This document shows, one piece after another, positions 1 through 64,000 of a stretch of DNA of 64,000 bases; the stretch's first letter is position 1; the number at the start of each line of letters is the position of its first letter. The translations under genes were made by a program, and so were the position numbers. Location: the NCBI RefSeq assembly GCF_900117415.1, contig NZ_FPEI01000003.1:310001-374000 (forward strand), read 5' to 3'. The notes below the pieces were generated by a model. That model was not told where the DNA came from. It was given only the letters and a program-made list of their open reading frames with translations, and searched no databases. The DNA comes from Hyphomicrobium sp. CS1BSMeth3 (GTDB lineage: Bacteria; Pseudomonadota; Alphaproteobacteria; Rhizobiales; Hyphomicrobiaceae).

Positions 1-173
1 AGCACGCGGATGATGGAATAGGCGAGGTCACGGATTTCCTCGGGCGCCGTGTCGACCGGTGGGCGGCGCACGCTGCCCGCGTGCGGGATGGTGACCCCGC
101 TGAAGTCAGGCTTCGTGCCTGGCCGGAACTCCGGCTCCGGGACGTGCAGCCTGAGACTGGGAGCACTTGTCAT
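1..173 (-). CDS. bkdA1: Branched-chain 2-oxo acid dehydrogenase E1 alpha subunit, N-terminal fragment
   Basis: First 57 residues of the decarboxylating (E1) alpha subunit of the branched-chain 2-oxo acid dehydrogenase complex, which converts the keto acids of Leu, Ile and Val to acyl-CoAs in the cytoplasm. The start LRLHVPEPEFRPG, then PPVD and DLAYSIIRVL, matches what I know of Pseudomonas-type BkdA1 N termini. The ATG at 171-173 has a perfect AGGAGG box eight bases upstream. The gene reads away from an Lrp-type regulator gene, the arrangement known for bkdR and the bkd operon, and is second in its unit behind a small ACT-like gene. The thiamine diphosphate motifs lie beyond the window edge, so the call rests on the N terminus and context. 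Confidence 0.8.
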   Translation of the reverse strand, partial: MTSAPSLRLHVPEPEFRPGTKPDFSGVTIPHAGSVRRPPVDTAPEEIRDLAYSIIRV

Positions 174-224
174 CTCTCACACCTCCTGCCCTGAGTGCCG
201 ACGTGAGGCGGATGCCGAAAAGCC

Positions 225-476
225 TCAGCTACGCACAGCCTCACACTCGATGTCGCATGTCAGGTCGTAAACCCCGATGCATGAGGACACACGCTCGCGG
301 AGCGTTCCCACGGTCAACAGCTCGTGTACGTCAATAGCGATGGAGATGCGGAAACCACCATCGGCCTCACTGTCGACGCGCAGCGAGGCGAGATGAAACC
401 CCATCTTGCGAATGGCATCGAGCGCCCGACAGACATGATCGAGCGGATCGGGTGAGCGGAACGCAAGAGTGTGCAT
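225..476 (-). CDS. Small ACT-domain-like protein, first gene of the bkd unit
   Basis: An 83-residue protein. LDAIRKMGFHLASLRVDS followed by GGFRISIAID, and a C-terminal LRERVSSCIGVYDLTCD, reads like the beta-alpha-beta ACT fold of acetolactate synthase small subunits of the IlvM kind: a helix with RKxGF, a strand, then a hydrophobic strand. ACT domains usually bind amino acids and control an enzyme or regulator. It lies 51 bases upstream of the E1 alpha gene on the same strand, so it is probably co-transcribed and could sense branched-chain amino acids for that pathway; that role is inference. Only the short length and weak motif hold confidence down. Confidence 0.55.
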   Translation of the reverse strand: MHTLAFRSPDPLDHVCRALDAIRKMGFHLASLRVDSEADGGFRISIAIDVHELLTVGTLRERVSSCIGVYDLTCDIECEAVRS

Positions 477-539
477 GGCCGGGCCTGATTGTGTGGCTGC
501 CGAACCCTAGCGAGAGCCATGGAGAATGTCCTTCTGAAC

Positions 540-570
540 ATTCTTGAGAATGCCAGCATTGAGAAAGAAT
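540..570. promoter_or_regulatory. Candidate Lrp/BkdR operator in the bkdR-bkd divergent region
   Basis: An AT-rich island between the two divergent units carries nested inverted repeats: outer arms ATTCTT and AAGAAT, inner arms AATGC and GCATT separated by two bases (549-560). Lrp-family regulators bind loosely conserved AT-rich palindromes upstream of the genes they control. The site lies 85 bases upstream of the regulator start and about 64 bases upstream of the ACT-like gene start. Confidence 0.4.
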
Positions 571-654
571 ATCGGGCCATATGGCACAATGCGCGGTATA
601 GTCTTCTGCATGAGGCAGGATGGCCTCGTGATCTTCCAAGTTGCGGCCGAACCG

Positions 655-1116
655 ATGAAACCTCTCGACGACCTCGATCGCGCCATTCTCCGCGAGTTGC
701 AGGCCAACGCCCGCATCTCGAACGCTGACCTCGCCGAGCGCGTCGGTCTCTCGGCGAGTCCCTGCTGGCAGCGGGTCAAGCGGCTCGAGGACAACGGCTA
801 CATCGAAGGCTACGTGGCGGTCCTAGGCCAGAAGCGGTTGGGGCTTCCCGACACGGTCATCATCGAGGTCACGCTTGAAAAGCATGATGACGAGGTTCTG
901 GAGCGCTTCGGTCGCGCGCTGGCCGATCTGTCCGAGGTGCTCGAAGCGTATCTCACGACCGGCGAGTACGACTACTTCATCAAGGTCGCCGTAGACGGCA
1001 CCGAGGGCTACGAGCGCTTCCTGCGCGAACGTCTCTATCGCATTCCCGGCATTCGCCACACGCGATCGTGCTTCGCGCTCCGATGCCTCAAGCGGCGGCT
1101 GTCTGTATCGCCCTAG
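655..1116 (+). CDS. bkdR: Lrp/AsnC-family regulator, BkdR-like
   Basis: A 153-residue leucine-responsive-type regulator. Residues about 4-55 form the AsnC winged helix-turn-helix (LDRAILRELQANARISNADLAE, then SASPCWQRVKRLEDNGYI). Residues about 70-148 form the ligand-binding RAM domain, with the usual LTTGEYDYFIKV core. Known BkdR activates the bkd operon in response to branched-chain amino acids, and this gene faces the bkd unit divergently. I start it at the ATG before KPLDDLDRA, which gives the usual family length; an in-frame ATG at 610 would add 15 residues without similarity, and neither has a strong ribosome binding site. The C terminus (RCLKRRLSVSP) runs slightly past the family norm. 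Confidence 0.8.
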   Translation: MKPLDDLDRAILRELQANARISNADLAERVGLSASPCWQRVKRLEDNGYIEGYVAVLGQKRLGLPDTVIIEVTLEKHDDEVLERFGRALADLSEVLEAYLTTGEYDYFIKVAVDGTEGYERFLRERLYRIPGIRHTRSCFALRCLKRRLSVSP

Positions 1117-1230
1117 ATTTTCAAACTCGGAGGGAGCGTTCGGGGTGCCGAGGTGTGTGCCCTGAACGCTCCTGGGCGATCGTCCTGGCGCGAAAGGGCT
1201 CGCCTCTCCGACGGGCGAGAGAGAGACACG

Positions 1231-1878
1231 CTAAGCTGCATCCTGGCGGAAATCCGCAAGCTGCGCCTGAAGGGCGCGCCCGAATGCCGGCCGGGCAATG
1301 CAGCGCTCGACATAAGCAGCGAGCCGCTCGTCGCGCTTCACGATATCGGTGGCGTCCAGGATGCGCAGCACCGTCGACATCATCAAGTCACCCGCCGTGA
1401 ACTGAGCGCCGTCGAGGTAGGGCTTGTCACCCAATGCATTGGACAGGCCAGCGAGACGACGCCCGAGAAACTGCACGGCACTCGGACGGCGCAGCTTTGC
1501 CCATTCCTCATCGGCGTAGAAGAGGTCGATGAGGGCGATGTTCACGACATGCGGCTCGATGGAGTTGAGCGCGGCAATGACCCACTGTGCGGCTCGCGCT
1601 CTGGCACCGCGATCGCGCGGCAGCAAGGCCTCGCAGCGCTCGCCGATGTGAAGCACGATGGCGCCGCTCTCGAAAAGAACGAAGCCGTTCTCCTCGAAGA
1701 TCGGCACCTGTCCGAACGGCTGCATGTGCCGATACTCGGGCTTGTCCTGGTCGCCCTGCTCGAGAAGGCGCGACTTGTATGGTAGCCCGGCCTCCTCAAG
1801 CGCCCAGCGGACACGCAGATCGCGGACCTGCCCGCGCGCAAATTGAGGGACCCAGCGGAAGGCGGAGATGGTGATCAT
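1231..1878 (-). CDS. Glutathione S-transferase family protein
   Basis: A 215-residue cytosolic glutathione transferase-fold protein. The N-terminal thioredoxin-like domain has the cis-proline G-site strand (PFGQVPIFEE) followed by the FESGAI segment that contacts glutathione; residues about 95-210 are the all-alpha C-terminal domain. It starts at the ATG at 1876-1878, which has an AGGAG box; longer in-frame upstream codons add a non-conserved arginine-rich stretch. It is transcribed alone, convergent with the bkdR-like gene. The substrate cannot be told from sequence: members detoxify electrophiles, reduce peroxides or isomerise intermediates. Confidence 0.85.
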   Translation of the reverse strand: MITISAFRWVPQFARGQVRDLRVRWALEEAGLPYKSRLLEQGDQDKPEYRHMQPFGQVPIFEENGFVLFESGAIVLHIGERCEALLPRDRGARARAAQWVIAALNSIEPHVVNIALIDLFYADEEWAKLRRPSAVQFLGRRLAGLSNALGDKPYLDGAQFTAGDLMMSTVLRILDATDIVKRDERLAAYVERCIARPAFGRALQAQLADFRQDAA

Positions 1879-2111
1879 GGCGCTACTCCTGCTTCGTCGT
1901 TTGCAACTGCCCGGAGGACGATCCGATCGGCTCCATCCCGACACTGGCGCGAACATTTTTCCTGTGATCGGGTTTCGCGCCCGCGCAGCCCAGCGATCGG
2001 CCTTCTTCCGGCTCAGGCCGCGTGCCAACCTCTCATCGCAGGAGGGACGATCCGATGTGAACCGCGCGCGGATTGCGATGCGACCTCCAAGAGCGATGGG
2101 AAGTTCCCGCC

Positions 2112-2477
2112 ATGGTGCAATCGAAAACAGCGAGCGTGGACGAATGGCTCGATGGTCTCGCGGCGTCCGATCGGCCGCTCTTCGAGCAACTGCGCGCCGT
2201 CTGCCGCGAGGAACTGGCCGGCTGGGATGAGCGCATGCAGTGGGGGATGCCCGGCTATGGTCCGCCCGGCCGCGACAACGCCGTAAGCTTCAACAGGCAG
2301 AAGCGCCATATTGCCTTCTACGCAGGGCCGACGGCCATTGAGCGCTTCCAGGATCGGCTCGCCAACCTCGATTGCGGCAAAGGCTGCGTCCGCTATCGTC
2401 GTGCCGACGAGGTCGACTTCGCCGTGGTGCGGGCCATGTTGCGCGACATCCATGCGCGCGGCGGCCCCATGTGCTGA
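2112..2477 (+). CDS. DUF1801 (YdhG/YdeI-like) protein
   Basis: A 121-residue protein with the layout of the DUF1801 family: an N-terminal helix pair (VDEWLDGLAASDRPLFEQL), the motif DERMQWGMPGYG, then a beta-rich stretch (AVSFNRQKRHIAFYAGP) and a C-terminal helix. Members are small cytosolic proteins of unknown function, some linked to iron or to stress. The ATG before VQSKTAS is chosen because the family pattern begins right after it and the upstream extension looks random. No strong ribosome binding site is visible. Confidence 0.65.
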   Translation: MVQSKTASVDEWLDGLAASDRPLFEQLRAVCREELAGWDERMQWGMPGYGPPGRDNAVSFNRQKRHIAFYAGPTAIERFQDRLANLDCGKGCVRYRRADEVDFAVVRAMLRDIHARGGPMC

Positions 2478-2652
2478 AGAAGAGCGTGGCTCGGCTATAG
2501 CTCTCCGACGCGTACGTCGTATGAGCGCTGAGTGCGACACCCCGATCGGGACCATCGGCAGATTGCTGTACTGCGCTCAGTCGCGTGAGCCCTCATGCTG
2601 CGGAACTCATTGCCACCCTGCAGGTTTATCTACGTGGGGTTGAGAGGCCGTC

Positions 2653-3294
2653 ATGCCGATCACGGAGGAGCTGAGGCAGGGTCCCGGCGAACGAGGCGCG
2701 TCGGAGGTACGTACGCTGTCCGAGCTCAATGCGCTCATCTCGAGAGCCGATCCCATGCTGACGGCGCCGACCCATCCGGTGCTCGGCGAGGGCCCGGTGG
2801 GAGCTGAGCTGGCGCTCGTTGGCGAGCAGCCGGGGCACCAGGAAGATCTGCAAGGCCGTCCATTCGTCGGGCCCGCAGGACAATTGCTCGATCGCGCACT
2901 CGCAGAGGCGGGCATTGAACGCGATCGCACTTACCTCACCAACGCCGTCAAGCACTTCAAGTTCGAGGAACGCGGCAAGCGGCGCATTCACAAGAAGCCT
3001 ACGGCGGGCGAGGTGCGCCACTATCGATGGTGGCTCAGGCGAGAGCTGGAGCTGGTGCATCCGCGTGTCGTGGTGGCGCTCGGCGCGACGGCAGTCCTCG
3101 CGATCACAGGTGATCCTCGACCGATTGGGCAGTTCCGCGGCCCCGCCGAGCTGGACGGACACAGAGGATACATCACGGTTCATCCTGCCTATCTCTTGCG
3201 CCTCCCAGATCGGGAAGAACGCCATCGCGCCTTCCAGGAGTTTGTTTCGGATCTGAAGAGGGCCCATTCGCTGAGCCAGCATGTGAAGCGCTGA
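2653..3294 (+). CDS. udgX: UdgX-like uracil-DNA glycosylase
   Basis: A 213-residue protein of the family 4-type uracil-DNA glycosylases. It has the first active-site motif GEQPG (57-61, in VGEQPGHQEDLQGRPFVGPAG), the UdgX-specific loop KRRIH with His113 (in KRRIHKKP), and the second motif HPAYLLRLPD (177-186). UdgX enzymes remove uracil from DNA but stay covalently attached through the loop histidine, as described for the Mycobacterium smegmatis enzyme; all of those elements are present here. Many UdgX proteins carry an extra N-terminal domain, which is absent. It is followed by two small unknown genes on the same strand. An alternative is an ordinary family 4 enzyme, but those lack the KRRIH loop. 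Confidence 0.88.
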   Translation: MPITEELRQGPGERGASEVRTLSELNALISRADPMLTAPTHPVLGEGPVGAELALVGEQPGHQEDLQGRPFVGPAGQLLDRALAEAGIERDRTYLTNAVKHFKFEERGKRRIHKKPTAGEVRHYRWWLRRELELVHPRVVVALGATAVLAITGDPRPIGQFRGPAELDGHRGYITVHPAYLLRLPDREERHRAFQEFVSDLKRAHSLSQHVKR

Positions 3295-3365
3295 GCGACC
3301 GATCTCAGCGCTCGAGGTCCCGAACCAAATGAGCTCGCTTGCGTTCGCCCTTAAAGGAGGACGCC

Positions 3366-3650
3366 ATGACCCCACGTGAACTGAACATTGTCGATGGCCC
3401 CGACAAGCCAGCCCTGCAGTGGTCGCTGACCAAACCGGGCGAGTGCGTCGTCCACTTCCGTGTGGAGGGCGATGCATACGACGCACAGATCGCGCGCATG
3501 GACGAAGGCGAGGACGGCTTCACATTCGGTTTGCGTGGCCACCTCACGTCCGGCGAGCTGAAGGGGCACCCGTTCGAGGCCGTTTACAGCATAGAGACGC
3601 GCTCGGGTCGGATGCGGGTCGATACAGAGAGAGGAGCAGCTCATGGCTAG
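3366..3650 (+). CDS. Conserved-looking hypothetical protein
   Basis: A 94-residue acidic protein with no cysteine cluster, signal peptide or membrane segment. It reads as a small beta-rich fold (ALQWSLTKPGECVVHFRVEG, then GFTFGLRGHL). The start is well defined: an AAAGGAGG box lies five bases before the ATG. It overlaps the next gene by eight bases, which points to translational coupling. I do not recognise the family. Its place behind the UdgX-like gene suggests one transcription unit, but no function follows from that. Confidence 0.6.
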   Translation: MTPRELNIVDGPDKPALQWSLTKPGECVVHFRVEGDAYDAQIARMDEGEDGFTFGLRGHLTSGELKGHPFEAVYSIETRSGRMRVDTERGAAHG

Positions 3651-3876
3651 GTGTGATGTCTGCGGAAACGACTACGACAAGTCGTTCAAGGTTGTTCAAG
3701 GCCAGCACGAGATGACATTCGACAGCTTCGAGTGTGCCATCCATGCCATGGCGCCCCGCTGCAGTCATTGCGAGTGTCGCATCATGGGCCACGGTATCGA
3801 GGCAAACGGAAAGCTCTACTGCTGCGCACATTGTGCGCGACACGAGGGCGTCAAGGGCGTGGCGGATCGGGTTTGA
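3643..3876 (+). CDS. Small Cys/His-rich metal-binding protein (metallothionein-like zinc ribbon)
   Basis: A 77-residue protein with nine cysteines (4, 7, 31, 40, 43, 45, 60, 61, 64) and several histidines. The pattern CDVC, then SFECAIHAMAPRCSHCECR, then NGKLYCCAHCARHEG resembles proteins annotated as prokaryotic metallothionein-like or zinc ribbons; the NGKLYCC segment recalls the NGLYYCSEAC segment of SmtA. It very probably binds zinc or another thiophilic metal. It overlaps the preceding gene by eight bases and ends the three-gene unit that starts with the UdgX-like gene. Whether it works with DNA repair is unknown. Confidence 0.7.
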   Translation: MARCDVCGNDYDKSFKVVQGQHEMTFDSFECAIHAMAPRCSHCECRIMGHGIEANGKLYCCAHCARHEGVKGVADRV

Positions 3877-3937
3877 GCCCGACATCCAGCAGCGGAACAT
3901 GATGTTCCCGAAGCCGCGCGCGTTCGCGCGTGACGCT

Positions 3938-4852
3938 TCAGACCGGCGCAGCTTGCCGCATCTCTCGGGCAAAGCGGCCGGGCGCCTGGCCAACATGGCG
4001 TGCAAACGCGGTGCTGAACGTGCTTGCCGAGCTGTAGCCGACGCGCTCGGCCACCACATCGAGCGCGAGATCATCGTGACGAAGCATGTCCTTCGCGACA
4101 GCCATGCGCCAGGCGAGGAGATATTCCATCGGCGCCAGACCGACCGCGCGAGAAAAGCGCTCGAAAAAGGCGGAGCGTGACAGCGCAGCCGTCTTTGCGA
4201 GCTCACCAACGGTCCAAGATCGCGCAGGATCGGCGTGCATCTCGCGTATGGCCGTTGCCAGACGCGCGTCGGCAAGACCGCGCAGCAAACCGGGCGGTGC
4301 GTCCTGCGTCTGCGTCGTGCGCAAGGCTTCGATGAGCATCACCTCGACAAGACGAGAGAGGAGGAGATCGCGGCCCGCGCGCTGCGACGTCGCCTCATCG
4401 CCGACGAACCGCACAAGCGTTCCCAGTCGCTCGGCGCCGCGTACATGCACCAGCGTCGGAAGCAGGGACACCAGCAACTTCGCGTCCGGGGACTCACAAT
4501 TGAAGTAGCCGCCCAAGAGCCGCACATCCGGGTCGCCGTCGGGCGATCCGTGGCGGATGTCCTCGGTCGGCGATGGCAGGGCGTTCGGATCGATGAACGT
4601 GGGCGTCACGGGCTCGAAGCAGGACAGGGTGAAGCCGGGCGTCGTCGGCAGGAGCACGAAATCGCCCGCCTCGAGCGTGATTGGCGTCACGCCTTCCACC
4701 GCCAGACGGCAGCTCCCCTCCAGGACCGTGCAGAAGCTGGGTTGGCCGAAGTCAGCATAGCGCACGCCCCAGCGACCGGCGCCGCTGATCACCTTCGAGA
4801 GCACGGTGCGCGGCCGAAGCAGCGCGATGACTTCCGAGAGCGGGTCGAGCAT
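3938..4852 (-). CDS. AraC-family regulator with N-terminal cupin domain
   Basis: A 304-residue regulator. Residues about 10-180 form the AraC-associated cupin-type sensor (FCTVLEGSCRLAVEG, then TLEAGDFVLLP). Residues about 205-300 hold the two AraC helix-turn-helix motifs (WTVGELAKTAALSRSAFFERF and DVVAERVGYSSASTFSTAF), ending in the usual QAPGRFAREMR. It is divergent from a short-chain dehydrogenase gene 100 bases away, which it probably controls. Regulators of this cupin subtype typically sit beside the oxidoreductase they regulate; the inducer is unknown. Confidence 0.9.
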   Translation of the reverse strand: MLDPLSEVIALLRPRTVLSKVISGAGRWGVRYADFGQPSFCTVLEGSCRLAVEGVTPITLEAGDFVLLPTTPGFTLSCFEPVTPTFIDPNALPSPTEDIRHGSPDGDPDVRLLGGYFNCESPDAKLLVSLLPTLVHVRGAERLGTLVRFVGDEATSQRAGRDLLLSRLVEVMLIEALRTTQTQDAPPGLLRGLADARLATAIREMHADPARSWTVGELAKTAALSRSAFFERFSRAVGLAPMEYLLAWRMAVAKDMLRHDDLALDVVAERVGYSSASTFSTAFARHVGQAPGRFAREMRQAAPV

Positions 4853-4952
4853 TTCTGGACGATAACAAAAGAAATATGGATCTTCAATCGTAGATAGTCC
4901 GTGTCGGCCTGCGTATCTCTCCTCTCACCGCAATCAACCAGGAGAGATGCAC

Positions 4953-5696
4953 ATGAAGACCGTCCTCATCACCGGCTGCTCGTCCGGCTATGGGCTTGAA
5001 ACCGCACGCTACTTCCATGCGCAGGGCTGGCACGTCATCGCCACCATGCGCACGCCGCGCGAGGATGCCCTGGCGCGGTCGGAGCGCCTTCGCATCCTCG
5101 CGCTCGATGTAACCCGACCGGAGAGCATCGCCGCCGTCATGGCGGAGGCTGGCCCGATCGACGTGCTCGTGAACAACGCCGGCGTCGGCCTGATCGGTGT
5201 CCTCGAGGCGACGCCCATGAGCAAGACCCGCCAGATATTCGAGACGAACACGTTCGGAGTGATGGCCATGACGCAGGCGGTCATCCCTCAGTTCCGCGCG
5301 CGAAGATCGGGTGTGGTGGTCAACGTGACGTCCAGCGTGACCTTGGCGCCGATGCCACTGGTCTCGGTCTACACCGCGAGCAAAACGGCGATCGAGGGTT
5401 TCACCGGATCGCTGGCGCACGAGCTTCAAGCCTTCAACGTGCGCGTCAAGCTGGTCGAGCCCGGCTACGGCCCGACCACCCGCTTCACGCAGAACTCCGA
5501 CACACGCATCGAGGACGCCATCCCGGCGCCGTATATGGCATTTGCCGCACCCATCCTCACGGCGTTCGCGAAGCCGGCCGCGGTGACGACGGAGAGGGAT
5601 GTTGCCGAGACAGTGTGGCGCGCTGCAAATGATGTATCCGGGCAGCTTCGTTACCCGGCGGGGCCAGACGCCGTGGCCTTGGCAAAGCACAAATAG
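4953..5696 (+). CDS. Short-chain dehydrogenase/reductase
   Basis: A 247-residue NAD(P)-dependent short-chain dehydrogenase. It has the classical nucleotide-binding TGCSSGYG near the N terminus, the NNAG motif (VDVLVNNAGVG-type segment), and the YTASK catalytic Tyr-Lys pair preceded by the serine of NVTSS. I place the start at the second of two close in-frame ATGs (4953): the AGGAG box lies eight bases before it but only two before the ATG at 4947. It is divergent from an AraC-family regulator gene. The substrate is unknown; members of this subgroup act on alcohols, ketones and aldehydes. Confidence 0.88.
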   Translation: MKTVLITGCSSGYGLETARYFHAQGWHVIATMRTPREDALARSERLRILALDVTRPESIAAVMAEAGPIDVLVNNAGVGLIGVLEATPMSKTRQIFETNTFGVMAMTQAVIPQFRARRSGVVVNVTSSVTLAPMPLVSVYTASKTAIEGFTGSLAHELQAFNVRVKLVEPGYGPTTRFTQNSDTRIEDAIPAPYMAFAAPILTAFAKPAAVTTERDVAETVWRAANDVSGQLRYPAGPDAVALAKHK

Positions 5697-5913
5697 CCGC
5701 AAACGAAACCTGGCCTGCTTGAACGGCGCATTCGAGCAGGCCTTACGGCGCATGTGGCAATTGATCGGATCGAGTTCGGCGTGCCCTTGAGCCGATACCC
5801 CACTTCCTCCGGAAACCCTAAGCAGTTCTGTGGCCTGGACCGGTACTTTCGCAGAGGATAATCTGACGAGGTTGCGGGCAAAAATTAACTGAGCTCTGTC
5901 ATTGGTAGCTGTC

Positions 5914-7464
5914 ATGAATGCTGATGAAATCGCATTCGGCCCGTTTCAGCTCAGTATCATTCGGCGCACTCTGCAGCGTGAAGGCAGGCCCGTCCGCTTG
6001 GGCAACCGGGCGTTCGATGTTCTTTGCGCACTGGCCTCCGCGCACGGCGATACCGTCACGAAAGACGAACTGATCGCGCGTGTCTGGCCGAACCAGATCG
6101 TCGAGGACAACGCACTGCAAGTCCAGGTCTCCGCCTTGAGAAGGGCACTCGGGGAGACCACCGAAGGACAAAGCTACATCCTCACTGTTCCCGGCAGAGG
6201 CTACCGGTTCCTGGGATTTCGACCGCACGCGCCAGAGGACATCGATCATTCTTCCGCCCGCACGACATCCTCTCCTCCGAGGGGATCCGTCGTCGTGCTT
6301 CCGTTCCGCAACATGAGCAGCGACCTGGAGCAGGAGTACTTCGTTGACGGCGTCGTCGAGGACATCATCACCGGCCTCTCACGCATCAAGTGGCTCTCCG
6401 TCATCGCGCGCAACTCGAGCTTCATCTACAAAGGCAGGACCGTCGATGCCAGGCAGGTCGCGCGCGAACTTGGCGTGCGCTACGTGCTCGAAGGGAGTGT
6501 GCGCAAGGCGGGCAACCGCATCCGCGTCACGGTCGAGCTGATCGATGCGGAGACCGGCGCGCCACTCTGGATCGAGCGCTACGATCGGCTTCTGTGCGAT
6601 ATCTTCGCGCTTCAGGACGAGCTGACCATGAGTGTCGTCGGCGCCATCGAGCCGACTCTCAGGAGGGCGGAGATCGAACGCGTCCGCCGCAAGCGGCCGG
6701 AGAACCTCGACGCCTATGACTTGGTGTTGCGGGCCATGCCTCACGTGCACAGCCATCTGGCGGCCGAGGCATCGGACGCGATCCCGCTCCTGCGCCGCGC
6801 GCTCGAGCTCGAGCCCGATTACCCGGGGGCCCACGCCGCCCTTGCCTTGTGCCATCATTCCCGTTTCAGCCGCGCGGGCCTGCATGAGGAGGACCGGGCA
6901 AACGCGGTATTTCACGCGCGCGCCGCATCGGTCGATGTAGGGGACGACGCGACGGCCCTTGGCATTGCCGGGTTCGTCATATCCCTGATCGAGCACGACC
7001 ATGCGACGGCGCGCAAGCTGTTCGATCGCGCTCTCGCACTCAGCCCGTGCGATATCTTCACGCTCTGGTGCAGCGCGATCGCCCTGTCGTGGATGGGCGA
7101 AACCGAAGTCTCGATCGAACGTGCCGAGCGGGCCCTGCAGCTGAGCCCCTTTGATCCACTCAACTATCTTGCCTACAACGCTCTCGCCATCTCACACTTT
7201 CAAACGGGCCGCTATCAGGAAGCCTATGATTCCGCGCGCCGCTCGGTACTGCTAAGCCCGCGCTTCAGCGTCTCCCAATCGTTTCTCGTGGCATCGTTGA
7301 TGGGCCTTGGGCGCGACCAGGACGCAAGGATGGCGGCTCAGCGGCTGCTCGCGCTCGATCCGAACTTCTCCGTCCGTCGCTTTGCCGTGACTGTCGACAT
7401 CAAGCCAGAGGTTTTCGCTGCCTTCGCGGGCGCGTGGCGCGCGGCGGGCGTTCCTGAGGGCTGA
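5914..7464 (+). CDS. CadC-like winged-helix regulator with TolB/FlgO-like and TPR domains
   Basis: A 516-residue soluble protein. Residues about 5-100 form an OmpR/CadC-type winged helix (VRLGNRAFDVLCALASAHG, then VQVSALRRALGE and a PGRGYRF wing). Residues about 120-255 resemble the FlgO/adenylate-cyclase-associated domain (VVLPFRNMS, then YFVDGVVEDIITGLSRI, YVLEGSVRKAGNRIRVT). The C-terminal half carries tetratricopeptide-like repeats (e.g. RALELEPDYPGAHAALALC, ALQLSPFDPLNYLAY). Unlike CadC there is no membrane segment between the DNA-binding and sensor parts. The ATG is preferred to a TTG 12 bases upstream. It sits just before an exported metallo-beta-lactamase-fold protein and a cupin, possible targets. 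Confidence 0.8.
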   Translation: MNADEIAFGPFQLSIIRRTLQREGRPVRLGNRAFDVLCALASAHGDTVTKDELIARVWPNQIVEDNALQVQVSALRRALGETTEGQSYILTVPGRGYRFLGFRPHAPEDIDHSSARTTSSPPRGSVVVLPFRNMSSDLEQEYFVDGVVEDIITGLSRIKWLSVIARNSSFIYKGRTVDARQVARELGVRYVLEGSVRKAGNRIRVTVELIDAETGAPLWIERYDRLLCDIFALQDELTMSVVGAIEPTLRRAEIERVRRKRPENLDAYDLVLRAMPHVHSHLAAEASDAIPLLRRALELEPDYPGAHAALALCHHSRFSRAGLHEEDRANAVFHARAASVDVGDDATALGIAGFVISLIEHDHATARKLFDRALALSPCDIFTLWCSAIALSWMGETEVSIERAERALQLSPFDPLNYLAYNALAISHFQTGRYQEAYDSARRSVLLSPRFSVSQSFLVASLMGLGRDQDARMAAQRLLALDPNFSVRRFAVTVDIKPEVFAAFAGAWRAAGVPEG

Positions 7465-7683
7465 TGTTCACCTGGGCCATTTCAGCCCCTGAAGTTCTTT
7501 TCAGATCCGGCTCATTGCCAGCTTCCACTGAAGCAATCCTTGGATGTTCGAGCAATTCTCCCCGGTGGCGTCCAGCAAGGAGCGCGCACGGCCTCAGCAC
7601 TTTTCAGGCCCTGGGCCCAAGCCCTGTCGATGGGGCGCGACCTATCCTCCCGGGCATGATTTGAGACGCTCCTGGAGGCTTCC

Positions 7684-8682
7684 ATGGCGCAATTTTCTCG
7701 TCGTCAGATGATTGCAGGCAGCCTGTCCGCCGCGGCCCTTGCGCCAGTCTGTCACCTCACACCAGCACGCGCAGCGGCACCGCAAATTGGAAAGCAGGCG
7801 CCGGGGTTCTATCGCTATCGGCATGGGGATTTCGAGGTCACCGCTGTCACGGATGGCGCGATCAGGCAGCCGCTCGCGGACAGCTACGTGGTCAATGCGA
7901 GCCGCGACCAGGTCAATGCGGCGCTCGGGGCAATGCACCTCGAAAGGGACAGAATATTCGCGCCGCTGACGCCGGTGGTCATCAATACAGGCACGAGGCT
8001 GGTCGTCATCGATACAGGACTTGGGCCGGCAGCCTTCGAACAGAGCAAAGGGGCGGGCGGCCAGTTCCACACCAACCTCCGGGCGGCCGGCATCGATGCT
8101 GCGGCGGTCGACGCTGTCGTCCTCTCACACCTGCATCGCGACCACGTCGGCGGCCTGCTCACCAAGGATGGTCATCCGGCTTTTCCAAATGCGGAAATTT
8201 TTGTTCCTGCCGCCGACTGGCGCTTCTGGTCCGACGACGGCAACCTGACGAGGATGACGGCGGGCAGCATTCCCGAGATCAATTTCAGGAACAACAAGCA
8301 GGTCTTCGCTTCCCTGAAGAACAGGGTGACCCTGTACGATGCCGACAAGGAAGTGCAGCCGGGCATTCTGTCAGTGCCGGCCTACGGACACACGCCGGGC
8401 CACACGGCGCATCTTGTCACCTCGGGCAATGCCAAGGTTCTTCTGCAGGCCGATCTGACAGCCTTCTCGGCGACGCTGTTCGTCGCCAACCCCGGCTGGC
8501 ACGTCTTCTTCGATATGGACGGCGCCGCCGCCGAGAGCAGTCGCAGGCGCATCTACGACATGGCGGCAAGCGAGAAGCTGCTCGTGCAGGGCTATCACCT
8601 GCCGTTCCCCTCGCTCGGTCAAATCGAGCGCCAGGGAAGCGCGTACCGGTTTGTGCCTGCCACCTGGAACTCATCTCTCTGA
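7684..8682 (+). CDS. Tat-exported metallo-beta-lactamase-fold hydrolase
   Basis: A 332-residue MBL-fold hydrolase, probably periplasmic. The N terminus SRRQMIAGSLSAAALAP is a twin-arginine signal. The zinc site is complete: H149, H151, D153, H154 in SHLHRDH, H240 at the end of GHTPGH, and D257 in LLQAD. The layout fits the lactonase/AiiA-like and related groups of MBL hydrolases. A GGAGG box precedes the ATG. It lies downstream of the winged-helix/TPR regulator and upstream of a cupin gene on the same strand. The substrate is not predictable; quorum-signal lactones are one possibility only. Confidence 0.87.
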   Translation: MAQFSRRQMIAGSLSAAALAPVCHLTPARAAAPQIGKQAPGFYRYRHGDFEVTAVTDGAIRQPLADSYVVNASRDQVNAALGAMHLERDRIFAPLTPVVINTGTRLVVIDTGLGPAAFEQSKGAGGQFHTNLRAAGIDAAAVDAVVLSHLHRDHVGGLLTKDGHPAFPNAEIFVPAADWRFWSDDGNLTRMTAGSIPEINFRNNKQVFASLKNRVTLYDADKEVQPGILSVPAYGHTPGHTAHLVTSGNAKVLLQADLTAFSATLFVANPGWHVFFDMDGAAAESSRRRIYDMAASEKLLVQGYHLPFPSLGQIERQGSAYRFVPATWNSSL

Positions 8683-8817
8683 GAGCCCGCATCGGCAATC
8701 GGCCTCGACCGCGCGAACCTATGCGCGTGATCGCAGGCCGGGAGATCGAAGCCCGATCGCCTTCTCACTACCGCGTCGCGAATTGGCCAACCGCAGAAGA
8801 TAGAAGGAATGGGAAAT

Positions 8818-9231
8818 ATGAGACTATCGAAAGCAGTTGTGCTGGCTGGATGTGGCGCCATTCTCGCGGCCGCGGGAACGACGTGGATCCAGGCTCAGAC
8901 ACCATCGACGGCGCCGAGCCAGATTCTGGCGACCGACCTCGTGAACATTCCCGGGCAGGAAGCCCTGTTCTTCATGGCTGACTGGCGGCCGAACCAGCAG
9001 CTTCCCTGGCACGCTCACCCTGAAGGCCATGAGTTCGTCTACGTTATCCAGGGTGCGGTGACGTTTGAAATCGATGGCGTTGGTTCGCGCACGGTGAAGG
9101 CCGGCGAGATGCTCTACGTGCGCCCCGATGTGCCGCATCGCGCGCAGAACGCGCATGATGGATCGTCCAGAACTCTGGTCGTCCGGATCAAGGACAAGAG
9201 CAAGCCGATCATGGTCGGCGTACCGCGGTAG
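8818..9231 (+). CDS. Exported cupin-domain protein
   Basis: A 137-residue protein with an N-terminal export signal (VVLAGCGAILAAAGTTWIQA) and a single cupin barrel. The metal-binding first motif is PWHAHPEGHEFVYVIQG and the second is GEMLYVRPDVPHRAQN, giving a His3-Glu-type site. The second of two close ATGs is chosen because the GAAGGA box directly abuts the first ATG (8809) and is properly spaced from this one. An LAGC at residues 9-12 could be a lipobox, but the hydrophobic stretch continues past it, so cleavage after WIQA is more likely. It follows the MBL-fold hydrolase gene. Confidence 0.78.
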   Translation: MRLSKAVVLAGCGAILAAAGTTWIQAQTPSTAPSQILATDLVNIPGQEALFFMADWRPNQQLPWHAHPEGHEFVYVIQGAVTFEIDGVGSRTVKAGEMLYVRPDVPHRAQNAHDGSSRTLVVRIKDKSKPIMVGVPR

Positions 9232-9416
9232 CGAATACCCGAGTCTGGATCGCGGGAGCACGGCCCTGGCCGCTCGCGTTCAAGAGCGCAGATATTCTGC
9301 ACATACCGTACAGGAACATTCATTTGCCCGCGTTCCATTGTCGCTCCAAACAATAGGGGCACGGGCCGTGCCCAAGCGCATGGTTCTCTTCGAGTTGCAG
9401 GCTGGAAGCGCACGCA

Positions 9417-9851
9417 ATGCAGACCGACGAACTCACAGCTCGGATCGGGGAAGCCATCCTTGCCAGCGCCGCCGATGCCATTCTCGCGACGGACCGGGAG
9501 GGCACGGTCAATTTCTGGAATCCGGGCGCCGAACGTCTGTTCGGCTTCAGCAAGAAGGAAGCGATCGGCGCCTCGCTCGATCTGATCATCCCGGAGCGCC
9601 TGCGAAAGCGCCATTGGGATGGCTGGCTGCATGTCATGCAGAGCGGCGAGACCCGCTATGGTGCCGGTGATGTCCTGGCCGTGCCGGCCATGACCAAGGA
9701 TGGACGGCAGATCTCCGTCGAGTTCACGATCATTCTGTTGCGGGACGCCGACCAGAAGATCGTCGGCATGGCCGCAGTCCTGCGCGACGTCACGAGGCGC
9801 TTCGAGGAAATGCGGCGTCTGCGGCGCCAGCTAGCAGAGCGCGCCCGGTAG
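9417..9851 (+). CDS. Single PAS-domain protein
   Basis: A 144-residue protein that is essentially one PAS domain with a short helical tail. Residues about 10-130 show the family course: AILASAADAILATDREG, then NFWNPGAERLFGFSKKEAIG, a PAC-like ISVEFTIILLRD and VGMAAVLRDVT. The tail (RRFEEMRRLRRQLAERAR) looks like the start of a coiled-coil linker, but no kinase, GGDEF or HTH output domain follows. It may bind haem, flavin or a small ligand and act on a partner protein. It is transcribed in the direction of its upstream neighbours, with no clear operon. Confidence 0.8.
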   Translation: MQTDELTARIGEAILASAADAILATDREGTVNFWNPGAERLFGFSKKEAIGASLDLIIPERLRKRHWDGWLHVMQSGETRYGAGDVLAVPAMTKDGRQISVEFTIILLRDADQKIVGMAAVLRDVTRRFEEMRRLRRQLAERAR

Positions 9852-9895
9852 ACTTGGCGGGCTCGCAGATGAGGCCATCGGCCCCGCGACGGCAA

Positions 9896-10531
9896 CTAGA
9901 TGCCGGAGCGGGTTGCCACCAGGCACCATTTGCTGCCTCGCGGCGTCAACTTCCGGGCAAACGTCCAGATGTCCACGCTGCGGCGCGCCACGGGCCTCTC
10001 TTCGGTCAGTTCTCCTGCAGCATTGCGACAGACATTGAAGGCTTCGCCGATGAATCGGACCGAAACCTCCATGTGTGTCGCGTCGACCGTGCCATCGATG
10101 ATTTCGGGTGTCTCTATGCGCGCGAACAGGGTTTCGACCCGTAGTCCGGCGGCTTCGCGGTCGGCAATCACCTGCTCGAATGTCCGGTACACTTCGGATG
10201 AGACGAGACCGAGAAGAACCTCGCGGTCGCCAGCGTTGAGCGCCGCAATGATCGTTTCGTAGCGCTTGAGAGTGTTGGCCAGGAATTCGTCGATGCTCGC
10301 GACGGACTCGCGGCAAACGATCTCCGACAGCAGGGCGTCGTGATCGTGTGCGACCGATCGGCCCTCGGGAGACGCACTGGATTGGGTGTCAGTCACCCCC
10401 GCGCGTCGTTTGAGCACGTCCTCGGTTACTTCGAGCCGGCTCAGGTGTGCGCGCCAGCTCGCTGCAATCCAGTAGACGACAAATGCGTACATCAGCCATC
10501 CGATGACGGATCCACCACTCTCTTCAGGCAT
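9896..10531 (-). CDS. Tim44-like domain protein with N-terminal membrane anchor
   Basis: A 211-residue protein with a membrane segment at its N terminus (VIGWLMYAFVVYWIAASW), a variable linker and a C-terminal Tim44-like domain of about 140 residues (FLANTLKRYETIIAALNAGD, VSSEVYRTFEQVIADREAAG, and the ending WTFARKLTPRGSKWCLVAT). Alphaproteobacteria have such TimA-type proteins related to the mitochondrial import component; their role in bacteria is poorly known. It lies 33 bases downstream of the cytochrome oxidase subunit I gene on the same strand and may be co-transcribed with it, possibly helping oxidase membrane assembly (inference). Confidence 0.75.
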   Translation of the reverse strand: MPEESGGSVIGWLMYAFVVYWIAASWRAHLSRLEVTEDVLKRRAGVTDTQSSASPEGRSVAHDHDALLSEIVCRESVASIDEFLANTLKRYETIIAALNAGDREVLLGLVSSEVYRTFEQVIADREAAGLRVETLFARIETPEIIDGTVDATHMEVSVRFIGEAFNVCRNAAGELTEERPVARRSVDIWTFARKLTPRGSKWCLVATRSGI

Positions 10532-10564
10532 TGCGATCTGTCTCCATCCTGTGCCCTGCCGCGC

Positions 10565-12172
10565 TCACGCCGCTGGCTTTCCATCGAACCGGGGCAGGGT
10601 CTCGAACGAGTGGAAGGGAGGCGGCGACGACAAGGTCCACTCGAGTGTCGTTGCTCCCGCTCCCCAGGGATTGTTACCGGCCGCGCGTTTGCGCCAGAAG
10701 GCTTCGGCGACGGTAACAAAGAAGATCAGGAAGCCGGCTGCGGATATGTAGGAGCCGATCGAGGAGATGTAGTTCCACGGTGCGAACGCATCCGGATAGT
10801 CGGCGTAGCGGCGCGGCATGCCGGCGAGACCGAGGAAGTGCTGCGGGAAGAACACCATGTTCACGCCGACGAACATGAGCGCGAAATGCAGCCGCCCCAG
10901 CCACTCGGAATAGAGATAGCCGGTCATCTTGGGGAACCAGTAGTAGAAGCCCGCGAAGATGCCGAACACGGCACCGAGCGACAGCACGTAGTGGAAATGC
11001 GCCACGACGTAGTACGTGTCGTGAAGCACGGTATCGATCCCGACATTGGCGAGCACCACGCCTGTCACGCCGCCGATCGTGAAGAGAATGACGAAGCCGA
11101 GCGCCCACAGCATGGGAACGCGGAAGCGGATCGAGCCACCCCACATGGTGGCGATCCAGGAGAAGACCTTTATGCCGGTCGGGACCGCGATCACCATCGA
11201 TGCGAGCGCGAAGTACCGGGAGGCGTTGAACGACATGCCCACCGTGTACATGTGATGGGCCCAGACAATGAACCCGATCAAGCCGATGGCGACCATGGCG
11301 TAGGCCATGCCGAGATAGCCGAAGATCGGCTTGCGGGCGAACGAGGAGACGACGTGGCTGATGATCCCGAAGGCCGGCAGGATCATGATGTAGACCTCGG
11401 GATGGCCGAAGAACCAGAACAGGTGCTGGTACAGGATGGGATCACCACCACCGGCAGCGGCGAAGAACGTCGTCCCGAAGTTCCGGTCGGTCAGGAGCAT
11501 CGTGATCGCACCTGCCAGCACGGGCAGCGATATCAGCAGCATGAAAGCGGTGACCAGCATGCTCCAGGCGAAGAGCGGCATCCTGTGCATGCTCATGCCG
11601 GGCGCGCGCATATTGAATATGGTCGTGATGAAGTTGATGGCGCCGAGGATCGATGAGGCGCCGGCGAGATGGATCGAGAGGATTACGAAATCGACCGCCG
11701 GCCCCGGCTGCCCTGATGTCGACAGCGGCGGATAGAGCGTCCAACCACCGCCGTGCCCCGCGGCACCGGGAGCTCCCTCGACGAAGCCGGACATGCAGAA
11801 CAGGACGAAGGCTATGACCAGCAGCCAGAACGAGATGTTGTTCAGGCGCGGGAAGGCCATGTCCGGCGCGCCGATCATGAGCGGCACCAGCCAATTGCCG
11901 AAGCCGCCGATGAGCGCAGGCATGACCACGAAGAAGATCATCACCAGCCCGTGCGCGCTGACCATCATGTTGAACAGCATGGGGTCGGCGAAGAATTGGA
12001 GCCCGGGCGCCTGCAATTCCATCCGGATCAAGACCGAGAGCGCTGTGCCGACGACGCCCGCAAGGCTCGCGAAGACGAGATAGAGCGTGCCGATATCCTT
12101 GTGGTTGGTCGAACAGAACCAGCGCACCCAGAAGGAAGGTCTATCGGCGTGGGGTGTTGCGGCAGCCGTCAT
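10565..12172 (-). CDS. ctaD: Cytochrome c oxidase subunit I (aa3 type)
   Basis: A 535-residue integral membrane protein, catalytic subunit I of an A1-type haem-copper oxidase reducing O2 to water. All key residues are visible: haem a ligands H74 and H394, haem a3 ligand H392, CuB ligands H257, H306 and H307, the cross-linking Y261 in GHPEVY with E259 of the D channel, D104 at the D-channel entrance and K335 of the K channel. About 12 membrane segments. The ATG at 12170-12172 has a GGGAGAG box. Subunits II and III and haem O synthase, normally adjacent, are absent here; only a Tim44-like gene follows. Confidence 0.95.
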
Positions 12173-12354
12173 GTCACTCTCCCACCGCACGCAGAGTCGG
12201 CGCCTCATCACCAAGGGGGACATCGGCACGCGCACTGCGGGGCAAGGCTTTGGTCAGCCGCTCACCATTTTGCCCAGCAAGAAAGAGCAGACAAACGAAT
12301 TTAATGGGTCCATAAATGCAATAAAAATGCTACTTGGAATTAGGCAGGTGCCCC

Positions 12355-13218
12355 ATGGACATCGAGCTGGCACGGACCTTCATCGAGATCGTCAAGACCC
12401 GCAGCTTCGTGCGGGCAGCGGAGCGGCTCAACATCAGCCAGACAGCGGTCAGCGCACGCGTGCGCGCCCTGGAAGAGCGGCTTGGCCGCCCCTTGTTCGT
12501 CCGCAACAAGAACGGCGCGTCGCTGACGCCGGCCGGCGAGCAGCTCCTGCGCTACGCGCCGATGTTCGTGCAGCTCTGGGAGAGGGCACGTCACCAGGTC
12601 GCCGTGCCGAAGGGACGACGCGCGGTTCTGACCATCGGCGGCGAGCTGAGCCTTTGGCATCCCTGGCTCGTGGACTGGCTGCATTGGATGCGCCGCACCG
12701 CGCCGGATGTGGCGCTGCGTGTGCAGGTCGGCCTACCGGAGAGTCTCATCGATCAGGTCGCCGCCGGCGCACTCGACGTTGCGGTCCTCTATGCCCCGCA
12801 GTATCGGCCGGGCACGCGCGTCGAGCAGCTCCTCGAGGAGAAGCTGGTGCTGGTTACGACCGATGCCGACGGAAAGGCTGTCGAGCCGGGAAGCTACGTC
12901 TATGTCGATTGGGGGCCCGATTTCGCGCATCACCACGAGCTGAGCTTTCCCGACGGAGCAAACCCCGGGATATTCGTCGGGCTTGGGCCACTTGCGCTGA
13001 CCTACATCCTCGAAGCCGGCGGATCGGGATACTTCCGCAAGCGTGTCGTAGAGCCGCTCATTGCTGATGGAAAGCTGCACCTCGTGGCCGGCGCGCCGAG
13101 CCTTGCCTATCCTGTCTATGCCATGTGCTCGGCACATGCCGACGACGAGCTGATCTCGCTCGCGCTGGACGCCCTGCGCGACATCGCTGCGGGGGGCGAA
13201 GCGGAGAGGAGCTCCTGA
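12355..13218 (+). CDS. LysR-family transcriptional regulator
   Basis: A 287-residue LysR-type regulator. Residues 2-60 form the winged helix-turn-helix (IELARTFIEIVKTRSFVRAA, then LNISQTAVSARVRALEERLG and LFVRNKNGASLTPAGEQL). Residues about 90-280 form the periplasmic-binding-protein-like effector domain. The ATG at 12355 is the family start; an upstream TTG would add seven unrelated residues. It is divergent from the oxidase subunit I gene, with about 180 AT-rich bases between, so that gene is a possible target. Effector unknown. Confidence 0.88.
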   Translation: MDIELARTFIEIVKTRSFVRAAERLNISQTAVSARVRALEERLGRPLFVRNKNGASLTPAGEQLLRYAPMFVQLWERARHQVAVPKGRRAVLTIGGELSLWHPWLVDWLHWMRRTAPDVALRVQVGLPESLIDQVAAGALDVAVLYAPQYRPGTRVEQLLEEKLVLVTTDADGKAVEPGSYVYVDWGPDFAHHHELSFPDGANPGIFVGLGPLALTYILEAGGSGYFRKRVVEPLIADGKLHLVAGAPSLAYPVYAMCSAHADDELISLALDALRDIAAGGEAERSS

Positions 13219-13243
13219 GCGCCAAGCTCAGAGGCTGGCGTCA

Positions 13244-13690
13244 TCAAGAGAGCACGTGTGATTCCGGGTCCAGAACCCTGCGGAAATCACGGGGCTTGAG
13301 CGCAATGCTTTCCAGAGTGTGCTCATCGAGCGTATCGAGGAAGGCTGAAAGCGCCTTGTTCAACACGCGCGGCAGGCGGCAGCAGCCCGTAATGACGCAC
13401 TGGCTCCCTGTTGCAAAGCACTCGACGAGCGCGAAATCCGGCTCCGTATCGCGGATAACGGCGCCCAACCGGATCTCGTCAGCCGGACGCGCGAGCTTGA
13501 GCCCGCCAGAACGGCCACGCACAGCCGTGAGATAGCCGGTGCGGGTCAGCGTGTTGACCACTTTCATCAGGTGAGCGCGAGAGATCTGATAGGACGCGGC
13601 CATTTCCTCGATGGTGACGCGCCGGTCGCCCGCAGCGTGCACGTACATGAGCACGCGTAGCGCGAAATCTGAGAACTTGGTGAGCTGCAT
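13244..13690 (-). CDS. nsrR: Rrf2-family Fe-S repressor, NsrR-like
   Basis: A 148-residue Rrf2-family regulator. It has the N-terminal winged helix (MQLTKFSDFALRVLMYVHA, SRAHLMKVVNTLTRTGYL, RGRSGGLKLAR) and a cysteine cluster ECFATGSQCVITGCCRL (C91, C98, C103, C104), close to the three-cysteine spacing of NsrR, the [4Fe-4S] nitric oxide sensor. Asp8, the fourth cluster ligand in Streptomyces NsrR, is also present. It is divergent from an operon with a ferredoxin and a truncated haemoglobin, with a strong palindrome between. NsrR fits better than IscR or RirA, whose cysteine spacing and contexts differ. Confidence 0.85.
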   Translation of the reverse strand: MQLTKFSDFALRVLMYVHAAGDRRVTIEEMAASYQISRAHLMKVVNTLTRTGYLTAVRGRSGGLKLARPADEIRLGAVIRDTEPDFALVECFATGSQCVITGCCRLPRVLNKALSAFLDTLDEHTLESIALKPRDFRRVLDPESHVLS

Positions 13691-13723
13691 GGGCCCCTGC
13701 GTCAGTATGGATTAGATTCATCC

Positions 13724-13753
13724 TTGACACATCTTATTGGCCTGAGCAACTAT
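13724..13753 (+). promoter_or_regulatory. Candidate promoter of the NO-response operon
   Basis: A perfect TTGACA (13724-13729) is followed after 17-18 bases by an AACTAT-type minus 10 box (13748-13753). The NsrR-type palindrome begins three bases further on, over the expected transcription start, so a bound repressor would block initiation. Confidence 0.5.
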
Positions 13754-13755
13754 CC

Positions 13756-13784
13756 CATAAGATGCATCATGAATGTATCTTATG
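13756..13784. promoter_or_regulatory. NsrR-type operator palindrome
   Basis: Inverted repeat with 12-base arms, CATAAGATGCAT and ATGTATCTTATG, matching at 11 of 12 positions across a five-base spacer. It has the AAGATGYAT-N-ATRCATCTT character of published NsrR sites. It overlaps the expected start of transcription of the downstream operon and ends nine bases before the first start codon. Confidence 0.8.
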
Positions 13785-13793
13785 AGGGACGCC

Positions 13794-14249
13794 ATGCTCG
13801 AGACACTAGAACGCCCCCGCAGCGAAGTGCGCGTTGCACCTTCCAAGCCTGCCCCCTCGAATGCTCAAGAGATCCAGCCCCGAACCGAGGTCGAGGAGGA
13901 TGACGGGCTCCTGAGGACGGCCGGGCCCATCATGATGGTCTGCTACGGCATTGCCTTTTTCACGGCCGTACTGACGTTCATGAGCAGCGGCGAAGCACTG
14001 ATCGCCGTCGCAATCAGCATCGGGTTCGCCGTGATGTTCTTCACCGTACCTCTGCTGATGATGCGCGTGCGGGCGCGGCACGATGTGCGCTGGCAGCCGG
14101 CGAAAAAGCATCGCCTGAGCGATGAGGTCGACACCTATACAGGTTTCATGGATCGCACATCGGCCGTGACGCATATGGTCATCGTGCCCGTGGCAGTGGC
14201 CTTGGCATTCGTAGGCTTCGCCGTGATCTGGACCATGGTTCGCCCGTGA
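13794..14249 (+). CDS. Unknown two-helix membrane protein of the NsrR operon
   Basis: A 151-residue protein with a long soluble N terminus and probably three hydrophobic segments: PIMMVCYGIAFFTAVLTFM, AVAISIGFAVMFFTVPLLMM and a C-terminal MVIVPVAVALAFVGFAVIW. Between the last two lies the polar stretch RARHDVRWQPAKKHRL. I do not recognise the family. The ATG with a GAGGG box at 13794 is preferred over one at 13773, which lies inside the operator. As first gene after an NsrR-type operator it should be induced by nitric oxide; a role in NO tolerance or electron supply is inference. Confidence 0.6.
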   Translation: MLETLERPRSEVRVAPSKPAPSNAQEIQPRTEVEEDDGLLRTAGPIMMVCYGIAFFTAVLTFMSSGEALIAVAISIGFAVMFFTVPLLMMRVRARHDVRWQPAKKHRLSDEVDTYTGFMDRTSAVTHMVIVPVAVALAFVGFAVIWTMVRP

Positions 14250-14258
14250 GGCACAGCC

Positions 14259-14606
14259 ATGACCTTTGTCGTCACTGAGAACTGCATCAAGTGCAAATAT
14301 ACGGACTGCGTCGAGGTCTGCCCGGTCGATTGCTTCTACGAGGGCGAGAACATGCTCGTCATTCATCCGGACGAGTGCATCGACTGCGGCGTGTGTGTGC
14401 CGGAATGCCCCGCCGAGGCGATCTTCCCGGATACGGATCCGACGATCTCCGACCATTGGCTCGACATCAATCGCAAATACGCAGAGAAGTGGCCGAACAT
14501 CCTGTCCAAGAGGGCCCCTATGCCCAATGCCGACGCAGAGAACGGCCGCGAGGGCAAGGCTGCGGAGTTCTCGCCCAATCCCGGTCAGACCGAAGACGTG
14601 ACATGA
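14259..14606 (+). CDS. fdxA: 7Fe-8S ferredoxin FdxA
   Basis: A 115-residue bacterial-type ferredoxin carrying a [3Fe-4S] and a [4Fe-4S] cluster. Cysteines at 9, 12, 17, 21, 25, 40, 43, 46 and 50 match the Azotobacter ferredoxin I pattern (8, 11, 16, 20, 24, 39, 42, 45, 49) shifted by one. In that pattern C9, C17 and C50 would hold the 3Fe cluster and C21, C40, C43 and C46 the 4Fe cluster. The long C-terminal tail after residue 60 ([17 protein letters not shown]) is also typical. It probably supplies electrons within this operon, possibly to the truncated haemoglobin. Its TGA overlaps the next ATG (ATGA). Confidence 0.92.
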
Positions 14607-15058
14607 CATCCCTCGTGGCGCCGCTCCTGTTCTTCTGGTCGGGACTGCTCTTTGGCGTCTCGTTCGTGGCAACGCCGGCGAAGTTTCTGGCGCCGAGTCT
14701 TCAGCTACCGCAGGCGCTTGATGTCGGACGCTGGACCTTTCATGTCCTGACGCTGATCGAATGGGGTTTCGTGCTGGTTGCCGCTCTGTTGGTCTGGGCC
14801 TGTCGTCCTCGGGTGGCCGCGGGCTGGGGCTGGGTGATGATTGCCCTTGTCGCGGTCGCGGCCGTATTGGCGCTCGAGACTGTTGTTGTGCGCCCCATTC
14901 TCGATGCGCGCGTTCTGGACATCATAGCCGGGCGCAGTGTTGCGCCGAACATCCTGCACGAAGTCTATATCGGCCTGGAGGCGCTGAAGCTTCTATTGAT
15001 CCTCGCCGCAGCCATCGCCAGCGCGCGCTGGACGCCAGTGACGGTGCGATCGCAATGA
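14603..15058 (+). CDS. Unknown four-helix membrane protein of the NsrR operon
   Basis: A 151-residue integral membrane protein with four hydrophobic segments ([77 protein letters not shown]). A conserved-looking [13 protein letters not shown] follows the first helix, and a [10 protein letters not shown]-type loop precedes the last. I cannot assign a family. It starts at an ATG overlapping the ferredoxin stop codon, so it is translationally coupled to fdxA. Histidines in helix 2 (H50-region) and the loop before helix 4 might bind haem, which is speculation. Confidence 0.6.
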
Positions 15059-15088
15059 CTCTTTCACATGAATTCAGGATAGGCGCCC

Positions 15089-15526
15089 ATGCCCCGTGAT
15101 CCGCATCCCAGAGCTCCGGGCGCCGAGGTCGGTATCACCGAGGAGATGATTCACGATCTGGTGCACACATTCTATGCGCGCGTCCGCCGCGATCCGCTGA
15201 TCGGTCCGATCTTCAATGCGCGTATCGATGACTGGCCGGCTCACCTCGAGAAGCTGTGCGCATTCTGGTCGTCGGTGACGTTGATGACCGGCCGCTACAA
15301 AGGCACGCCCATGAAGGCGCACGCCGAGCTGCCCGACATCGCGCCCGCGCATTTCGAGCGCTGGCTCGCGCTATTCCAGGCGACGGCCGTCAGCAGATGC
15401 CCGTCCGATGCGGCGCAAGTTTTTGTCGATCGCGCCAATCGCATTGGGGCCTCGCTCCAGCTCGGAATTGCCCTCCATCGCGGTGAGGCCATCGTTCCGC
15501 CCATGCGGTTCGGCGAAGCGCAATAA
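15089..15526 (+). CDS. Group III truncated haemoglobin
   Basis: A 145-residue globin of the truncated group III family. The B helix has HTFYARVRRDP with Tyr29 at about position B10; LEKLCAFWSSVTLMTGRYKG and the proximal-histidine region LPDIAPAHFERWLALF (His88) are diagnostic. The Campylobacter relative Ctb is induced by nitric oxide through a dedicated regulator. Here the gene ends an NsrR-type operon with FdxA, so NO dioxygenation or NO/O2 handling is the likely role. It lacks a reductase domain, so reduction must come from a partner such as FdxA. Confidence 0.9.
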   Translation: MPRDPHPRAPGAEVGITEEMIHDLVHTFYARVRRDPLIGPIFNARIDDWPAHLEKLCAFWSSVTLMTGRYKGTPMKAHAELPDIAPAHFERWLALFQATAVSRCPSDAAQVFVDRANRIGASLQLGIALHRGEAIVPPMRFGEAQ

Positions 15527-15745
15527 CATTACATCGCCATTTCAATCGCATGATGTTCGCAGTTTCATCCTGCCGGCTCGGCAAATTTTGCTCGGATGTT
15601 TCAATCGGATCTTAAGCCGTGGGAGCCATCGTGCGGCCCGGCAGAGCTCCTCGACTACCTGCTCGGTTGATCGGGAGGCTCGGCCAATAAGGCTGCGAAG
15701 CGTTCGTCATCGCAGCGATCCACACATGGCTTGCGGGGCATCGCG

Positions 15746-16480
15746 ATGGCACGAGGGTGCAATTGCTGCGACGGCACGAAACTGAGCCGGCGGGACATCA
15801 TCGCCTTGGCTGCATCCGCCACGGCCATATCGGCAAGCGCGGTTGTCGGCATCAAGCCGGTGCAGGCGGCCACTCCCTCCGCCTCCGCACTCTCGCCCGA
15901 TCAGGCGCTCGCAGCCCTGAAAGCAGGAAACCAGAAGTACGTATCCGATCCGCAGGTCTGCACGATGAACCTCGCGCAGCGCCGCGGGGAGGTCTCAGCG
16001 CATCAAGAGCCATGGGCAACGGTCATCAGTTGCGCCGACAGCCGCGTGCCGCCCGAGCTGATCTTCGGCGGACTGGGCGTGGGCGAGCTCTTCGTCGCGC
16101 GCAATGCCGGCAATCTCGTCGATACGGCGACACTGGGAACGGTCGAATACGGCGCCGCCGTGCTCGGCTCGCCCATCATCGTGGTGCTGGGTCACGGGCG
16201 GTGCGGCGCAGTCGCAGCCGCGTGCAAGGTCGTGACTGAGAACGCGACATTCCCCGGTTCGATCGGTCCCATGATCGAGCCCATCATCCCGGCAGCCATC
16301 GCGGTTCGGGATAAGCCCGGTGATTTCATCGAGAACGCGATCCGGCAAAGCGCCATTCGGACGGCAGGCCGGCTCGAAGCCGCAAGCCCGATGCTCGCCG
16401 GCCTCGTCAAAGCCGGGAAGCTGAAGATCGTCGCCGCCCGCTATGATCTCGACGCAGGCTCCGTAGAGTTCCTCTCCTAG
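15746..16480 (+). CDS. Tat-exported beta-class carbonic anhydrase
   Basis: A 244-residue beta-carbonic anhydrase. Zinc ligands and active-site dyad are intact: C96, D98 and R100 in ISCADSRVPPE, H150 and C153 in GHGRCGAV. The N terminus carries a twin-arginine signal (LSRRDIIALAASATAISASA), so the enzyme should act in the periplasm, which is uncommon for this class. Before the arginines is an odd CNCC motif (C5-C8). Start at the ATG 15746; a TTG 15 bases upstream would add five residues. No operon partner; it follows the truncated haemoglobin gene after 219 bases without a clear gene. Confidence 0.9.
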   Translation: MARGCNCCDGTKLSRRDIIALAASATAISASAVVGIKPVQAATPSASALSPDQALAALKAGNQKYVSDPQVCTMNLAQRRGEVSAHQEPWATVISCADSRVPPELIFGGLGVGELFVARNAGNLVDTATLGTVEYGAAVLGSPIIVVLGHGRCGAVAAACKVVTENATFPGSIGPMIEPIIPAAIAVRDKPGDFIENAIRQSAIRTAGRLEAASPMLAGLVKAGKLKIVAARYDLDAGSVEFLS

Positions 16481-16808
16481 TCTTTCCTGATCTCGGCATC
16501 GCACCCGGCCGCGTTGAACGGCCAGGCTGGCGATGAACATCGAGCAATTCTGCGCGAGAGCGACCGCACGCCGCGCCTGATCGACGCCGGCGCATCCCCA
16601 TATGAAGACTGTGCGGCACAATTGGAGTGCCGAGCACGCCGCAGCACTGCAACTCTTTCACGTGCCGCGCGCTATGTGAGGTGCTGGCAGAAATGCACAG
16701 CTCACCGACCTGACCTTGGGCTTCGGCGAGGTCCTCCAGGATTGCCTCGCTTGATGCGACCAGGATCCGATCCGATTTCCCGCTCGCTTTCAAACGAGGA
16801 TCATCGCC
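16481..16808. other. Gene-free interval
   Basis: About 330 bases between the carbonic anhydrase and 3-hydroxybutyrate dehydrogenase genes. I see no convincing gene, terminator or repeat. It presumably holds the promoter of the downstream gene. Confidence 0.5.
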
Positions 16809-17591
16809 ATGTCTCGCTTCGATGGAAGAATTGCAGTCGTCACCGGCGCCGCCAGCGGCATCGGCAAGGAAATCGCGGAACGCTTTGCCGCTGAAGGCGC
16901 CACGCCTGTTATCGCCGACCTCAATCTGGCTTCTGCCAAGGCAACAGCCGAGGAGATCAAGGCCAAGAGCGGAGACGCCTTTGCCGTCGCCATGGACGTC
17001 ACCAACGAGGCTCAGGTCGAGAAGGGCGTGAGCGACATCATTGCCAAGTACGGCAAGATCGACATCCTCGTGAGCAATGCCGGCATTCAGATCGTCAAAC
17101 CGCTGGTCGATTTTCCCTTCGCTGACTGGAAGAAGCTCCTGTCCATCCACCTGGATGGCGCATTTCTCACGACGCGCGCGTGCCTCAAGCACATGTACGC
17201 CGCGAATTACGGCCGGGTCGTCTACATGGGCTCCGTGCACTCGAAGGAGGCTTCCAAGCTCAAGGCCCCCTATGTCACCGCCAAACATGGGCTGATCGGC
17301 CTGGCCAAGGTCCTCGCCAAAGAAGGTGCCGAGCACAACGTCACGGCCAATGTCGTCTGTCCGGGCTTCGTCCGCACGCCCCTCGTCGACAAGCAGATTC
17401 CCGAGCAGGCAAAAGAGCTCGGCATCTCGGAAGCGCAGGTCATCAAGGAGGTCATGCTGAAAGACACGGTCGATGGAGAGTTCACGACCACCGACGACGT
17501 GGCCGATGCCGTGCTGTTCTTCGCTGCAGCCCGCACGAACGTGATGACCGGCCAGTCGGTCGTCGTCAGCCACGGCTGGTTCATGCAGTAG
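16809..17591 (+). CDS. bdhA: 3-hydroxybutyrate dehydrogenase
   Basis: A 260-residue short-chain dehydrogenase that interconverts D-3-hydroxybutyrate and acetoacetate with NAD, the last step of polyhydroxybutyrate use. The cofactor motif is TGAASGIG (12-19) with Asp37 favouring NAD; catalytic S142, Y155 and K159 lie in [20 protein letters not shown]. The segments [13 protein letters not shown] and [20 protein letters not shown] are typical of this enzyme rather than of general members. Monocistronic as far as visible. Confidence 0.88.
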
Positions 17592-17976
17592 ACCTGCAAG
17601 CACCATACGGAAGGCGGCTCATGGCGAGCTGCAGCTCGCGAATAGCCCGGCCGAGCGGACGACAGCGGCGTAAGCCTCCGTGATCCCACATGTCGTCCGC
17701 CTGCAAGTGCGAGCCCGTAAAGCATTGCATTAATTAGTGAAATTTCGGCGCCGGATGCTGTGTCGCCAAAAATTGCGGCGGCGAGCAGCTCGGCCGGCCT
17801 CCTCCCCAAACAGCCATACCGACGGCCGTCCAGGCGCACCCGCGTTGGGCGGTGCCTTCCCGTTGCCGTCCAGCAACGCGCCGCTTTGAAAGTTGCAGAA
17901 GCGCACACTTCGCCTGCTACGGCATTCCCGCAAGCTGTTAACAATCTGTGAATAAATTGTGGGGGGAGTGAGTATC
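17592..17976. other. Gene-free interval upstream of the outer-membrane protein
   Basis: About 385 bases without a supportable gene. The last 230 bases are relatively AT-rich for this window and should contain the promoter of the outer-membrane protein gene. A run of G just before 17977 supplies its ribosome binding site. Confidence 0.5.
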
Positions 17977-18735
17977 GTGCGTAGTTGTTTGCGTTCTGTT
18001 GCCCTTGCGCTCGCCGTGCTTGGCGGCGTCGCCGTTTCGGCCCCTGCCAGCGCCGGAAGCAACCTGAGCGAGACGTCCCCGGGTGTTGCTGTCGACTGGT
18101 CGGGCCTCTATCTCGGCCTCCACGGCGGCTACGGGTGGACGCGCCAGGACACCGGCCTCGGCTCCGACCTCAAGGTCGACGGCTGGCTCGCCGGTGGCCA
18201 TGTCGGCCTCCAGAGGCAGTTCGACCGCTGGGTGATCGGCGTCGAAGCCTCGTTCACAGGCGGCACCATGGAAGGCAGCACGACTGTCGACACCGGCGTG
18301 ATCGGCCTGGCGAACATCAAGGCCAGCGTCAATGACATCCTCCTGCTCACGGGCCGTCTCGGCTACGCTTGGCAGGATCGGCTCTTCTATGTGAAGGGCG
18401 GCTATGCCTCGGCCGATTTCGACCTCAGGGTCGACACGATCGGAGGGAGCTACTCCAGCGGGTCGCGGCTGCACGGCTGGACGGCCGGCGTCGGTTTCGA
18501 GCGCAAGCTGACCCACAACGTGAGCATCGGCCTCGAGTACAACTACATCGACCTCGGCGCAAAGACCTTCAACTTCGGCGGCTCCACTCCCACTGCGCCG
18601 ACACTGACGGCGGTCGTCCCGCCGAAGGAATATTGCCCGCCGACGGCACGCCTCGACCCGGACGGCATTCACACCGTCATGGCGCGGCTTACCTTCTCGC
18701 TCGGGGACGAGCCCCAGCACATTCCTTACAAGTGA
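17977..18735 (+). CDS. Outer-membrane beta-barrel protein (Omp25/porin-like)
   Basis: A 252-residue small beta-barrel of the Omp25/Omp31-like type common in Rhizobiales. It has a signal peptide (VALALAVLGGVAVSAPASA), then SGLYLGLHGGYGW, alternating aromatic strands (GHVGLQRQFDRWVIGVEASF, LLTGRLGYAWQDRLFYVKGG, GWTAGVGFERKL, VSIGLEYNYIDLG) and a terminal VMARLTFSLG strand, although extra residues follow the last strand. I choose the GTG at 17977, nine bases after a GGGGGAG box, because the signal peptide begins there; GTGs at 17959 and 17968 are alternatives. A strong terminator follows. Confidence 0.82.
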   Translation: MRSCLRSVALALAVLGGVAVSAPASAGSNLSETSPGVAVDWSGLYLGLHGGYGWTRQDTGLGSDLKVDGWLAGGHVGLQRQFDRWVIGVEASFTGGTMEGSTTVDTGVIGLANIKASVNDILLLTGRLGYAWQDRLFYVKGGYASADFDLRVDTIGGSYSSGSRLHGWTAGVGFERKLTHNVSIGLEYNYIDLGAKTFNFGGSTPTAPTLTAVVPPKEYCPPTARLDPDGIHTVMARLTFSLGDEPQHIPYK

Positions 18736-18767
18736 TCTCGATCGCCGAGGCGTAGTCGACAAATGTG

Positions 18768-18801
18768 CCAGCGGCGCCCGAAGCGCCGCTGGCTTTGCTT
18801 T
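18768..18801 (+). terminator. Intrinsic terminator of the outer-membrane protein gene
   Basis: Perfect ten-base stem CCAGCGGCGC / GCGCCGCTGG around a CCGAA loop, followed by CTTTGCTTT. It lies 32 bases after the stop codon and just before the convergent DUF1236 gene. Confidence 0.8.
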
Positions 18802-18828
18802 CGCTGTGTCTACGTCAACGTCGAATGG

Positions 18829-19866
18829 TTATTTCTCGACGATCAGCGCGATCTCGTCGCTTGCAGGGTCGACGATTGCGATGTCGTCGTCATAGACGAA
18901 GTAGCGGTACTCCCTGAGATCGGGAACGCGCTCGACGACGACGCTCGGCAGAGGCAGAAGCTCGACACCTTGCGGCACGGCCATACCAATGCGGATGTCG
19001 CCGATACCGAGCCGGATGGCCGCGCCGCGATCAATATGATCGCGTACGAAGACGCGGTCCGCCTGGGCCAACGTCAGGCGACGATCCCGCATGCCCGCGG
19101 TCTGATTGCCGCTGCCGGAGACGACAGCAACGACAGCGAAAGTCGCCGGGTTTACGATGACGATCTCATCACGCACGTAGACGTAGCGGTAGCCGCGGTA
19201 CGCAGGCACGATCTCGACGATATCAGCGGGCAGCGGATGCAGCACCACGCTACGCGGCACACTGGCGCCGACTCGAATGTCGAAGTTGACGTTCGTTACG
19301 CGATTGCTCTCGACGCCGCTGCGCGTGAAGCGCTCGCGAACGGTCGTGCGCTGCTGCTCGGAAAGCTGCGTTACGCCACCCCGATCACGATCGGCCTGAC
19401 CCTGGCGTGTCCGGTCGCCGCGATCGCGCTGATCCTGACCAGTACGTGCGCGATCCTTGTCCTGGCCACGCTGTTCCTGACCGGTGCGCGCGCGATCCTT
19501 GTCCTGCCCGCGCTGCTCCTGGCCGGTACGTGCACGATCCCTATCCCGGCCACGCTGCTCCTGACCGGTGCGCGCGCGATCCCTGTCCTGGCTGCGCTGC
19601 TCCTGGCCCGTACGCTGGCGGTCCTGTGAACCCGGCTGACGTTCGGTCGGTTGCCCCGCCGAGCCGCCTTTCGGCTGCACGGTCTCACCGGATCCACCCT
19701 GGCGGCCCATGTCACCACCACCGCCGCTGTCCGGCCTCTTCTGCTCAGTCTGCGAGGGGCCAGCCGCGCCACCACCGCCAGGCCCGCCGGTCTGCGCGAA
19801 AGCGCCGCCGCCCATGGCGACAATGAGAGCGCACACAGACGCCGTGCGCAAAAGTTGATGCTTCAT
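18829..19866 (-). CDS. Exported repeat protein with two DUF1236 domains
   Basis: A 345-residue exported protein. A signal peptide (LLRTASVCALIVAMGGGAFA) is followed by a Gly/Pro-rich stretch, then four full and one partial copies of a 14-residue unit RTGQEQRGQDKDRA (85-147), and two DUF1236-like domains of about 70 residues, each with the IRVGASVPRSVVLHPLP / IRIGMAVPQGVELLPLP strand and an ending of the YVRDEIVIVNP type. DUF1236 proteins are Rhizobiales envelope proteins of unknown function. The start has an AAGGAG box. The middle is highly charged and probably disordered. Confidence 0.8.
   Translation of the reverse strand: MKHQLLRTASVCALIVAMGGGAFAQTGGPGGGGAAGPSQTEQKRPDSGGGGDMGRQGGSGETVQPKGGSAGQPTERQPGSQDRQRTGQEQRSQDRDRARTGQEQRGRDRDRARTGQEQRGQDKDRARTGQEQRGQDKDRARTGQDQRDRGDRTRQGQADRDRGGVTQLSEQQRTTVRERFTRSGVESNRVTNVNFDIRVGASVPRSVVLHPLPADIVEIVPAYRGYRYVYVRDEIVIVNPATFAVVAVVSGSGNQTAGMRDRRLTLAQADRVFVRDHIDRGAAIRLGIGDIRIGMAVPQGVELLPLPSVVVERVPDLREYRYFVYDDDIAIVDPASDEIALIVEK
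19426..19614. repeat. 42-bp tandem repeat inside the DUF1236 gene
   Basis: Four complete and one partial in-frame copies of a 42-base unit encoding RTGQEQRxxDxDRA. Copies differ by a few bases, mostly at the Gly/Ser, Gln/Arg and Arg/Lys positions. The unit is a multiple of three, so copy-number change would keep the frame. Confidence 0.85.
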
Positions 19867-20062
19867 GACGATCTCCTTTGCTCGTCTACTCGCGACTTCG
19901 TATCGACGACGAATGCCATGAGCGCTGGATAGTTCCGCGTTCGCGACGCATGGAGAAACTGCCTTCACGAACGTGAGGACGGACAAACGCAGTACCGACC
20001 TTCTGCACGCAATTGCTCGCGTGCGCGTGCGTGCTAACCTGCCGATATCCATGGAGGTGCAC

Positions 20063-20725
20063 GTGCCGAGATTCGACGATTTGAAAGAGCGCTGCCGTGA
20101 TGACTGGCAGGCCTACTGCCAGCATGAATTCATCCGCCAACTCGGCGCCGGCACGCTCGCGAAAGACGCCTTCCGCCACTATCTCGAGCAGGATTACCTA
20201 TTTCTCGTCCACTTCGCGCGTGCGTACGGTCTTGCCGTCTACAAGAGCCGCGACATCGCCGATCTGAGGCGCGCGCTCGCGAGCCTCAAGGCGATCGTCG
20301 ATGTCGAAATGGGCCTGCACATTCAGTACTGCGCAGGCTGGGGCATCAGCGAAGGCGATCTCATGGTGCTGCCCGAGGCGCGCGCGACCATGGCCTACAC
20401 GCGCTACGTCCTCGATGCGGGAAACCGCGGCGACCTACTCGATCTTCATGTGGCGCTTGCGCCTTGTCTGATCGGCTATGCCGAGATCGCGACGTGGCTC
20501 AATGCTCAGCCCTTCGTCATCCACGACGGCAATGCCTATGCCGGCTGGATCGCGATGTATGCGAGCGACGAATTTCAGGCTGCAGCCGCAGGTGAGAGAG
20601 CGTGGCTCGACGAGCATCTCGCCACCGTAACACCGAAGCGCTTCGACGAGCTCGCCACCACGTTCCGCGATGCAACGCGCCTCGAGATCGATTTCTGGCA
20701 GATGGGCTTGGACCGCCGCTTCTGA
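20063..20725 (+). CDS. tenA: TenA-family thiaminase II / aminopyrimidine aminohydrolase
   Basis: A 220-residue TenA protein, which salvages thiamin breakdown products by hydrolysing aminopyrimidines. From the GTG at 20063, preceded by GGAGGTG six bases away, the active-site residues fall at the Bacillus subtilis positions: D44 (EQDYLF), Y112, C135 (ALAPCLIGYAEI) and E208 near the terminus, and the protein begins PRFDDLKER as relatives do. An ATG at 20051 would add four residues. It is transcribed alone, without other thiamin genes, convergent with the phosphonoacetate-hydrolase-like gene. Confidence 0.88.
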   Translation: MPRFDDLKERCRDDWQAYCQHEFIRQLGAGTLAKDAFRHYLEQDYLFLVHFARAYGLAVYKSRDIADLRRALASLKAIVDVEMGLHIQYCAGWGISEGDLMVLPEARATMAYTRYVLDAGNRGDLLDLHVALAPCLIGYAEIATWLNAQPFVIHDGNAYAGWIAMYASDEFQAAAAGERAWLDEHLATVTPKRFDELATTFRDATRLEIDFWQMGLDRRF

Positions 20726-20757
20726 AGAACGCAACACGCGCGCAGCGGCCCCGAGCC

Positions 20758-21996
20758 CTACTCCAGCCGGTTCAACGCGACTTCGAAGGCGTCGAAATTG
20801 CGCAGCGGCACAGGCAAGGGTGTCGAAGCGCGACGATTGGCGATCATCGGCACGCGCTGCTCGGAAAGCCCGCCATGCGAGCGCAGTGGCTCGTCGAGGC
20901 CCGAAAGATCATGCCGCTCAGGTGAGGTGCCGAGCACCTTGTGCTTCTCCGAAAGCACCACGATGTCGCCGATGCGGTCGGGCGGGAGCGCGAACTGCTG
21001 GCAGGCAATGTCCTTGGCGCATGCCATCTCGATACCATCGACGTCCCACAGCCGGCTGAGCAGCTCGGGCACGGGCGTGCCGGACGGAACATGCACGGTC
21101 GCGAAGCCACCGAGCGCGCCGTGGTGAGCGACGTAAGGGTCGGTGATCGGCAGGATCACGCGCGCAACGTCCTTGCCGAGCCACTCATCGAACAGCGTCT
21201 GGAGATAGATGACGTCCGGCGAACCGTCCGGCAAATGCTTGTCGTTCATGCCGTGGTCGGCCGTGGCGAGGACTGTGCAGCCGAGGCGATCGAGGGTCGC
21301 GAGATAGTCGTCGATCATGCCGTAGAAGCTGTTCGCAATGGCCGTGCCCGGGCCAACCTTGTGCTGGATGTAGTCCGTCGTCGAGAGATACATGACATCG
21401 GGGCGGAAGCGCTCGACGAGCTTGACGCCAGAGGCGAACACGAACTCGGAGAGGTCCGCCGAGTAGACCTCCGGCACCGGCTTGCCGACAAGCTCGAGCA
21501 CGCCGTCGATGCCGTTCGCTGCGCGCGTTGCCTGATCGGCGCGCTCCGCGGAAAAGGCGACGGCGCGGCCCGTTGCGTAGTCGAGCCCGTTCGAGAGCAG
21601 CAGGCGCAGCTTGTCCTTGGCCGTCACCATGGCGACCTTCGCGCCTGCATTGTGGAAGGCGGCGAGGACGGTCGGCGCGCGCAGGAAAACGGGATCGTTC
21701 ATCATGACCTCGGCGCCGGCAGCCGGATCATAGAAGAAGTTGCCGCAGATACCGTGCACGGCCGGCGGGCGTCCCGTGATGATGGAAAGATTGTTCGGGT
21801 TGGTGAAGCTCGGGATCACGCTCTCGGCATGCGTGTGCAGGCCTTCGCGCATGAAGCGGGCAAACGTCGGCGCAACGCCCGCTTCGATGGCCGCCTCGAT
21901 GTAACCGGGCTCGGAGCCGTCGAGGCAGATGACGACGGTCGGCCGCTTGGGAAGGCGGTAGCTGCGTCCGTTGCAGGTTACTTCGGCCATGGTCAT
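20758..21996 (-). CDS. phnA: Phosphonoacetate hydrolase-like enzyme (PhnA family)
   Basis: A 412-residue alkaline-phosphatase-superfamily hydrolase resembling phosphonoacetate hydrolase, which cleaves phosphonoacetate to acetate and phosphate using two zinc ions. Visible features are D26 in ICLDGSEP, the nucleophile T65 in SFTNPNNLSIITG, HGICGNFFYD, STTDYIQHK, the second metal site ATADHGMNDKH, and SHGGLSEQRVPM near the end. No other phosphonate genes lie nearby; it ends an operon of CoA-type enzymes, so the natural substrate may differ. A second in-frame ATG at 21990 gives better spacing from the purine-rich box. Confidence 0.82.
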   Translation of the reverse strand: MTMAEVTCNGRSYRLPKRPTVVICLDGSEPGYIEAAIEAGVAPTFARFMREGLHTHAESVIPSFTNPNNLSIITGRPPAVHGICGNFFYDPAAGAEVMMNDPVFLRAPTVLAAFHNAGAKVAMVTAKDKLRLLLSNGLDYATGRAVAFSAERADQATRAANGIDGVLELVGKPVPEVYSADLSEFVFASGVKLVERFRPDVMYLSTTDYIQHKVGPGTAIANSFYGMIDDYLATLDRLGCTVLATADHGMNDKHLPDGSPDVIYLQTLFDEWLGKDVARVILPITDPYVAHHGALGGFATVHVPSGTPVPELLSRLWDVDGIEMACAKDIACQQFALPPDRIGDIVVLSEKHKVLGTSPERHDLSGLDEPLRSHGGLSEQRVPMIANRRASTPLPVPLRNFDAFEVALNRLE

Positions 21997-22007
21997 TCCG
22001 CCCTGGT

Positions 22008-22325
22008 TTACTGCGCCATTCTTGCTCGAAAAGCCGTCTCGAAGCGCTTGAGATTGTAGTTGTTCTTGCCCCAGTCGAAGATGACCGTGCGGAGTGCGCT
22101 GTGGCTCGACGCCTCGACGAGCGTCCGCCCGGCAGCGGCATCGCTCAGACGCACGGTCATGACTTCGCCGATGCTGCGCCAGTTGATCGGCGTGCGCGCT
22201 GTAACGATCAGGCCGTCGCGGCTGAAACGATAGCAGCGCATGTCGCTGAGCGCCTGCACCATGGGCATGAGCAGATCATCGGGCGTGCCCACGACCTCGA
22301 ATGAAATCTGCCGGCTGACCGCCAT
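22008..22325 (-). CDS. Unknown small protein
   Basis: A 105-residue protein between the PhnA-like and ketopantoate-reductase-like genes, 11 and 30 bases from each, hence probably in the same operon. It looks like a small alpha/beta fold: FEVVGTPDDLLMPMVQALSD, then YRFSRDGLIVTARTP, MTVRLSDAAAGRTLVEASSH and an ending IFDWGKNNYNLKRFETAF. The DWGKNNYNLKRF segment suggests a DUF-type envelope or lipid-related domain, but I cannot name it. No signal peptide. Confidence 0.6.
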   Translation of the reverse strand: MAVSRQISFEVVGTPDDLLMPMVQALSDMRCYRFSRDGLIVTARTPINWRSIGEVMTVRLSDAAAGRTLVEASSHSALRTVIFDWGKNNYNLKRFETAFRARMAQ

Positions 22326-22355
22326 CTTGCCCCCAATGCGCTGCCACCGAAGCGG

Positions 22356-23279
22356 TCACTTGAAGCCGGATTCCTTGGCCTTGAGCAGCGCCACGACGAC
22401 CGAATTCACCGGCGTCGCGATGCCGACCTTGGCGCCCTCGCGCGGGATCGCGCCATTGATGTTGTCGACCTCGGCGCGCCGCCCAGCCAGATGATCGAGC
22501 AACATCGACGGCCGCGCACCTGGAATCTTCTGGCCGAACTCGCGCACGTAGCGCACGGGATCATCGAAGTCGAGCGTGATGCCCTTGGCGCGCGCCACCT
22601 GATAGGCCTCGTGCGCGCAGGCCGCCGCAATACTCAAGGCGCTTGGGTTCGACTGCACCTCGCCGACGCGAAGGCCAGTCAGTGCGCATGGCCCGGAGTA
22701 CGTGCAGTTGCAGATGAGCTTCTCCCAGACCATCTTGTGGATGTCGTCGAAGGTCAGGACCTTGAAGCCGCCCTTGCGCCAGGCTTCCGCGACGGTCTCG
22801 AGGCGGGGCGTCATGCCGCCGTCCATCTCGCCCAAACGCAGGAACTCCATGCCATTGTGATGCGCGTGGCCGGGACCTTTCATCGAAGCGCCGAAGCCGC
22901 CGACCACACCGAGCATGATGCGCTTCGAGCCGACCACGTCGGCGACGATATCCGCACTGCCGAGACCATTCTGGATGGCGAGGATCGGTGCATCGGGCTT
23001 GCCGATCTGCAGTGCTGCCTTCGCCGCAGCGCCGACGCCGTCGTACTTCGTCGCGACGATGACGAGATCGGCATCCTTCACGTCGGCAGGGTTGGTCGTG
23101 GCGTTCATGCGCACCGTGCGATCGCCCGACGCGCCTTCGACGCGCAGGCCTTTCTCGCGGATGGCATCGACGTGCTCTTTCCACGTGTCGATGGCCCAGA
23201 CGTCGTGCTTGCCCTGGTCAGCGAGCAGCGCGGCATAGACCGAGCCCATGGCGCCGACGCCGATGATCGCGATTTTCAT
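22356..23279 (-). CDS. Ketopantoate reductase-family protein (PanE/ApbA)
   Basis: A 307-residue NADP-dependent 2-hydroxyacid dehydrogenase of the ketopantoate reductase family. The Rossmann motif GVGAMG lies at 7-12, IQNGLGSADIV is the substrate-loop Asn motif, and WEKLICNCTYSGPCALTGL contains the catalytic lysine. Typical PanE makes pantoate for CoA, but the position inside a catabolic operon with acyl-CoA enzymes suggests reduction of another 2-oxo acid, as many paralogues do. Length is normal for the family. Confidence 0.82.
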   Translation of the reverse strand: MKIAIIGVGAMGSVYAALLADQGKHDVWAIDTWKEHVDAIREKGLRVEGASGDRTVRMNATTNPADVKDADLVIVATKYDGVGAAAKAALQIGKPDAPILAIQNGLGSADIVADVVGSKRIMLGVVGGFGASMKGPGHAHHNGMEFLRLGEMDGGMTPRLETVAEAWRKGGFKVLTFDDIHKMVWEKLICNCTYSGPCALTGLRVGEVQSNPSALSIAAACAHEAYQVARAKGITLDFDDPVRYVREFGQKIPGARPSMLLDHLAGRRAEVDNINGAIPREGAKVGIATPVNSVVVALLKAKESGFK

Positions 23280-23303
23280 GGGTTGCTGTCCGCTTCCTGG
23301 ATG

Positions 23304-24485
23304 TCAGTAGCTGCGCGGCATGCCGAGGACGTTCTGGCCGACGAAGGCGAGAACCATGTTCGTGGAGATCGGCGCTGTCTGATAGAGGCGTGCCTCGCGC
23401 CACTTGCGCTCGATGCCGTACTCGCGGGCATAGCCGAAACCACCGAACGTCTGCAGGCAGGCTTCAGCCGCCTTCCACGCCGCGTCTGCCGCGAGCATCT
23501 TGCCGATGTTGGCTTCTTTGCCGCATTCGAGCCCGGCCTCGAACAGCGTCGTACCGCGGCGAACGACCAGCTCGGCTGCCATCAGCTCGGAATAGGCACG
23601 CGCGATCGGGAACTGCACGCCCTGGTTCTTCCCGATCGGATTGCCGAACACGACGCGCTCGTTGGCGTACTCCGTCGCGCGGCGGATGAAGAACTTCGCA
23701 TCACCCAGGCATTCCGACGAGATCAGCAGGCGCTCGGCGTTCATGCTGGAGAGGATGTAGCGGAAGCCCTTGCCCTCCTCGCCGATGAGCGCATCCGGCG
23801 GCACCTCGAGATTGTCGAAGAACACCTCGCAGGTGTTGTGATTGATCATGGCGTCGATCTTCTTGATCTCGACGCCGCGGCCCTTGGCCTCGCGCAGATC
23901 GACGAGGAAGACGGAAAGGCCGTCCGTGCGCCGCTTGACCTGATCGACGGGCGTCGTGCGCGCGAGCAGCAGCATGAGATCGGAGTGGAGCACGCGGCTC
24001 GTCCAGACCTTCTGGCCGTTCACGACGTACTTGTTGCCACGCTTCTCGGCGCGCGTCTTGAGCTGGGTCGTATCGGAGCCCGTAGTCGGCTCGGTCACGC
24101 CGAAGGCCTGGAGACGCAGCTTGCCCGAGGCGATTTCGGGGAGGTACTTGCGCTTCTGCTCTTCCGAGCCGTGCTTGAGCACGGTGCCCATGGTGTACAT
24201 CTGCGCGTGGCAGGCGGCGGCATTGCAGCCCATCTCGTGGATGGTTTCGAGCACCGCGCAGCCGGCCGAGAGCGGCAGACCCGAGCCGCCGTACTCCTCT
24301 GGAATGAGGCAGCCGAGGTAGCCGCCATCCGTGAGGGCCTGGACGAACTCGGTCGGGTACTCCGACGCGGCATCGAGCTTCATCCAGTATTCGTTCGGGA
24401 ACTGCTCGCAGATGGCGCGGACACCCTCGCGGATCTCCGCCCACTGCGGGTCGATCGGCATCATCAGCTCGTCGGAACTCGTCAT
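23304..24485 (-). CDS. Acyl-CoA dehydrogenase
   Basis: A 393-residue FAD-dependent acyl-CoA dehydrogenase. It has the family motifs AFGVTEPTTGSDTTQLKT, YVVNGQKVWTS, and the C-terminal LQTFGGFGYAREYGIERKWR. At the usual catalytic position (the YEGT motif) it reads LYQTAPIST, with no glutamate. Instead MNAERLLIS carries a glutamate at the place used by isovaleryl-CoA and long-chain enzymes. That suggests a branched or otherwise bulky acyl-CoA. It lies in an operon with an HMG-CoA-lyase-like enzyme (18 bases away) and an enoyl-CoA hydratase. Confidence 0.9.
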   Translation of the reverse strand: MTSSDELMMPIDPQWAEIREGVRAICEQFPNEYWMKLDAASEYPTEFVQALTDGGYLGCLIPEEYGGSGLPLSAGCAVLETIHEMGCNAAACHAQMYTMGTVLKHGSEEQKRKYLPEIASGKLRLQAFGVTEPTTGSDTTQLKTRAEKRGNKYVVNGQKVWTSRVLHSDLMLLLARTTPVDQVKRRTDGLSVFLVDLREAKGRGVEIKKIDAMINHNTCEVFFDNLEVPPDALIGEEGKGFRYILSSMNAERLLISSECLGDAKFFIRRATEYANERVVFGNPIGKNQGVQFPIARAYSELMAAELVVRRGTTLFEAGLECGKEANIGKMLAADAAWKAAEACLQTFGGFGYAREYGIERKWREARLYQTAPISTNMVLAFVGQNVLGMPRSY

Positions 24486-24502
24486 CGATACGTGCTTCCC
24501 TG

Positions 24503-25444
24503 TTATTCAGCAGCCATGCGCCGCGTCGGCGGATTGAAGCCTTTCGGCAATCCGGCCCGGAAAATCGTGCCGTAGAAGCTCTCGTCGGGAAGCGCCGTCT
24601 CGGCAATGCGGCGCGCCTCGCGATAGAGCTCGAGATCGACGCCCGTCCTGATCCCCTGCTTCTCGAGCATGAAGACGAGATCTTCCATGACGATGTTGCC
24701 GGAGGCGCCGGGCGCGAACGGGCAGCCACCGAGGCCGCCGGTCGAGGCATCGAAGCCGGTCACGCCCGCTTCGAGCGCCGCATAGGCATTGGCGAGGCCG
24801 AGACCGCGCGTGTCATGGAAGTGGCAGTACACGGGCTTGCCCGCGGCGAGCTTCACGACCTCATCGAAGAGGCTCTTCACTGCGCCCGGGCCTGCGTAGC
24901 CGACCGTATCGGCAAGCGTGATCTCGTCGGCGCCGAGCGCGAGATAGCGTTCCGCGAAGCTCACCACGCGCTTCGGATCGACGCTGCCCTCGATCGTGCA
25001 GCCGAAGGATGTCGCGAGGCAGCCTTGAATGACGACCTCCTTGTACTCGGGCTTTTCCTTGCGCAGCGCGACCACGCTCTCGAACTCGGCGAAGGATTGG
25101 TCGGGCGTCTTGCGGACGTTCGCGAGATTGTGGCCCTCGGAAACCGAGAGCACGAAGTTGATCTTGCGGATGCCCGCCGCGAGCATGTTCTCAGCACCCT
25201 TGCGGTTCGGCGCGAGCGCGCACATGCGCGGACCCGGAACATCGAGGGAAGCCTTCGCAACCTCGGCCGCATCGGCGAACTGCGGGATGACCTTGGCGGG
25301 GACGAAGTTCGTCACCTCGACCTCGGGCACGCCCGCGGCCGCGACGGCCTTGAGCCACTTGATCTTGGTCTCGGTCGGCACGAACGACTTCACGAGCTGC
25401 AGGCCGTCCCTGAGACCGACCTCGCGTACGATAACTTTCGTCAT
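24503..25444 (-). CDS. Hydroxymethylglutaryl-CoA lyase-like enzyme
   Basis: A 313-residue HMGL-family TIM-barrel lyase that splits 3-hydroxy-3-methylglutaryl-CoA, or a related 3-hydroxy-3-methylacyl-CoA, to a ketone acid and acetyl-CoA. The catalytic Arg-Asp pair is in VGLRDGLQ near the N terminus, the metal histidines in CHFHDTRGLG, and the signature GLGGCPFAPGASGN includes the catalytic cysteine. The ATG at 25442-25444 has a GAGGAGG box. With the acyl-CoA dehydrogenase and hydratase it suggests breakdown of a branched acyl chain; no carboxylase genes are present, so classical leucine catabolism is not complete here. Confidence 0.88.
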   Translation of the reverse strand: MTKVIVREVGLRDGLQLVKSFVPTETKIKWLKAVAAAGVPEVEVTNFVPAKVIPQFADAAEVAKASLDVPGPRMCALAPNRKGAENMLAAGIRKINFVLSVSEGHNLANVRKTPDQSFAEFESVVALRKEKPEYKEVVIQGCLATSFGCTIEGSVDPKRVVSFAERYLALGADEITLADTVGYAGPGAVKSLFDEVVKLAAGKPVYCHFHDTRGLGLANAYAALEAGVTGFDASTGGLGGCPFAPGASGNIVMEDLVFMLEKQGIRTGVDLELYREARRIAETALPDESFYGTIFRAGLPKGFNPPTRRMAAE

Positions 25445-25464
25445 GGCGTCTGCCTCCTCAGATC

Positions 25465-26265
25465 TCACTGGCCTTTGTAGACCGGCTTGCGCTTCTCGTT
25501 GAAGGCGTTGATGCCTTCCTGGCGATCCTCGGTGACGACCGTGCGGTTGTAGGCCTCGATCTCGTAGGCATAGCCGTCCGCGCGGCCGAGGTCGCTCGCG
25601 CGGTCCATGGACTTCTTGGCCTGGCGCACGCTGACCGGCGCATTGCTGGCGATCTTGCGCGCGACGGCCAGCACCTCGCTCATGAGCTCGGCACCCGGCA
25701 CGACCTTGTTGACCATGCCCCAGGCAAGGCCGTCGATCGCGGTGAAGGGCGTGCCGGTGAGAATGATCTCCTTGGCCCGGCGCACGCCGACGGCTCGCGG
25801 CAGGTTCTGCGTGCCCATGAGCCCGGGCATGATGCCGAGCGTGACCTCGGTCAGCGCGAAGCGGGCGTGCTCGGCGGCGTAGACGAAATCACAGGCGAGC
25901 GCGATCTCGAGGCCGCCGGCATAGGCATGGCCGTTGACCGCCGCGATGATCGGCACCGGGCAGTCCATCATCGCGCGGCCGATCTGCTCGACAACGGCGT
26001 GCTGCTGGCGCCATATCTCGTCGGTCATGCCCTTGCGCTCTTTGAGGTCCGCGCCCGTGCAGAACCCGCGATCACCGGAACCGGTGATGACAAGGCAGGC
26101 CACCTGATTGGGGTCGATGTAGAACTGCATGAAGCAGTCGCGCAGCTCCCGCATCATCTGCGTGGTCATCGCATTGAGCGCATCGGGGCGGTTCATTGTG
26201 ATGATGCCGACCTTGTCCGGGCCGATCTCCAGCTTGATGGTCTCGTAGGCGGGGTGTGCTGCCAT
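25465..26265 (-). CDS. Enoyl-CoA hydratase/isomerase
   Basis: A 266-residue crotonase-family enzyme. Both acid/base glutamates of true hydratases are present: E120 in YAGGLEIALACDFV and E140 in RFALTEVTLGIMPG. The oxyanion-hole segments are GFCTGADLKE and AAVNGHAYAGG. It starts at the ATG 26263-26265. It is the first enzyme gene of the leftward operon after the GntR-type regulator and probably hydrates the product of the acyl-CoA dehydrogenase encoded two genes on. Confidence 0.9.
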   Translation of the reverse strand: MAAHPAYETIKLEIGPDKVGIITMNRPDALNAMTTQMMRELRDCFMQFYIDPNQVACLVITGSGDRGFCTGADLKERKGMTDEIWRQQHAVVEQIGRAMMDCPVPIIAAVNGHAYAGGLEIALACDFVYAAEHARFALTEVTLGIMPGLMGTQNLPRAVGVRRAKEIILTGTPFTAIDGLAWGMVNKVVPGAELMSEVLAVARKIASNAPVSVRQAKKSMDRASDLGRADGYAYEIEAYNRTVVTEDRQEGINAFNEKRKPVYKGQ

Positions 26266-26283
26266 GCGTCGTCCTATCCGGTC

Positions 26284-26332
26284 CGCTGTTGGCGCCTGAG
26301 CGCGCGTTCGCTGTTGGCGCGCTTGAGCGCGC
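26284..26332. repeat. Short direct repeat upstream of the enoyl-CoA hydratase gene
   Basis: Two nearly identical copies of a 22-24 base unit (CGCTGTTGGCGC then TGAGCGCGC) at 26284-26305 and 26309-26332, between the regulator and enoyl-CoA hydratase genes. The TTGAGCGCGC parts are GC-rich and could form hairpins; the role is unknown. Confidence 0.6.
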
Positions 26333-26416
26333 AGGGGAAATTCATGTGCGCCCGGAATATCGCGCCTCGCCCGCTTTGGCCAGCCGGATGGTGCCGTAGG
26401 GCTATGCACGGAGCCT

Positions 26417-27148
26417 TCAGAGGCGCGCGAAATAGTGGGCGCGGTCCAGATGAGCATGGCTGAGCCGCCATTCGATGCGCCGCCCGCTCAGATCATACGT
26501 AATCCGGTCGATGGCGAGGATAGGAGACCCTGGCTTCACGTCGAGGCGTTCGGCGAGCCGGGCCGTGGCGGCGACGGCGGTTACCTGCTCCTCGGTGCGG
26601 GCCACGTGAATGCGATAGCGCTTCTGGAACAGGTCGTAGAGCGTATTCGGCATCTCGGCCTCCTGCGCCAGCCCCGGAAAGAGAGCCTCCGGCAGGACAA
26701 TGCGATCATCCATGAAGGCGCGGCCACCGCGGGTCCTTATGCGCGAGATGCGGATCACCCTTGCGCCCTCGCCGAGCTCCAAACGCTGCCGCTCGGCCGT
26801 GCTGGCCTCTCCGGTCGTAACCCGCGCCGGCTGGCTGTCGGGGAGGACCTGGGCGCCGCTCTCGTCGTAAATATTGAAGAAACGGAACAGCATGTGCGCG
26901 GGCGTGTGCTCGGCCACGTAGGTGCCGCTGCCCTGCCGGCGCACGACGACCTGCTCGGCGGTAAGTGCATCGAGCGCCTTGCGCACCGTCCCCTGGCTGA
27001 CGCCCAGCTCCCGCGCGAGCTCCATTTCTGCGGGAATGGCGGTCCCGGGGGGCCAGTCCCCGCCCATGATCCGAGCCAGGACGATGGCCTTGACCCGCGC
27101 ATAGAGCGGACCGCCATTCTCTTCCGGCTCCAAACGAGGCTTGCGCAC
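26417..27148 (-). CDS. GntR/HutC-family regulator
   Basis: A 243-residue GntR-type repressor. Residues about 12-80 form the winged helix (PLYARVKAIVLARIMGG, IPAEMELARELGVSQGTVRK, RRQGSGTYVAEH). Residues about 90-240 form the UTRA ligand-binding domain of the HutC subfamily (VIRISRIRTRGGRAFMDDRI and a terminal IEWRLSHAHLDRAHYF). The start is a GTG at 27146-27148. It is the first gene of the leftward unit and faces the sulfolactate-lyase-type operon; a perfect palindrome lies 35 bases upstream, so it likely represses both units and is released by a pathway metabolite. Confidence 0.9.
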   Translation of the reverse strand: MRKPRLEPEENGGPLYARVKAIVLARIMGGDWPPGTAIPAEMELARELGVSQGTVRKALDALTAEQVVVRRQGSGTYVAEHTPAHMLFRFFNIYDESGAQVLPDSQPARVTTGEASTAERQRLELGEGARVIRISRIRTRGGRAFMDDRIVLPEALFPGLAQEAEMPNTLYDLFQKRYRIHVARTEEQVTAVAATARLAERLDVKPGSPILAIDRITYDLSGRRIEWRLSHAHLDRAHYFARL

Positions 27149-27170
27149 GACCCTGATCCCGGCTAGGTCA

Positions 27171-27198
27171 TTGTCACCTGCGAAGTCTTATATAAGAC
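27171..27198 (+). promoter_or_regulatory. Candidate promoter of the rightward catabolic operon
   Basis: TTGTCA at 27171-27176 and TAAGAC at 27193-27198 are separated by 16 bases. The minus 10 box lies within the palindromic operator, so repressor binding would exclude RNA polymerase. Confidence 0.35.
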
Positions 27199-27200
27199 TT
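27183..27200. promoter_or_regulatory. Perfect 18-bp palindrome, GntR/HutC-type operator
   Basis: AAGTCTTATATAAGACTT is its own reverse complement. It contains the GT-N-TATA-N-AC core typical of HutC-subfamily GntR sites. It lies between the regulator gene and the lyase alpha-subunit gene, where it can control both directions. Confidence 0.82.
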
Positions 27201-27261
27201 TGCCGGACGCGTCATGTGCGGAAAGCAAACCCGCCGCACGCCACCCAGGGAGAAAGGGCCC

Positions 27262-27558
27262 GTGTCCAAATCCAATATTCCCCAGTTCCTGGTCCACAGC
27301 CCCGAGGACAACGTCGGCGTCGTCGTCGTCGAGGACCTCAAGGCCGGGACCAAGATGCTCGGTGTCATCACCGAGAATGACACCACGATCCACGTCACCG
27401 CCAAGCACGACATCCCGATCGGCCACAAGGTGGCGCTGAAGGATCTCAAGGAAGGCGACACGGTCATCAAGTACGGCGAGGACGTCGGCCGCATGATCGG
27501 CAACGCCAAAGAGGGCGAGCACGTGCACGTCCACAATCACAAGACCAAGCGCTGGTAG
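27262..27558 (+). CDS. suyA: Sulfolactate sulfo-lyase alpha-type / UxaA N-terminal (SAF) subunit
   Basis: A 98-residue SAF-domain protein, the small subunit of a two-part lyase of the UxaA/SuyAB family. The sequence FLVHSPEDNVGVVVVEDLKA, then TAKHDIPIGHKVALKDLKEG and the histidine-rich end EGEHVHVHNH are typical. The start is the GTG at 27262, 12 bases after an AGGGAGAAAGG stretch; an ATG at 27214 would add a non-conserved arginine-rich leader. It is 12 bases from the large-subunit gene. In this family separate small and large subunits are characteristic of sulfolactate sulfo-lyase, while altronate dehydratase is usually fused. Confidence 0.75.
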   Translation: MSKSNIPQFLVHSPEDNVGVVVVEDLKAGTKMLGVITENDTTIHVTAKHDIPIGHKVALKDLKEGDTVIKYGEDVGRMIGNAKEGEHVHVHNHKTKRW

Positions 27559-27570
27559 GAGTGAGGCCAC

Positions 27571-28773
27571 ATGGCAACGAAGAAGGGTAAGTCATCGGCC
27601 GGCAGCTCCAACCTCTCGTTCTGGGGCTGGCGCCGCGAGAACGGCCGCGTCGGCGTGCGCAATCACGTCATCATCCTGCCGCTCGACGACCTGTCGAACG
27701 CGGCGTGCGAGGCCGTCGCCAACAACATCAAGGGCACGATGGCGCTCCCGCACCACTACGGGCGCCTGCAGTTCGGCGAGGACCTCGAGCTGCATTTCCG
27801 CACGCTCATCGGCGCGGGCTCGAACCCGAACGTCGCCGCCGTCGTCGTGATCGGTATCGAGGATGGCTGGACGGACCGCGTCGTGAAGGGCATCGCCAAG
27901 ACCGGCAAGCCCGTCGTCGGCTTCGGCATCGAAGGCCACGGCGACATCGCGATCATCGCCAAGGCCTCCTACAAGGCCAAGGAGTTCGTGCAGTGGGCCT
28001 CCGAGCTCAAGCGCGAGGAGTGCGATATCTCCGATCTCTGGGTCTCGACCAAGTGCGGCGAGAGCGACACGACGACCGGCCTCGGCTCGTGCCCGACCGT
28101 CGGCAACATGTACGACAAGCTCATCCCCAAGGGCATCTACGGTGTCTTCGGCGAGACGAGCGAGATCACGGGCGCCGAGCACATCTGCGTCAAGCGCGCG
28201 GCGACACCGGCGATTGGCGAGAAGTGGATGAAGACCTTCAAGGCCTATCAGGACGAGGTCATCGAGGCCAACAAGGTCGATGATCTTTCCGAGAGCCAGC
28301 CGACGAAGGGCAACATCGCGGGCGGTCTTTCCTCGATCGAGGAGAAGGCGCTCGGCAATCTCGAGAAGATCGGCCGCAACTGCACGTTCATCGACGTGCT
28401 GAAGCCGGCGGAGGCGCCGGCCAAGGGTGCCGGCCTCTACTACATGGACACGTCCTCGGCCGCGGCCGAGTGCGTGACGCTCATGGCGGCCGGTGGCTAT
28501 GTCGTGCATACGTTCCCGACGGGCCAGGGCAACATCATCGGCAATCCGATCGTGCCGGTGATCAAGATCTCGGCCAATCCGAAGACGCTGCGCACCATGC
28601 CCGAGCACATCGACGTCGACGTGACCGGCATTCTGCGCCGCGAGATGACGCTCGACACGGCGGGCGATGCGCTGATCGATATGATCGTGCGCACGTCGAA
28701 CGGGCGCCTGACGGCGGCGGAGGCCCTCGGCCATCGCGAGTTCGTCATGACGAAACTCTATCGCAGCGCATAA
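27571..28773 (+). CDS. suyB: Sulfolactate sulfo-lyase beta-type / UxaA-family large subunit
   Basis: A 400-residue UxaA-family large subunit. SuyAB removes sulfite from (R)-sulfolactate giving pyruvate. The N terminus [20 protein letters not shown], then [40 protein letters not shown] and [13 protein letters not shown] resemble SuyB as I remember it more than altronate or galactarate dehydratase. I cannot exclude another member acting on a sugar acid or hydroxy acid. It is followed by a strong terminator hairpin, then by further genes on the same strand. No sulfite exporter or sulfite dehydrogenase lies in this window. Confidence 0.72.
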
Positions 28774-28800
28774 CGTCGCCGGATTTTGCTCTGCACAGTG

Positions 28801-28841
28801 AGCGCTCAACCCGGCCCCGGGTTGAGCGCTTTGCTTTTTTT
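28801..28841 (+). terminator. Strong intrinsic terminator after the lyase genes
   Basis: Perfect 14-base stem AGCGCTCAACCCGG / CCGGGTTGAGCGCT with a two-base gap, then TTGCTTTTTTT. It lies 27 bases after the large-subunit stop codon and 17 bases before the next start codon, and should reduce or end transcription from the upstream promoter. Confidence 0.88.
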
Positions 28842-28857
28842 GGAGGTCCAGTCTCCC

Positions 28858-29424
28858 ATGCAGCTCGTCGTCCCATCCATGGACCACCTGCCCTCCTACG
28901 TTGCGGCGCTGGAGACGGGCTGGTCGCCGAACAATGTCCGCAATGTCTCCGGCGAGCAGCTTGCGGCGATCCGGGAAAATCCTGCGGCGTTCATCGCGGG
29001 TCTCAGCATGCAGGGCGGCACGATCACGCTGCCGGATGGCAGAAACGTCCCCAAACTGCCCTTCATTGCGCGCTGGATATGGGACGGCGAGTTCTGCGGC
29101 AGCATCTCACTGCGCTGGCAGGAAGGCACGGACGCGCTCCCCTCACACGTGCTCGGCCACATCGGCTATGCCGTCGTGCCCTGGAAGCGGGGACGCGGCT
29201 ACGCGACCGAGGCGCTCCGGCAGATGCTGATCGACGCGCGATCCCAGGGCCTCGGGCGGCTGGAAATCACGACCGACCCGGACAATCTCGCCTCACAGCG
29301 CGTCATCGGGCGCAATGGCGGGAAATACGTCGATACATTCGTCAACGAACACTTTGGCCCCGAGCCGCACCTTCGCTATGTTGTCGACCTCAGCACACCC
29401 GTAACACGAGAAGAGATCCGATGA
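28858..29424 (+). CDS. GNAT-family N-acetyltransferase
   Basis: A 188-residue GNAT acetyltransferase. The acetyl-CoA-binding motif is VVPWKRGRGYATEALRQML, with IGYAV before it and ITTDPDNLASQRVIGRNGG after it, as in the Rim/Spe-type proteins. It begins at an ATG after a TGGAGG box, just past the terminator of the lyase genes, and its TGA overlaps the ATG of the tartrate-dehydratase-like gene (ATGA). The substrate is unknown; it may acetylate an amine or an intermediate of the pathway. Confidence 0.82.
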   Translation: MQLVVPSMDHLPSYVAALETGWSPNNVRNVSGEQLAAIRENPAAFIAGLSMQGGTITLPDGRNVPKLPFIARWIWDGEFCGSISLRWQEGTDALPSHVLGHIGYAVVPWKRGRGYATEALRQMLIDARSQGLGRLEITTDPDNLASQRVIGRNGGKYVDTFVNEHFGPEPHLRYVVDLSTPVTREEIR

Positions 29425-30593
29425 AGATCACCCGCATTCGCGATGCCGTCGCGAAGATCCACTCGCCCATGCGCAATGCCGTCATCTCCTTCGACAAGAT
29501 GACGATCAGCCTCGTCGCGGTCGAGACGGACGTGATCCGCGAGGGCAAACCGGTCATCGGCTACGGCTTCTGCTCGAATGGCCGCTACGCGCAGTCCGGG
29601 ATCATCCGCGAGCGTCTGGCGCCGCGCATTCTCGAAGCCGATGCGGCCAAGCTGCGCGACGAAGCTGCCGGCACGTTCAATCCGCTGGCCATCTGGACGG
29701 CCATGATGAGCAATGAGAAGCCCGGCGGGCATGGCGATCGCGCCTTCGCGGCCGGCGGCATCGACATGGCCGTGTGGGACGCGACGGCAAAGATCCTCGG
29801 CAAGCCGCTGTGGCAGCTCCTCTCCGAGCGCTGCAACGGCGGCAAGCACGACGAGAGTGTGCTCGTGTACTCCGGCGGCGGCTACTACTACCCCGGCAAG
29901 GAGAAGCAGGGCCTGCAGGACGAGATGCGCCAGTGCCGCGACCTCGGCTACAAGCTCATGAAGATGAAGATCGGCGGCGCGCCGCTCGCCGAGGATATGC
30001 AGCGTATCGAATGGGCACTGGAAATTGCAGGTGACGGACAGAACCTCGCCGTCGATGCCAATGGCCGCTTCGATCTCGACACCGCGCTCGCCTATGCGCG
30101 TGCCATGGAGAAATATAATCTCTGCTGGTTCGAGGAGCCGGTCGATCCGCTCGACTATCAGGCGCACGCCGTGCTCTGCGATGCGACGACCATGCCGATC
30201 GCGACGGGCGAGAATCTCTTCTCCGTGCAGGACTTCCGCAATCTCGTGCGCCACGGCGGCATGCGCACGCACATCGACTGGCTGCAGCCCGATCCCTCGC
30301 TCTGCTACGGCCTGACGGAGACGCTGCGCATTCTCGACATGGCGGAGCGCGCCGGCTGGGCGCGGCGGCGCACGGTCCCGCATGGCGGGCATCAGCTCGG
30401 GCTGAACATGGCCGTGGGTCTCCAGCTCGGCGGGACCGAGAGCTATCCCGGCGTCTTCAAGCCGTATGGCGGCTTTGCCGACGATATTCCTGTCGTGGAC
30501 GGCCACACCAAGCCGCACAGCACGCCAGGCATCGGCATGGAGCTCAAACGCGAGATGTTCTCCGAGATGCGCCGCCTGCTGGAATTCACCTGA
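29421..30593 (+). CDS. tarD: D-tartrate dehydratase-like enzyme (enolase superfamily)
   Basis: A 390-residue mandelate-racemase-group enolase-superfamily enzyme. It resembles D-tartrate dehydratase of Bradyrhizobium, which converts D-tartrate to oxaloacetate: ISFDKMTISLVAVETDV, GYGFCSNGRYAQSGI, NEKPGGHGDRA and SGGGYYYPGK are all of that type. Catalytic residues are the KMK lysines at 181 and 183, metal ligands D212, E238 and E264, and H321 in PHGGHQ. A related 2-hydroxy acid could be the true substrate. It is translationally coupled to the GNAT gene. Confidence 0.85.
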   Translation: MKITRIRDAVAKIHSPMRNAVISFDKMTISLVAVETDVIREGKPVIGYGFCSNGRYAQSGIIRERLAPRILEADAAKLRDEAAGTFNPLAIWTAMMSNEKPGGHGDRAFAAGGIDMAVWDATAKILGKPLWQLLSERCNGGKHDESVLVYSGGGYYYPGKEKQGLQDEMRQCRDLGYKLMKMKIGGAPLAEDMQRIEWALEIAGDGQNLAVDANGRFDLDTALAYARAMEKYNLCWFEEPVDPLDYQAHAVLCDATTMPIATGENLFSVQDFRNLVRHGGMRTHIDWLQPDPSLCYGLTETLRILDMAERAGWARRRTVPHGGHQLGLNMAVGLQLGGTESYPGVFKPYGGFADDIPVVDGHTKPHSTPGIGMELKREMFSEMRRLLEFT

Positions 30594-30610
30594 GATGTAG
30601 GAAGCCCGAC

Positions 30611-30916
30611 ATGGCCCGCTGGGTCGCACTTTTCGAAGATCATCCGCGCGAGATCGGCGATCCGATCCGCAAGAACCATCACCAAGCCCACTTCGACTAT
30701 CTCGCCGAGCACAGCGACCGCATTCTGATCGGTGGCGGCCTCCGCCCCGATCCGGATGAGTGGTATTGCGGCGGCCTGTGGGTCATCGAAGTGGAGAAGC
30801 GCGAGGAAGCCGTCGCGCTCGTCGAGAACGATCCCTACTTCAAGCTCGGTCTCAGAAAGGGCTATCGCCTCATGATCTGGGGCAAGGCTCCGAACTATGG
30901 CCCCGTAACGCTGTAA
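30611..30916 (+). CDS. YciI-like protein
   Basis: A 101-residue YciI-family protein with a ferredoxin-like fold (WVALFEDHPREIGDPIRKNH, ILIGGGLRPDPDEWYCGGLW, AVALVENDPYFKLGL, YRLMIWGKAPNYG). The family includes small enzymes and dimeric muconolactone-isomerase-like proteins; a conserved His-Asp pair is often proposed as catalytic. It lies 17 bases after the tartrate-dehydratase-like gene and eight before the dehydrogenase gene, hence in the operon. A function in the pathway, for example lactone or dehalogenation-type chemistry, is speculative. Confidence 0.8.
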   Translation: MARWVALFEDHPREIGDPIRKNHHQAHFDYLAEHSDRILIGGGLRPDPDEWYCGGLWVIEVEKREEAVALVENDPYFKLGLRKGYRLMIWGKAPNYGPVTL

Positions 30917-30924
30917 GTGAGCCC

Positions 30925-31935
30925 ATGACGAAATCCATCACCGCTGCAGAGCTCGAAGCACTCATTACGCGCGCGCTTCAAGCCTCGAATACGAGTGCGG
31001 CCAATGCCGCCTCGGTTTCGCGCGCGCTCACACAAGCCGAGATCGACGGCCAGAAAGGCCACGGGCTTTCGCGCGTCCCGAGCTACGCCGCGCAGGCGCG
31101 CGCCGGCAAGGTGGATGGGCACGCAACGCCCAAGGTCAAACGCACGCGCGCCGCGACGCTCATGATCGATGTGGCGAACGGCTTTGCCTATCCGGCAATG
31201 GACCTCGCCATTGCCGAGCTGCCGAAAGTCGCAGCGGAGACGGGCATTGCGGCAGCAGGCTTCGTGCGCTCGCATCATTTCGGCGTGGCCGGCCGGCATG
31301 TGGAGCGTCTCGCGGAGAAGGGTCTCATCGCGCTGACGGTCTCGAATACGCCGCAGGCCATGGCGGCATGGGGCGGCAAACGTCCCGTATTCGGTACGAA
31401 CCCGCTGGCCTTCGCAGCACCGCGGCGCGACGCGCCTCCGCTCGTCATCGATATGGCCCTTTCGGAAGTCGCGCGCGGCAAGATCGTCACAGCGGCGCAG
31501 AAGGGCGAGCCCATCCCGCTCGGCTGGGCCGTTGATGCGAACGGACAGCCGACGACCGATGCCAAAGCCGCACTCGCCGGCACGCTCGTGCCCGCTGGAG
31601 GTGCGAAAGGCGCCGCACTCGCGCTGATGGTGGAAACGCTGGCCGTGGCGCTGACGGGCGCGAACTTCGCCTTCGAGGCAAGCTCCTTCCTCGATGCCGA
31701 GGGCCCGCCTCCGGGCGCGGGGCAACTGCTCATCGCGATCGATCCTGCAGGCTTTGCCGGTGCCGATACGTTCGCTGATCGCTTCGCTGTGCTCGCCAGC
31801 CTCATCGAGGATGACGAAGGCGCCCGTCTCCCGGGCTCTCGCCGCCTCGCACTCCGCGAGCAGGTGGCCGCCGGCGTTATCAACGTAGACGCGAAGCTGC
31901 TCGCTGAAGTCGTAGCGCTTGCGGGCGCGAAATAG
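30925..31935 (+). CDS. Ldh2-family 2-hydroxyacid dehydrogenase (malate/sulfolactate type)
   Basis: A 336-residue NAD(P)-dependent dehydrogenase of the MDH/LDH2 family, which oxidises malate, lactate, ureidoglycolate or (R)-sulfolactate (ComC). Motifs: KGHGLSRVPSY with the catalytic His46 and Arg50, SHHFGVAGRHVERLAEKG, GTNPLAFAAP and DMALSEVARGKI. In known sulfolactate pathways a ComC-type enzyme works beside SuyAB; here the lyase genes lie in the same cluster, so oxidation of a sulfolactate- or tartrate-like 2-hydroxy acid is plausible. Confidence 0.85.
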   Translation: MTKSITAAELEALITRALQASNTSAANAASVSRALTQAEIDGQKGHGLSRVPSYAAQARAGKVDGHATPKVKRTRAATLMIDVANGFAYPAMDLAIAELPKVAAETGIAAAGFVRSHHFGVAGRHVERLAEKGLIALTVSNTPQAMAAWGGKRPVFGTNPLAFAAPRRDAPPLVIDMALSEVARGKIVTAAQKGEPIPLGWAVDANGQPTTDAKAALAGTLVPAGGAKGAALALMVETLAVALTGANFAFEASSFLDAEGPPPGAGQLLIAIDPAGFAGADTFADRFAVLASLIEDDEGARLPGSRRLALREQVAAGVINVDAKLLAEVVALAGAK

Positions 31936-31976
31936 GCCTCCCTTCTAGTTCCTCCTACGCCGTACGATTTAAGCGG

Positions 31977-32006
31977 TTGCAGGGTGCTGCCTGTTCGAAC
32001 TAGGCT
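31977..32006 (+). promoter_or_regulatory. Candidate internal promoter before the TRAP genes
   Basis: TTGCAG (31977-31982) and TAGGCT (32001-32006), 18 bases apart, in a 114-base gap between the dehydrogenase and TRAP binding-protein genes. Only the box match supports it. Confidence 0.3.
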
Positions 32007-32049
32007 ACCCTCAACACAAAAAATTGATACCGCACTTGGGAGGAAGAAG

Positions 32050-33093
32050 ATGAGCCTTAAGTACGCTGCCCCGCTTGCCGCGGGTGCGCTCGCTGCGCTT
32101 TTAGGCACGGGCGTCACTGCGCAAACTGTCGATGGCCCAGCGGTCAACTGGAACCTCTCGACCTGGGGCAAGCAGCGCGCCTTTACCGCCGGCATGGAGT
32201 CGGTCGCCAAGCAGCTCGCCGACCGCACGGGCGGCAAGTTCCAGATCAAGATGCATTACGGCGAGGCGCTCTCGCGCGACCGCGAGAACCTCGACGGCAT
32301 CAAGCTCGGCGCCTTCCAGGTGGCGCACTTCTGCAACTTTTATCACCCCGGCAAGAACCCCGCGTGGATGGTCTTCACGCTCCCGTTCCTCGATCTCGGC
32401 GACTGGGAGATCGGGACCAAGGTCCGTATCGCGATGATGAAGCATCCGGCCTTCATCAAGGACATGGATCAGTGGAATGCCATGCCCTACAAGTCCGGCC
32501 TTCTGCCGCAGTACGAGTTCATGGGGAAGGGCAAGCCGCCTGAGACGCTCGAAGGCTGGAAGGGCCAGCGTGTGCGCGCCGGCGGCGGTCTCGGCGATGC
32601 CATGAAGATCCTCGGCGCGGTGCTTTCGACCGTTCCCGCGACGGAAACCTACACCGGCATGGAGCGCGGCACGATCGATGCGGTGTCGCTGCCCTACACC
32701 TACGCGCACGCTTCCTATCAGCTCCACACGATCTCCAACTGGTTCACGAACAACATGTCGCCGGGCACGTCCGAGTGTGCCGCGGTGATCAACAAGGATG
32801 CCTACGCCGCGCTGCCGCCGCAGTACAAGAAGCTGCTCGAGGAAGCGCTGCCGCAGGGCTACAAGGACCAGATCAACGCCTACGTCGAGATCGACAAGAA
32901 GAACCTCCCGATGTTCAAGGCCAAGCTGAAGGAGGTCCTCTATTCGGAAGCCGAGCTGAAGCGCTTCCGTGAGGTTGCCGGTAAGCCCGTGTGGGACAAG
33001 TGGGTGGTCGACAACAAGGACAAGTTCGACGCACAGAACGTGCTCGATACGCTTCTCGCCGAGATCGAGAAGGCGAAGAAGGAAAAGAAGTAG
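32050..33093 (+). CDS. dctP: TRAP transporter solute-binding protein (DctP type)
   Basis: A 347-residue periplasmic binding protein of a TRAP transporter. Signal peptide YAAPLAAGALAALLGTGVTA, then the family course: GGKFQIKMHYGEALSRDREN, LDGIKLGAFQVAHFCNFYHP, and the MERGTIDAVSLPYTYAHA segment with NWFTNNMSP. TRAP binding proteins capture organic acids through an arginine-carboxylate bridge; here the arginine is likely that of GQRVRAGGG. A GGGAGGAAG box precedes the ATG. It is first in the P-Q-M gene order. The ligand is unknown, probably the same 2-hydroxy acid the cluster degrades. Confidence 0.92.
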   Translation: MSLKYAAPLAAGALAALLGTGVTAQTVDGPAVNWNLSTWGKQRAFTAGMESVAKQLADRTGGKFQIKMHYGEALSRDRENLDGIKLGAFQVAHFCNFYHPGKNPAWMVFTLPFLDLGDWEIGTKVRIAMMKHPAFIKDMDQWNAMPYKSGLLPQYEFMGKGKPPETLEGWKGQRVRAGGGLGDAMKILGAVLSTVPATETYTGMERGTIDAVSLPYTYAHASYQLHTISNWFTNNMSPGTSECAAVINKDAYAALPPQYKKLLEEALPQGYKDQINAYVEIDKKNLPMFKAKLKEVLYSEAELKRFREVAGKPVWDKWVVDNKDKFDAQNVLDTLLAEIEKAKKEKK

Positions 33094-33212
33094 CTCTCTG
33101 ATCTCACCGCATGATGGGCCATGGCGGCGCGCCTTTGCGCCGCCACGGCGACCCGATGTGGGGCGCCGTCCATGACCTGCTCGCAAATTCCACTGACCGC
33201 AGGAAGCAATTC

Positions 33213-33869
33213 ATGAAGGGCGCAGAAGTCATGGGGACCGCCCCCGGGGAGGGCGGCGCGCTTGGCGCGATCGATCGCGCCGTCCATCTCGTCGAGCGGG
33301 GCACCGCACTGATATCGGGGTTCGGCATCTTCCTGATGATGATGCTCGGCGTCGCGCAGATCCTCTCGCGCAAGCTGCTCAATCTGCCGATCCTCGGCTA
33401 CATCGACATCGTCGAGATCATGATGACGTTCCTCGTCTTCCTCGGTCTCGCCTACACCGAGCGTCTCGGCGGCCACATCCGCATGGAGATCCTGGTCAAC
33501 TACCTGAAGGGCCGCACGCTCTGGCTCTTCGAGCTGACGGGCGTCATCGTCGGCCTTTTCGTGTGCGCTGTACTGACGAAGTATAGCTGGGATCACGCCA
33601 TGCGCGCCTACACCTCGGGCGACTCGACGATCGACATCCAGCTCCTCTGGTGGCCCTCCAAGATGGTGGTGCCCGCCGCATTAGCGCTTCTCTTCATACG
33701 ACTGCTGGTGAGCCTCTGGGGCTACCTCCGCCTCGTCATCGATCCGACGGCTCAACCGATCGGCGTGCCTGAAATCATCGACGTGGAAGAGCAGGCGCGG
33801 CGCGACGTGGAAGCGGCCGGCGTCCATCTCAACGGGAACGAGGAAGGCAAGGTCGATGGTCCTCGATAA
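33213..33869 (+). CDS. dctQ: TRAP transporter small membrane subunit (DctQ type)
   Basis: A 218-residue membrane protein with four hydrophobic segments (GFGIFLMMMLGVAQILSRKL, VEIMMTFLVFLGLAYTERLG, FELTGVIVGLFVCAVLTKYS, VVPAALALLFIRLLVSLWGY), as in DctQ. I start at the ATG 33213 after an AGGAAG box; the upstream in-frame ATG at 33111 would add a non-conserved leader. It overlaps the large permease gene by 14 bases. Together with it, it forms the membrane part of the sodium- or proton-driven uptake system. Confidence 0.88.
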   Translation: MKGAEVMGTAPGEGGALGAIDRAVHLVERGTALISGFGIFLMMMLGVAQILSRKLLNLPILGYIDIVEIMMTFLVFLGLAYTERLGGHIRMEILVNYLKGRTLWLFELTGVIVGLFVCAVLTKYSWDHAMRAYTSGDSTIDIQLLWWPSKMVVPAALALLFIRLLVSLWGYLRLVIDPTAQPIGVPEIIDVEEQARRDVEAAGVHLNGNEEGKVDGPR

Positions 33870-35163
33870 TTTTACGCTTGGCCTTCTCGGCTGCGTCGCA
33901 CTCCTCGTGCTCGTCGTGGGCGGCGTGAGGGTCTACCTCGCTGCAGCGCTCGTCGGCCTTCTCGGCTGCATCGCGATCATCGGCTGGGGACCGGGCGCGG
34001 GCCTCGTCGGCACGATCCCGCACTCGAAGTCGGTCAACTACACGCTCTCCGTGCTGCCGATGTTCATCCTCATCGGCTATCTCGCCTTCTACGCCGGCAT
34101 GACGCAGTCGCTCTTCGAGGCGGCAAAGGCCTGGATGGGCTGGATGCCCGGTGGACTTGCCATCGCGACGATCTTTGCCGTTGCCGCGTTCTCGGCCGTC
34201 TCGGGCGCATCGACGGCCGCCGCTGCGGTCTTCGCGCGCGTCGCCATTCCCGAGATGCTCAAAGCGAACTACGACAAGCGCCTGGCCGCCGGCGTCGTCG
34301 CTGCGGGCGGCACGCTCGACGCGCTCATCCCGCCATCGGCGATCATGGTCGTCTATGCGATCATCGTCGAGGCTTCGATCGGCAAGCTCCTCATCGCAGG
34401 CTTCATTCCAGGTTTCATCTCGGCCGTCTGCTATGCCGGCATCGTCGTCGTCTGGAGCATCATCAATCCCAAGGTGGGCGCGCCGATACACGGCTACACA
34501 TGGAGCCAGCGCATCACGTCATTGCCCGGCACGCTGCCGGTCATCGGCGTGATCGTGATCATCTTCTCGGCGATGTTCTTCGGATGGGCCACGCCGACGG
34601 AGGCCGGCGCACTTGGCGCCTTCGTCGTGTTCGTGGTCGCGCTCATGAACCGCATGAAGGTCTCCCAGCTCAACGAGGCGCTTCTCGAGACGGCCAAGCT
34701 GACCGTGATGATCTTCGCGATCATCTGGGGCATTCTCATCTTCGTGCGCTTCCTCGGCTTTGCCGGCCTTCCTGAAGCGTTCTCGCAATGGGTAGTGCAC
34801 CTGCCTGTGCCTCCGGTCGTCATCATCATCGGCATGCTCTTGGTCTATCTCATCCTCGGCATGTTCATGGACGCGATCGGCATGATGCTGCTGACGCTGC
34901 CGGTGTTCTATCCGGCCGTGATCGCGCTCGGCTACGACCCCATCTGGTTCGGCATCATCGTCGTGAAGATGGCCGGCGTCTGCCTCGTGACACCGCCGAT
35001 CGGGCTCAACTGCTTCGTGGTCGGCGCCGTCCGCCGCGACATCCCGCTCACGACGGTGTTCCAAGGCGCGCTGCCCTTCGTGATCGCCGACTTCATCGCG
35101 ATCGGCATCTTCATCGCCTTCCCCGAGATCGTCACCTTCCTGCCGGACCTCATGCTCAACTAG
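33856..35163 (+). CDS. dctM: TRAP transporter large permease (DctM type)
   Basis: A 435-residue permease with about 12 membrane segments, the transport channel of the TRAP system. Family motifs include FAVAAFSAVSGASTAAAA, GGTLDALIPPSAIMVVYAII, WATPTEAGALGAF, and LGMFMDAIGMMLLTLPVFYP. The ATG at 33856 has an AGGAAGG box inside the end of the preceding gene. Organic acids are driven in by a sodium or proton gradient after delivery by the binding protein. Confidence 0.94.
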   Translation: MVLDNFTLGLLGCVALLVLVVGGVRVYLAAALVGLLGCIAIIGWGPGAGLVGTIPHSKSVNYTLSVLPMFILIGYLAFYAGMTQSLFEAAKAWMGWMPGGLAIATIFAVAAFSAVSGASTAAAAVFARVAIPEMLKANYDKRLAAGVVAAGGTLDALIPPSAIMVVYAIIVEASIGKLLIAGFIPGFISAVCYAGIVVVWSIINPKVGAPIHGYTWSQRITSLPGTLPVIGVIVIIFSAMFFGWATPTEAGALGAFVVFVVALMNRMKVSQLNEALLETAKLTVMIFAIIWGILIFVRFLGFAGLPEAFSQWVVHLPVPPVVIIIGMLLVYLILGMFMDAIGMMLLTLPVFYPAVIALGYDPIWFGIIVVKMAGVCLVTPPIGLNCFVVGAVRRDIPLTTVFQGALPFVIADFIAIGIFIAFPEIVTFLPDLMLN

Positions 35164-35308
35164 TTTCCCAACGCACCAGGCCCGCGCCGACCGAAACCCA
35201 GTCAACCGCGGCGGAGCATTTACTTCGCTCGACATTCGCCGTTCTGATGGCGGCAAGCCGGCCGGCAGAGGGCTCGGCTCGCGCGGCCGTGCCCGGAGGA
35301 TAGCGACG

Positions 35309-36607
35309 TTGAGCGACGATATGCACGGCCGCCCGGGAGACGGCGATGCGACGCGCTTCTTCCTGGCGATGATCCTCGTCCTCACGTTCGTCATGAACAC
35401 GATCGGGCGCGGCGTGACCGAGACGTTCGCCGTGTTCCTCCTGCCGGTGCAGGAGGGCCTCTCCGTCTCGCGCTCCGAGATCACGCTCACCTACTCGATC
35501 TACATGCTCGCGAATGGCTGCACGGCGCCCTTCGCCGGCCAGCTCATCGACCGCCTCGGCGCGCGCGCAACGTACGGCCTCGGCATCCTCTCGCTCGGCA
35601 TGGGCTATTTCCTCGCGGGCTATGCGACACACATCGTGCACTACTACATCTGTGTCGGCCTGCTCGGCGGCATCGGCGCGGCCTCTCTCGGCATGGTCGC
35701 GGCCTCGAGCCTGCTGAGCCGCTGGTTCGTCAACCGCATCGGCTCGGTGATGTCGCTCCCCTATGCGGCCGTCGGCGCAGGCATGATCGCGATCCCGCCG
35801 CTCGCCCAGCTCCTCATCGGGTGGTACGGCTGGCGCGTAAGCCACCAGTTGATCGGCGCGGGCGTGCTCGCACTCTTCCCCTTCGTCATCATGCTGCCGC
35901 TCGGCCGCATCACGGCCGGCTCGCCCGCCTGGCAGGAGCGGCGCCGCGCCCAGTCGGGAACCGCAAACCGCAATCCCTGGCCGGTCTCGGTTGCCATGCG
36001 CACGGGCGCCTTCTGGGGCCTCTTCGCGGCCTACCTGTTCACCTCGCTCGCGGCCTATGCCGTGCTGCCGCAGTCCGTCGCGGCGCTCATCGAGAGCGGA
36101 TTTGCGCCACTGCTCGCCGCCGGCGCCTTCGGCATGATGGGTCTGCTGTCCAGTCTCGGCATTCTCGCCATCGGCTGGATGTCCGACCGCTTCGGCCGCC
36201 TCATCACGGTTACGCTGTCCTACGTCATCACGATCGTCGGCGTCCTTGCGCTGATCGCTACCGTGCACGCGCCCTCGCTGTTCCTGATGTACGCCTTCGT
36301 CGTCTGCTTCGGTCTCATGCAGGGCGCCCGCGGGCCGATCCTCGTCGCGCTCGTCTCGGTGCTCTATCCGGGCGGCGGCGTCGGCAGCATCTTCGGCGCA
36401 CTCTCGCTCGGCCTTGGCATAGGGGCGGCCCTGGGATCCTGGGCGTCGGGCCTCCTGCACGAGCTGTTCGGCGGCTATACGGCCTCCTTCGGCCTCGCCG
36501 TGCTGAGCTCGATGGCCGGAGCGCTGGTTTTTCTTCTGGTGCCGAGCCTGCGCCTCGAGCGGCTGATGTCGGCGCCGAGCCCTGCCCGGTCCCGCGACGG
36601 CGGGTGA
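35309..36607 (+). CDS. MFS permease (monocarboxylate/oxalate-formate-like)
   Basis: A 432-residue major facilitator with 12 membrane segments. The first half has TRFFLAMILVLTFVMNTIGR and GQLIDRLGARATYGLG (motif A type); the second repeats it as GWMSDRFGRLIT. The general look is of the monocarboxylate/oxalate-formate antiporter branch. I choose the TTG at 35309, eight bases after GGAGGA; an ATG at 35321 has no box at the right distance. It follows the TRAP genes after 145 bases on the same strand and may be a second transporter, importer or exporter of a product, for the cluster. Confidence 0.85.
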   Translation: MSDDMHGRPGDGDATRFFLAMILVLTFVMNTIGRGVTETFAVFLLPVQEGLSVSRSEITLTYSIYMLANGCTAPFAGQLIDRLGARATYGLGILSLGMGYFLAGYATHIVHYYICVGLLGGIGAASLGMVAASSLLSRWFVNRIGSVMSLPYAAVGAGMIAIPPLAQLLIGWYGWRVSHQLIGAGVLALFPFVIMLPLGRITAGSPAWQERRRAQSGTANRNPWPVSVAMRTGAFWGLFAAYLFTSLAAYAVLPQSVAALIESGFAPLLAAGAFGMMGLLSSLGILAIGWMSDRFGRLITVTLSYVITIVGVLALIATVHAPSLFLMYAFVVCFGLMQGARGPILVALVSVLYPGGGVGSIFGALSLGLGIGAALGSWASGLLHELFGGYTASFGLAVLSSMAGALVFLLVPSLRLERLMSAPSPARSRDGG

Positions 36608-36680
36608 TGCGCCGGCGTGACACCTACCCCGGGAGCTGACTATTGCCCCCTTGTAATCTGGCACTTGGCACACCAGCTCA

Positions 36681-36781
36681 GGAGGAACGCCGCCCACGGC
36701 CAGACCGTGGGTGTCGTGGTGCCCTTCGGGCATTTCCTCCCTGGACTTGGGCCGCGCCTCGACGTGCGGCCCTCTTTTTTT
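36681..36781 (+). ncRNA. Candidate structured small RNA with terminator
   Basis: The gap between the MFS and amiC genes folds well. Outer arms GGAGGAA (36681-36687) and TTCCTCC (36734-36740) enclose a hairpin CCCACGG/CCGTGGG (36693-36711) and a hairpin TGCCC/GGGCA (36720-36732). A terminator hairpin with a T-run follows. The layout, including CCTCC-type anti-Shine-Dalgarno sequence, recalls alphaproteobacterial trans-acting RNAs, but I match no named family. It could also be a structured 3' end of the MFS transcript. Confidence 0.35.
36749..36781 (+). terminator. Intrinsic terminator between the MFS and amiC genes
   Basis: Stem GGGCCGC / GCGGCCC (36749-36755 and 36766-36772) followed by TCTTTTTTT. 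It ends rightward transcription, five bases before the end of the convergent amiC gene. Confidence 0.8.
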
Positions 36782-36786
36782 AAAGT

Positions 36787-38142
36787 TTAACGAAAGATCT
36801 TCCCGCTGGCGGCGAAGAAGTCGTCGATAGCCGTGGTGATGGCCCCCGCGACCTTGCGCTGCCACTCCGGCGAGAGCATCTGCTTCTCGTCCTCCGTGTG
36901 ACTGATATAGCCGAGCTCGATGAGCACAGCCGGGGTCTCCGCCTGCCGGAGGACGAGGAAGTTCGCCGAACGCTGCGGATCGCGGCTGAACTGGATGTTA
37001 CCGCGCATCCGCTTGGCGGCGAGGTGGCGGAAGTTGAGCGACAGGCCGGCCGTCTCGCGCGCCATCAGATCGAACAGGATGGACTTGACCTCGTCCTGAA
37101 CGGCGTCGGTTGCGATGTGCGCGCCGGCAAGAATGTCCGCAGCATTCTCCTTGTCGGCTAGCTGGCGGGCCCGCTCGTCGGAAGCGCTCTGCGAAAGCGT
37201 GTAGATCGTGGCGCCACGTATTATATGGGCCAGCTCGCGGGCTTCGAGCGAGTCGGCGTGCAGCGAAATGAAGAGTTGCGCCTCGTTCTCGCGCGAAATG
37301 CGAATACGACGCTCGAGCGGGACGAACGCATCTCCCGTGCGCGTCATCACCACGCGATAGCGGCCGGTCGCGTTGAGGGCGCGCTCAAGCGCTCGCCCGA
37401 CCGCGAGGACGATATCCTTCTCGACTCCCGCAGTTCCCTGCGCCCCCGTATCGACGCCGCCATGGCCGGGATCAATGACGATCACAGGCGCACGCCGCGC
37501 TTGCGGCGACGGGGGAGGTCCTGGCGGCGGGGGCACCGGGGCCGCATCCCCGAGTTGCAGCCGCGCCGCGCTTTCACGTGCCGCCGCCACCTCGCTTTCG
37601 CTGAGATCGGCCGAGCGCGAGGGGACCAGATCCAGCTCCAGGCGATGGCGTCCGCGCGCCCCGTCCCGAATGAGCCGCGTCGCCTCGACCCGGACGAGAC
37701 CCGCAGTCTCGATCACGACACGCGCCTTGCCCGGTGCGAAGGCGCCGAACCGGAATGCCTGCACGAGGCCGCGCCCATTGCGGCCTGCAGCCGGCGGCAT
37801 CGTGAATTCGACATTGGAGATGTCGATCACGACCCGATCGGGGGTCTTGAGACGAAAGACCTGGTACTCGACGGGACCTGCCAGATCGAGCGCGAGGCGC
37901 GTCTGCGTATGATCGCCCGTGAGGGACACGCCATCTGCGACAACTGGTCCCATGGAGGGTGCAGGAGGCTGAACCGCAGGGGAAACTGAACTCACCTCAG
38001 CGGCGGGAGGCGGCGCCGGGGGCGGCGACGGCATGGTCTTGACGTGCGTTGATTCCTGGGCGCTGACAGGGCGAGACACCGCAACGCCGCCCGCCAAAGC
38101 GAGTGCGCACGCCACCATCAGCCGCCACGCCAGTGAACGCAT
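36787..38142 (-). CDS. amiC: N-acetylmuramoyl-L-alanine amidase AmiC
   Basis: A 451-residue periplasmic cell-wall amidase that cleaves the amide bond between muramic acid and L-alanine during cell separation. Signal peptide MVACALALAGGVAVSRPVSA; an AMIN domain at about 75-170 (TRLALDLAGPVEYQVFRLKT and DRVVIDISNVEF); a Pro-rich linker; and a zinc Amidase_3 domain at about 220-445 with DPGHGGVDTGA, GVEKDIVLAV and SLHADS carrying zinc ligands, then LIELGYISHTEDE with the catalytic glutamate. It is adjacent and divergent to rne, an order common in Rhizobiales. Confidence 0.93.
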   Translation of the reverse strand: MRSLAWRLMVACALALAGGVAVSRPVSAQESTHVKTMPSPPPAPPPAAEVSSVSPAVQPPAPSMGPVVADGVSLTGDHTQTRLALDLAGPVEYQVFRLKTPDRVVIDISNVEFTMPPAAGRNGRGLVQAFRFGAFAPGKARVVIETAGLVRVEATRLIRDGARGRHRLELDLVPSRSADLSESEVAAARESAARLQLGDAAPVPPPPGPPPSPQARRAPVIVIDPGHGGVDTGAQGTAGVEKDIVLAVGRALERALNATGRYRVVMTRTGDAFVPLERRIRISRENEAQLFISLHADSLEARELAHIIRGATIYTLSQSASDERARQLADKENAADILAGAHIATDAVQDEVKSILFDLMARETAGLSLNFRHLAAKRMRGNIQFSRDPQRSANFLVLRQAETPAVLIELGYISHTEDEKQMLSPEWQRKVAGAITTAIDDFFAASGKIFR

Positions 38143-39011
38143 CGTCCTTGCTCGTTCGGGACTATTTTCCCCTCTCGTCGGCCGAAGTTAACCATTCTTT
38201 GGCCGAATCGACACCACTTGTGTCTCCAGGCACATGCAAAGTGATCGTCTGTGCCAGCATATGACCTCCGCGGCGCTTGCCTCGCTAGGGGCAAGGTCGT
38301 AGAGATATTCGAGTGTGTCGTTCTTGCCGCGACGAGTTGCTGCTGGGACCTGTTCGTTTCCCGCCAAGCCGTTGAGCGCGAGCTGCATGGAGCGCCCCGC
38401 ATTGAACCGCGGAGGAGGCTTCAGGAGGACTGTGGCCCGGTTTCGGGCCGCGTCGCAGAAGCTCACCGCTGAGCGCGGGGCCCCAGGCCGCAGTTTCGAT
38501 GTCGTTTCAGCTCGTTATGCCGCCATTCATGCCTCGGCGACATGACCCGTCCAGGGGCGAGCCCGACGGCGCGAGCGCGCTGGCGCCTACGACACATGGC
38601 TTGCCGGAGTTTTTCGACTTCCGGCTCAAATTGCGGCCCCTCGCAGCCTGAACGGCCTCGGGGCGCCGTTTGTGAGCAGTTTCGAGCTGACGCGCCTCGC
38701 AAGAGGCCGAACAACGGAACTATCAAGAACCAAAGGGGTGCAAAGCCCCTTCGAGGATCAATGAGACACCGGAGCTTCACCCAGCCGACCCTATCCGCAC
38801 CCGGATTCCGGGCGTGGCGGGGCGCTGCGCACGCCGGAGCGGCCACCGCTGAGGTGACCGCATTCCGCGCGTCGGGCGCGAGGGGGTGGATGGCTCCGTC
38901 TGCAATCACGCCATCAGCCAACCCGCGCCCCAGGCCCGCGCACTCGCTGAGCCCCCTTCGCACGCGCGACAGGACGACGAGCCCCGGGCGGCGCGCCCAG
39001 GATCAAAGACC
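38143..39011. other. Long leader/promoter region of amiC and rne
   Basis: About 870 bases between the divergent amiC and rne start codons. No frame shows a convincing protein. A hairpin AAGGGG/CCCCTT lies at 38733-38751, and GC-rich inverted repeats occur further on. RNase E genes usually have long leaders through which the enzyme controls its own mRNA, so most of this is probably the rne leader plus two promoters. I cannot place the promoters. Confidence 0.5.
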
Positions 39012-41975
39012 ATGGAAAAGAACAAAATGCTTATCGATGCCACCCACCCGGAGGAGACCCGGGTGGTGGTACTCAGGGGAGGCCGGGTAGAGGAGTTCGA
39101 CTACGAGTCTGCTTCGCGCAAGCCGTTACGCGGCAACATCTACCTGGCAAAGGTGACGCGGGTCGAGCCTTCGCTGCAGGCCGCGTTCGTCGAATACGGC
39201 GGCAACCGCCACGGCTTCCTCGCCTTCAGCGAAATCCACCCCGACTACTATCAGATCCCTTTCGCGGACCGTCAGGCGCTCATCGACGAGGAAGTCGAGG
39301 AGGAGGCGCGCGCCGAGCGTGAAGCCGATGCCCGGGCCGAGCGGCGCGAGAAGCGCGGCCGCGGCCGCAATCGGCAGAACCGCCGGCCCGCCGACGCAGA
39401 AGCCGGCGAGAATGCCGAAGCCCTTGAGCACGAGCACGGCCACGACCACGTCGAGGATGACGAGCACGCGCACGACGCGCCTTACGCCGCCGAACCTCAT
39501 GATCATGACGATGAGGCGGAAGCCGAGGCTGCCGTTTCCGACGACGCCGTAGAAGATCTCGGCGCCGACGCGCCGCCGGCCGCCCAGCTCGCCCACCCGC
39601 GCGAGGAGAGCCTGAGCACCCCGGCAGAGGCCGTGATCGAGACCGTCGAGACGATCGAGGTCGGCCACGCCCAGGCGCACGAATTCACGTCCGAGCCCTC
39701 GGCTGACGATGACGCTCCCAAGTCGATCGGCCTCGTCGAGGAGGTCGGCGTCACCGAAGTCGAGAGCAACGGTGCCACGCCCGAATCCATCGAGCAGGTC
39801 GGCGCCGAGGACGCCATGGAGGAGGTGCCCGAGCGCCCGCAGCGCCGCCGCGCCCGCCAGTACAAGATCCAGGAGGTGATCAAGCGCCGCCAGGTCATCC
39901 TCGTGCAGGTCGTCAAGGAGGAGCGGGGCAACAAGGGCGCCGCGCTGACCACCTACCTGTCGCTCGCCGGCCGCTACACCGTCCTCATGCCGAACACCGG
40001 CCGTGGCGGCGGCATCTCGCGCAAGATCACCAACGCCCAGGACCGCAAGCGCCTCAAGGCCATTGCCGAGGAGCTCGAGGTGCCGGAGGGCATGGGCCTC
40101 ATCATCCGCACGGCCGGCGCCGCGCGCACCAAGCAGGAGATCCGCCGCGACTTCGAGTATCTGCTGCGCCTGTGGGAGAGCGTGCGCGATCTCACCTTGC
40201 GCTCGACGGCGCCCTGCCTCGTCTATGAGGAAGGCAATCTCATCAAGCGCTCGCTGCGCGATCTCTACTCGAAGGACATCGACCAGGTGCTCGTCGCCGG
40301 CGATGAGGCGCACGAGGAGGCGCACGGCTTCCTCAGCATGCTCATGCCCGGCCATGCCGACAGTGTGATCCCCTATCGCGAGCCTGAGCCGCTCTTCTCG
40401 CGCTTCCAGATCGAGCGCCAGCTCAACGCGATGTTCAGCCCCTACGTGACGCTGCGCTCGGGCGGCTATCTCGTGATCAACCAGACCGAGGCGCTCGTCG
40501 CCGTCGACGTCAACTCGGGGAAGTCGACCCGCGAGTTCTCGATCGAGGAGACGGCGCTCAGCACGAACCTCGAGGCTGCGGACGAGATCGCCCGCCAGCT
40601 CAAGCTGCGTGACCTTGCCGGCCTCATCGTCGTCGACTTCATCGACATGGAGGAGAAGCGCAACAATCGCGCCGTCGAGCGTCGCCTCAAGGACGCGCTG
40701 CGCCATGACCGCGCGCGCATCCAGGTCGGCCACATCTCGCACTTCGGCCTCCTGGAGATGTCGCGCCAGCGCCTGCGCACGGGCGTGCTCGAAGGTTCGA
40801 CCTCGCAGTGTCCGCATTGCCAGGGCACGGGCATCATCCGCTCGACGGAGTCCGTCGCCCTCGCGGTGCTGCGCGGCATCGAGGACCACCTCATGAAGGG
40901 GCCGGTCACCTCGATCTCGGTGCTCACGACGGCGAGCGTCGCGCTCTACATCCTCAATCACAAGCGCGGCTTCATCTCCGAGATCGAGCAGCGCTACGGC
41001 ATCTTTGTCAGCGTCCAGGCCAGCGAGCGCATGCAGGGCGCGAACTTCGCCATCGAGCGCACCAGCGAGCCGGCAGCGAGCACGCCGCGCCGGGCAGAGC
41101 GCAGCGTCGTGAGCATGGACTGGGGCTTCGATGGCAGCGAAGCCGAAGAAGACGAGGCCGAGGAACGTCCCGCGCCCCGGACGGAGGCGCGCGAGAGCGC
41201 CAATGGCGAGGAAGAAGGCGGCGAGCAGCGGTCGCGTCGCCGCCGTCGTCGCGGACGCGGACGCCGCGACCGGCAGGAAACCGGCGGCGAAGCGCGGGAG
41301 CCTCACGGTGCCGTCGAAGACGTGGCTTCGCACGCCGAAGCAATGGGCGAAAGCGACGAGGCGGAAGTCTCCGAGCACGACCAGATGGAAGCGCGCTCCG
41401 AGGAGCCGCACGAGGGCGGCCGCAGCTCTGAAGAAGGCGATGGCAACGGGCGCGGTCGCCGCCGGCGTCGCGGCCGGCGCGGTGGTCGCTCGCGTCATCG
41501 CGAGGGCGCAACAGCCCCCGATGGCAGCGTCATTGCCGGCTCGCCCGCAGATCCGTCAGCGGAGCAGCCGCACGTCGATCCATCCTTCCAGCCGCATGGC
41601 TCGTGGAGCAACCTGCCTGTGCGGCGGCGCGATGAAGCGGCGCTGGAGACTCCTGATCATGGCGTCACCTCGCAGGGCATCACGTGGGAAATCGTAGGCG
41701 CCGTGCAGGAGCCGGAGCCCGAAGAGCCAGCGCGGACGGCCGAGCCCGAGCCGGAACCCGCAGCACCCGTGCCGGCCGCACCAGCGCCTGCAGCTCCCGC
41801 TGCAGCCGCAGAACCTCCGTCGCCCGCCGAAATCCCCCAGCGCGAACCGGCGCGTGCGAACGGCACCGTGGCTCTTGCCGAGCCGGCCTCCAAGGAAGTG
41901 CAGCCGGAGGAGCCGTCGGAGCCTGAAGGGCCGCCGCGCCGCGGCTGGTGGCAGCGCCGTTTCGGCGGCGCCTGA
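39012..41975 (+). CDS. rne: Ribonuclease E
   Basis: A 987-residue endoribonuclease, core of the RNA degradosome. Start MEKNKMLIDATHPEETRVVV at an ATG fits the family. The S1 domain (from about residue 40: GNIYLAKVTRVEPSLQAAFV) is split by an acidic/basic low-complexity insertion at about 91-275, typical of alphaproteobacteria. The catalytic domain has VAVDVNSGKS and VVDFIDMEEKRN with the magnesium-binding aspartates, and the zinc-link CPHC (C600, C603). From about 740 on it is a disordered Arg/Glu/Pro-rich scaffold where degradosome partners bind, ending in WWQRRFGG. Confidence 0.97.
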   Translation: MEKNKMLIDATHPEETRVVVLRGGRVEEFDYESASRKPLRGNIYLAKVTRVEPSLQAAFVEYGGNRHGFLAFSEIHPDYYQIPFADRQALIDEEVEEEARAEREADARAERREKRGRGRNRQNRRPADAEAGENAEALEHEHGHDHVEDDEHAHDAPYAAEPHDHDDEAEAEAAVSDDAVEDLGADAPPAAQLAHPREESLSTPAEAVIETVETIEVGHAQAHEFTSEPSADDDAPKSIGLVEEVGVTEVESNGATPESIEQVGAEDAMEEVPERPQRRRARQYKIQEVIKRRQVILVQVVKEERGNKGAALTTYLSLAGRYTVLMPNTGRGGGISRKITNAQDRKRLKAIAEELEVPEGMGLIIRTAGAARTKQEIRRDFEYLLRLWESVRDLTLRSTAPCLVYEEGNLIKRSLRDLYSKDIDQVLVAGDEAHEEAHGFLSMLMPGHADSVIPYREPEPLFSRFQIERQLNAMFSPYVTLRSGGYLVINQTEALVAVDVNSGKSTREFSIEETALSTNLEAADEIARQLKLRDLAGLIVVDFIDMEEKRNNRAVERRLKDALRHDRARIQVGHISHFGLLEMSRQRLRTGVLEGSTSQCPHCQGTGIIRSTESVALAVLRGIEDHLMKGPVTSISVLTTASVALYILNHKRGFISEIEQRYGIFVSVQASERMQGANFAIERTSEPAASTPRRAERSVVSMDWGFDGSEAEEDEAEERPAPRTEARESANGEEEGGEQRSRRRRRRGRGRRDRQETGGEAREPHGAVEDVASHAEAMGESDEAEVSEHDQMEARSEEPHEGGRSSEEGDGNGRGRRRRRGRRGGRSRHREGATAPDGSVIAGSPADPSAEQPHVDPSFQPHGSWSNLPVRRRDEAALETPDHGVTSQGITWEIVGAVQEPEPEEPARTAEPEPEPAAPVPAAPAPAAPAAAAEPPSPAEIPQREPARANGTVALAEPASKEVQPEEPSEPEGPPRRGWWQRRFGGA

Positions 41976-42002
41976 ACAACCCCTGATACGTCGGCAGATG
42001 TT

Positions 42003-42030
42003 CCCCTCTTTCCACAGATGGAGAGAGGGG
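42003..42030. other. Hairpin downstream of rne
   Basis: Stem CCCCTCTTTCC / GGAGAGAGGGG, 11 pairs with one G-T wobble, six-base loop. It lies 28 bases after the rne stop but has no T-run, so it may stabilise the 3' end rather than terminate. Confidence 0.5.
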
Positions 42031-42211
42031 CATCGGCCTGCTGCCCGCGCGCTTCGCGATAGCGTGGCGCACTTATCTCAGCGCCGGTCATAAATCCTCT
42101 CCAGTCTCCTGCGAGCTTGACGCCAGTCCGGCCGCTGGAAGACGGTGTTGACCGATTTTCGCGGCTCGCGCATTGGCCGCGAAGGATGCGCGAGGATCCA
42201 AGGGGGGCCGC

Positions 42212-43684
42212 ATGTCCGCAGTTGAAGTGCTCACACCAGCGTCGCGGGACCATGGAACGGCGCGCTCTGCCGAACCCTCTCCGCCGGATGAAACGCCGCT
42301 CGCCGGCACCGCGCCTGCATCCGAGGCCCCTGCGCCCCACGAGCCCCGCGACGACATCATCGAGGAGATCCTCGCCCACGCCGATGACCGCGAGAAGTTC
42401 ATCCCCGTGACGCGCGCGGCTCTGATGGAGCGCCTCACGCGACCGCAGTCCTGGCGCGGCAGCGAAGCGAAGGAGACGCGCCGCTTCTTCCGCTATCTCG
42501 ACTACTGGCGCCAGGCCTCCTATTCCGCGCACCTGCTCGAGATGGGCCAGACCTACGAGCCCTTCAATCCCGACAGCGATCTCCTCGTTACGCGCAAGTA
42601 CACGGACGCCGAGAAGGCCACGCTCCAGCAGCGCCTCATGGAGCAGACGCAGATGCTGCTCGAGCAGGCGAACTATACCCGCATCGACCCCGCCGACGTG
42701 AAGCTGATCCTGACGTCCGACAGCCACTACGGGCTCGACCTGCAGGTCGACATGCACGCGTTCGATGAGCTGATGATCTACTACCGGGGCGCCACAAAGC
42801 GGCGGCTCCATCGCCGCGATGCGCGCAAGCTCTACCTCTTCAAGGAAGAGTATGAGGTGCCGATCTTCCAGCGGCTGTTCCTGCTCTTCAAGCTGAAGCC
42901 CATCGAGCAGCGCATCGATGAAGTCATGAAGCAGCAGCAGTGCGATCGCAAGGCGGCGGAGCGCATCGTGCGCAAGCTGCGCGGCTCGCTCGGCGCCGAG
43001 ATCAGCGCGGACTCGGTCTATCTGAAGCTCTTCAAGAACATCCCGCGCTCCGACATCGAGATGTGCTTCCCCAATACGACCGTGCGCTTCCGTCTCTTCG
43101 ACAAGCTGCGGCTCGGGGTCACGGCCGGCGGCGGCTTCGGTGTGGGCGTCGTCGGCACGGCGACGAAGCTCATGGTGGCCGCGAACCCGATTGCACTTGC
43201 CGGCGCTGTCGCCACGCTCGGCGGCCTCGCCTTCCGTCAGGGCATGAAGTTCATTCACAAGCGCAACGAGTACATGGTCACCATGGCGCAGAACCTGTAC
43301 TTCCATGCGCTCGCCGACAATCGCGGCGTCATGACCGTGCTCGCAGACCGTGCGGCCGAGGAGGACATCAAGGAGGAGATGCTCCTCTACAGCGTGCTCG
43401 CCAAGGATACCGTCCACGTCAACGAGCTCGCCGATGTCGATGCGGCCATCGAGCAGCAGCTCCTCAACACGTTCGGGCTGAACCTCAACTTCGACCTCCA
43501 CGACGCGCTCGACCGGCTGGTCAATGACGGCGTCGTCAACATTGGACAGGACGGCTGGATCAGGACGCTGCCGCCTGCGGAGGCCGCCCGTCACATCGAC
43601 TCCCTGTGGGACAACTACCTCGACGAACTCCCCGACCCGACGCGGGGCGAAGGCATCGAGTTCGAGGACGAGCCGCTGGATTGA
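42212..43684 (+). CDS. DUF3754 (TMEM143-like) membrane protein
   Basis: A 490-residue protein resembling the DUF3754/TMEM143 family, known from mitochondria, plants and some bacteria; function unknown. The core is IPRSDIEMCFPNTTVRFRLFDKLRLG followed by a hydrophobic stretch (about 300-345: GVTAGGGFGVGVVGTATKLM, NPIALAGAVATLGGLAF). Upstream are REKFIPVTRAALMERL and the LFKEEYEVPIFQRLFLLFKL segment; the C terminus looks like a winged-helix-type domain ending acidic. The ATG at 42212 follows a purine-rich AAGGGGGG. It follows rne on the same strand but no operon is certain. Confidence 0.75.
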   Translation: MSAVEVLTPASRDHGTARSAEPSPPDETPLAGTAPASEAPAPHEPRDDIIEEILAHADDREKFIPVTRAALMERLTRPQSWRGSEAKETRRFFRYLDYWRQASYSAHLLEMGQTYEPFNPDSDLLVTRKYTDAEKATLQQRLMEQTQMLLEQANYTRIDPADVKLILTSDSHYGLDLQVDMHAFDELMIYYRGATKRRLHRRDARKLYLFKEEYEVPIFQRLFLLFKLKPIEQRIDEVMKQQQCDRKAAERIVRKLRGSLGAEISADSVYLKLFKNIPRSDIEMCFPNTTVRFRLFDKLRLGVTAGGGFGVGVVGTATKLMVAANPIALAGAVATLGGLAFRQGMKFIHKRNEYMVTMAQNLYFHALADNRGVMTVLADRAAEEDIKEEMLLYSVLAKDTVHVNELADVDAAIEQQLLNTFGLNLNFDLHDALDRLVNDGVVNIGQDGWIRTLPPAEAARHIDSLWDNYLDELPDPTRGEGIEFEDEPLD

Positions 43685-43847
43685 GCGGTTGTTTCGAGGG
43701 TAGCGCGGTAGTGCATGGAATGGTCGCTACTACGTGGTCGGCGTGGCACTTTCTTCCCGATGCCAAGTCCGCACAGGACCATAAGGGAGCGTCAGTGCGA
43801 GTGCCAGCAACTGGTGTTTGTTCGTCCGCTTCATGGTACGCTTCAGC

Positions 43848-44423
43848 ATGGCAATTCCTGCGACAACACTCTACGACGTTAGCGTTCCAACCTTCCTGCA
43901 GACCGCACGGGCCGTCGGAGGCGTTCTCGACCGCGCGACCAGACATTGCGCCGAGACCGGGGCGGATCTGGAACAACTCGTCACGGCCCGCCTCTTCCCC
44001 GACATGGCACCTTTTCATTTCCAAATCGAAGCCCTGACGCATCATGCCGTGTGGGGGCTGGAGGCTGTGAAGACCGGCGTGTTCGCTCCACCGCCTCTCG
44101 TCGGAGCGATGCCTTTCGCCGATCTACGGGACATGGTCGACCAAGCCGTAAAAGCATTGGAGGCGTTCACCCCCGAACAGGTCAATGGCTGGTCCGGTAA
44201 AAACTTGAACATTGACGTCTTCCGACCAGTCGACGCGCAAAACGCCTCCACTTCGGCCTGGGCTCCTCGGAACCTGGCTTTCACGTCAGATACCTTTCTC
44301 CTCTCGTACTCGCTCCCCAACTTCTATTTCCACGCCGTCACGGCCTACAACATCCTGCGCACACGTGGCGTGCCGATCGGAAAAGGCGACTACGAGGGCC
44401 GGCTGCGAACCAGATCGGTCTAG
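43848..44423 (+). CDS. DUF1993 family protein
   Basis: A 191-residue protein of the DUF1993 family, which has a DinB-like four-helix bundle: YDVSVPTFLQTARAVGGVLD, LFPDMAPFHFQIEALTHHAV, FADLRDMVDQAVKALEAFTP, and the end NFYFHAVTAYNILRTRGVPI with GKGDYEG. Histidines in the second and last helices could bind metal as in DinB proteins. The ATG before AIPATTLYDVSVP is the family start. The function is unknown and it stands alone between the DUF3754 and speD genes. Confidence 0.82.
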   Translation: MAIPATTLYDVSVPTFLQTARAVGGVLDRATRHCAETGADLEQLVTARLFPDMAPFHFQIEALTHHAVWGLEAVKTGVFAPPPLVGAMPFADLRDMVDQAVKALEAFTPEQVNGWSGKNLNIDVFRPVDAQNASTSAWAPRNLAFTSDTFLLSYSLPNFYFHAVTAYNILRTRGVPIGKGDYEGRLRTRSV

Positions 44424-44512
44424 ATCTCTGCACCTGATGCGCGCGTCGGCCGGGATCGATCGTAAAGTGGACGCGATCAACTCAGGCTATGCCAGCTGCT
44501 CGCCGCCGCTCC

Positions 44513-44549
44513 AAAACGAAAGCGCGCCTTCCGTCTCCGGAAAGCGCGC
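44513..44549 (-). terminator. Intrinsic terminator of speD
   Basis: Reading leftward: stem GCGCGCTTTCC / GGAAGGCGCGC (11 pairs, one wobble), six-base loop, then TTTCGTTTT. It begins 32 bases after the speD stop codon. Confidence 0.75.
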
Positions 44550-44581
44550 GTTTCTTTGGCTGGTTGGGCCGGCGGTTGACG

Positions 44582-45154
44582 TCAGGCCGCCTGGCGCTGA
44601 CGCGAACGCCGACGAGCGGCTTTGGCCTTGTCGAACGACACCGGCTGACGGGCTGCCGCCTGCCACCGCCTCGGCTCGAGGGCCTCGCCGCGGCGATGCT
44701 CCTTCACCTGCACGTCGGCGGCATCGAACGCCGCCTTGAGCATCGGCACGACCAGATGCGGCTTGGTATCGCCGCACATGAACACGTCGAGCGCAGCATA
44801 GCCAGCCTCGGGCCAGCTATGGATGGTGATGTGGGACTCTGCCAGCACCGCCACCCCAGCGACCCCGCCCTTCGGCGACGTCGGGTGAAGGTGCACATTC
44901 AGCAGCGTCGCGCCTGCCGCCCGGGCACAGCGCTCGAGCGTCGTCTTGATGTACGGCGCGTCGTCGAGACGCTTGGCGCCGAACAGATCTATGATGAGGT
45001 GCGAACCCGCAAACCTCACACCGTCTCGCTCAACGAAGAAATCCTTACGGTCGTCGTTCGCGACGGGTGCAGTGAAAACAAGGTCTTCCTTTTGGGCGGG
45101 GCTTGAACGAGTCAAGTCCATCCCCAATTGGAAGAGGGTGTCATCAAAGGCCAT
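44582..45154 (-). CDS. speD: S-adenosylmethionine decarboxylase proenzyme
   Basis: A 190-residue AdoMetDC of the prokaryotic type, supplying decarboxylated AdoMet for spermidine synthesis. Self-cleavage site between E106 and S107 ([20 protein letters not shown]), giving the pyruvoyl group; H112 and C127 are the other catalytic residues. Compared with the Thermotoga enzyme it has about 45 extra N-terminal residues and a basic Arg/Gln-rich tail ([13 protein letters not shown]). An in-frame GTG at residue 46 gives the compact form, but the ATG at 45152-45154 has a GGGAGG box six bases away. Confidence 0.92.
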
Positions 45155-45382
45155 GTGACCCTCCCCAACCAGCAGACAGATGTGACCCGTCCGCTCCTTA
45201 CCTTAGGGGTTTCAGGAGATCCTTGACCTTTGGGGCAGGTGGACGAACGGAGACCGGTCATATGAGGCCAATCGCCCCCCCACGCAAGACCTTTTGTCCC
45301 CACGGGGCAAAAAAGTTTCGACCGGGGGCTCAGGCGACAAAAATCGGTGCGCTCGGGGTCGGCCGAGCACCGGGCTGACGGC

Positions 45383-47668
45383 TCACTGATCGAGGAATCG
45401 CTTCAGCAGCTCCTTGGCCCGCTTGGCGCCCTTCTCGGCCTCCGGCGAGTCGCCGAGCAAGCGCTTTGCCGCCTTGTCGATGTCCTCGTCCTTGATGCCG
45501 CGAGCGGTATCGCGCACGCCATCGAGGACCTTCTGCGAGCTCCTCAAGATGCGCTGATAGTCGCCTCTGAGGCGCGGCCGATGCCACGGCCCCTGGAGCT
45601 GAAGCGGCACCGTGAGCCCGGCGAGACGGCTCGCAGCGCCCGTCGCTGCTCCCTCGGCGAGGCGCGGATTGAGCGTGAGATCGAGCGTGCGGGCCGGCAG
45701 GTCGATCGTGCCGGCACTGTCGAGGCTGATGGGCGTCGCGACGATCCGCATGTCCTTGGCCGTCGCGATGCCGTCCTTGATCGTCAGGGCTGCAGAGAGC
45801 CGCGAGAAAGGCGTCCGCGCCGCGGGATTGCGATCGAGATTCGGCAGCTCGAGGCGGCGAACGCTCGCGAAGATGTCCTCGACGCTCCAGCCGACGATGG
45901 CGCCGTCGGCGATATCGAGGGAGGCCGTGCCGGCGAGCGAGCCGACGATCTCCTGCTCCGTGGCCCCCTGCCCCGCAACCGCGAGCCCTATCCGGGCCGG
46001 GCCGTCGAGCACCTCGAAACGCCCCGCATTGCCGAGCGTTTCGAGCGCGTTTGCGCCGTCGAGGGCAAGGTCGATGCCGATATGCCCCGCCGCCGAGGCC
46101 GTGATGATCCCTCGTGCTTTACCTCCGTGCAGCGCCCCCTCGCGGATGTCGATCTTCATCGTGCCATCCGAGAGCGACAGGGCACCGACTGCTTGCGTGA
46201 GGACCGCACCGCGCCACACGACACGGGCCGCGCTCAGACGCGCCTCGCCATCCGCACCGCTGAGGTTGGCAAAGGCGATCGGATCCGTGCGCCATTCACG
46301 CGGGCCCCGCCCCTCGCGACCGGCTGCCTCACCGGAAGCATTCTCCCCGGGCTTGGCTGAGGGCGGCGGGGCCGGCGAGGCCTCGACGCGCCGAACACTG
46401 CGGCTGCGCTCCCGTTCCTCACCCCGTCGCGCCCGCGCGTCATCACCCGCTGCACGCAAGCGATCCAAATCGAGCTCGGCAAAAGCGAGATCCGCAGCGA
46501 AGCGCGGACGCTGCTCGGCGAGGCTCACCTCGATGCGCCCGCTGGCCTCGATGCCCTCGGCTTTGAGTTGCATTCCCTCCAGACGGCCGCGGCCCTCCTG
46601 GGCATCGATCCGCCCCTTGAGTGCGACGCCGCCCGTCCAGCCGGATCCATCACGCATGCGCAGGCCGAGCCACCGACCGGCCTCATTCACCGAGGGCGTC
46701 GCGACATCCAGCATCCCGCTCAAGCTCGCCTGATCCGCGAAGCGGACGGCTCCCGCGTAGCCTGCGCTGCCGTGCCGGCCCGACAGGCGCAGCGAGACTT
46801 TTTCCAGGCTGCGCGCGCTGCGTGCATTGGGATCAGCGCCGAGCTCGACCTTCACGTTCTCGCCGTTGAACGCGAGGCTGCCGCGCACCCTGACCGGCTC
46901 TTCCTTGCGGCCGTCCCGGCGCGTCAGCCGGAGCTGAATCTGATCGGCCTGCGTGAGGCTGCCAGTGCGCAGATCGCGATAGCGCACGATGCCATCGCTG
47001 ATGCTGATGGTGAGATCGCCGGATCCCAAGGCTTCCGCACGGTTGCCTCCGCGAGCGTCGGGGAGCGGCAACTTTTCGCCCTCCTCGTGGAGCGCCGGCG
47101 TCGAGAAGCGGCCGGCCGTGCCGTCGCGGATCACCTGAGCGAGGCGCCTTGTCCGCACCTGGCCCTCACCTTGGTCAGCCTTCAGCCACCTGCGGCGGCC
47201 ATCGGGTCCGACGATGAGATCGAGCTGCGGCCGCTTTACCGTGATCCGCTCGGGCTGCACTTTGCCCCTGAGCAGAGGCCAGATCACAAATTCGACCTCG
47301 ATTGATTCCGCCCGAAGCACCGGCGCGCCCCCTTCCTCGGCCGTCGCGACCACGACGTCGCGGAACTCTACCGAGGGGGCCGGCAACAGGCGCAGCGAGC
47401 TCATGCCGTTGAGCTCGAGCACATAGCCTGTTCGCGCACGGAATTCGGAGATCGCGCGCTCCCGGGCAAAATCGACCGGCGGCGCCAGGAACAAGAAAGT
47501 GGCCGCGACAACGACGAAGAACACCAGGGCGAGGCCGGCATAGGTCGCAACCGCCCCGAAAAAGGACCACCAGCTACGGGGCGGCGGGCGGCGGGCTGGA
47601 CGCGGCGGCCCTGGCGCTGCCGGGGGCGGCGGCGCGTGGCCTGAGGAGGATGTCACCTGCGCAGTCAT
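45383..47668 (-). CDS. AsmA-family protein
   Basis: A 761-residue inner-membrane AsmA-family protein with a proline-rich cytoplasmic start, one membrane segment at about 33-62 (WWSFFGAVATYAGLALVFFV), and a large periplasmic part of beta-rich repeats ending with the AsmA C-terminal domain (TPFSRLSAALTIKDGIATAK, IDLPARTLDLTLNPRLAEGA, VPLQLQGPWHRPRL). AsmA-like proteins are thought to move or control lipids between membranes. Start is uncertain: I choose the ATG at 47668; others at 47683 and 47725 are in frame. Confidence 0.85.
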   Translation of the reverse strand: MTAQVTSSSGHAPPPPAAPGPPRPARRPPPRSWWSFFGAVATYAGLALVFFVVVAATFLFLAPPVDFARERAISEFRARTGYVLELNGMSSLRLLPAPSVEFRDVVVATAEEGGAPVLRAESIEVEFVIWPLLRGKVQPERITVKRPQLDLIVGPDGRRRWLKADQGEGQVRTRRLAQVIRDGTAGRFSTPALHEEGEKLPLPDARGGNRAEALGSGDLTISISDGIVRYRDLRTGSLTQADQIQLRLTRRDGRKEEPVRVRGSLAFNGENVKVELGADPNARSARSLEKVSLRLSGRHGSAGYAGAVRFADQASLSGMLDVATPSVNEAGRWLGLRMRDGSGWTGGVALKGRIDAQEGRGRLEGMQLKAEGIEASGRIEVSLAEQRPRFAADLAFAELDLDRLRAAGDDARARRGEERERSRSVRRVEASPAPPPSAKPGENASGEAAGREGRGPREWRTDPIAFANLSGADGEARLSAARVVWRGAVLTQAVGALSLSDGTMKIDIREGALHGGKARGIITASAAGHIGIDLALDGANALETLGNAGRFEVLDGPARIGLAVAGQGATEQEIVGSLAGTASLDIADGAIVGWSVEDIFASVRRLELPNLDRNPAARTPFSRLSAALTIKDGIATAKDMRIVATPISLDSAGTIDLPARTLDLTLNPRLAEGAATGAASRLAGLTVPLQLQGPWHRPRLRGDYQRILRSSQKVLDGVRDTARGIKDEDIDKAAKRLLGDSPEAEKGAKRAKELLKRFLDQ

Positions 47669-47775
47669 GACGTTCCATCCCATGCAATGGGAATGTGGCG
47701 CCTGTCCGAGCGTTCCGCCGCACAATCGTACAGCTTTGCGGCAAAGCTGGGCGCAAGCCCTTTACACCTCAGGCC

Positions 47776-49785
47776 TCAAATATCGAGGTCCTTGGCGAAA
47801 GCCGCCCGCTCCTGGATGAAGCGGAAGCGCAGCTCCGGCTTCGAGCCCATGAGCGCGTTCACGGCGTCGGACACGGCCGGCTTCTCGTCCTCGACCACCT
47901 CGACCCGGAGCAGAATGCGCTTCGCCGGATCCATGGTCGTGACCTTGAGATCCTTGAAGTCCATCTCACCCAGACCTTTGAAGCGGGTGATATCCACCTT
48001 GCCGCGGCCCTTGAACTCGCTCTCCATGAGCTGGTCCTTGTGGCGGTCGTCGCGAGCGTAAACCACCTTGCCGCCCTGGGTCAGGCGGTAGAGCGGCGGC
48101 ACCGCGAGATGGAGATGGCCGTTCGCAACCAGCTCCGGCATCTCCTGATAGAAGAACGTGATGAGCAGCGAGGCAATGTGCGCGCCGTCGACGTCGGCGT
48201 CCGTCATGACGATCACGCGGTCATAGCGCAGATCCTCGTCGCGGTACTTCGTGCCTGTGCCGACGCCCAGCGCCGTGATCAGATCGGTCAGGAGCTGGTT
48301 CTGCGCGAGCTTGGAGCTCGTCGCGTTCGCGACGTTGAGGATCTTGCCGCGCAAAGGCAGCACGGCCTGCGTCTTGGGATTGCGCGCCTGCTTGGCCGAG
48401 CCGCCGGCCGAATCGCCCTCGACGAGGAAGATCTCCGTGTCGCCGCTCGTGTTGGCGCAATCGATCAGCTTGCCGGGAAGGCGCAGCTTGCGCGTCGCGT
48501 TCTGGCGTCCGATCTCCTTCTCGCGGCGGCGCTTGAGGCGATCCTCGGCCTGGTCGATGGTCCACTCGAGGAGACGCGTCGCCTGCTGCGGGCTGTCGGC
48601 GAGCCAGTGGTCGAAGGCATCGCGGACGGCGCTCTCGACGATGCGTGCCGCTTCCTGCGTCGCGAGGCGGTCCTTGGTCTGGCCCTGGAACTCGGGCTCG
48701 CGAATGAAGACGGAGAGCATACCGGAGGACGTGCCGAGAACGTCCTCGGCCGTGATCTGCCCTGCCTTTTTGCTGCCGGTGAGCTCGCCGTAGGCACGCA
48801 GGCCCTTCGTCAACGCATTGCGCAGGCCCTGCTCGTGCGTGCCGCCTTCAGGCGTCGGAACAGTATTGCAGTAGGAGTGCAGGAAGCCGTCCTCGTCGCT
48901 GACCCAGCACATGGCCCATTCGACGGAGCCGTGCCCTTCCTTCTTCTCGATACGGCCGGCGAAGATGTCCTTGGTGACGCGCGTCTGGCCCTCGATCGAG
49001 GTGGTCAGATAGTCCTTGAGGCCGCCGGGGAAATGGAACGTCGCCTCGGCCGGCGTGTCATCCTTGATGAGCGAAGGATCGCACGACCAGCGGATCTCGA
49101 CGCCGCCGAAGAGGTACGCCTTCGAGCGCGCCATCTTGAGGAGCCGCGCCGGCTTGAAGGTCGCGCCCTTGCCGAAGATCTGCTCGTCCGGATGGAAGCG
49201 GGTCTTGGTCCCGCGCCGGTTCATGGTCTGGCCGAGCTTCTCGAGCTTCGTTTGCGGAATGCCGCGGCTGAAGATCATGCGATAGAGCTGCTGGCCGCGC
49301 GCTACCTCGACCTCGAGGTGGTCCGAGAGCGCATTGACGACCGAGACACCGACGCCGTGCAGGCCGCCCGAGGTCTGGTAGGCCTTGCTGTCGAACTTGC
49401 CGCCTGCGTGCAGCGTGCACATGACGACTTCGAGGGCGGACTTGTTCTTGAACTTCGGATGCGGGTCGATCGGGATGCCGCGGCCGTTGTCGTTGACGGT
49501 CAAGAAGCCATCCGCATCGAGGCGCACCTCGATCCAGGTGGCGTGGCCGGCCACGGCCTCGTCCATGGAGTTGTCGATCACCTCGGCGAAGAGATGGTGC
49601 AATGCCTTCTCGTCGGTGCCGCCGATGTACATGCCGGGGCGGCGGCGGACGGGCTCCAGGCCTTCGAGGACTTCGATGAGATCGGCGCCATAGTCGTCGG
49701 ACGCATCGCCGTTCTTGCGGGCGCGCAGAGGTTTATCGGTCAACTCGGCCTCGAGCTTAGCAAACAGGTCACGTGAGGATGCCAT
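47776..49785 (-). CDS. parE: DNA topoisomerase IV subunit B
   Basis: A 669-residue type II topoisomerase ATPase subunit that works with ParC to separate linked chromosomes. The GHKL ATPase motifs are EVIDNSMDEAVAGHA, DNGRGIPIDPHPK and the GGLHGVGVSVVNALS loop; the TOPRIM domain has FLVEGDSAGGSAKQARN and MTDADVDGAHIASLL; the C terminus holds ITRFKGLGEMD. GyrB would carry a different insertion and be longer, so ParE is the better call, also from RYDRVIVMTDADVDGAH and the length. The ATG 49783-49785 fits the family N terminus. Confidence 0.95.
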   Translation of the reverse strand: MASSRDLFAKLEAELTDKPLRARKNGDASDDYGADLIEVLEGLEPVRRRPGMYIGGTDEKALHHLFAEVIDNSMDEAVAGHATWIEVRLDADGFLTVNDNGRGIPIDPHPKFKNKSALEVVMCTLHAGGKFDSKAYQTSGGLHGVGVSVVNALSDHLEVEVARGQQLYRMIFSRGIPQTKLEKLGQTMNRRGTKTRFHPDEQIFGKGATFKPARLLKMARSKAYLFGGVEIRWSCDPSLIKDDTPAEATFHFPGGLKDYLTTSIEGQTRVTKDIFAGRIEKKEGHGSVEWAMCWVSDEDGFLHSYCNTVPTPEGGTHEQGLRNALTKGLRAYGELTGSKKAGQITAEDVLGTSSGMLSVFIREPEFQGQTKDRLATQEAARIVESAVRDAFDHWLADSPQQATRLLEWTIDQAEDRLKRRREKEIGRQNATRKLRLPGKLIDCANTSGDTEIFLVEGDSAGGSAKQARNPKTQAVLPLRGKILNVANATSSKLAQNQLLTDLITALGVGTGTKYRDEDLRYDRVIVMTDADVDGAHIASLLITFFYQEMPELVANGHLHLAVPPLYRLTQGGKVVYARDDRHKDQLMESEFKGRGKVDITRFKGLGEMDFKDLKVTTMDPAKRILLRVEVVEDEKPAVSDAVNALMGSKPELRFRFIQERAAFAKDLDI

Positions 49786-49931
49786 TGCGTATGGCTCCGA
49801 TCGTTCGGGTATCGGGACTGGTGTGACGCATCACATGCGAAGAGCGGCGGCGCAGGCCGGCCGAATCTCGGGTCGCGCCCGTGGCGAGGGTGGTCGCATG
49901 GGGGATGCCCCGTTGGCAAGACCCGGCCGGG

Positions 49932-49964
49932 AAAAGCGCCTTCAGCCCCCTATTGGGGTGGCGC
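49932..49964 (-). terminator. Possible terminator of the glutathione transferase gene
   Basis: Reading leftward: GGCGC ... GCGCC arms with an inner CCCC/GGGG hairpin, followed by TTTTCC. The T-run is short, so this is tentative. It lies about 50 bases past the stop codon, before the parE promoter region. Confidence 0.3.
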
Positions 49965-50011
49965 CCCCGCCACGAAGGTGGCCAATGGAGCCCAGAGCCC
50001 TGGAACAGCGC

Positions 50012-50710
50012 TCAGAAATCCAGATCCGCGTAGTGAGCGGGCGGCGGCAGAGCGGTCATGCGATCGGCCAGCAGCGGGCGGAATGACGGCCGCGATTTCA
50101 CCCGCGCGTACCAGTCCTTGGCACTTTGGGCCTCCTCCCAGGGAATTTCGGCGAGGTAGTCGAGGGTCGAGAGGTGCGCTGCGGCCGCAAGATCCGCAAA
50201 GCTCAAGGTGTCGCCGGCGAGCCAGCGGCGCGTATCGGCGAGATAGCCCATATAGTCGAGATGCAGGCGCAGCTTCGTGTGCGCTGCCCTGAGGCCGCTC
50301 GAGCTCGGCGCGCCGGTCGGCGGCGCCGAAGCAAGCCGTGGCCAGGCCTTGGCGGCGAGCAGCGGCTGCGTGATCTCGCGGTCGAGCCGGCGATGAAACC
50401 AGTCGACGAGGCGGCGGGCCTCGGCGCGATCTTCGCTCGGGCCTGGAAAGAGCCGGGGACTACGGGCATCGAGCACGCCGCGTGCGACCAGCTCGTCGAG
50501 ATACTCGCTGATGGCATAGGCGCCCGCGACAACGCCCCCCTCCTCGAGCTCCAGAAGCGGCAAGTCCGCCGGCAGCGCGAGCCCGCGAGCGCCCGGCACG
50601 GCCGCGTCGGCACTTTCCGAGACGAGCTCGTGCGGCAGATTGAGCTCCTGGAGCGCGAGCCTGATTGAGCGCGAGAAAGGGCACAGCGCGAAGTGTCTCA
50701 ACCGCAGCAT
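50012..50710 (-). CDS. Glutathione S-transferase family protein (CPFS type)
   Basis: A 232-residue glutathione transferase-fold protein. The N terminus FALCPFSRSIRLALQELNL carries the CPFS active-site motif seen in omega/beta-like and alphaproteobacterial members, with the cysteine likely reactive; DLPLLELEEGGVVAGAYAI is the glutathione-site strand. Residues about 90-220 are the helical domain (LAGDTLSFADLAAAAHLSTL is its N-capping box). It lies upstream of parE on the same strand, 226 bases away, and downstream of an unknown membrane-anchored gene. Confidence 0.85.
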   Translation of the reverse strand: MLRLRHFALCPFSRSIRLALQELNLPHELVSESADAAVPGARGLALPADLPLLELEEGGVVAGAYAISEYLDELVARGVLDARSPRLFPGPSEDRAEARRLVDWFHRRLDREITQPLLAAKAWPRLASAPPTGAPSSSGLRAAHTKLRLHLDYMGYLADTRRWLAGDTLSFADLAAAAHLSTLDYLAEIPWEEAQSAKDWYARVKSRPSFRPLLADRMTALPPPAHYADLDF

Positions 50711-50750
50711 TGGGATATCTGCTCCTGAGCGGGTCGTGCCCTTGCCGCGC

Positions 50751-51290
50751 TCAGAGTACCTTGTCCGCTACCGGGGTCGCGACCGGTACTGGCTTCGCAG
50801 GAGGTGCCTCGCGGACGGCAAAGATCAGCCGCAGCATCTGCGGACGCGGCTTGTCGAGCGTGCGCGCGGTGACGAGTTGCAGTCGCACGCCGGGCATGCC
50901 GGCGACCGGCGCGCCCATCTCGGCGACGCTCTGCACCTCGACCGTGCGGGTCTTGGCATCTGCACCGCGGAACTCCACGCGCTCACCCGCCACCAGCGGT
51001 TCGCTGAGGACGCCTGTGGGCACCGGCTCGCCATCGACGACGAGCGCGGGCTGCTGGTTTGGCGGCGTCACGGGCAGGGCCACCTGCGTCACCGGCAGCG
51101 GCGGTGTCGTGCTGCCGGCATCGTCGAGGAATATCGTGCCTTGCGGGGTAACGCGGGCATAGCTGCGCTCGAGCAACTGGTCAGGGCTGGCAAAGCCCCA
51201 AAGCCAAGCCCCAAGGACCATCGCGAAACCGGATCCAATCGCAGCAGCAGCCAGCCGGCTGCGCCCGGCAATCAGTTTCGAGCTTGCCAT
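50751..51290 (-). CDS. Unknown membrane-anchored protein
   Basis: A 179-residue protein with one N-terminal membrane segment (AAAAIGSGFAMVLGAWLWGF) and a largely beta, proline-rich domain outside: PPLPVTQVALPVTPPNQQP, VEFRGADAKTRTVEVQSVAE, MPGVRLQLVTARTLDKPRPQ. I do not recognise the family. The ATG at 51288-51290 with a GAGGGG box is preferred; three in-frame ATGs further up add a non-conserved leader. Probably inner-membrane anchored with the bulk in the periplasm. Confidence 0.6.
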   Translation of the reverse strand: MASSKLIAGRSRLAAAAIGSGFAMVLGAWLWGFASPDQLLERSYARVTPQGTIFLDDAGSTTPPLPVTQVALPVTPPNQQPALVVDGEPVPTGVLSEPLVAGERVEFRGADAKTRTVEVQSVAEMGAPVAGMPGVRLQLVTARTLDKPRPQMLRLIFAVREAPPAKPVPVATPVADKVL

Positions 51291-51449
51291 GGTGACGCCC
51301 CTCGTTTGCTCGCGCATCGGCATCGATACCCACTCAAAACGGCTCTTGTTCATATGGGGCATACGGGCCGATTCGCCAACCTGACGGCAGTCTCAATCGC
51401 CTCCGTGGCCGAAGCGTGGCATACGCAACGGGCCTCGCACCCTTTCCGC

Positions 51450-52502
51450 TCAGGGCTTGAACGGCTCCCGCCGCTCCGCCAGAATCTGCCCGCGGATGTT
51501 GAACACGATCTCGCCCCGCTGATTGCGGGCCTGCGAGTCCGTCTGGAGGATACCACGGTCGGGGCGCGATTTGAGATCAATCTTGGCCGCCGTCCGACCG
51601 CGGAACGTCAGTGTGTCGCCCGGATAAACGGGCTTCAACCAGCGCAGATTCCTGAAGCCCGGCGAAGGGCCATAGCGGGCGACGGGGGCGCCCGCCTCGC
51701 GAATTTCCCGCTCGATCTTCTGCCTATAGGCCACGAACTGGCGGATCCATATTGCCGCAGTGTGCCAGCCGGAAGCGCATAGCCCACCGAACAGTGACTT
51801 GCGGCCCGCCTCCTCATCGAGATGGAAGGGCTGTGGATCGAACTGCTTCGCGAAGGCGATGATCTCGTCCTTGGTGAAGGTATGCGAGCCAAGATCGTAG
51901 ATTTCGCCGATCTGGCGGTCCTCGAAGAAATTGCGCGTCGGATCAGGTGCCGCGCCCTGAGGGCCATCCCACACGCTCTCGAGTGGCGGCGGACGCTCTC
52001 CTTTGCCGCCGCTTTCCACCTTAGGACCGGGATTGCGCACCTTGAGAAGCTGGTTGCTGTCCCAGATCATGATGACATCGCCGGCCTGGTTCAACATCTC
52101 GAACTTGACCTTGAGCAGGCCAACCTCGGGCCGCGAGGCGAGCGCGCGCTTCTCCGTGCAGATGACGCGCCCGGTGAGAACCTGATCGGGAAAGAGCGGC
52201 TTCAGCCACTTGCATTCATCGATGCCGGGCGAGCCGAGCGAGGTCCAGCCGTCCTTGAGCAGGCCGTCGGCGATCATGCGCATCATGATCGCGCAGGAAT
52301 GGAAACCCGAGGCGCACAGGCCGCCGACGATGCTCGCCCTGGCCGCTTCCTCGTCGAGATGCATGGGCTGAGGATCGTAAGCGCGCGCGAACGTGATGAT
52401 GTCCTGCTTGCTGACGCTGATGCGCCCGAACTCGACGACCCGGCCAACCTCGATATCCTCGAGGTGAACTCCGTCCGGCGGCGTCAGAACCTTTTCTTGC
52501 AT
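51450..52502 (-). CDS. Tandem MaoC-type hydratase
   Basis: A 350-residue protein made of two hot-dog MaoC domains. Each has the R-specific hydratase motif: D43 and H48 in YDPQPMHLDEEAARAS, and D222 and H227 in FDPQPFHLDEEAGRKS, followed by GGLCASGFH / GGLCASGWH. Most MaoC proteins have one such domain, or two with only one active site, so two complete motifs are noteworthy. It may hydrate enoyl-CoA or act on a methylated C4-C5 acyl-CoA such as mesaconyl-CoA. ATG at 52500-52502. Confidence 0.85.
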   Translation of the reverse strand: MQEKVLTPPDGVHLEDIEVGRVVEFGRISVSKQDIITFARAYDPQPMHLDEEAARASIVGGLCASGFHSCAIMMRMIADGLLKDGWTSLGSPGIDECKWLKPLFPDQVLTGRVICTEKRALASRPEVGLLKVKFEMLNQAGDVIMIWDSNQLLKVRNPGPKVESGGKGERPPPLESVWDGPQGAAPDPTRNFFEDRQIGEIYDLGSHTFTKDEIIAFAKQFDPQPFHLDEEAGRKSLFGGLCASGWHTAAIWIRQFVAYRQKIEREIREAGAPVARYGPSPGFRNLRWLKPVYPGDTLTFRGRTAAKIDLKSRPDRGILQTDSQARNQRGEIVFNIRGQILAERREPFKP

Positions 52503-52613
52503 GATGGGTGCTCGCGATCGTTCAGCTATCATTGCGCTGCAATACAGCACGCACCCGCCTGCCGGGGCAAGCGGGCGGGGAAAAGGCAGCTATTTGCTCA
52601 GGATGCAGGCCAA

Positions 52614-53840
52614 TCAGGCCGCGACCACATGGGCGCCGCGGGCAAGCTCGCACTCCGTCCATAGCGTACCGAGCGCAGCGACGAGCGCGTCGATATCGGC
52701 ATCGCTGTGCGCGGGCGTCGGCGTGATGCGGAGCCGCTCGGTGCCGCGCGGCACGGTCGGATAGTTGATCGGCTGCACGTAGATGGCAAAGCGATCGAGC
52801 AGCGTGTCGCTGACCCGCTTGCAGTGAACGGGATCGCCGACCAGCACCGGCACGATGTGGCTCGGATTGTCCATCACCGGCAGACCGGCAGCCTTGAGCC
52901 GGCGGTTGACGGTGCGGGCGCGCTCCTGATGGCGCGTGCGCTCGACGTCGGACACCTTGAGATGGCGGATGCTCGCGCACGCGCCTGCGGCAATGGCCGG
53001 CGCCAGCGAGGTCGTGAAGATGAAGCCCGGCGCATACGAGCGGATGGCATCGCAGATGTCGGCCGAGGCGGCGATGTAGCCGCCCATGACGCCGAAGCCC
53101 TTGGCGAGCGTGCCGTTGATGATGTCGACGCGATGCATGATGCCATCGCGCTCGGCAATGCCGCCGCCGCGCGGGCCGTACATGCCGACGGCGTGGACTT
53201 CATCCAGATACGTAAGCGCGTTGTACTTCTCCGCCAGATCGCAGATGGCGCCGATCGGCGCGATCACGCCGTCCATGGAATAGACGGACTCGAAAGCGAT
53301 GATCTTCGGCGTCGCGCGCGGGAGCGCTGCGAGCTTGGCCTCCAGATCCGCGAGATCGTTATTCTTCCAGATCTGCTTCGGGCCACCGCCATTGCGGATG
53401 CCTGCGATCATGGAGGCGTGGTTCTTCTCGTCCGAGAGGATCACGCAGCCCGGCAGGAGCTTCTGCAGCGTCGAGAGCGTGGCCTCATTGGCGACGAAGG
53501 CCGACGTGAAGAGCAGCGCGGCCGTCTTGCCGTGCAGGTCGGCGATCTCCGTCTCGAGCTCGACGTGATAGTGCGTCGTCCCGGAAATGTTGCGTGTACC
53601 GCCCGAACCGGCGCCGGCTGTATCGAGCGCCTCATGCATAGCGGCGAGCACAGCCGGATGCTGGCCCATGCCGAGGTAGTCATTGGAGCACCAGACCTTG
53701 ATCTCGCGCGTCCCCTCGGTGCCGAAGCGCTCGGCGGCAGGAAAAGCGCCGCGGCGGCGCCGGATGTCGGCAAATACGCGATACCGGCCTTCGTCCCGCA
53801 GCCGTGCCAGGGCTTCGGCAAAATGTGCGCTGTAGTCCAT
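52614..53840 (-). CDS. hemA: 5-aminolevulinate synthase
   Basis: A 408-residue PLP enzyme condensing glycine with succinyl-CoA to 5-aminolevulinate, first step of haem and related pigment synthesis by the C4 pathway of alphaproteobacteria. The N terminus [26 protein letters not shown] fits; the PLP lysine is K247 in [13 protein letters not shown], with D213 and H216 in [12 protein letters not shown]. Adjacent to the UbiH-family gene facing away from it; no other haem genes here. Confidence 0.96.
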
Positions 53841-54069
53841 GGGATCCCGCTTCCCTTCGTCACCTTCGGCCGCCACCCCCCAGGGGCTATCAGGCGTCCG
53901 CGCAGGGGCTATCCTTGAGTGGTTATAAACTGCCGCCCGGGCCAGACAAACGAAAAGGCCCGCGCGGACTGTCGCACCGTCGGTCGCGAGACCGCTTTGA
54001 CACGGCGCAAGTTCGACCGCGGCCACTCGGCGCGCATTCTGGGACCTGAAACGGCTATAACATGGCGCA

Positions 54070-55281
54070 ATGACACATCACTTTGAGCACAACTGCGAAG
54101 TCCTGGTGGTCGGCACCGGCCCGGCAGGGCTCGTCGCCGCCCTCGCCATGGCCCAGGCCGGCATGGCGACGGTCGCGGTCGGCCCGGCCATCGATCCGGC
54201 CCGCGACACGCGCACGACGGCGCTCTTTACCGGCAGCGTCGCGCTCCTCAAGAACCTCGGCCTCGGCGCGCTGCTGTGCCCAGCCATGGTCCCCATGACG
54301 GGCCTGCGGCTCATTGATGATACCGGCGGGATCTGGCGGGCGCCCGAAGTGCTCTTTCGTGCCGGGGAGCTGGGCCTCACCGAATTCGGCATCAACATCG
54401 ACAATGCCGCGCTCAATACGGCGCTGCTCGCTGCGGCACACGCGCAGGATGGCTTGCAGCTCGTGGAGGGCACGGTGGGGTCAGATTTTCAATCTGACGA
54501 CAAGGGCGTCACCGTCAAACTCGGCAGCGGCGACACGATCTCCGCCCGCCTCATCGTCGGCGCGGACGGACGCGGCTCGCTCTGCCGGCGCGAAGCCGGC
54601 ATCGAGGCAAGTACGAGCCCCTATCCGCAAAGCGCCGTCGCAACGCGCTTTCATCATACGCGCCCGCACGATGGCATCTCGAGCGAGTTCCATCGCCCGG
54701 CCGGCCCGCTCACGACCGTCCCACTTACCGGCCTCGAGTCGAGCCTCGTCTGGGTCGAGACGCCGGAGGAGGCGCGCCGCCTCATGGCGCTGGATGAGCC
54801 CGCCTTCATCCACGCGCTTGATCATCGGCTGCAGGGCCTGCTCGGCGCCGTGACGTCCATCGGCCCAAGGGCCAGCTTCCCGCTGACCCGCATGACGGCG
54901 GACCGCCTCGGCGCGCGGCGCATCGCGCTCATCGGCGAGGCCGCGCACGTGATCCCGCCGATCGGCGCCCAGGGCCTCAACCTCGGCCTCAGAGACATCG
55001 CCACACTCGTCGAGCTCGTCACGCGCGCGCGGAGCCTCGGCGCGGACATCGGCGGCGATGCCATCCTCAAAGCCTACGACACGGAGCGCCGCGGCGATGT
55101 CGCGACCCGCGCGACCATGGTCGACACGCTCAATCGCTCACTCATCTCCGACTTCCTGCCGCTCCACCTCGTGCGCGGCGCCGGCCTGCATGCACTCAAC
55201 ACGATCCCCTGGCTCCGCCGCCTCGTCATGCGCGAGGGCCTGCATCCGTCCGGCCGCATGCCCGCGCTCATGCGCACCTGA
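54070..55281 (+). CDS. UbiH/Coq6-family FAD monooxygenase
   Basis: A 403-residue flavin hydroxylase of the UbiH/UbiF/Coq6 family. FAD-binding GTGPAG at 15-20 in [20 protein letters not shown], the DG motif [15 protein letters not shown], and [20 protein letters not shown] with the second FAD contact. Members hydroxylate the ring of ubiquinone precursors using O2. Which ring position cannot be read. It opens a rightward group before the two Lin0512 genes; the HemA gene is divergent. Confidence 0.88.
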
Positions 55282-55389
55282 CCGAAGCTGCGCGCGCCCC
55301 GAGCATGACCGCCGCGCACGGACACCGCTTGACGCGCACCGCTTCTGCAGCACGAAATGCGCCCACGACAAGTGGAGAGGAAACACCGA

Positions 55390-55728
55390 ATGGCTTTGAA
55401 ACGCATGGTGCTCGAGATCGGCATGGGCACCGACATCCGCGGCGCCGACAGCACGAAGGCGGCCGAGCGCGCCGTGCGCGACGCGCTTTGGCGCAACACG
55501 CTCAGCATCGCGACGCTCATGGGCAAGGAGCGCTCGGAAATGCACCTCGAGATCAACATCGGCGTGCCCAACCCCGAGAGCGTGAACAAGGACGCCGTGC
55601 TCGCGGTCGCGCCCTATGGCAATGGCACCGTCAAGGTCGTCGAGGGCGGGCTCAGGATCCCCAATGACGACGGCACCGACAGCACGATCCTGGCGCACGC
55701 GCTGGTCGTCGTGTCGCTCGACGTCTGA
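55390..55728 (+). CDS. Lin0512 family protein, first copy
   Basis: A 112-residue protein of the Lin0512 family: VLEIGMGTDIRGADSTKAAE, then RAVRDALWRNTLSIATLMG, MHLEINIGVPNPESVNKDAV and LVVVSLDV. Length and fold fit the family, whose function is unknown. The ATG at 55390 has a GGAGAGG box. It lies 15 bases before a second, diverged copy, and the two probably form a heteromer. Confidence 0.82.
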   Translation: MALKRMVLEIGMGTDIRGADSTKAAERAVRDALWRNTLSIATLMGKERSEMHLEINIGVPNPESVNKDAVLAVAPYGNGTVKVVEGGLRIPNDDGTDSTILAHALVVVSLDV

Positions 55729-55743
55729 GAGGGAGGATCACCC

Positions 55744-56094
55744 ATGAAACCGAAGCGCATCATCCTCGAGCTCGGCGCCGGCGCCTCTCTCCATGGTGGC
55801 GACTACACGAAGGCCGCGGTCCGCGCCGTCGACGACGCCATCCATCACAGCTCGCTCTCGTTCATCCGCAATCTCGGCCTCGATGCCAAGAAGATGGAGG
55901 TGACGGTCACCGTCGGCGTGCAGAAACCTGATCTGGTGGACGCGGACAAGGTCAAGGCGCGGCTGCCGCACGGACAGGTGACGGTCAATGTCGTGAAGGG
56001 CGGCCTCGATGTGCCCGATGTCGAGAACAACGACATCACGGTGCTGGCGAGCGCGGCCATCGCCGTGCGCATGGAGCTGCCGAAGCGCGCGTGA
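55744..56094 (+). CDS. Lin0512 family protein, second copy
   Basis: A 116-residue paralogue of its upstream neighbour: IILELGAGASLHGGDYTKAA, RAVDDAIHHSSLSFIRNLGL, MEVTVTVGVQKPDLVDADKV, and AAIAVRMELPKRA. It keeps the DYTKAAVRAVDDAI helix but has lost several glycines of the first motif. A GGGAGG box precedes the ATG. Divergence of the copies suggests specialisation within one complex. Confidence 0.82.
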   Translation: MKPKRIILELGAGASLHGGDYTKAAVRAVDDAIHHSSLSFIRNLGLDAKKMEVTVTVGVQKPDLVDADKVKARLPHGQVTVNVVKGGLDVPDVENNDITVLASAAIAVRMELPKRA

Positions 56095-56108
56095 GTAAGC
56101 CCGCGGCC

Positions 56109-56771
56109 TCAGCCGCCGCTCGACCAGATAATGCGGGCGATCCAGTCGACGCGCGAGCGGTCCAGCTCGACCGGCTCGCCGTCGCCGCGGATAGAGACAA
56201 GCTCGACGCGGCGCGTGGTCTTGCCGACGAGGAGGCGCGGCACGGCGAGCCCACCTTGCGGCTTGATGAGAACGCGGTCGCCTGCGTTGGCGACGGCGTT
56301 CGAGGCCGCGACGAGCGTCAGCCCGCAACGATACACCGGCTCGAGACTCGCGTCCGCGACCTCGATGGCGAAAGGTCCACCGCCGCCCACAACGAGCTTC
56401 GCGTGCGCGTCGAGGCCCTCGGCGAGCGGCGTACCATAGGAGTGCCAGCCGCCGACGGTCGCATTGGTGATCTGGCCGATGAGCGGCACATTGGCGGGCA
56501 TGGGGGCCTGACGCGCGCGCTCTGCCTCGGCGGCAAGCGCCGTGAACTCATCGAGGGTGAAGCTCGTCGCGGCCAGGATCTTGGAGATGCTTTCGGTGCT
56601 CGGCCAGCGCGGGCGACCTTCGGGCGTGAAGCGCTTCGAGGGGTTGAAGGCTGTGGGGTCTAGTCCGGCGAGGCGCGCGAGCCCCGAAGGCGACAGCTCC
56701 TTGTGGCGCGCAAGCGCGTCGATCGCGTTCCAGATCCACGCGTGGGTCAGGATCGATGACGTGGGGCTCAT
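56109..56771 (-). CDS. Helix-turn-helix regulator with S24 (LexA/CI-like) domain
   Basis: A 220-residue regulator with an N-terminal XRE-type helix-turn-helix (about 20-75: LSPSGLARLAGLDPTAFNPS) and a C-terminal S24-type domain (about 95-215). The usual nucleophile is present as S142 in DASLEPVY, but the partner lysine of the VTVKRL motif is replaced: the segment reads GLAVPRLLV, with Pro178. Self-cleavage like LexA is therefore doubtful. It faces the Lin0512 genes convergently and may respond to DNA damage or a ligand. Confidence 0.8.
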   Translation of the reverse strand: MSPTSSILTHAWIWNAIDALARHKELSPSGLARLAGLDPTAFNPSKRFTPEGRPRWPSTESISKILAATSFTLDEFTALAAEAERARQAPMPANVPLIGQITNATVGGWHSYGTPLAEGLDAHAKLVVGGGGPFAIEVADASLEPVYRCGLTLVAASNAVANAGDRVLIKPQGGLAVPRLLVGKTTRRVELVSIRGDGEPVELDRSRVDWIARIIWSSGG

Positions 56772-56938
56772 CCAAGCACGCCTAGTAGACTTTCACGAGG
56801 GCCTGCCGTTACTTCGGCCCGTTGACAGTGCGGCGCAGCTCGACCGGCTGCGGTAGTCTCGCAGGTAGCAAGACCTGTGCCGCTAAGCCTGCACCACGTA
56901 GTCCATGCAGGCGTTAAAGGGTGGAGATCTTTGAGCCC

Positions 56939-57295
56939 ATGGTTGACGCGCCGATAATCGTCTTCAAAATCTGTACTGAGAATGAATGGCGCCAACTCAA
57001 TGAAACTGGGCAGTTTTTTGGATCTCCGGACGATCTGCGGGACGGATTTGTCCATCTCAGCGGGCAGGATCAAGTGGCGCGCACGGCTTCCAAATTCTTT
57101 GCAGGCCGGGCGGACTTAATGCTGCTGGCTATTAACCCTGATCGGCTGGGAGACGCACTGCGGTGGGAGATCTCCGCCAGTGGCACCACCTACCCGCACC
57201 TCTATGCGCCGCTGACGCTCGATGCCGTTGCGAAAGCAACGCCCCTGCCGCTTGGACCTGACGGTCGCCACATCCTGCCTCCGGAACTCACCTGA
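56939..57295 (+). CDS. DUF952 family protein
   Basis: A 118-residue DUF952 protein with VFKICTENEWRQLNETGQFF, DGFVHLSGQDQVARTASKFF, LMLLAINPDRLGDALRWEIS and the end FPHLYAPL-type segment YPHLYAPLTLDAV. The conserved FVHLS motif is near the middle. Function unknown; relatives look like ADP-ribosyl-transferase-related or nucleotide-binding folds. Its TGA overlaps the pyrD ATG by one base (TGATG), so the two are translationally coupled, as often seen in alphaproteobacteria. A GTG at 56921 is a longer start. Confidence 0.85.
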   Translation: MVDAPIIVFKICTENEWRQLNETGQFFGSPDDLRDGFVHLSGQDQVARTASKFFAGRADLMLLAINPDRLGDALRWEISASGTTYPHLYAPLTLDAVAKATPLPLGPDGRHILPPELT

Positions 57296-58392
57296 TGCTC
57301 AACGCCCTCATGCACCTCGCGCGGCCAGCCCTCCTCGCGCTCGATCCCGAGACCGCGCACGAGACGACGCTCAGAGCGCTCGAGAAGGGGCTCTATCCGG
57401 CGGATCGCAGCCAGGATCCGCCGACGCTCGCCGCCCGCCTCGGCGACCTGACGCTCGCCAACCCGATCGCGGTCGCGGCTGGCTTCGACAAGGACGCGCG
57501 CGTGCCGGACGCGGTGCTCGGACTCGGCTGCGGCTTTGCCGAGATCGGCACGGTGACGCCGCTCGCACAGGCCGGCAATCCGAAGCCGCGCGTCTTCCGG
57601 CTCATCAGCGAGCGCGGCGTGATCAACCGACTCGGCTTCAACAACGGCGGCCACGAGGCGGCGCTCGCACGTCTCAAGGCGCGATCGCGCCGCGGCGGCA
57701 TCGTCGGCGTCAACATCGGCGCCAACAAGGATACGGCCGACCGCACGGGCGACTACGTCAGGGGCATCGTCACGTTCTACGACGTCGCGAGCTACTTCAC
57801 GGTGAACATCTCCTCACCCAACACGCCGGGCCTGCGCGACCTGCAGGCGCCGGCGGCGCTCGACGAGTTGCTAGGGCGCGTGATGGAGGCCCGCGCGCAG
57901 CAGATGGCTGCCGGCAAACCGCGCCGACCGATCATCGTCAAGATCGCGCCAGACGTCGCCGAAGAGGATGTGCCGGCGATTGCCACACGGCTCATGGCGC
58001 ACAAGGTCGATGCGATTGCTGCAACTAATACCACGCTGGCGCGCCCGGGCGTGTCCCACAACGCGACATCGAAGGAAGCCGGCGGCCTCTCCGGTCGGCC
58101 GCTGTTCCACCGCTCGACGGCGATGCTGGCGCGTGTCTATCAGGCGACGGGTGGCACCGTGCCGCTGGTCGGGATCGGCGGCATCGACAGTCCCGAGAGC
58201 GCACTTCAGAAGATCGAGGCTGGCGCGTCGCTACTCCAGCTCTATACCGGCCTCATCTACGAGGGCCCGAGCTTGATCGGGCGCATCAAGCAGCACCTCG
58301 ATGCGACGTGCCGCACGCGCGGCCTCTCGAACATTTCGGCGCTCACGGGCACGCGCGCCGCCGAATGGGCCGCGAAGCCCCTGGACGGTTGA
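57295..58392 (+). CDS. pyrD: Dihydroorotate dehydrogenase (quinone, class 2)
   Basis: A 365-residue FMN enzyme bound to the inner membrane that oxidises dihydroorotate to orotate with ubiquinone, the fourth step of pyrimidine synthesis. The N-terminal helices (LNALMHLARPALLALDPETA) anchor it and mark class 2. Barrel motifs: VAAGFDKDARVPDAVLGLGC, FNNGGHEAAL, VNISSPNTPGLRDLQ with the catalytic serine, and GIGGIDSPESALQKIEAGAS near the phosphate site. Coupled to the DUF952 gene. Confidence 0.95.
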   Translation: MLNALMHLARPALLALDPETAHETTLRALEKGLYPADRSQDPPTLAARLGDLTLANPIAVAAGFDKDARVPDAVLGLGCGFAEIGTVTPLAQAGNPKPRVFRLISERGVINRLGFNNGGHEAALARLKARSRRGGIVGVNIGANKDTADRTGDYVRGIVTFYDVASYFTVNISSPNTPGLRDLQAPAALDELLGRVMEARAQQMAAGKPRRPIIVKIAPDVAEEDVPAIATRLMAHKVDAIAATNTTLARPGVSHNATSKEAGGLSGRPLFHRSTAMLARVYQATGGTVPLVGIGGIDSPESALQKIEAGASLLQLYTGLIYEGPSLIGRIKQHLDATCRTRGLSNISALTGTRAAEWAAKPLDG

Positions 58393-58395
58393 GGC

Positions 58396-59745
58396 TCACA
58401 CCTTCTCCGGGAAAGAGGCCCGCACGAGCGCCGGCATGAACGCGAGCAACGACGACGCGCGCGCGACGTAGAACACCATGAACGCCGCCCACAGGCCGTG
58501 ATTGCCGAAGTGCGGCGCGAGGAGGCACCAGACCGCGAAGAACGGAATGAGGCTCAACACCATGGTATTGCGCATGTCGCGCGTGCGCGTCGCGCCCGTA
58601 AAAATACCATCGAGCTGAAAGCACCACACACCGAGCATCGGCGCGATTGCCGCCCACATGAGATAGGTGCCGGCCGCCTGCTGCACCTCGGCGCTTTTGG
58701 CCGTGAGCTCGATGATCGCCGGCCCTGCAAACCAGAGCCCACCGCCGATCAGCACCGCGAGCACACCCGCCCACTCGGTGGACAGCAGTACCGCCCGCCA
58801 GAACGACCGCTTGTCCCGCGCGCCGACCGCGCGCCCGACGAGCGACTCCGCCGCAAAGGCGAAGCCATCGAGCAGGTAGACCATGATGTTGATCAGCGTC
58901 ATCAGGATCGCGTTGGCCGCGAGGATGACATCGCCACCAGCTGCTCCCTGCGCCGTGAAGAACATGATCGCGGAGTAGTGCCCGACCGCGCGCACAGTAA
59001 GATCGGCATTGATGCCGAGCGAGCGCTTCATCTTGAGCCAGTCGAGGCCATCGGCGAGCGGCGCGGACGCTCCCATCTCGCGCGCAATACGGAGCGCAAT
59101 CACAAGCCCCAGAACCGCGCCGGCGCACTCCGCGATCAGCGCCGCATAGCCGACCCCGGCCACACCGCCGCCGAGCCAAAGCACGAACAGCATCGCCAGC
59201 GCCATGTTCAGCACGTTGATCACGAGCTGGACGACGAACGCCACGCCTGCGCGCCCGAGCCCGATGTACCAGCCGAGCAGGGCGAAATTCACGAGCCCTG
59301 CCGGGGCCGCCCAGATGCGGATCGAGAAATAGGTCTGCGCCGCCGCTTCGGCTTCGCGTGAAGGGCCGATCAGCCAGAAGGCCGTCTTCGCGATCGGCCC
59401 CTGCAGGATGACGAGCACTACCCCGAAGAACACCGCGACGCCGAGCGCCCGCAGCAGATGCCCCGCGATCTCGCGCCCATCGCGGGCGCCATAAGCCTGT
59501 GCGGTGAGGCCGGTCGTCCCCATGCGCAGGAAGCTGAAGGTCCAGTAGAGGACGCTGAAGATGACGCCGCCGATGCCCACCGCGCCGATCAGGTGCGCCT
59601 GGCCGAGCTGGCCGATGACGGCGGTATCGACGTAGCCGATGAGCGGCACCGTCGCGTTCGAGAGCGTGATCGGCACCGCGATCTTGAGCAGGCTCGCGTG
59701 CGTGACGGTTTCGCCCGCCGCATGGGCCTTCACGTGCTCATGCAT
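58396..59745 (-). CDS. MATE-family efflux transporter (DinF type)
   Basis: A 449-residue transporter with 12 membrane segments of the MATE family, DinF branch. The first half has LLKIAVPITLSNATVPLIGY, DTAVIGQLGQAHLIGAVGIG and MGTTGLTAQAYGARDGREI; the second half has NAILMTLINIMVYLLDGFAF and ESLVGRAVGARDKRSFWRAV. These proteins export drugs or metabolites with sodium or proton antiport. The substrate is unknown. It is convergent with pyrD, three bases apart. Confidence 0.92.
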   Translation of the reverse strand: MHEHVKAHAAGETVTHASLLKIAVPITLSNATVPLIGYVDTAVIGQLGQAHLIGAVGIGGVIFSVLYWTFSFLRMGTTGLTAQAYGARDGREIAGHLLRALGVAVFFGVVLVILQGPIAKTAFWLIGPSREAEAAAQTYFSIRIWAAPAGLVNFALLGWYIGLGRAGVAFVVQLVINVLNMALAMLFVLWLGGGVAGVGYAALIAECAGAVLGLVIALRIAREMGASAPLADGLDWLKMKRSLGINADLTVRAVGHYSAIMFFTAQGAAGGDVILAANAILMTLINIMVYLLDGFAFAAESLVGRAVGARDKRSFWRAVLLSTEWAGVLAVLIGGGLWFAGPAIIELTAKSAEVQQAAGTYLMWAAIAPMLGVWCFQLDGIFTGATRTRDMRNTMVLSLIPFFAVWCLLAPHFGNHGLWAAFMVFYVARASSLLAFMPALVRASFPEKV

Positions 59746-59814
59746 GAGTTGGGCATTCCCCCAGGCGGGCCTGCCGAACGGCGCTCCTCATAACTGTAGC
59801 CATTGGCGGGTCGC

Positions 59815-60096
59815 TCAACGGCGGCCGTCGTCCTCTTTGCGGAACATGCCGAGCAGGCGGGCGATCAGCCAGATCGGGATGACGACCACGGCGCCGATGA
59901 GGAAGTAGCCGAATATGGTCTCGATGGCCCCGAAGCCGAGGTCAGAGATGCGCTGAATGAGACGGCGAATGTGATAGAGGATCTCGTCCGGTCGGATATT
60001 GAGGGCCGAGAGCACCACGCCAACGATGATCGAAATCACCACCAGCCGGATGATGACGGCGACCGGGTTGCCCCCAAAAAGGCGATTGCGATCCAT
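59815..60096 (-). CDS. DUF6460-like small membrane protein
   Basis: A 93-residue protein with two membrane segments (AVIIRLVVISIIVGVVLSAL and FGYFLIGAVVVIPIWLIARL) and the typical opening RNRLFGGNPVA and middle YHIRRLIQRISDLGFGAI. It fits the DUF6460 family of alphaproteobacteria. It lies directly upstream of the MATE gene on the same strand, 69 bases away. Function unknown. Confidence 0.75.
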   Translation of the reverse strand: MDRNRLFGGNPVAVIIRLVVISIIVGVVLSALNIRPDEILYHIRRLIQRISDLGFGAIETIFGYFLIGAVVVIPIWLIARLLGMFRKEDDGRR

Positions 60097-60560
60097 TCGG
60101 ACTCTCCCGCACCTGCGCCGGCAAGCTGACCGGCGTCCACGACCGGCGGTCACATCTAACCTGCTGGACTTCCAAAGCAAGCGCAATGCCCGCGCCGCCC
60201 CCTGCGACCGCACACCTAGGCTAACAGGCGGGCGCGGAGGGGCCGGCACCGTATAGCCGCCTGATATGTAATATAATTGCCATATTGGCCGAGCCGGCTC
60301 GCAGCGCACCCAAAGGGATCAAAAACAGCAGTAAAAAGCGCTTGCTGCGACAGCAATTTGCTTGTTCTGGACAGGCGTTTGTGGCAGGGAACAGCCTGTC
60401 GGGCGCAGGGGATCGCATTCATTGATCCCTTTTCTCGACACCGGTACCGTTTGATTAGCTCGTTGAACGAGTAGCCCGACTTCCCCCTGCGCTCATCTGA
60501 ATACGCCGCCGTCTCCGCGGGAGGCCGTGGCGTGACCGAACGCAGTGACGGAGGTTCTTG
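60097..60560. other. Gene-free interval between the DUF6460 and helicase genes
   Basis: About 460 bases without a convincing protein. It contains an AT-rich segment near 60265-60290 and a purine-rich stretch ending in the GGAGG box of the helicase gene (60550-60554). It probably holds divergent promoters and a leader for the helicase mRNA. Confidence 0.5.
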
Positions 60561-62213
<1,653 letters not shown>

Positions 62214-62219
62214 GCCAAC

Positions 62220-62248
62220 AAAAAAAGCCGCGTCACCGCGGCTTTTTT
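62220..62248. terminator. Bidirectional terminator between the helicase and HU genes
   Basis: Perfect stem GCCGCG / CGCGGC with TCAC loop, flanked by seven A on one side and six T on the other, so it can act in both directions. It lies between the convergent rhlE and HU genes. Confidence 0.9.
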
Positions 62249-62269
62249 CATGCTCTCGGGCCAGAAAGC

Positions 62270-62596
62270 TCAGATCGCTTCCTTGAGCTCCTTGGCAGCG
62301 CGGAAGGCGACCTTCTTGCTCGCCTTGATCTTGATGGCTTCGCCCGTCGCCGGATTGCGACCCATGCGGGCGGGGCGCTTGCGCACCTGGAGAATACCGA
62401 GACCGGCGAGGCGAACGCGCGAGCCCTTCTTGAGGTGCTTGGTGATCATCTCGACCGTCTGGGCCAGCATCTCGAGCCCCTGCTTCTTCGGCAGCTCGTG
62501 CGCCTCCGCCAGTGCCGTGCCGAGATCGCGCATCGTCACCGTCACGACCTTCGCAGGTGCCGCCTTCGCTCCTGCCTTGCTCGCCGCTTTCGCCAT
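62270..62596 (-). CDS. HU-family DNA-binding protein
   Basis: A 108-residue HU-type nucleoid protein. The fold is recognisable: MRDLGTALAEAHELPKKQGL (helices), VRLAGLGILQVRKRPARMGR (beta arm start) with NPATGEAIKIKASKKVAFRA as the DNA-binding arm and C-terminal KELKEAI. Compared with E. coli HU (90 residues) it has an extra N-terminal Ala/Lys-rich stretch (KAASKAGAKAAPAK). The start has a perfect AGGAGG box. Confidence 0.93.
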   Translation of the reverse strand: MAKAASKAGAKAAPAKVVTVTMRDLGTALAEAHELPKKQGLEMLAQTVEMITKHLKKGSRVRLAGLGILQVRKRPARMGRNPATGEAIKIKASKKVAFRAAKELKEAI

Positions 62597-63187
62597 ATGT
62601 GCCTCCTAGGTTCCACTAAAGTTTGGTGTGTAAAGCACCGTCTACATCTTCTGGCCGGACTTCAGACGCTCACTCGCCCCACCCCAGGAGCGGCCGCGTA
62701 GTCGGCCCAGGCAGCGTTCGCGAGCTGCGCCGGCGGTTCTCCCGCCCAGCATTTTGCTCGTCGCCGGGTCCCGCCGAAGTGAGATCACTTCCTACCCCGC
62801 CCACTCGGCCCGGCTACGCGAAGCTGGTTCGCAAAGCGCTCCACGACTCACGCGCAGGCAGCCGGATAACGCATGTTAGTGACGATGGGAAAGCAAAAAC
62901 AGCACGAAAATAGGGGTTTTCGGCACTTCTTGGTCGATTTGCCGCGCTCGTAGAGGGTTTGACCTCAAATTGAGGAGAGCTGTGCGCAGCAACAGCAATC
63001 GCAGCCCGTGCACCTGAAGACCCGCCGGCAAAGCGCGCGATCGCCCCTTGGGCAAGTGCTGAGACGCTTCCCGACCGGCACTTCCGGACGGGTCCGAGTG
63101 TACCCCTTGGAGCGCACGAGCGATGGCGAGCTTGTTGACACGTTCGGCGGCTGTCTCTAAACCAGCCGCGACCCATAGATTGCCTTC
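62597..63187. other. Gene-free interval between HU and the tRNA gene
   Basis: About 590 bases without a supportable gene. The first part should hold the HU promoter, and its AGGAGG box (62602-62607). I find no terminator, repeat or small RNA with confidence. Confidence 0.5.
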
Positions 63188-63263
63188 GGGGCCGTAGCTC
63201 AGATGGGAGAGCGCTGCAATCGCACTGCAGAGGTCAGGGGTTCGATTCCCCTCGGCTCCACCA
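63188..63263 (+). tRNA. tRNA-Ala (anticodon CGC)
   Basis: A 76-base cloverleaf, including the encoded CCA. Acceptor arms GGGGCCG and CGGCTCC (one G-U), D arm GCTC/GAGC, anticodon arm CTGCA/TGCAG with loop ATCGCAC giving anticodon CGC, T arm AGGGG with loop TTCGATT. The CGC anticodon reads alanine codon GCG. Confidence 0.95.
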
Positions 63264-63717
63264 CCCTCCCCCCTTTTGAATTTTCAGGCGCTTATTGCCT
63301 GGGTTTCCGGGTCCTCGACGGCCGGATCGCAAAAACTGCCCGCAGCTTTCCCCGCCTTGGTTGCCAAGCGCGGATCGGTACTATTCAATGATCGATAACG
63401 GAGGCCTCGAGCGCTCCGACGATCCACGAGCCGGAAAAACGGCACGTCCAAGGGGATGGAAGCGCGAGGTCGCGTATGACTCCAGTGGTCATGCCGCGGG
63501 CTGAAGAGCTGACGAAGGGACACAAGACCTTCGTCGGACGGGCAGTTCTATGCTCGGCCCCTCGTCTCGCGCACTCGATCTTTCCCCCTACCGGCACTTC
63601 CGCTTTACCGCCCCATCGCGATCGACTTGCGCGCAACGGCAAGCCGCCCGCGTGGCCGTGAGCCAAGGCCGGCACCGACAAAGGGACAATCGAAAAAAGC
63701 CAGGGAGAGAACCGATA
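63264..63717. other. Gene-free interval before the binding-protein gene
   Basis: About 450 bases between the tRNA and the solute-binding protein gene. Several short frames occur but none shows a recognisable protein. No tRNA-end duplicate was seen, so no sign of an integrated element. Confidence 0.5.
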
Positions 63718-64000
63718 ATGTCGTTAGCACGCAACCTGCTCGCCGGCGCTGCCGCGCTGTCGATGGCCATCGCGGCCGGCCCCGCCAACGCGCAGATCTC
63801 TGGAGACGTCGTCAGAATCGGCGTGCTCACGGACATGAACAGCATCTATGCCGACATCAACGGTATGGGCGCCGTCGAAGCCGCGCGCATGGCCGTCGAG
63901 GATTTCGGCGGGACCGTGCTCGGCAAGAAGATCGAGGTCGTCTACGCCGACACGCAGAACAAGGCCGACATTGGCATGTCGGTCGGCGGCCGCTGGTTCG
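63718..64000 (+). CDS. ABC-transporter solute-binding protein, branched-chain amino acid type, N-terminal fragment
   Basis: The first 94 residues of a periplasmic binding protein of the LivK/HAAT type. Signal peptide LLAGAAALSMAIAAGPANA followed by VVRIGVLTDMNSIYADINGM, AVEAARMAVEDFGGTVLGKK and IEVVYADTQNKADIGMSV. The GIGVLTD-like strand and EDFGG segment fit this family, which also binds other small carboxylates. The ATG follows an AGGGAGAG box. The rest is outside the window, so ligand and neighbours are unknown. Confidence 0.88.
   Translation, partial: MSLARNLLAGAAALSMAIAAGPANAQISGDVVRIGVLTDMNSIYADINGMGAVEAARMAVEDFGGTVLGKKIEVVYADTQNKADIGMSVGGRWF

Follow-up and report, generated by a model that had tools for sequence, protein, structure and literature searches.

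The locus is best read as two modules that meet at a palindromic operator, a sulfolactate module to its right and an acyl-CoA module to its left, and we put the probability of this reading, taken with the full mechanism proposed below and including a role for its enolase, at about 0.7. The right half is most likely a GntR-controlled sulfolactate (SuyAB) module of an already known kind; what is new here is a SuyAB-linked branch of enolase-superfamily enzymes that is, on sequence grounds, set apart from D-tartrate dehydratase. Coordinates are those of the window, the whole 64,000-nucleotide stretch of DNA that was analysed:

20758-21996, minus strand: PhnA, phosphonoacetate hydrolase (TIGR02335, 514.2 bits over a cutoff of 407.55; best solved relative 3szy)
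22008-22325, minus strand: 105-aa ORF of the left operon (loci L153 and L154 have ORFs of 104 and 111 aa in the equivalent place)
22356-23279, minus strand: ketopantoate-reductase-family enzyme, KPR (TIGR00745, 238 bits over a cutoff of 141)
23304-24485, minus strand: acyl-CoA dehydrogenase, ACAD (PF00441, PF02770, PF02771)
24503-25468, minus strand: HMG-CoA-lyase-subfamily enzyme, HMGL (NF004283, 275.1 bits over a cutoff of 246)
25465-26265, minus strand: enoyl-CoA hydratase, ECH, first gene of the left operon (PF00378)
26417-27148, minus strand: GntR/HutC-family regulator, divergent from suyAB (NCBIfam HutC-type matches below curated cutoffs)
27183-27200: candidate palindromic operator, AAGTCTTATATAAGACTT, an exact palindrome
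27262-27558, plus strand: SuyA, small subunit, 98 aa (tblastn matches adjoining SuyB in related loci; a small UxaA-family gene in annotated loci)
27571-28773, plus strand: SuyB, putative (R)-sulfolactate sulfo-lyase large subunit, 400 aa (GD_AH domains, homology, cysteine pattern)
28800-28831, plus strand: hairpin (14-pair stem) with T tail, in the gap separating suyB from the GNAT gene
about 28858-29424, plus strand: GNAT-family acetyltransferase (PF13302, 2e-13; homologs directly 3' of suyB in other loci)
29421-30593, plus strand: TarD-like enolase-superfamily enzyme, SuyAB-linked (MR_MLE domains; best solved relatives 4kem and 2dw7)
about 30611-30916, plus strand: YCII-domain protein (PF03795, 2e-10)
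about 30910-31935 (start approximate), plus strand: Ldh2-family dehydrogenase, ComC type (PF02615)
31984-35163, plus strand: TRAP transporter DctP, DctQ and DctM (PF03480, PF04290, PF06808)
35309-36607, plus strand: MFS transporter (PF07690)

Coding is backed by family matches and by conservation in congeners, and the genes are real and lie where an earlier note on this DNA had placed them; third-position GC agrees for most of them (the TarD-like and Ldh2 frames being measured with upstream extensions). The inventory in that note stands for every gene it listed, but it had missed the GNAT gene, the YCII gene, the 105-aa ORF and the hairpin 3' of suyB. Of 80 SuyB loci, only three have the YCII gene, all of them among the four congener ones. 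The hairpin has the longest stem of nine terminator-like sites, a total not above chance (9, against 7.6 with an sd of 2.7 in shuffles), and four congener loci have a hairpin at the equivalent place too, its stem bases altered and its T runs shorter; the structure is possibly a partial terminator or a processing signal.

The genes suyA and suyB are separate and adjacent, encoding small and large subunits of the UxaA superfamily (SuyA is placed there by its similarity to small UxaA-family genes of annotated loci), and the earlier assignment of the pair to the sulfolactate-lyase type is upheld by sequence similarity, by the context of the clusters and by the pattern of cysteines. SuyB is 81.5% and 75.8% identical, over the alignment, to the SuyB of two sulfolactate clusters, and tblastn matches of 84% and 77% are located in two plasmid clusters with “sulfate exporter” genes and hydroxyacid-dehydrogenase-type and Ldh genes, one of which additionally has TauE/SafE and a molybdopterin oxidoreductase. 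Of the related SuyB loci, 70 extend 5 kb or more downstream; homologs of SlcC and ComC are found in 51 of these and a marker of sulfite export or oxidation in 44. Three of the four UxaA/GarD cysteines are absent from SuyB and the fourth is kept; the same three are missing in the 10 rows most like SuyB and present in 4/4 UxaA/GarD rows. This pattern appears to match the description of SuyAB, in the available part of its source, as being without the four-cysteine set of UxaA/GarD dehydratases (PMC6336799), provided that alignment columns correspond to residues as we infer. On the cysteine pattern and the genomic contexts we reject an altronate or galactarate dehydratase. By its homology, context and cysteines, SuyAB, a predicted iron enzyme, would cleave (R)-sulfolactate to pyruvate and sulfite. 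Like the sulfolactate clusters of Chromohalobacter salexigens, Paracoccus pantotrophus and P. wurundjeri, as cited in the portion available of PMC12421959, the locus has SuyAB and a ComC-type Ldh2; unlike them, it has no adjoining SlcC or sulfite exporter, and it carries TRAP and MFS transporters and extra GNAT, TarD-like and YCII genes. The TRAP uptake genes are present as first described, although they are absent from the congener locus L005 and the solved relatives of DctP are weak (best 68 bits); TRAP, MFS or both would import the substrate.

The palindrome noticed earlier beside the GntR gene is exact, and 100 shuffles gave no match to AAGTCTTATATAAGACTT with three or fewer mismatches. 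It also recurs upstream of suyA. There are 78 related loci that reach 200 bp or more upstream: in the roughly 355 bp before suyA, GTCTTATATAAGAC is matched perfectly in 32 of them, has a single mismatch in 18, two mismatches in 12 and at least three in 16. Thus 50/78 have it with at most one mismatch, against a background of 3 such sites in 1,415,989 bases elsewhere in those loci, and the operator, while not universal, is genuine. GntR homologs lie upstream of suyA in many loci, and the divergent arrangement is common in those of Hyphomicrobiales. A copy of the operator with one mismatch is found at G000:C3:1265141, where a gene for an enoyl-CoA hydratase follows it, along with a sarcosine-oxidase-type operon that includes a lactate permease; no sulfonate link was found among these neighbouring genes. 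A GntR repressor may be bound to the palindrome and released by sulfolactate or a close relative.

On the other side of the operator, the left operon is tight (gaps of 11-30 bp and one 4-bp overlap), starts 151 bp beyond gntR on the same strand, and is kept in the genus, in the same order, up to where the contigs end; the regulator may therefore control both halves jointly. PhnA was considered as a separate unit and this was dropped, since the 105-aa ORF, whose L153 copy gives no Pfam match, occupies the apparent 359-bp gap. The earlier note saw in the two halves one pathway, degrading a 2-hydroxy acid through CoA intermediates. The two halves might indeed act on the same compound, such as an acyl chain bearing a phosphonate or sulfonate, with an HMG-CoA-lyase-type cleavage and PhnA finishing the C-P product: the tightness and conservation of the left genes argue for some shared role of the halves, and in genome G324 the ECH-HMGL-ACAD genes are followed by a TarD-type gene that belongs to a third subgroup. 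We nevertheless consider a single pathway quite improbable, because the two halves are conserved apart, an outcome that the earlier note itself had named as counting against its reading, and because SuyAB chemistry is CoA-free. A search for the gene set recovered both halves together in congeners but not outside the genus: ECH-HMGL-ACAD adjoins SuyB in 4/80 loci, all in this genus, and among the 65 of these 80 whose sequence extends 4 kb or more upstream of SuyB, ECH and HMGL matches occur only in congeners. Conversely, six fetched loci have ECH-HMGL-ACAD without SuyAB, five of them adjoining a CaiB CoA-transferase. SuyAB yields pyruvate and sulfite, with no CoA involved, according to the part of PMC11382572 at hand. 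The six genes of the left operon include neither a CoA ligase or transferase nor a biotin carboxylase (the leucine-pathway context of HMG-CoA lyase).

PhnA scores above the equivalog cutoff of TIGR02335, as expected of a phosphonoacetate hydrolase (3szy), but unlike canonical PhnA it lies in an operon with acyl-CoA genes, outside the phnW/phnY or psrA/phnY context; in 5/8 loci fetched from relatives PhnA is found with PhnW or PsrA, which also speaks against a single pathway. The CaiB-ECH-HMGL-ACAD loci of other Hyphomicrobiales (L187-L191) share the same three genes in the same order, whereas the locus here is without CaiB and has KPR, the 105-aa ORF and PhnA added. Within the two-module reading, the left half is an acyl-CoA module (ECH, HMGL, ACAD) extended by a KPR-like enzyme, a small protein and PhnA; in the loci covered here it adjoins the regulator in this genus only, and it need not share a substrate with the right.

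The TarD-like enzyme has 4kem and 2dw7 as its best solved relatives, the closest with an assigned role being Bll6730 (2dw7/1tzz), which we take to be the D-tartrate dehydratase TarD. A search of 297 genomes, many of them draft assemblies, gave 68 TarD-like matches; the 9 best, itself among them, coincide precisely with the copies that lie no more than 5 kb from suyB. In a tree and alignment of 49 rows (23 SuyAB-linked and 26 unlinked, TarD, 2dw7, being among the latter), linked and unlinked enolases fall on opposite sides of one branch with a support of 100/100. Family, length and all catalytic residues are alike: the KxK motif, the three Mg ligands and the D-H dyad, presumably the catalytic residues of TarD, are kept in 49/49 rows, and so are N55 and K102, which we assume to be substrate contacts in Bll6730. 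By contrast, N53, A153 and C293 (2dw7 numbering) are kept in 26/26 unlinked rows and replaced in all 23 linked ones, and the changes exclusive to the linked branch sit beside the active site, at N53 and adjoining the dyad Asp. On the split and these exclusive residues we reject a plain TarD, and the label of D-tartrate-dehydratase type given in the earlier note is not supported. The same genome holds a second SuyB with its own enolase (L144); the relatives found in the other genomes of a 289-genome sample of the class reach 65% at most, an L144-type enolase is present in 0/24 loci fetched from those genomes (with flanks of about 1.5 kb), and L144, dropped as a recurrence of the pairing, remains a single case.

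What such an enzyme could do beside SuyAB is bound up with the stereochemistry of sulfolactate, a product of sulfoquinovose breakdown (PMC12890257, as far as its available text goes), whose racemisation is credited to two dehydrogenases in the accessible part of PMC12421959. This SlcC/ComC set is incomplete here: the ComC type is present and an SlcC ortholog was not found, as judged by identity. The ComC likeness of the Ldh2 enzyme seen earlier is borne out by PF02615, by its best NCBIfam model (L-sulfolactate dehydrogenase, 205 bits, below the cutoff of 500) and by 69% identity to the ComC homolog of L010, and the enzyme may interconvert (R)-sulfolactate and sulfopyruvate, as its family suggests. 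By identity, no SlcC ortholog was seen in the genome itself (best 40%) or in G002, G004 and G325-G328 (best at most 43%), while ComC homologs occur at 60-69% in all seven. The SlcC homologs of two other loci are only 48% alike, so that the 40% matches are not excluded by identity alone; genomes with SlcC, too, carry a long protein of the same kind at 41-42%.

We propose that the enolase abstracts the alpha proton of sulfolactate, most likely converting (S) to (R) as a racemase and making SlcC dispensable, although this precise role is doubtful; it could instead eliminate sulfite (S)-specifically or dehydrate a related acid. More broadly, and tentatively, the SuyAB-linked enolases may offer a single-enzyme, redox-free entry to sulfolactate cleavage, as a racemase or an (S)-sulfolactate sulfite lyase that evolved beside D-tartrate dehydratase and is able to replace SlcC. 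We know of no C-S chemistry, sulfonate racemisation or sulfite lyase in the enolase superfamily, the last of which counts against a lyase, and found no literature linking sulfolactate with mandelate racemase.

A second, Mg-dependent desulfonating enzyme, removing sulfite from (S)-sulfolactate and so complementing the (R)-specific SuyAB, is unlikely. It would draw on chemistry of the superfamily, which includes alpha-proton abstraction followed by beta elimination, and on the fully kept catalytic residues, and three loci (L013, L014 and L018) combine SuyAB with the enolase but show no adjoining SlcC or ComC homolog above the thresholds used; yet ComC homologs lie elsewhere in all three genomes, and in L018 a distant 2-hydroxyacid-dehydrogenase-family gene, 32% identical to SlcC, adjoins the enolase.

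The racemase reading is itself weakened by the SlcC and ComC homologs in 5 of 13 TarD-positive loci (those with at least 5 kb downstream; also in L071, left out for its short flank), since a racemase would render these two enzymes redundant. Such loci would suit some other activity, such as that of a dehydratase acting on a tartrate-like acid or a sulfonated sugar acid and feeding the pathway or running parallel to it, for which the role of Bll6730 and the kept contacts N55 and K102 also speak; the separate branch with its exclusive changes at N53 and adjoining the dyad Asp and the lack of any aldolase among the Pfam family matches of the locus genes stand against it, and we regard it as possible though improbable. 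Replacement of SlcC by the enolase is unproven as a statistical result: the anti-association of TarD and SlcC (uncorrected Fisher p = 0.004) is gone on the SuyB tree, where the independent pairs are too few (4 to 5, of which 0.4 show SlcC accompanying TarD and 0.0 the opposite).

Sulfite export or oxidation markers are likewise found in 0/13 TarD-positive loci as against 44/57 others, a difference that fails the tree test; their absence could point to another substrate. The earlier expectation that missing parts lie elsewhere has its candidates in a PF03601 sulfite-exporter-family gene at G000:C2:1292576 and in sulfite-oxidase-family genes, also elsewhere in the genome, through which sulfite would be exported or oxidised.

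A conserved enolase branch adjoining suyAB is a concrete candidate for a simpler sulfolactate route, and, if the branch is distinct from TarD, it cautions against annotating such genes as D-tartrate dehydratase.

All of the genes named in the earlier note lie at the coordinates assigned to them, but four features had been overlooked:

Between suyB and the TarD-like gene, plus strand: a GNAT acetyltransferase gene
Before the Ldh2 gene, plus strand: a YCII-domain gene
Between the ketopantoate-reductase-like gene and phnA, minus strand: a 105-aa open reading frame
28800-28831, directly after suyB and before the GNAT gene: a hairpin with a T tail

The total of terminator-like sites (nine, vs. 7.6, SD 2.7, in shuffles) is not above chance; the hairpin after suyB has the longest stem of the nine (14 pairs) and folds at the same position in four congener loci (L005-L008), with differing stem bases. 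It possibly sets suyAB expression higher than that of the downstream genes. On the other side of the regulator, the genes for the enoyl-CoA hydratase (ECH), HMG-CoA-lyase-like enzyme (HMGL), acyl-CoA dehydrogenase (ACAD), ketopantoate-reductase-like enzyme (KPR), 105-aa product and PhnA are tightly packed into a single run, 11 to 30 bases apart except for one 4-base overlap; 151 bases separate the gntR stop from the ECH start. The congener locus L005 (13381-14492) lacks the TRAP genes, its MFS gene directly following Ldh2, so TRAP uptake is dispensable there.

A SuyB scan with one genome per species yielded 203 relatives, of which the best 80 loci (79-97% identity) were kept; going by record titles, these are mostly Hyphomicrobiales. 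Close SuyB relatives also lie in plain sulfolactate clusters on two plasmids: in Methylobacterium oryzae with TauE/SafE, a putative sulfate exporter, a molybdopterin oxidoreductase, Ldh and an NAD(P)-dependent oxidoreductase grouping with 2-hydroxyacid dehydrogenases, and in Paracoccus seriniphilus with a hydroxyacid dehydrogenase, Ldh, a TTT transporter, a putative sulfate exporter and a histidinol-dehydrogenase gene of the kind named HpsN in the available part of PMC11382572. The neighborhood survey took in these 82 loci, less 12 with under 5 kb downstream; at identity thresholds of 35-50% that we chose ourselves, homologs of both SlcC and ComC were called in 51 of the remaining 70 and a sulfite export or oxidation marker in 44. 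In the portions available of the respective papers, SlcC and ComC interconvert the sulfolactate enantiomers, SuyAB is an Fe-dependent lyase (PMC12421959, PMC11382572) and this lyase is (R)-specific (PMC12890257). Of the four cysteines present in all four UxaA/GarD proteins, three are absent from the window SuyB and from its 10 most similar SuyB rows. Among three distant UxaA-family rows, Haladaptatus 1 also lacks the three, while Haladaptatus 2 and Selenomonas keep all four. The superfamily is described as keeping these cysteines, sulfolactate sulfo-lyase being the exception (PMC6336799, available part). Both the close relatives in sulfolactate clusters and this cysteine pattern, as far as that source goes, bear out the earlier assignment of a SuyAB-type lyase, and the SuyAB core of the locus is of an ordinary, already known kind.

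Nine of the 82 SuyAB loci (L015, L016, L017, L028, L030, L040, L070, L073 and L104) carry succinate-dehydrogenase-flavoprotein-like and/or fumarase-like genes near suyAB, which by analogy with succinate to malate suggests a route from 3-sulfopropanoate through sulfoacrylate to sulfolactate. The genome that contains the window has a second SuyB (60%; L144, 9733-16472, at about G000:C2 2203700-2210500), where no suyA was detected. After it come another enolase-superfamily gene, 28% to the TarD-like one, and genes for an FAD oxidoreductase, an ABC transporter and a CaiB CoA-transferase; a LysR gene is upstream on the opposite strand. On a Haladaptatus plasmid (L264, 3992-9143), three UxaA-family genes, an aldehyde dehydrogenase and an enolase C-terminal-domain protein are consecutive.

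The two halves of the locus had been proposed to serve one pathway; when that gene set was sought in related loci, the halves occurred together only in the congeners. ECH and HMGL matches lie beside SuyB in four of the 80 loci, namely L005-L008 (genomes G001-G004), and two of the four also have KPR and PhnA, contig ends truncating L007 and L008. Apart from these, left-gene matches were limited to 26% ACAD matches in L028 and L030, and 65 of the 80 loci hold at least 4 kb upstream of SuyB, the other 15 being unable to show left genes well. An HMGL search of 60 relatives gave a match in 29, and six (L186-L191) of the eight best-scoring HMGL loci outside the genus hold ECH, HMGL and ACAD together, five with an adjoining CaiB-family CoA-transferase; L192 and L193 pair HMGL with CaiB. 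Other neighbors differ between loci: L187 has PEP-mutase/ICL family and SDR genes, L189 has MmgE/PrpD and AMP-binding genes. Since, among the loci examined, ECH-HMGL-ACAD stands beside SuyB only in congeners and mostly with CaiB elsewhere, the left half looks like a separate, short acyl-CoA module with added genes, set beside the regulator in this genus, and as a partner of SuyAB it is unusual. A hint of a link between the halves comes from genome G324, where a TarD-type gene of a third subgroup (S53, T55, G153 and C293 in TarD numbering; L188, 10376-11530) directly follows ECH-HMGL-ACAD.

The window PhnA scores above the equivalog cutoff. Among eight PhnA loci fetched from relatives, five have PhnW or PsrA (four of these also PhnY) and three (L150-L152) are of another kind or not readable; plasmids of S. 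meliloti and Ensifer have these canonical neighbors too. In genome G018, an 81% KPR relative (L146, 14254-15174) lies about 4 kb from an aminoethylphosphonate locus (PhnW, PhnA, PhnY) with Na/Pi and EamA transporters.

The palindrome reported earlier holds, with 18 bases at 27183-27200 and no second copy in the window. We looked for its 14-base core in the stretch of about 355 bases before suyA, using the 78 related loci that have 200 bases or more upstream: 32 carry an exact copy, 18 a copy with a single mismatch and 12 one with two, and the remaining 16 show three or more mismatches. The rest of these loci, 1,415,989 bases, contains three sites with at most one mismatch. The organism's own genome has one further one-mismatch site (G000:C3:1265141-1265158, L202) plus two sites whose core has two mismatches, vs. 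one in the reversed control. The one-mismatch copy precedes a gene for an enoyl-CoA hydratase and an operon of sarcosine-oxidase type that includes a lactate permease.

At the limits set, 297 genomes of the order gave a TarD-like match in 67 and a SuyB match in 70. The 68 TarD-like matches, counting the window's own, include nine no more than 5 kb from suyB, and these are exactly the nine top scorers; such linkage is invisible in drafts with the two genes on separate contigs. The enolase tree holds 49 rows (48 different): 23 linked to suyB and 26 unlinked, the latter the better-scoring part (the 30 best TarD-like loci fetched) plus three plasmid loci, and including PDB 2dw7 and 4kem; rows with an aligned span under 330 residues, L008 among them, are omitted. 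Linked and unlinked rows fall on opposite sides of one branch (support 100/100). Throughout the 49 rows, K182, K184, D213, E239, E265, D292 and H322 (2dw7 numbering) are invariant; N53, A153 and C293, the last adjoining the dyad aspartate, are kept in 26/26 unlinked and 0/23 linked rows, which carry C/T/S, G and P. We take 2dw7 to be D-tartrate dehydratase, with the catalytic roles of its residues, and its N55 and K102 to be substrate contacts.

What the pathway is known to require at this step is conversion of (S)- to (R)-sulfolactate. A search with the L010 SlcC revealed no ortholog in the own genome, G002, G004 or the genomes of L009, L013, L014 and L018 (best 43% or less), while those of L012 (75%) and L070 (51%) have one; ComC homologs (57% or more) occur in 10/10 TarD-positive genomes searched. 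The lack of SlcC would be explained if the enolase were an (S)- to (R)-sulfolactate racemase, and the enolase shares its pair of bases with mandelate racemase. Judged by identity alone, matches near 40% could still be SlcC, because the SlcC homologs of L010 and L105 are only 48% alike; a 41-42% protein with a similarly long open frame is also present in the genomes of L010 and L012, which do have SlcC, pointing to a further paralog, and L018 has a 32% SlcC relative beside the enolase. Against a racemase, however, both dehydrogenases occur in 5/13 TarD-positive loci, and also in the short-flank L071; SlcC itself is found in 5/13 TarD-positive vs. 46/57 other loci (uncorrected p = 0.004), a contrast not upheld on the SuyB tree.

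Export or oxidation markers likewise occur in 0/13 TarD-positive vs. 44/57 other loci, and this contrast is not significant on the SuyB tree (1.6 of 4 pairs). TarD-positive loci are scattered over that tree, which comes from a quick search, and near its base the marker-positive L074 and L105 are interspersed with them; SuyB itself thus probably has one and the same function in TarD-positive and marker-positive loci. Sulfite could exit through a candidate PF03601-family protein at G000:C2:1292576, a family found in 2/9 genomes searched (control positive in 6/14 known genomes), or could be oxidized by candidate sulfite-oxidase-family proteins, whose best matches reach 36-38% identity in 9/9 genomes (37% in the own). 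The portions of the sulfolactate literature that we searched make no mention of the SuyAB-linked enolase branch, and it is this branch that is the new element of the locus.
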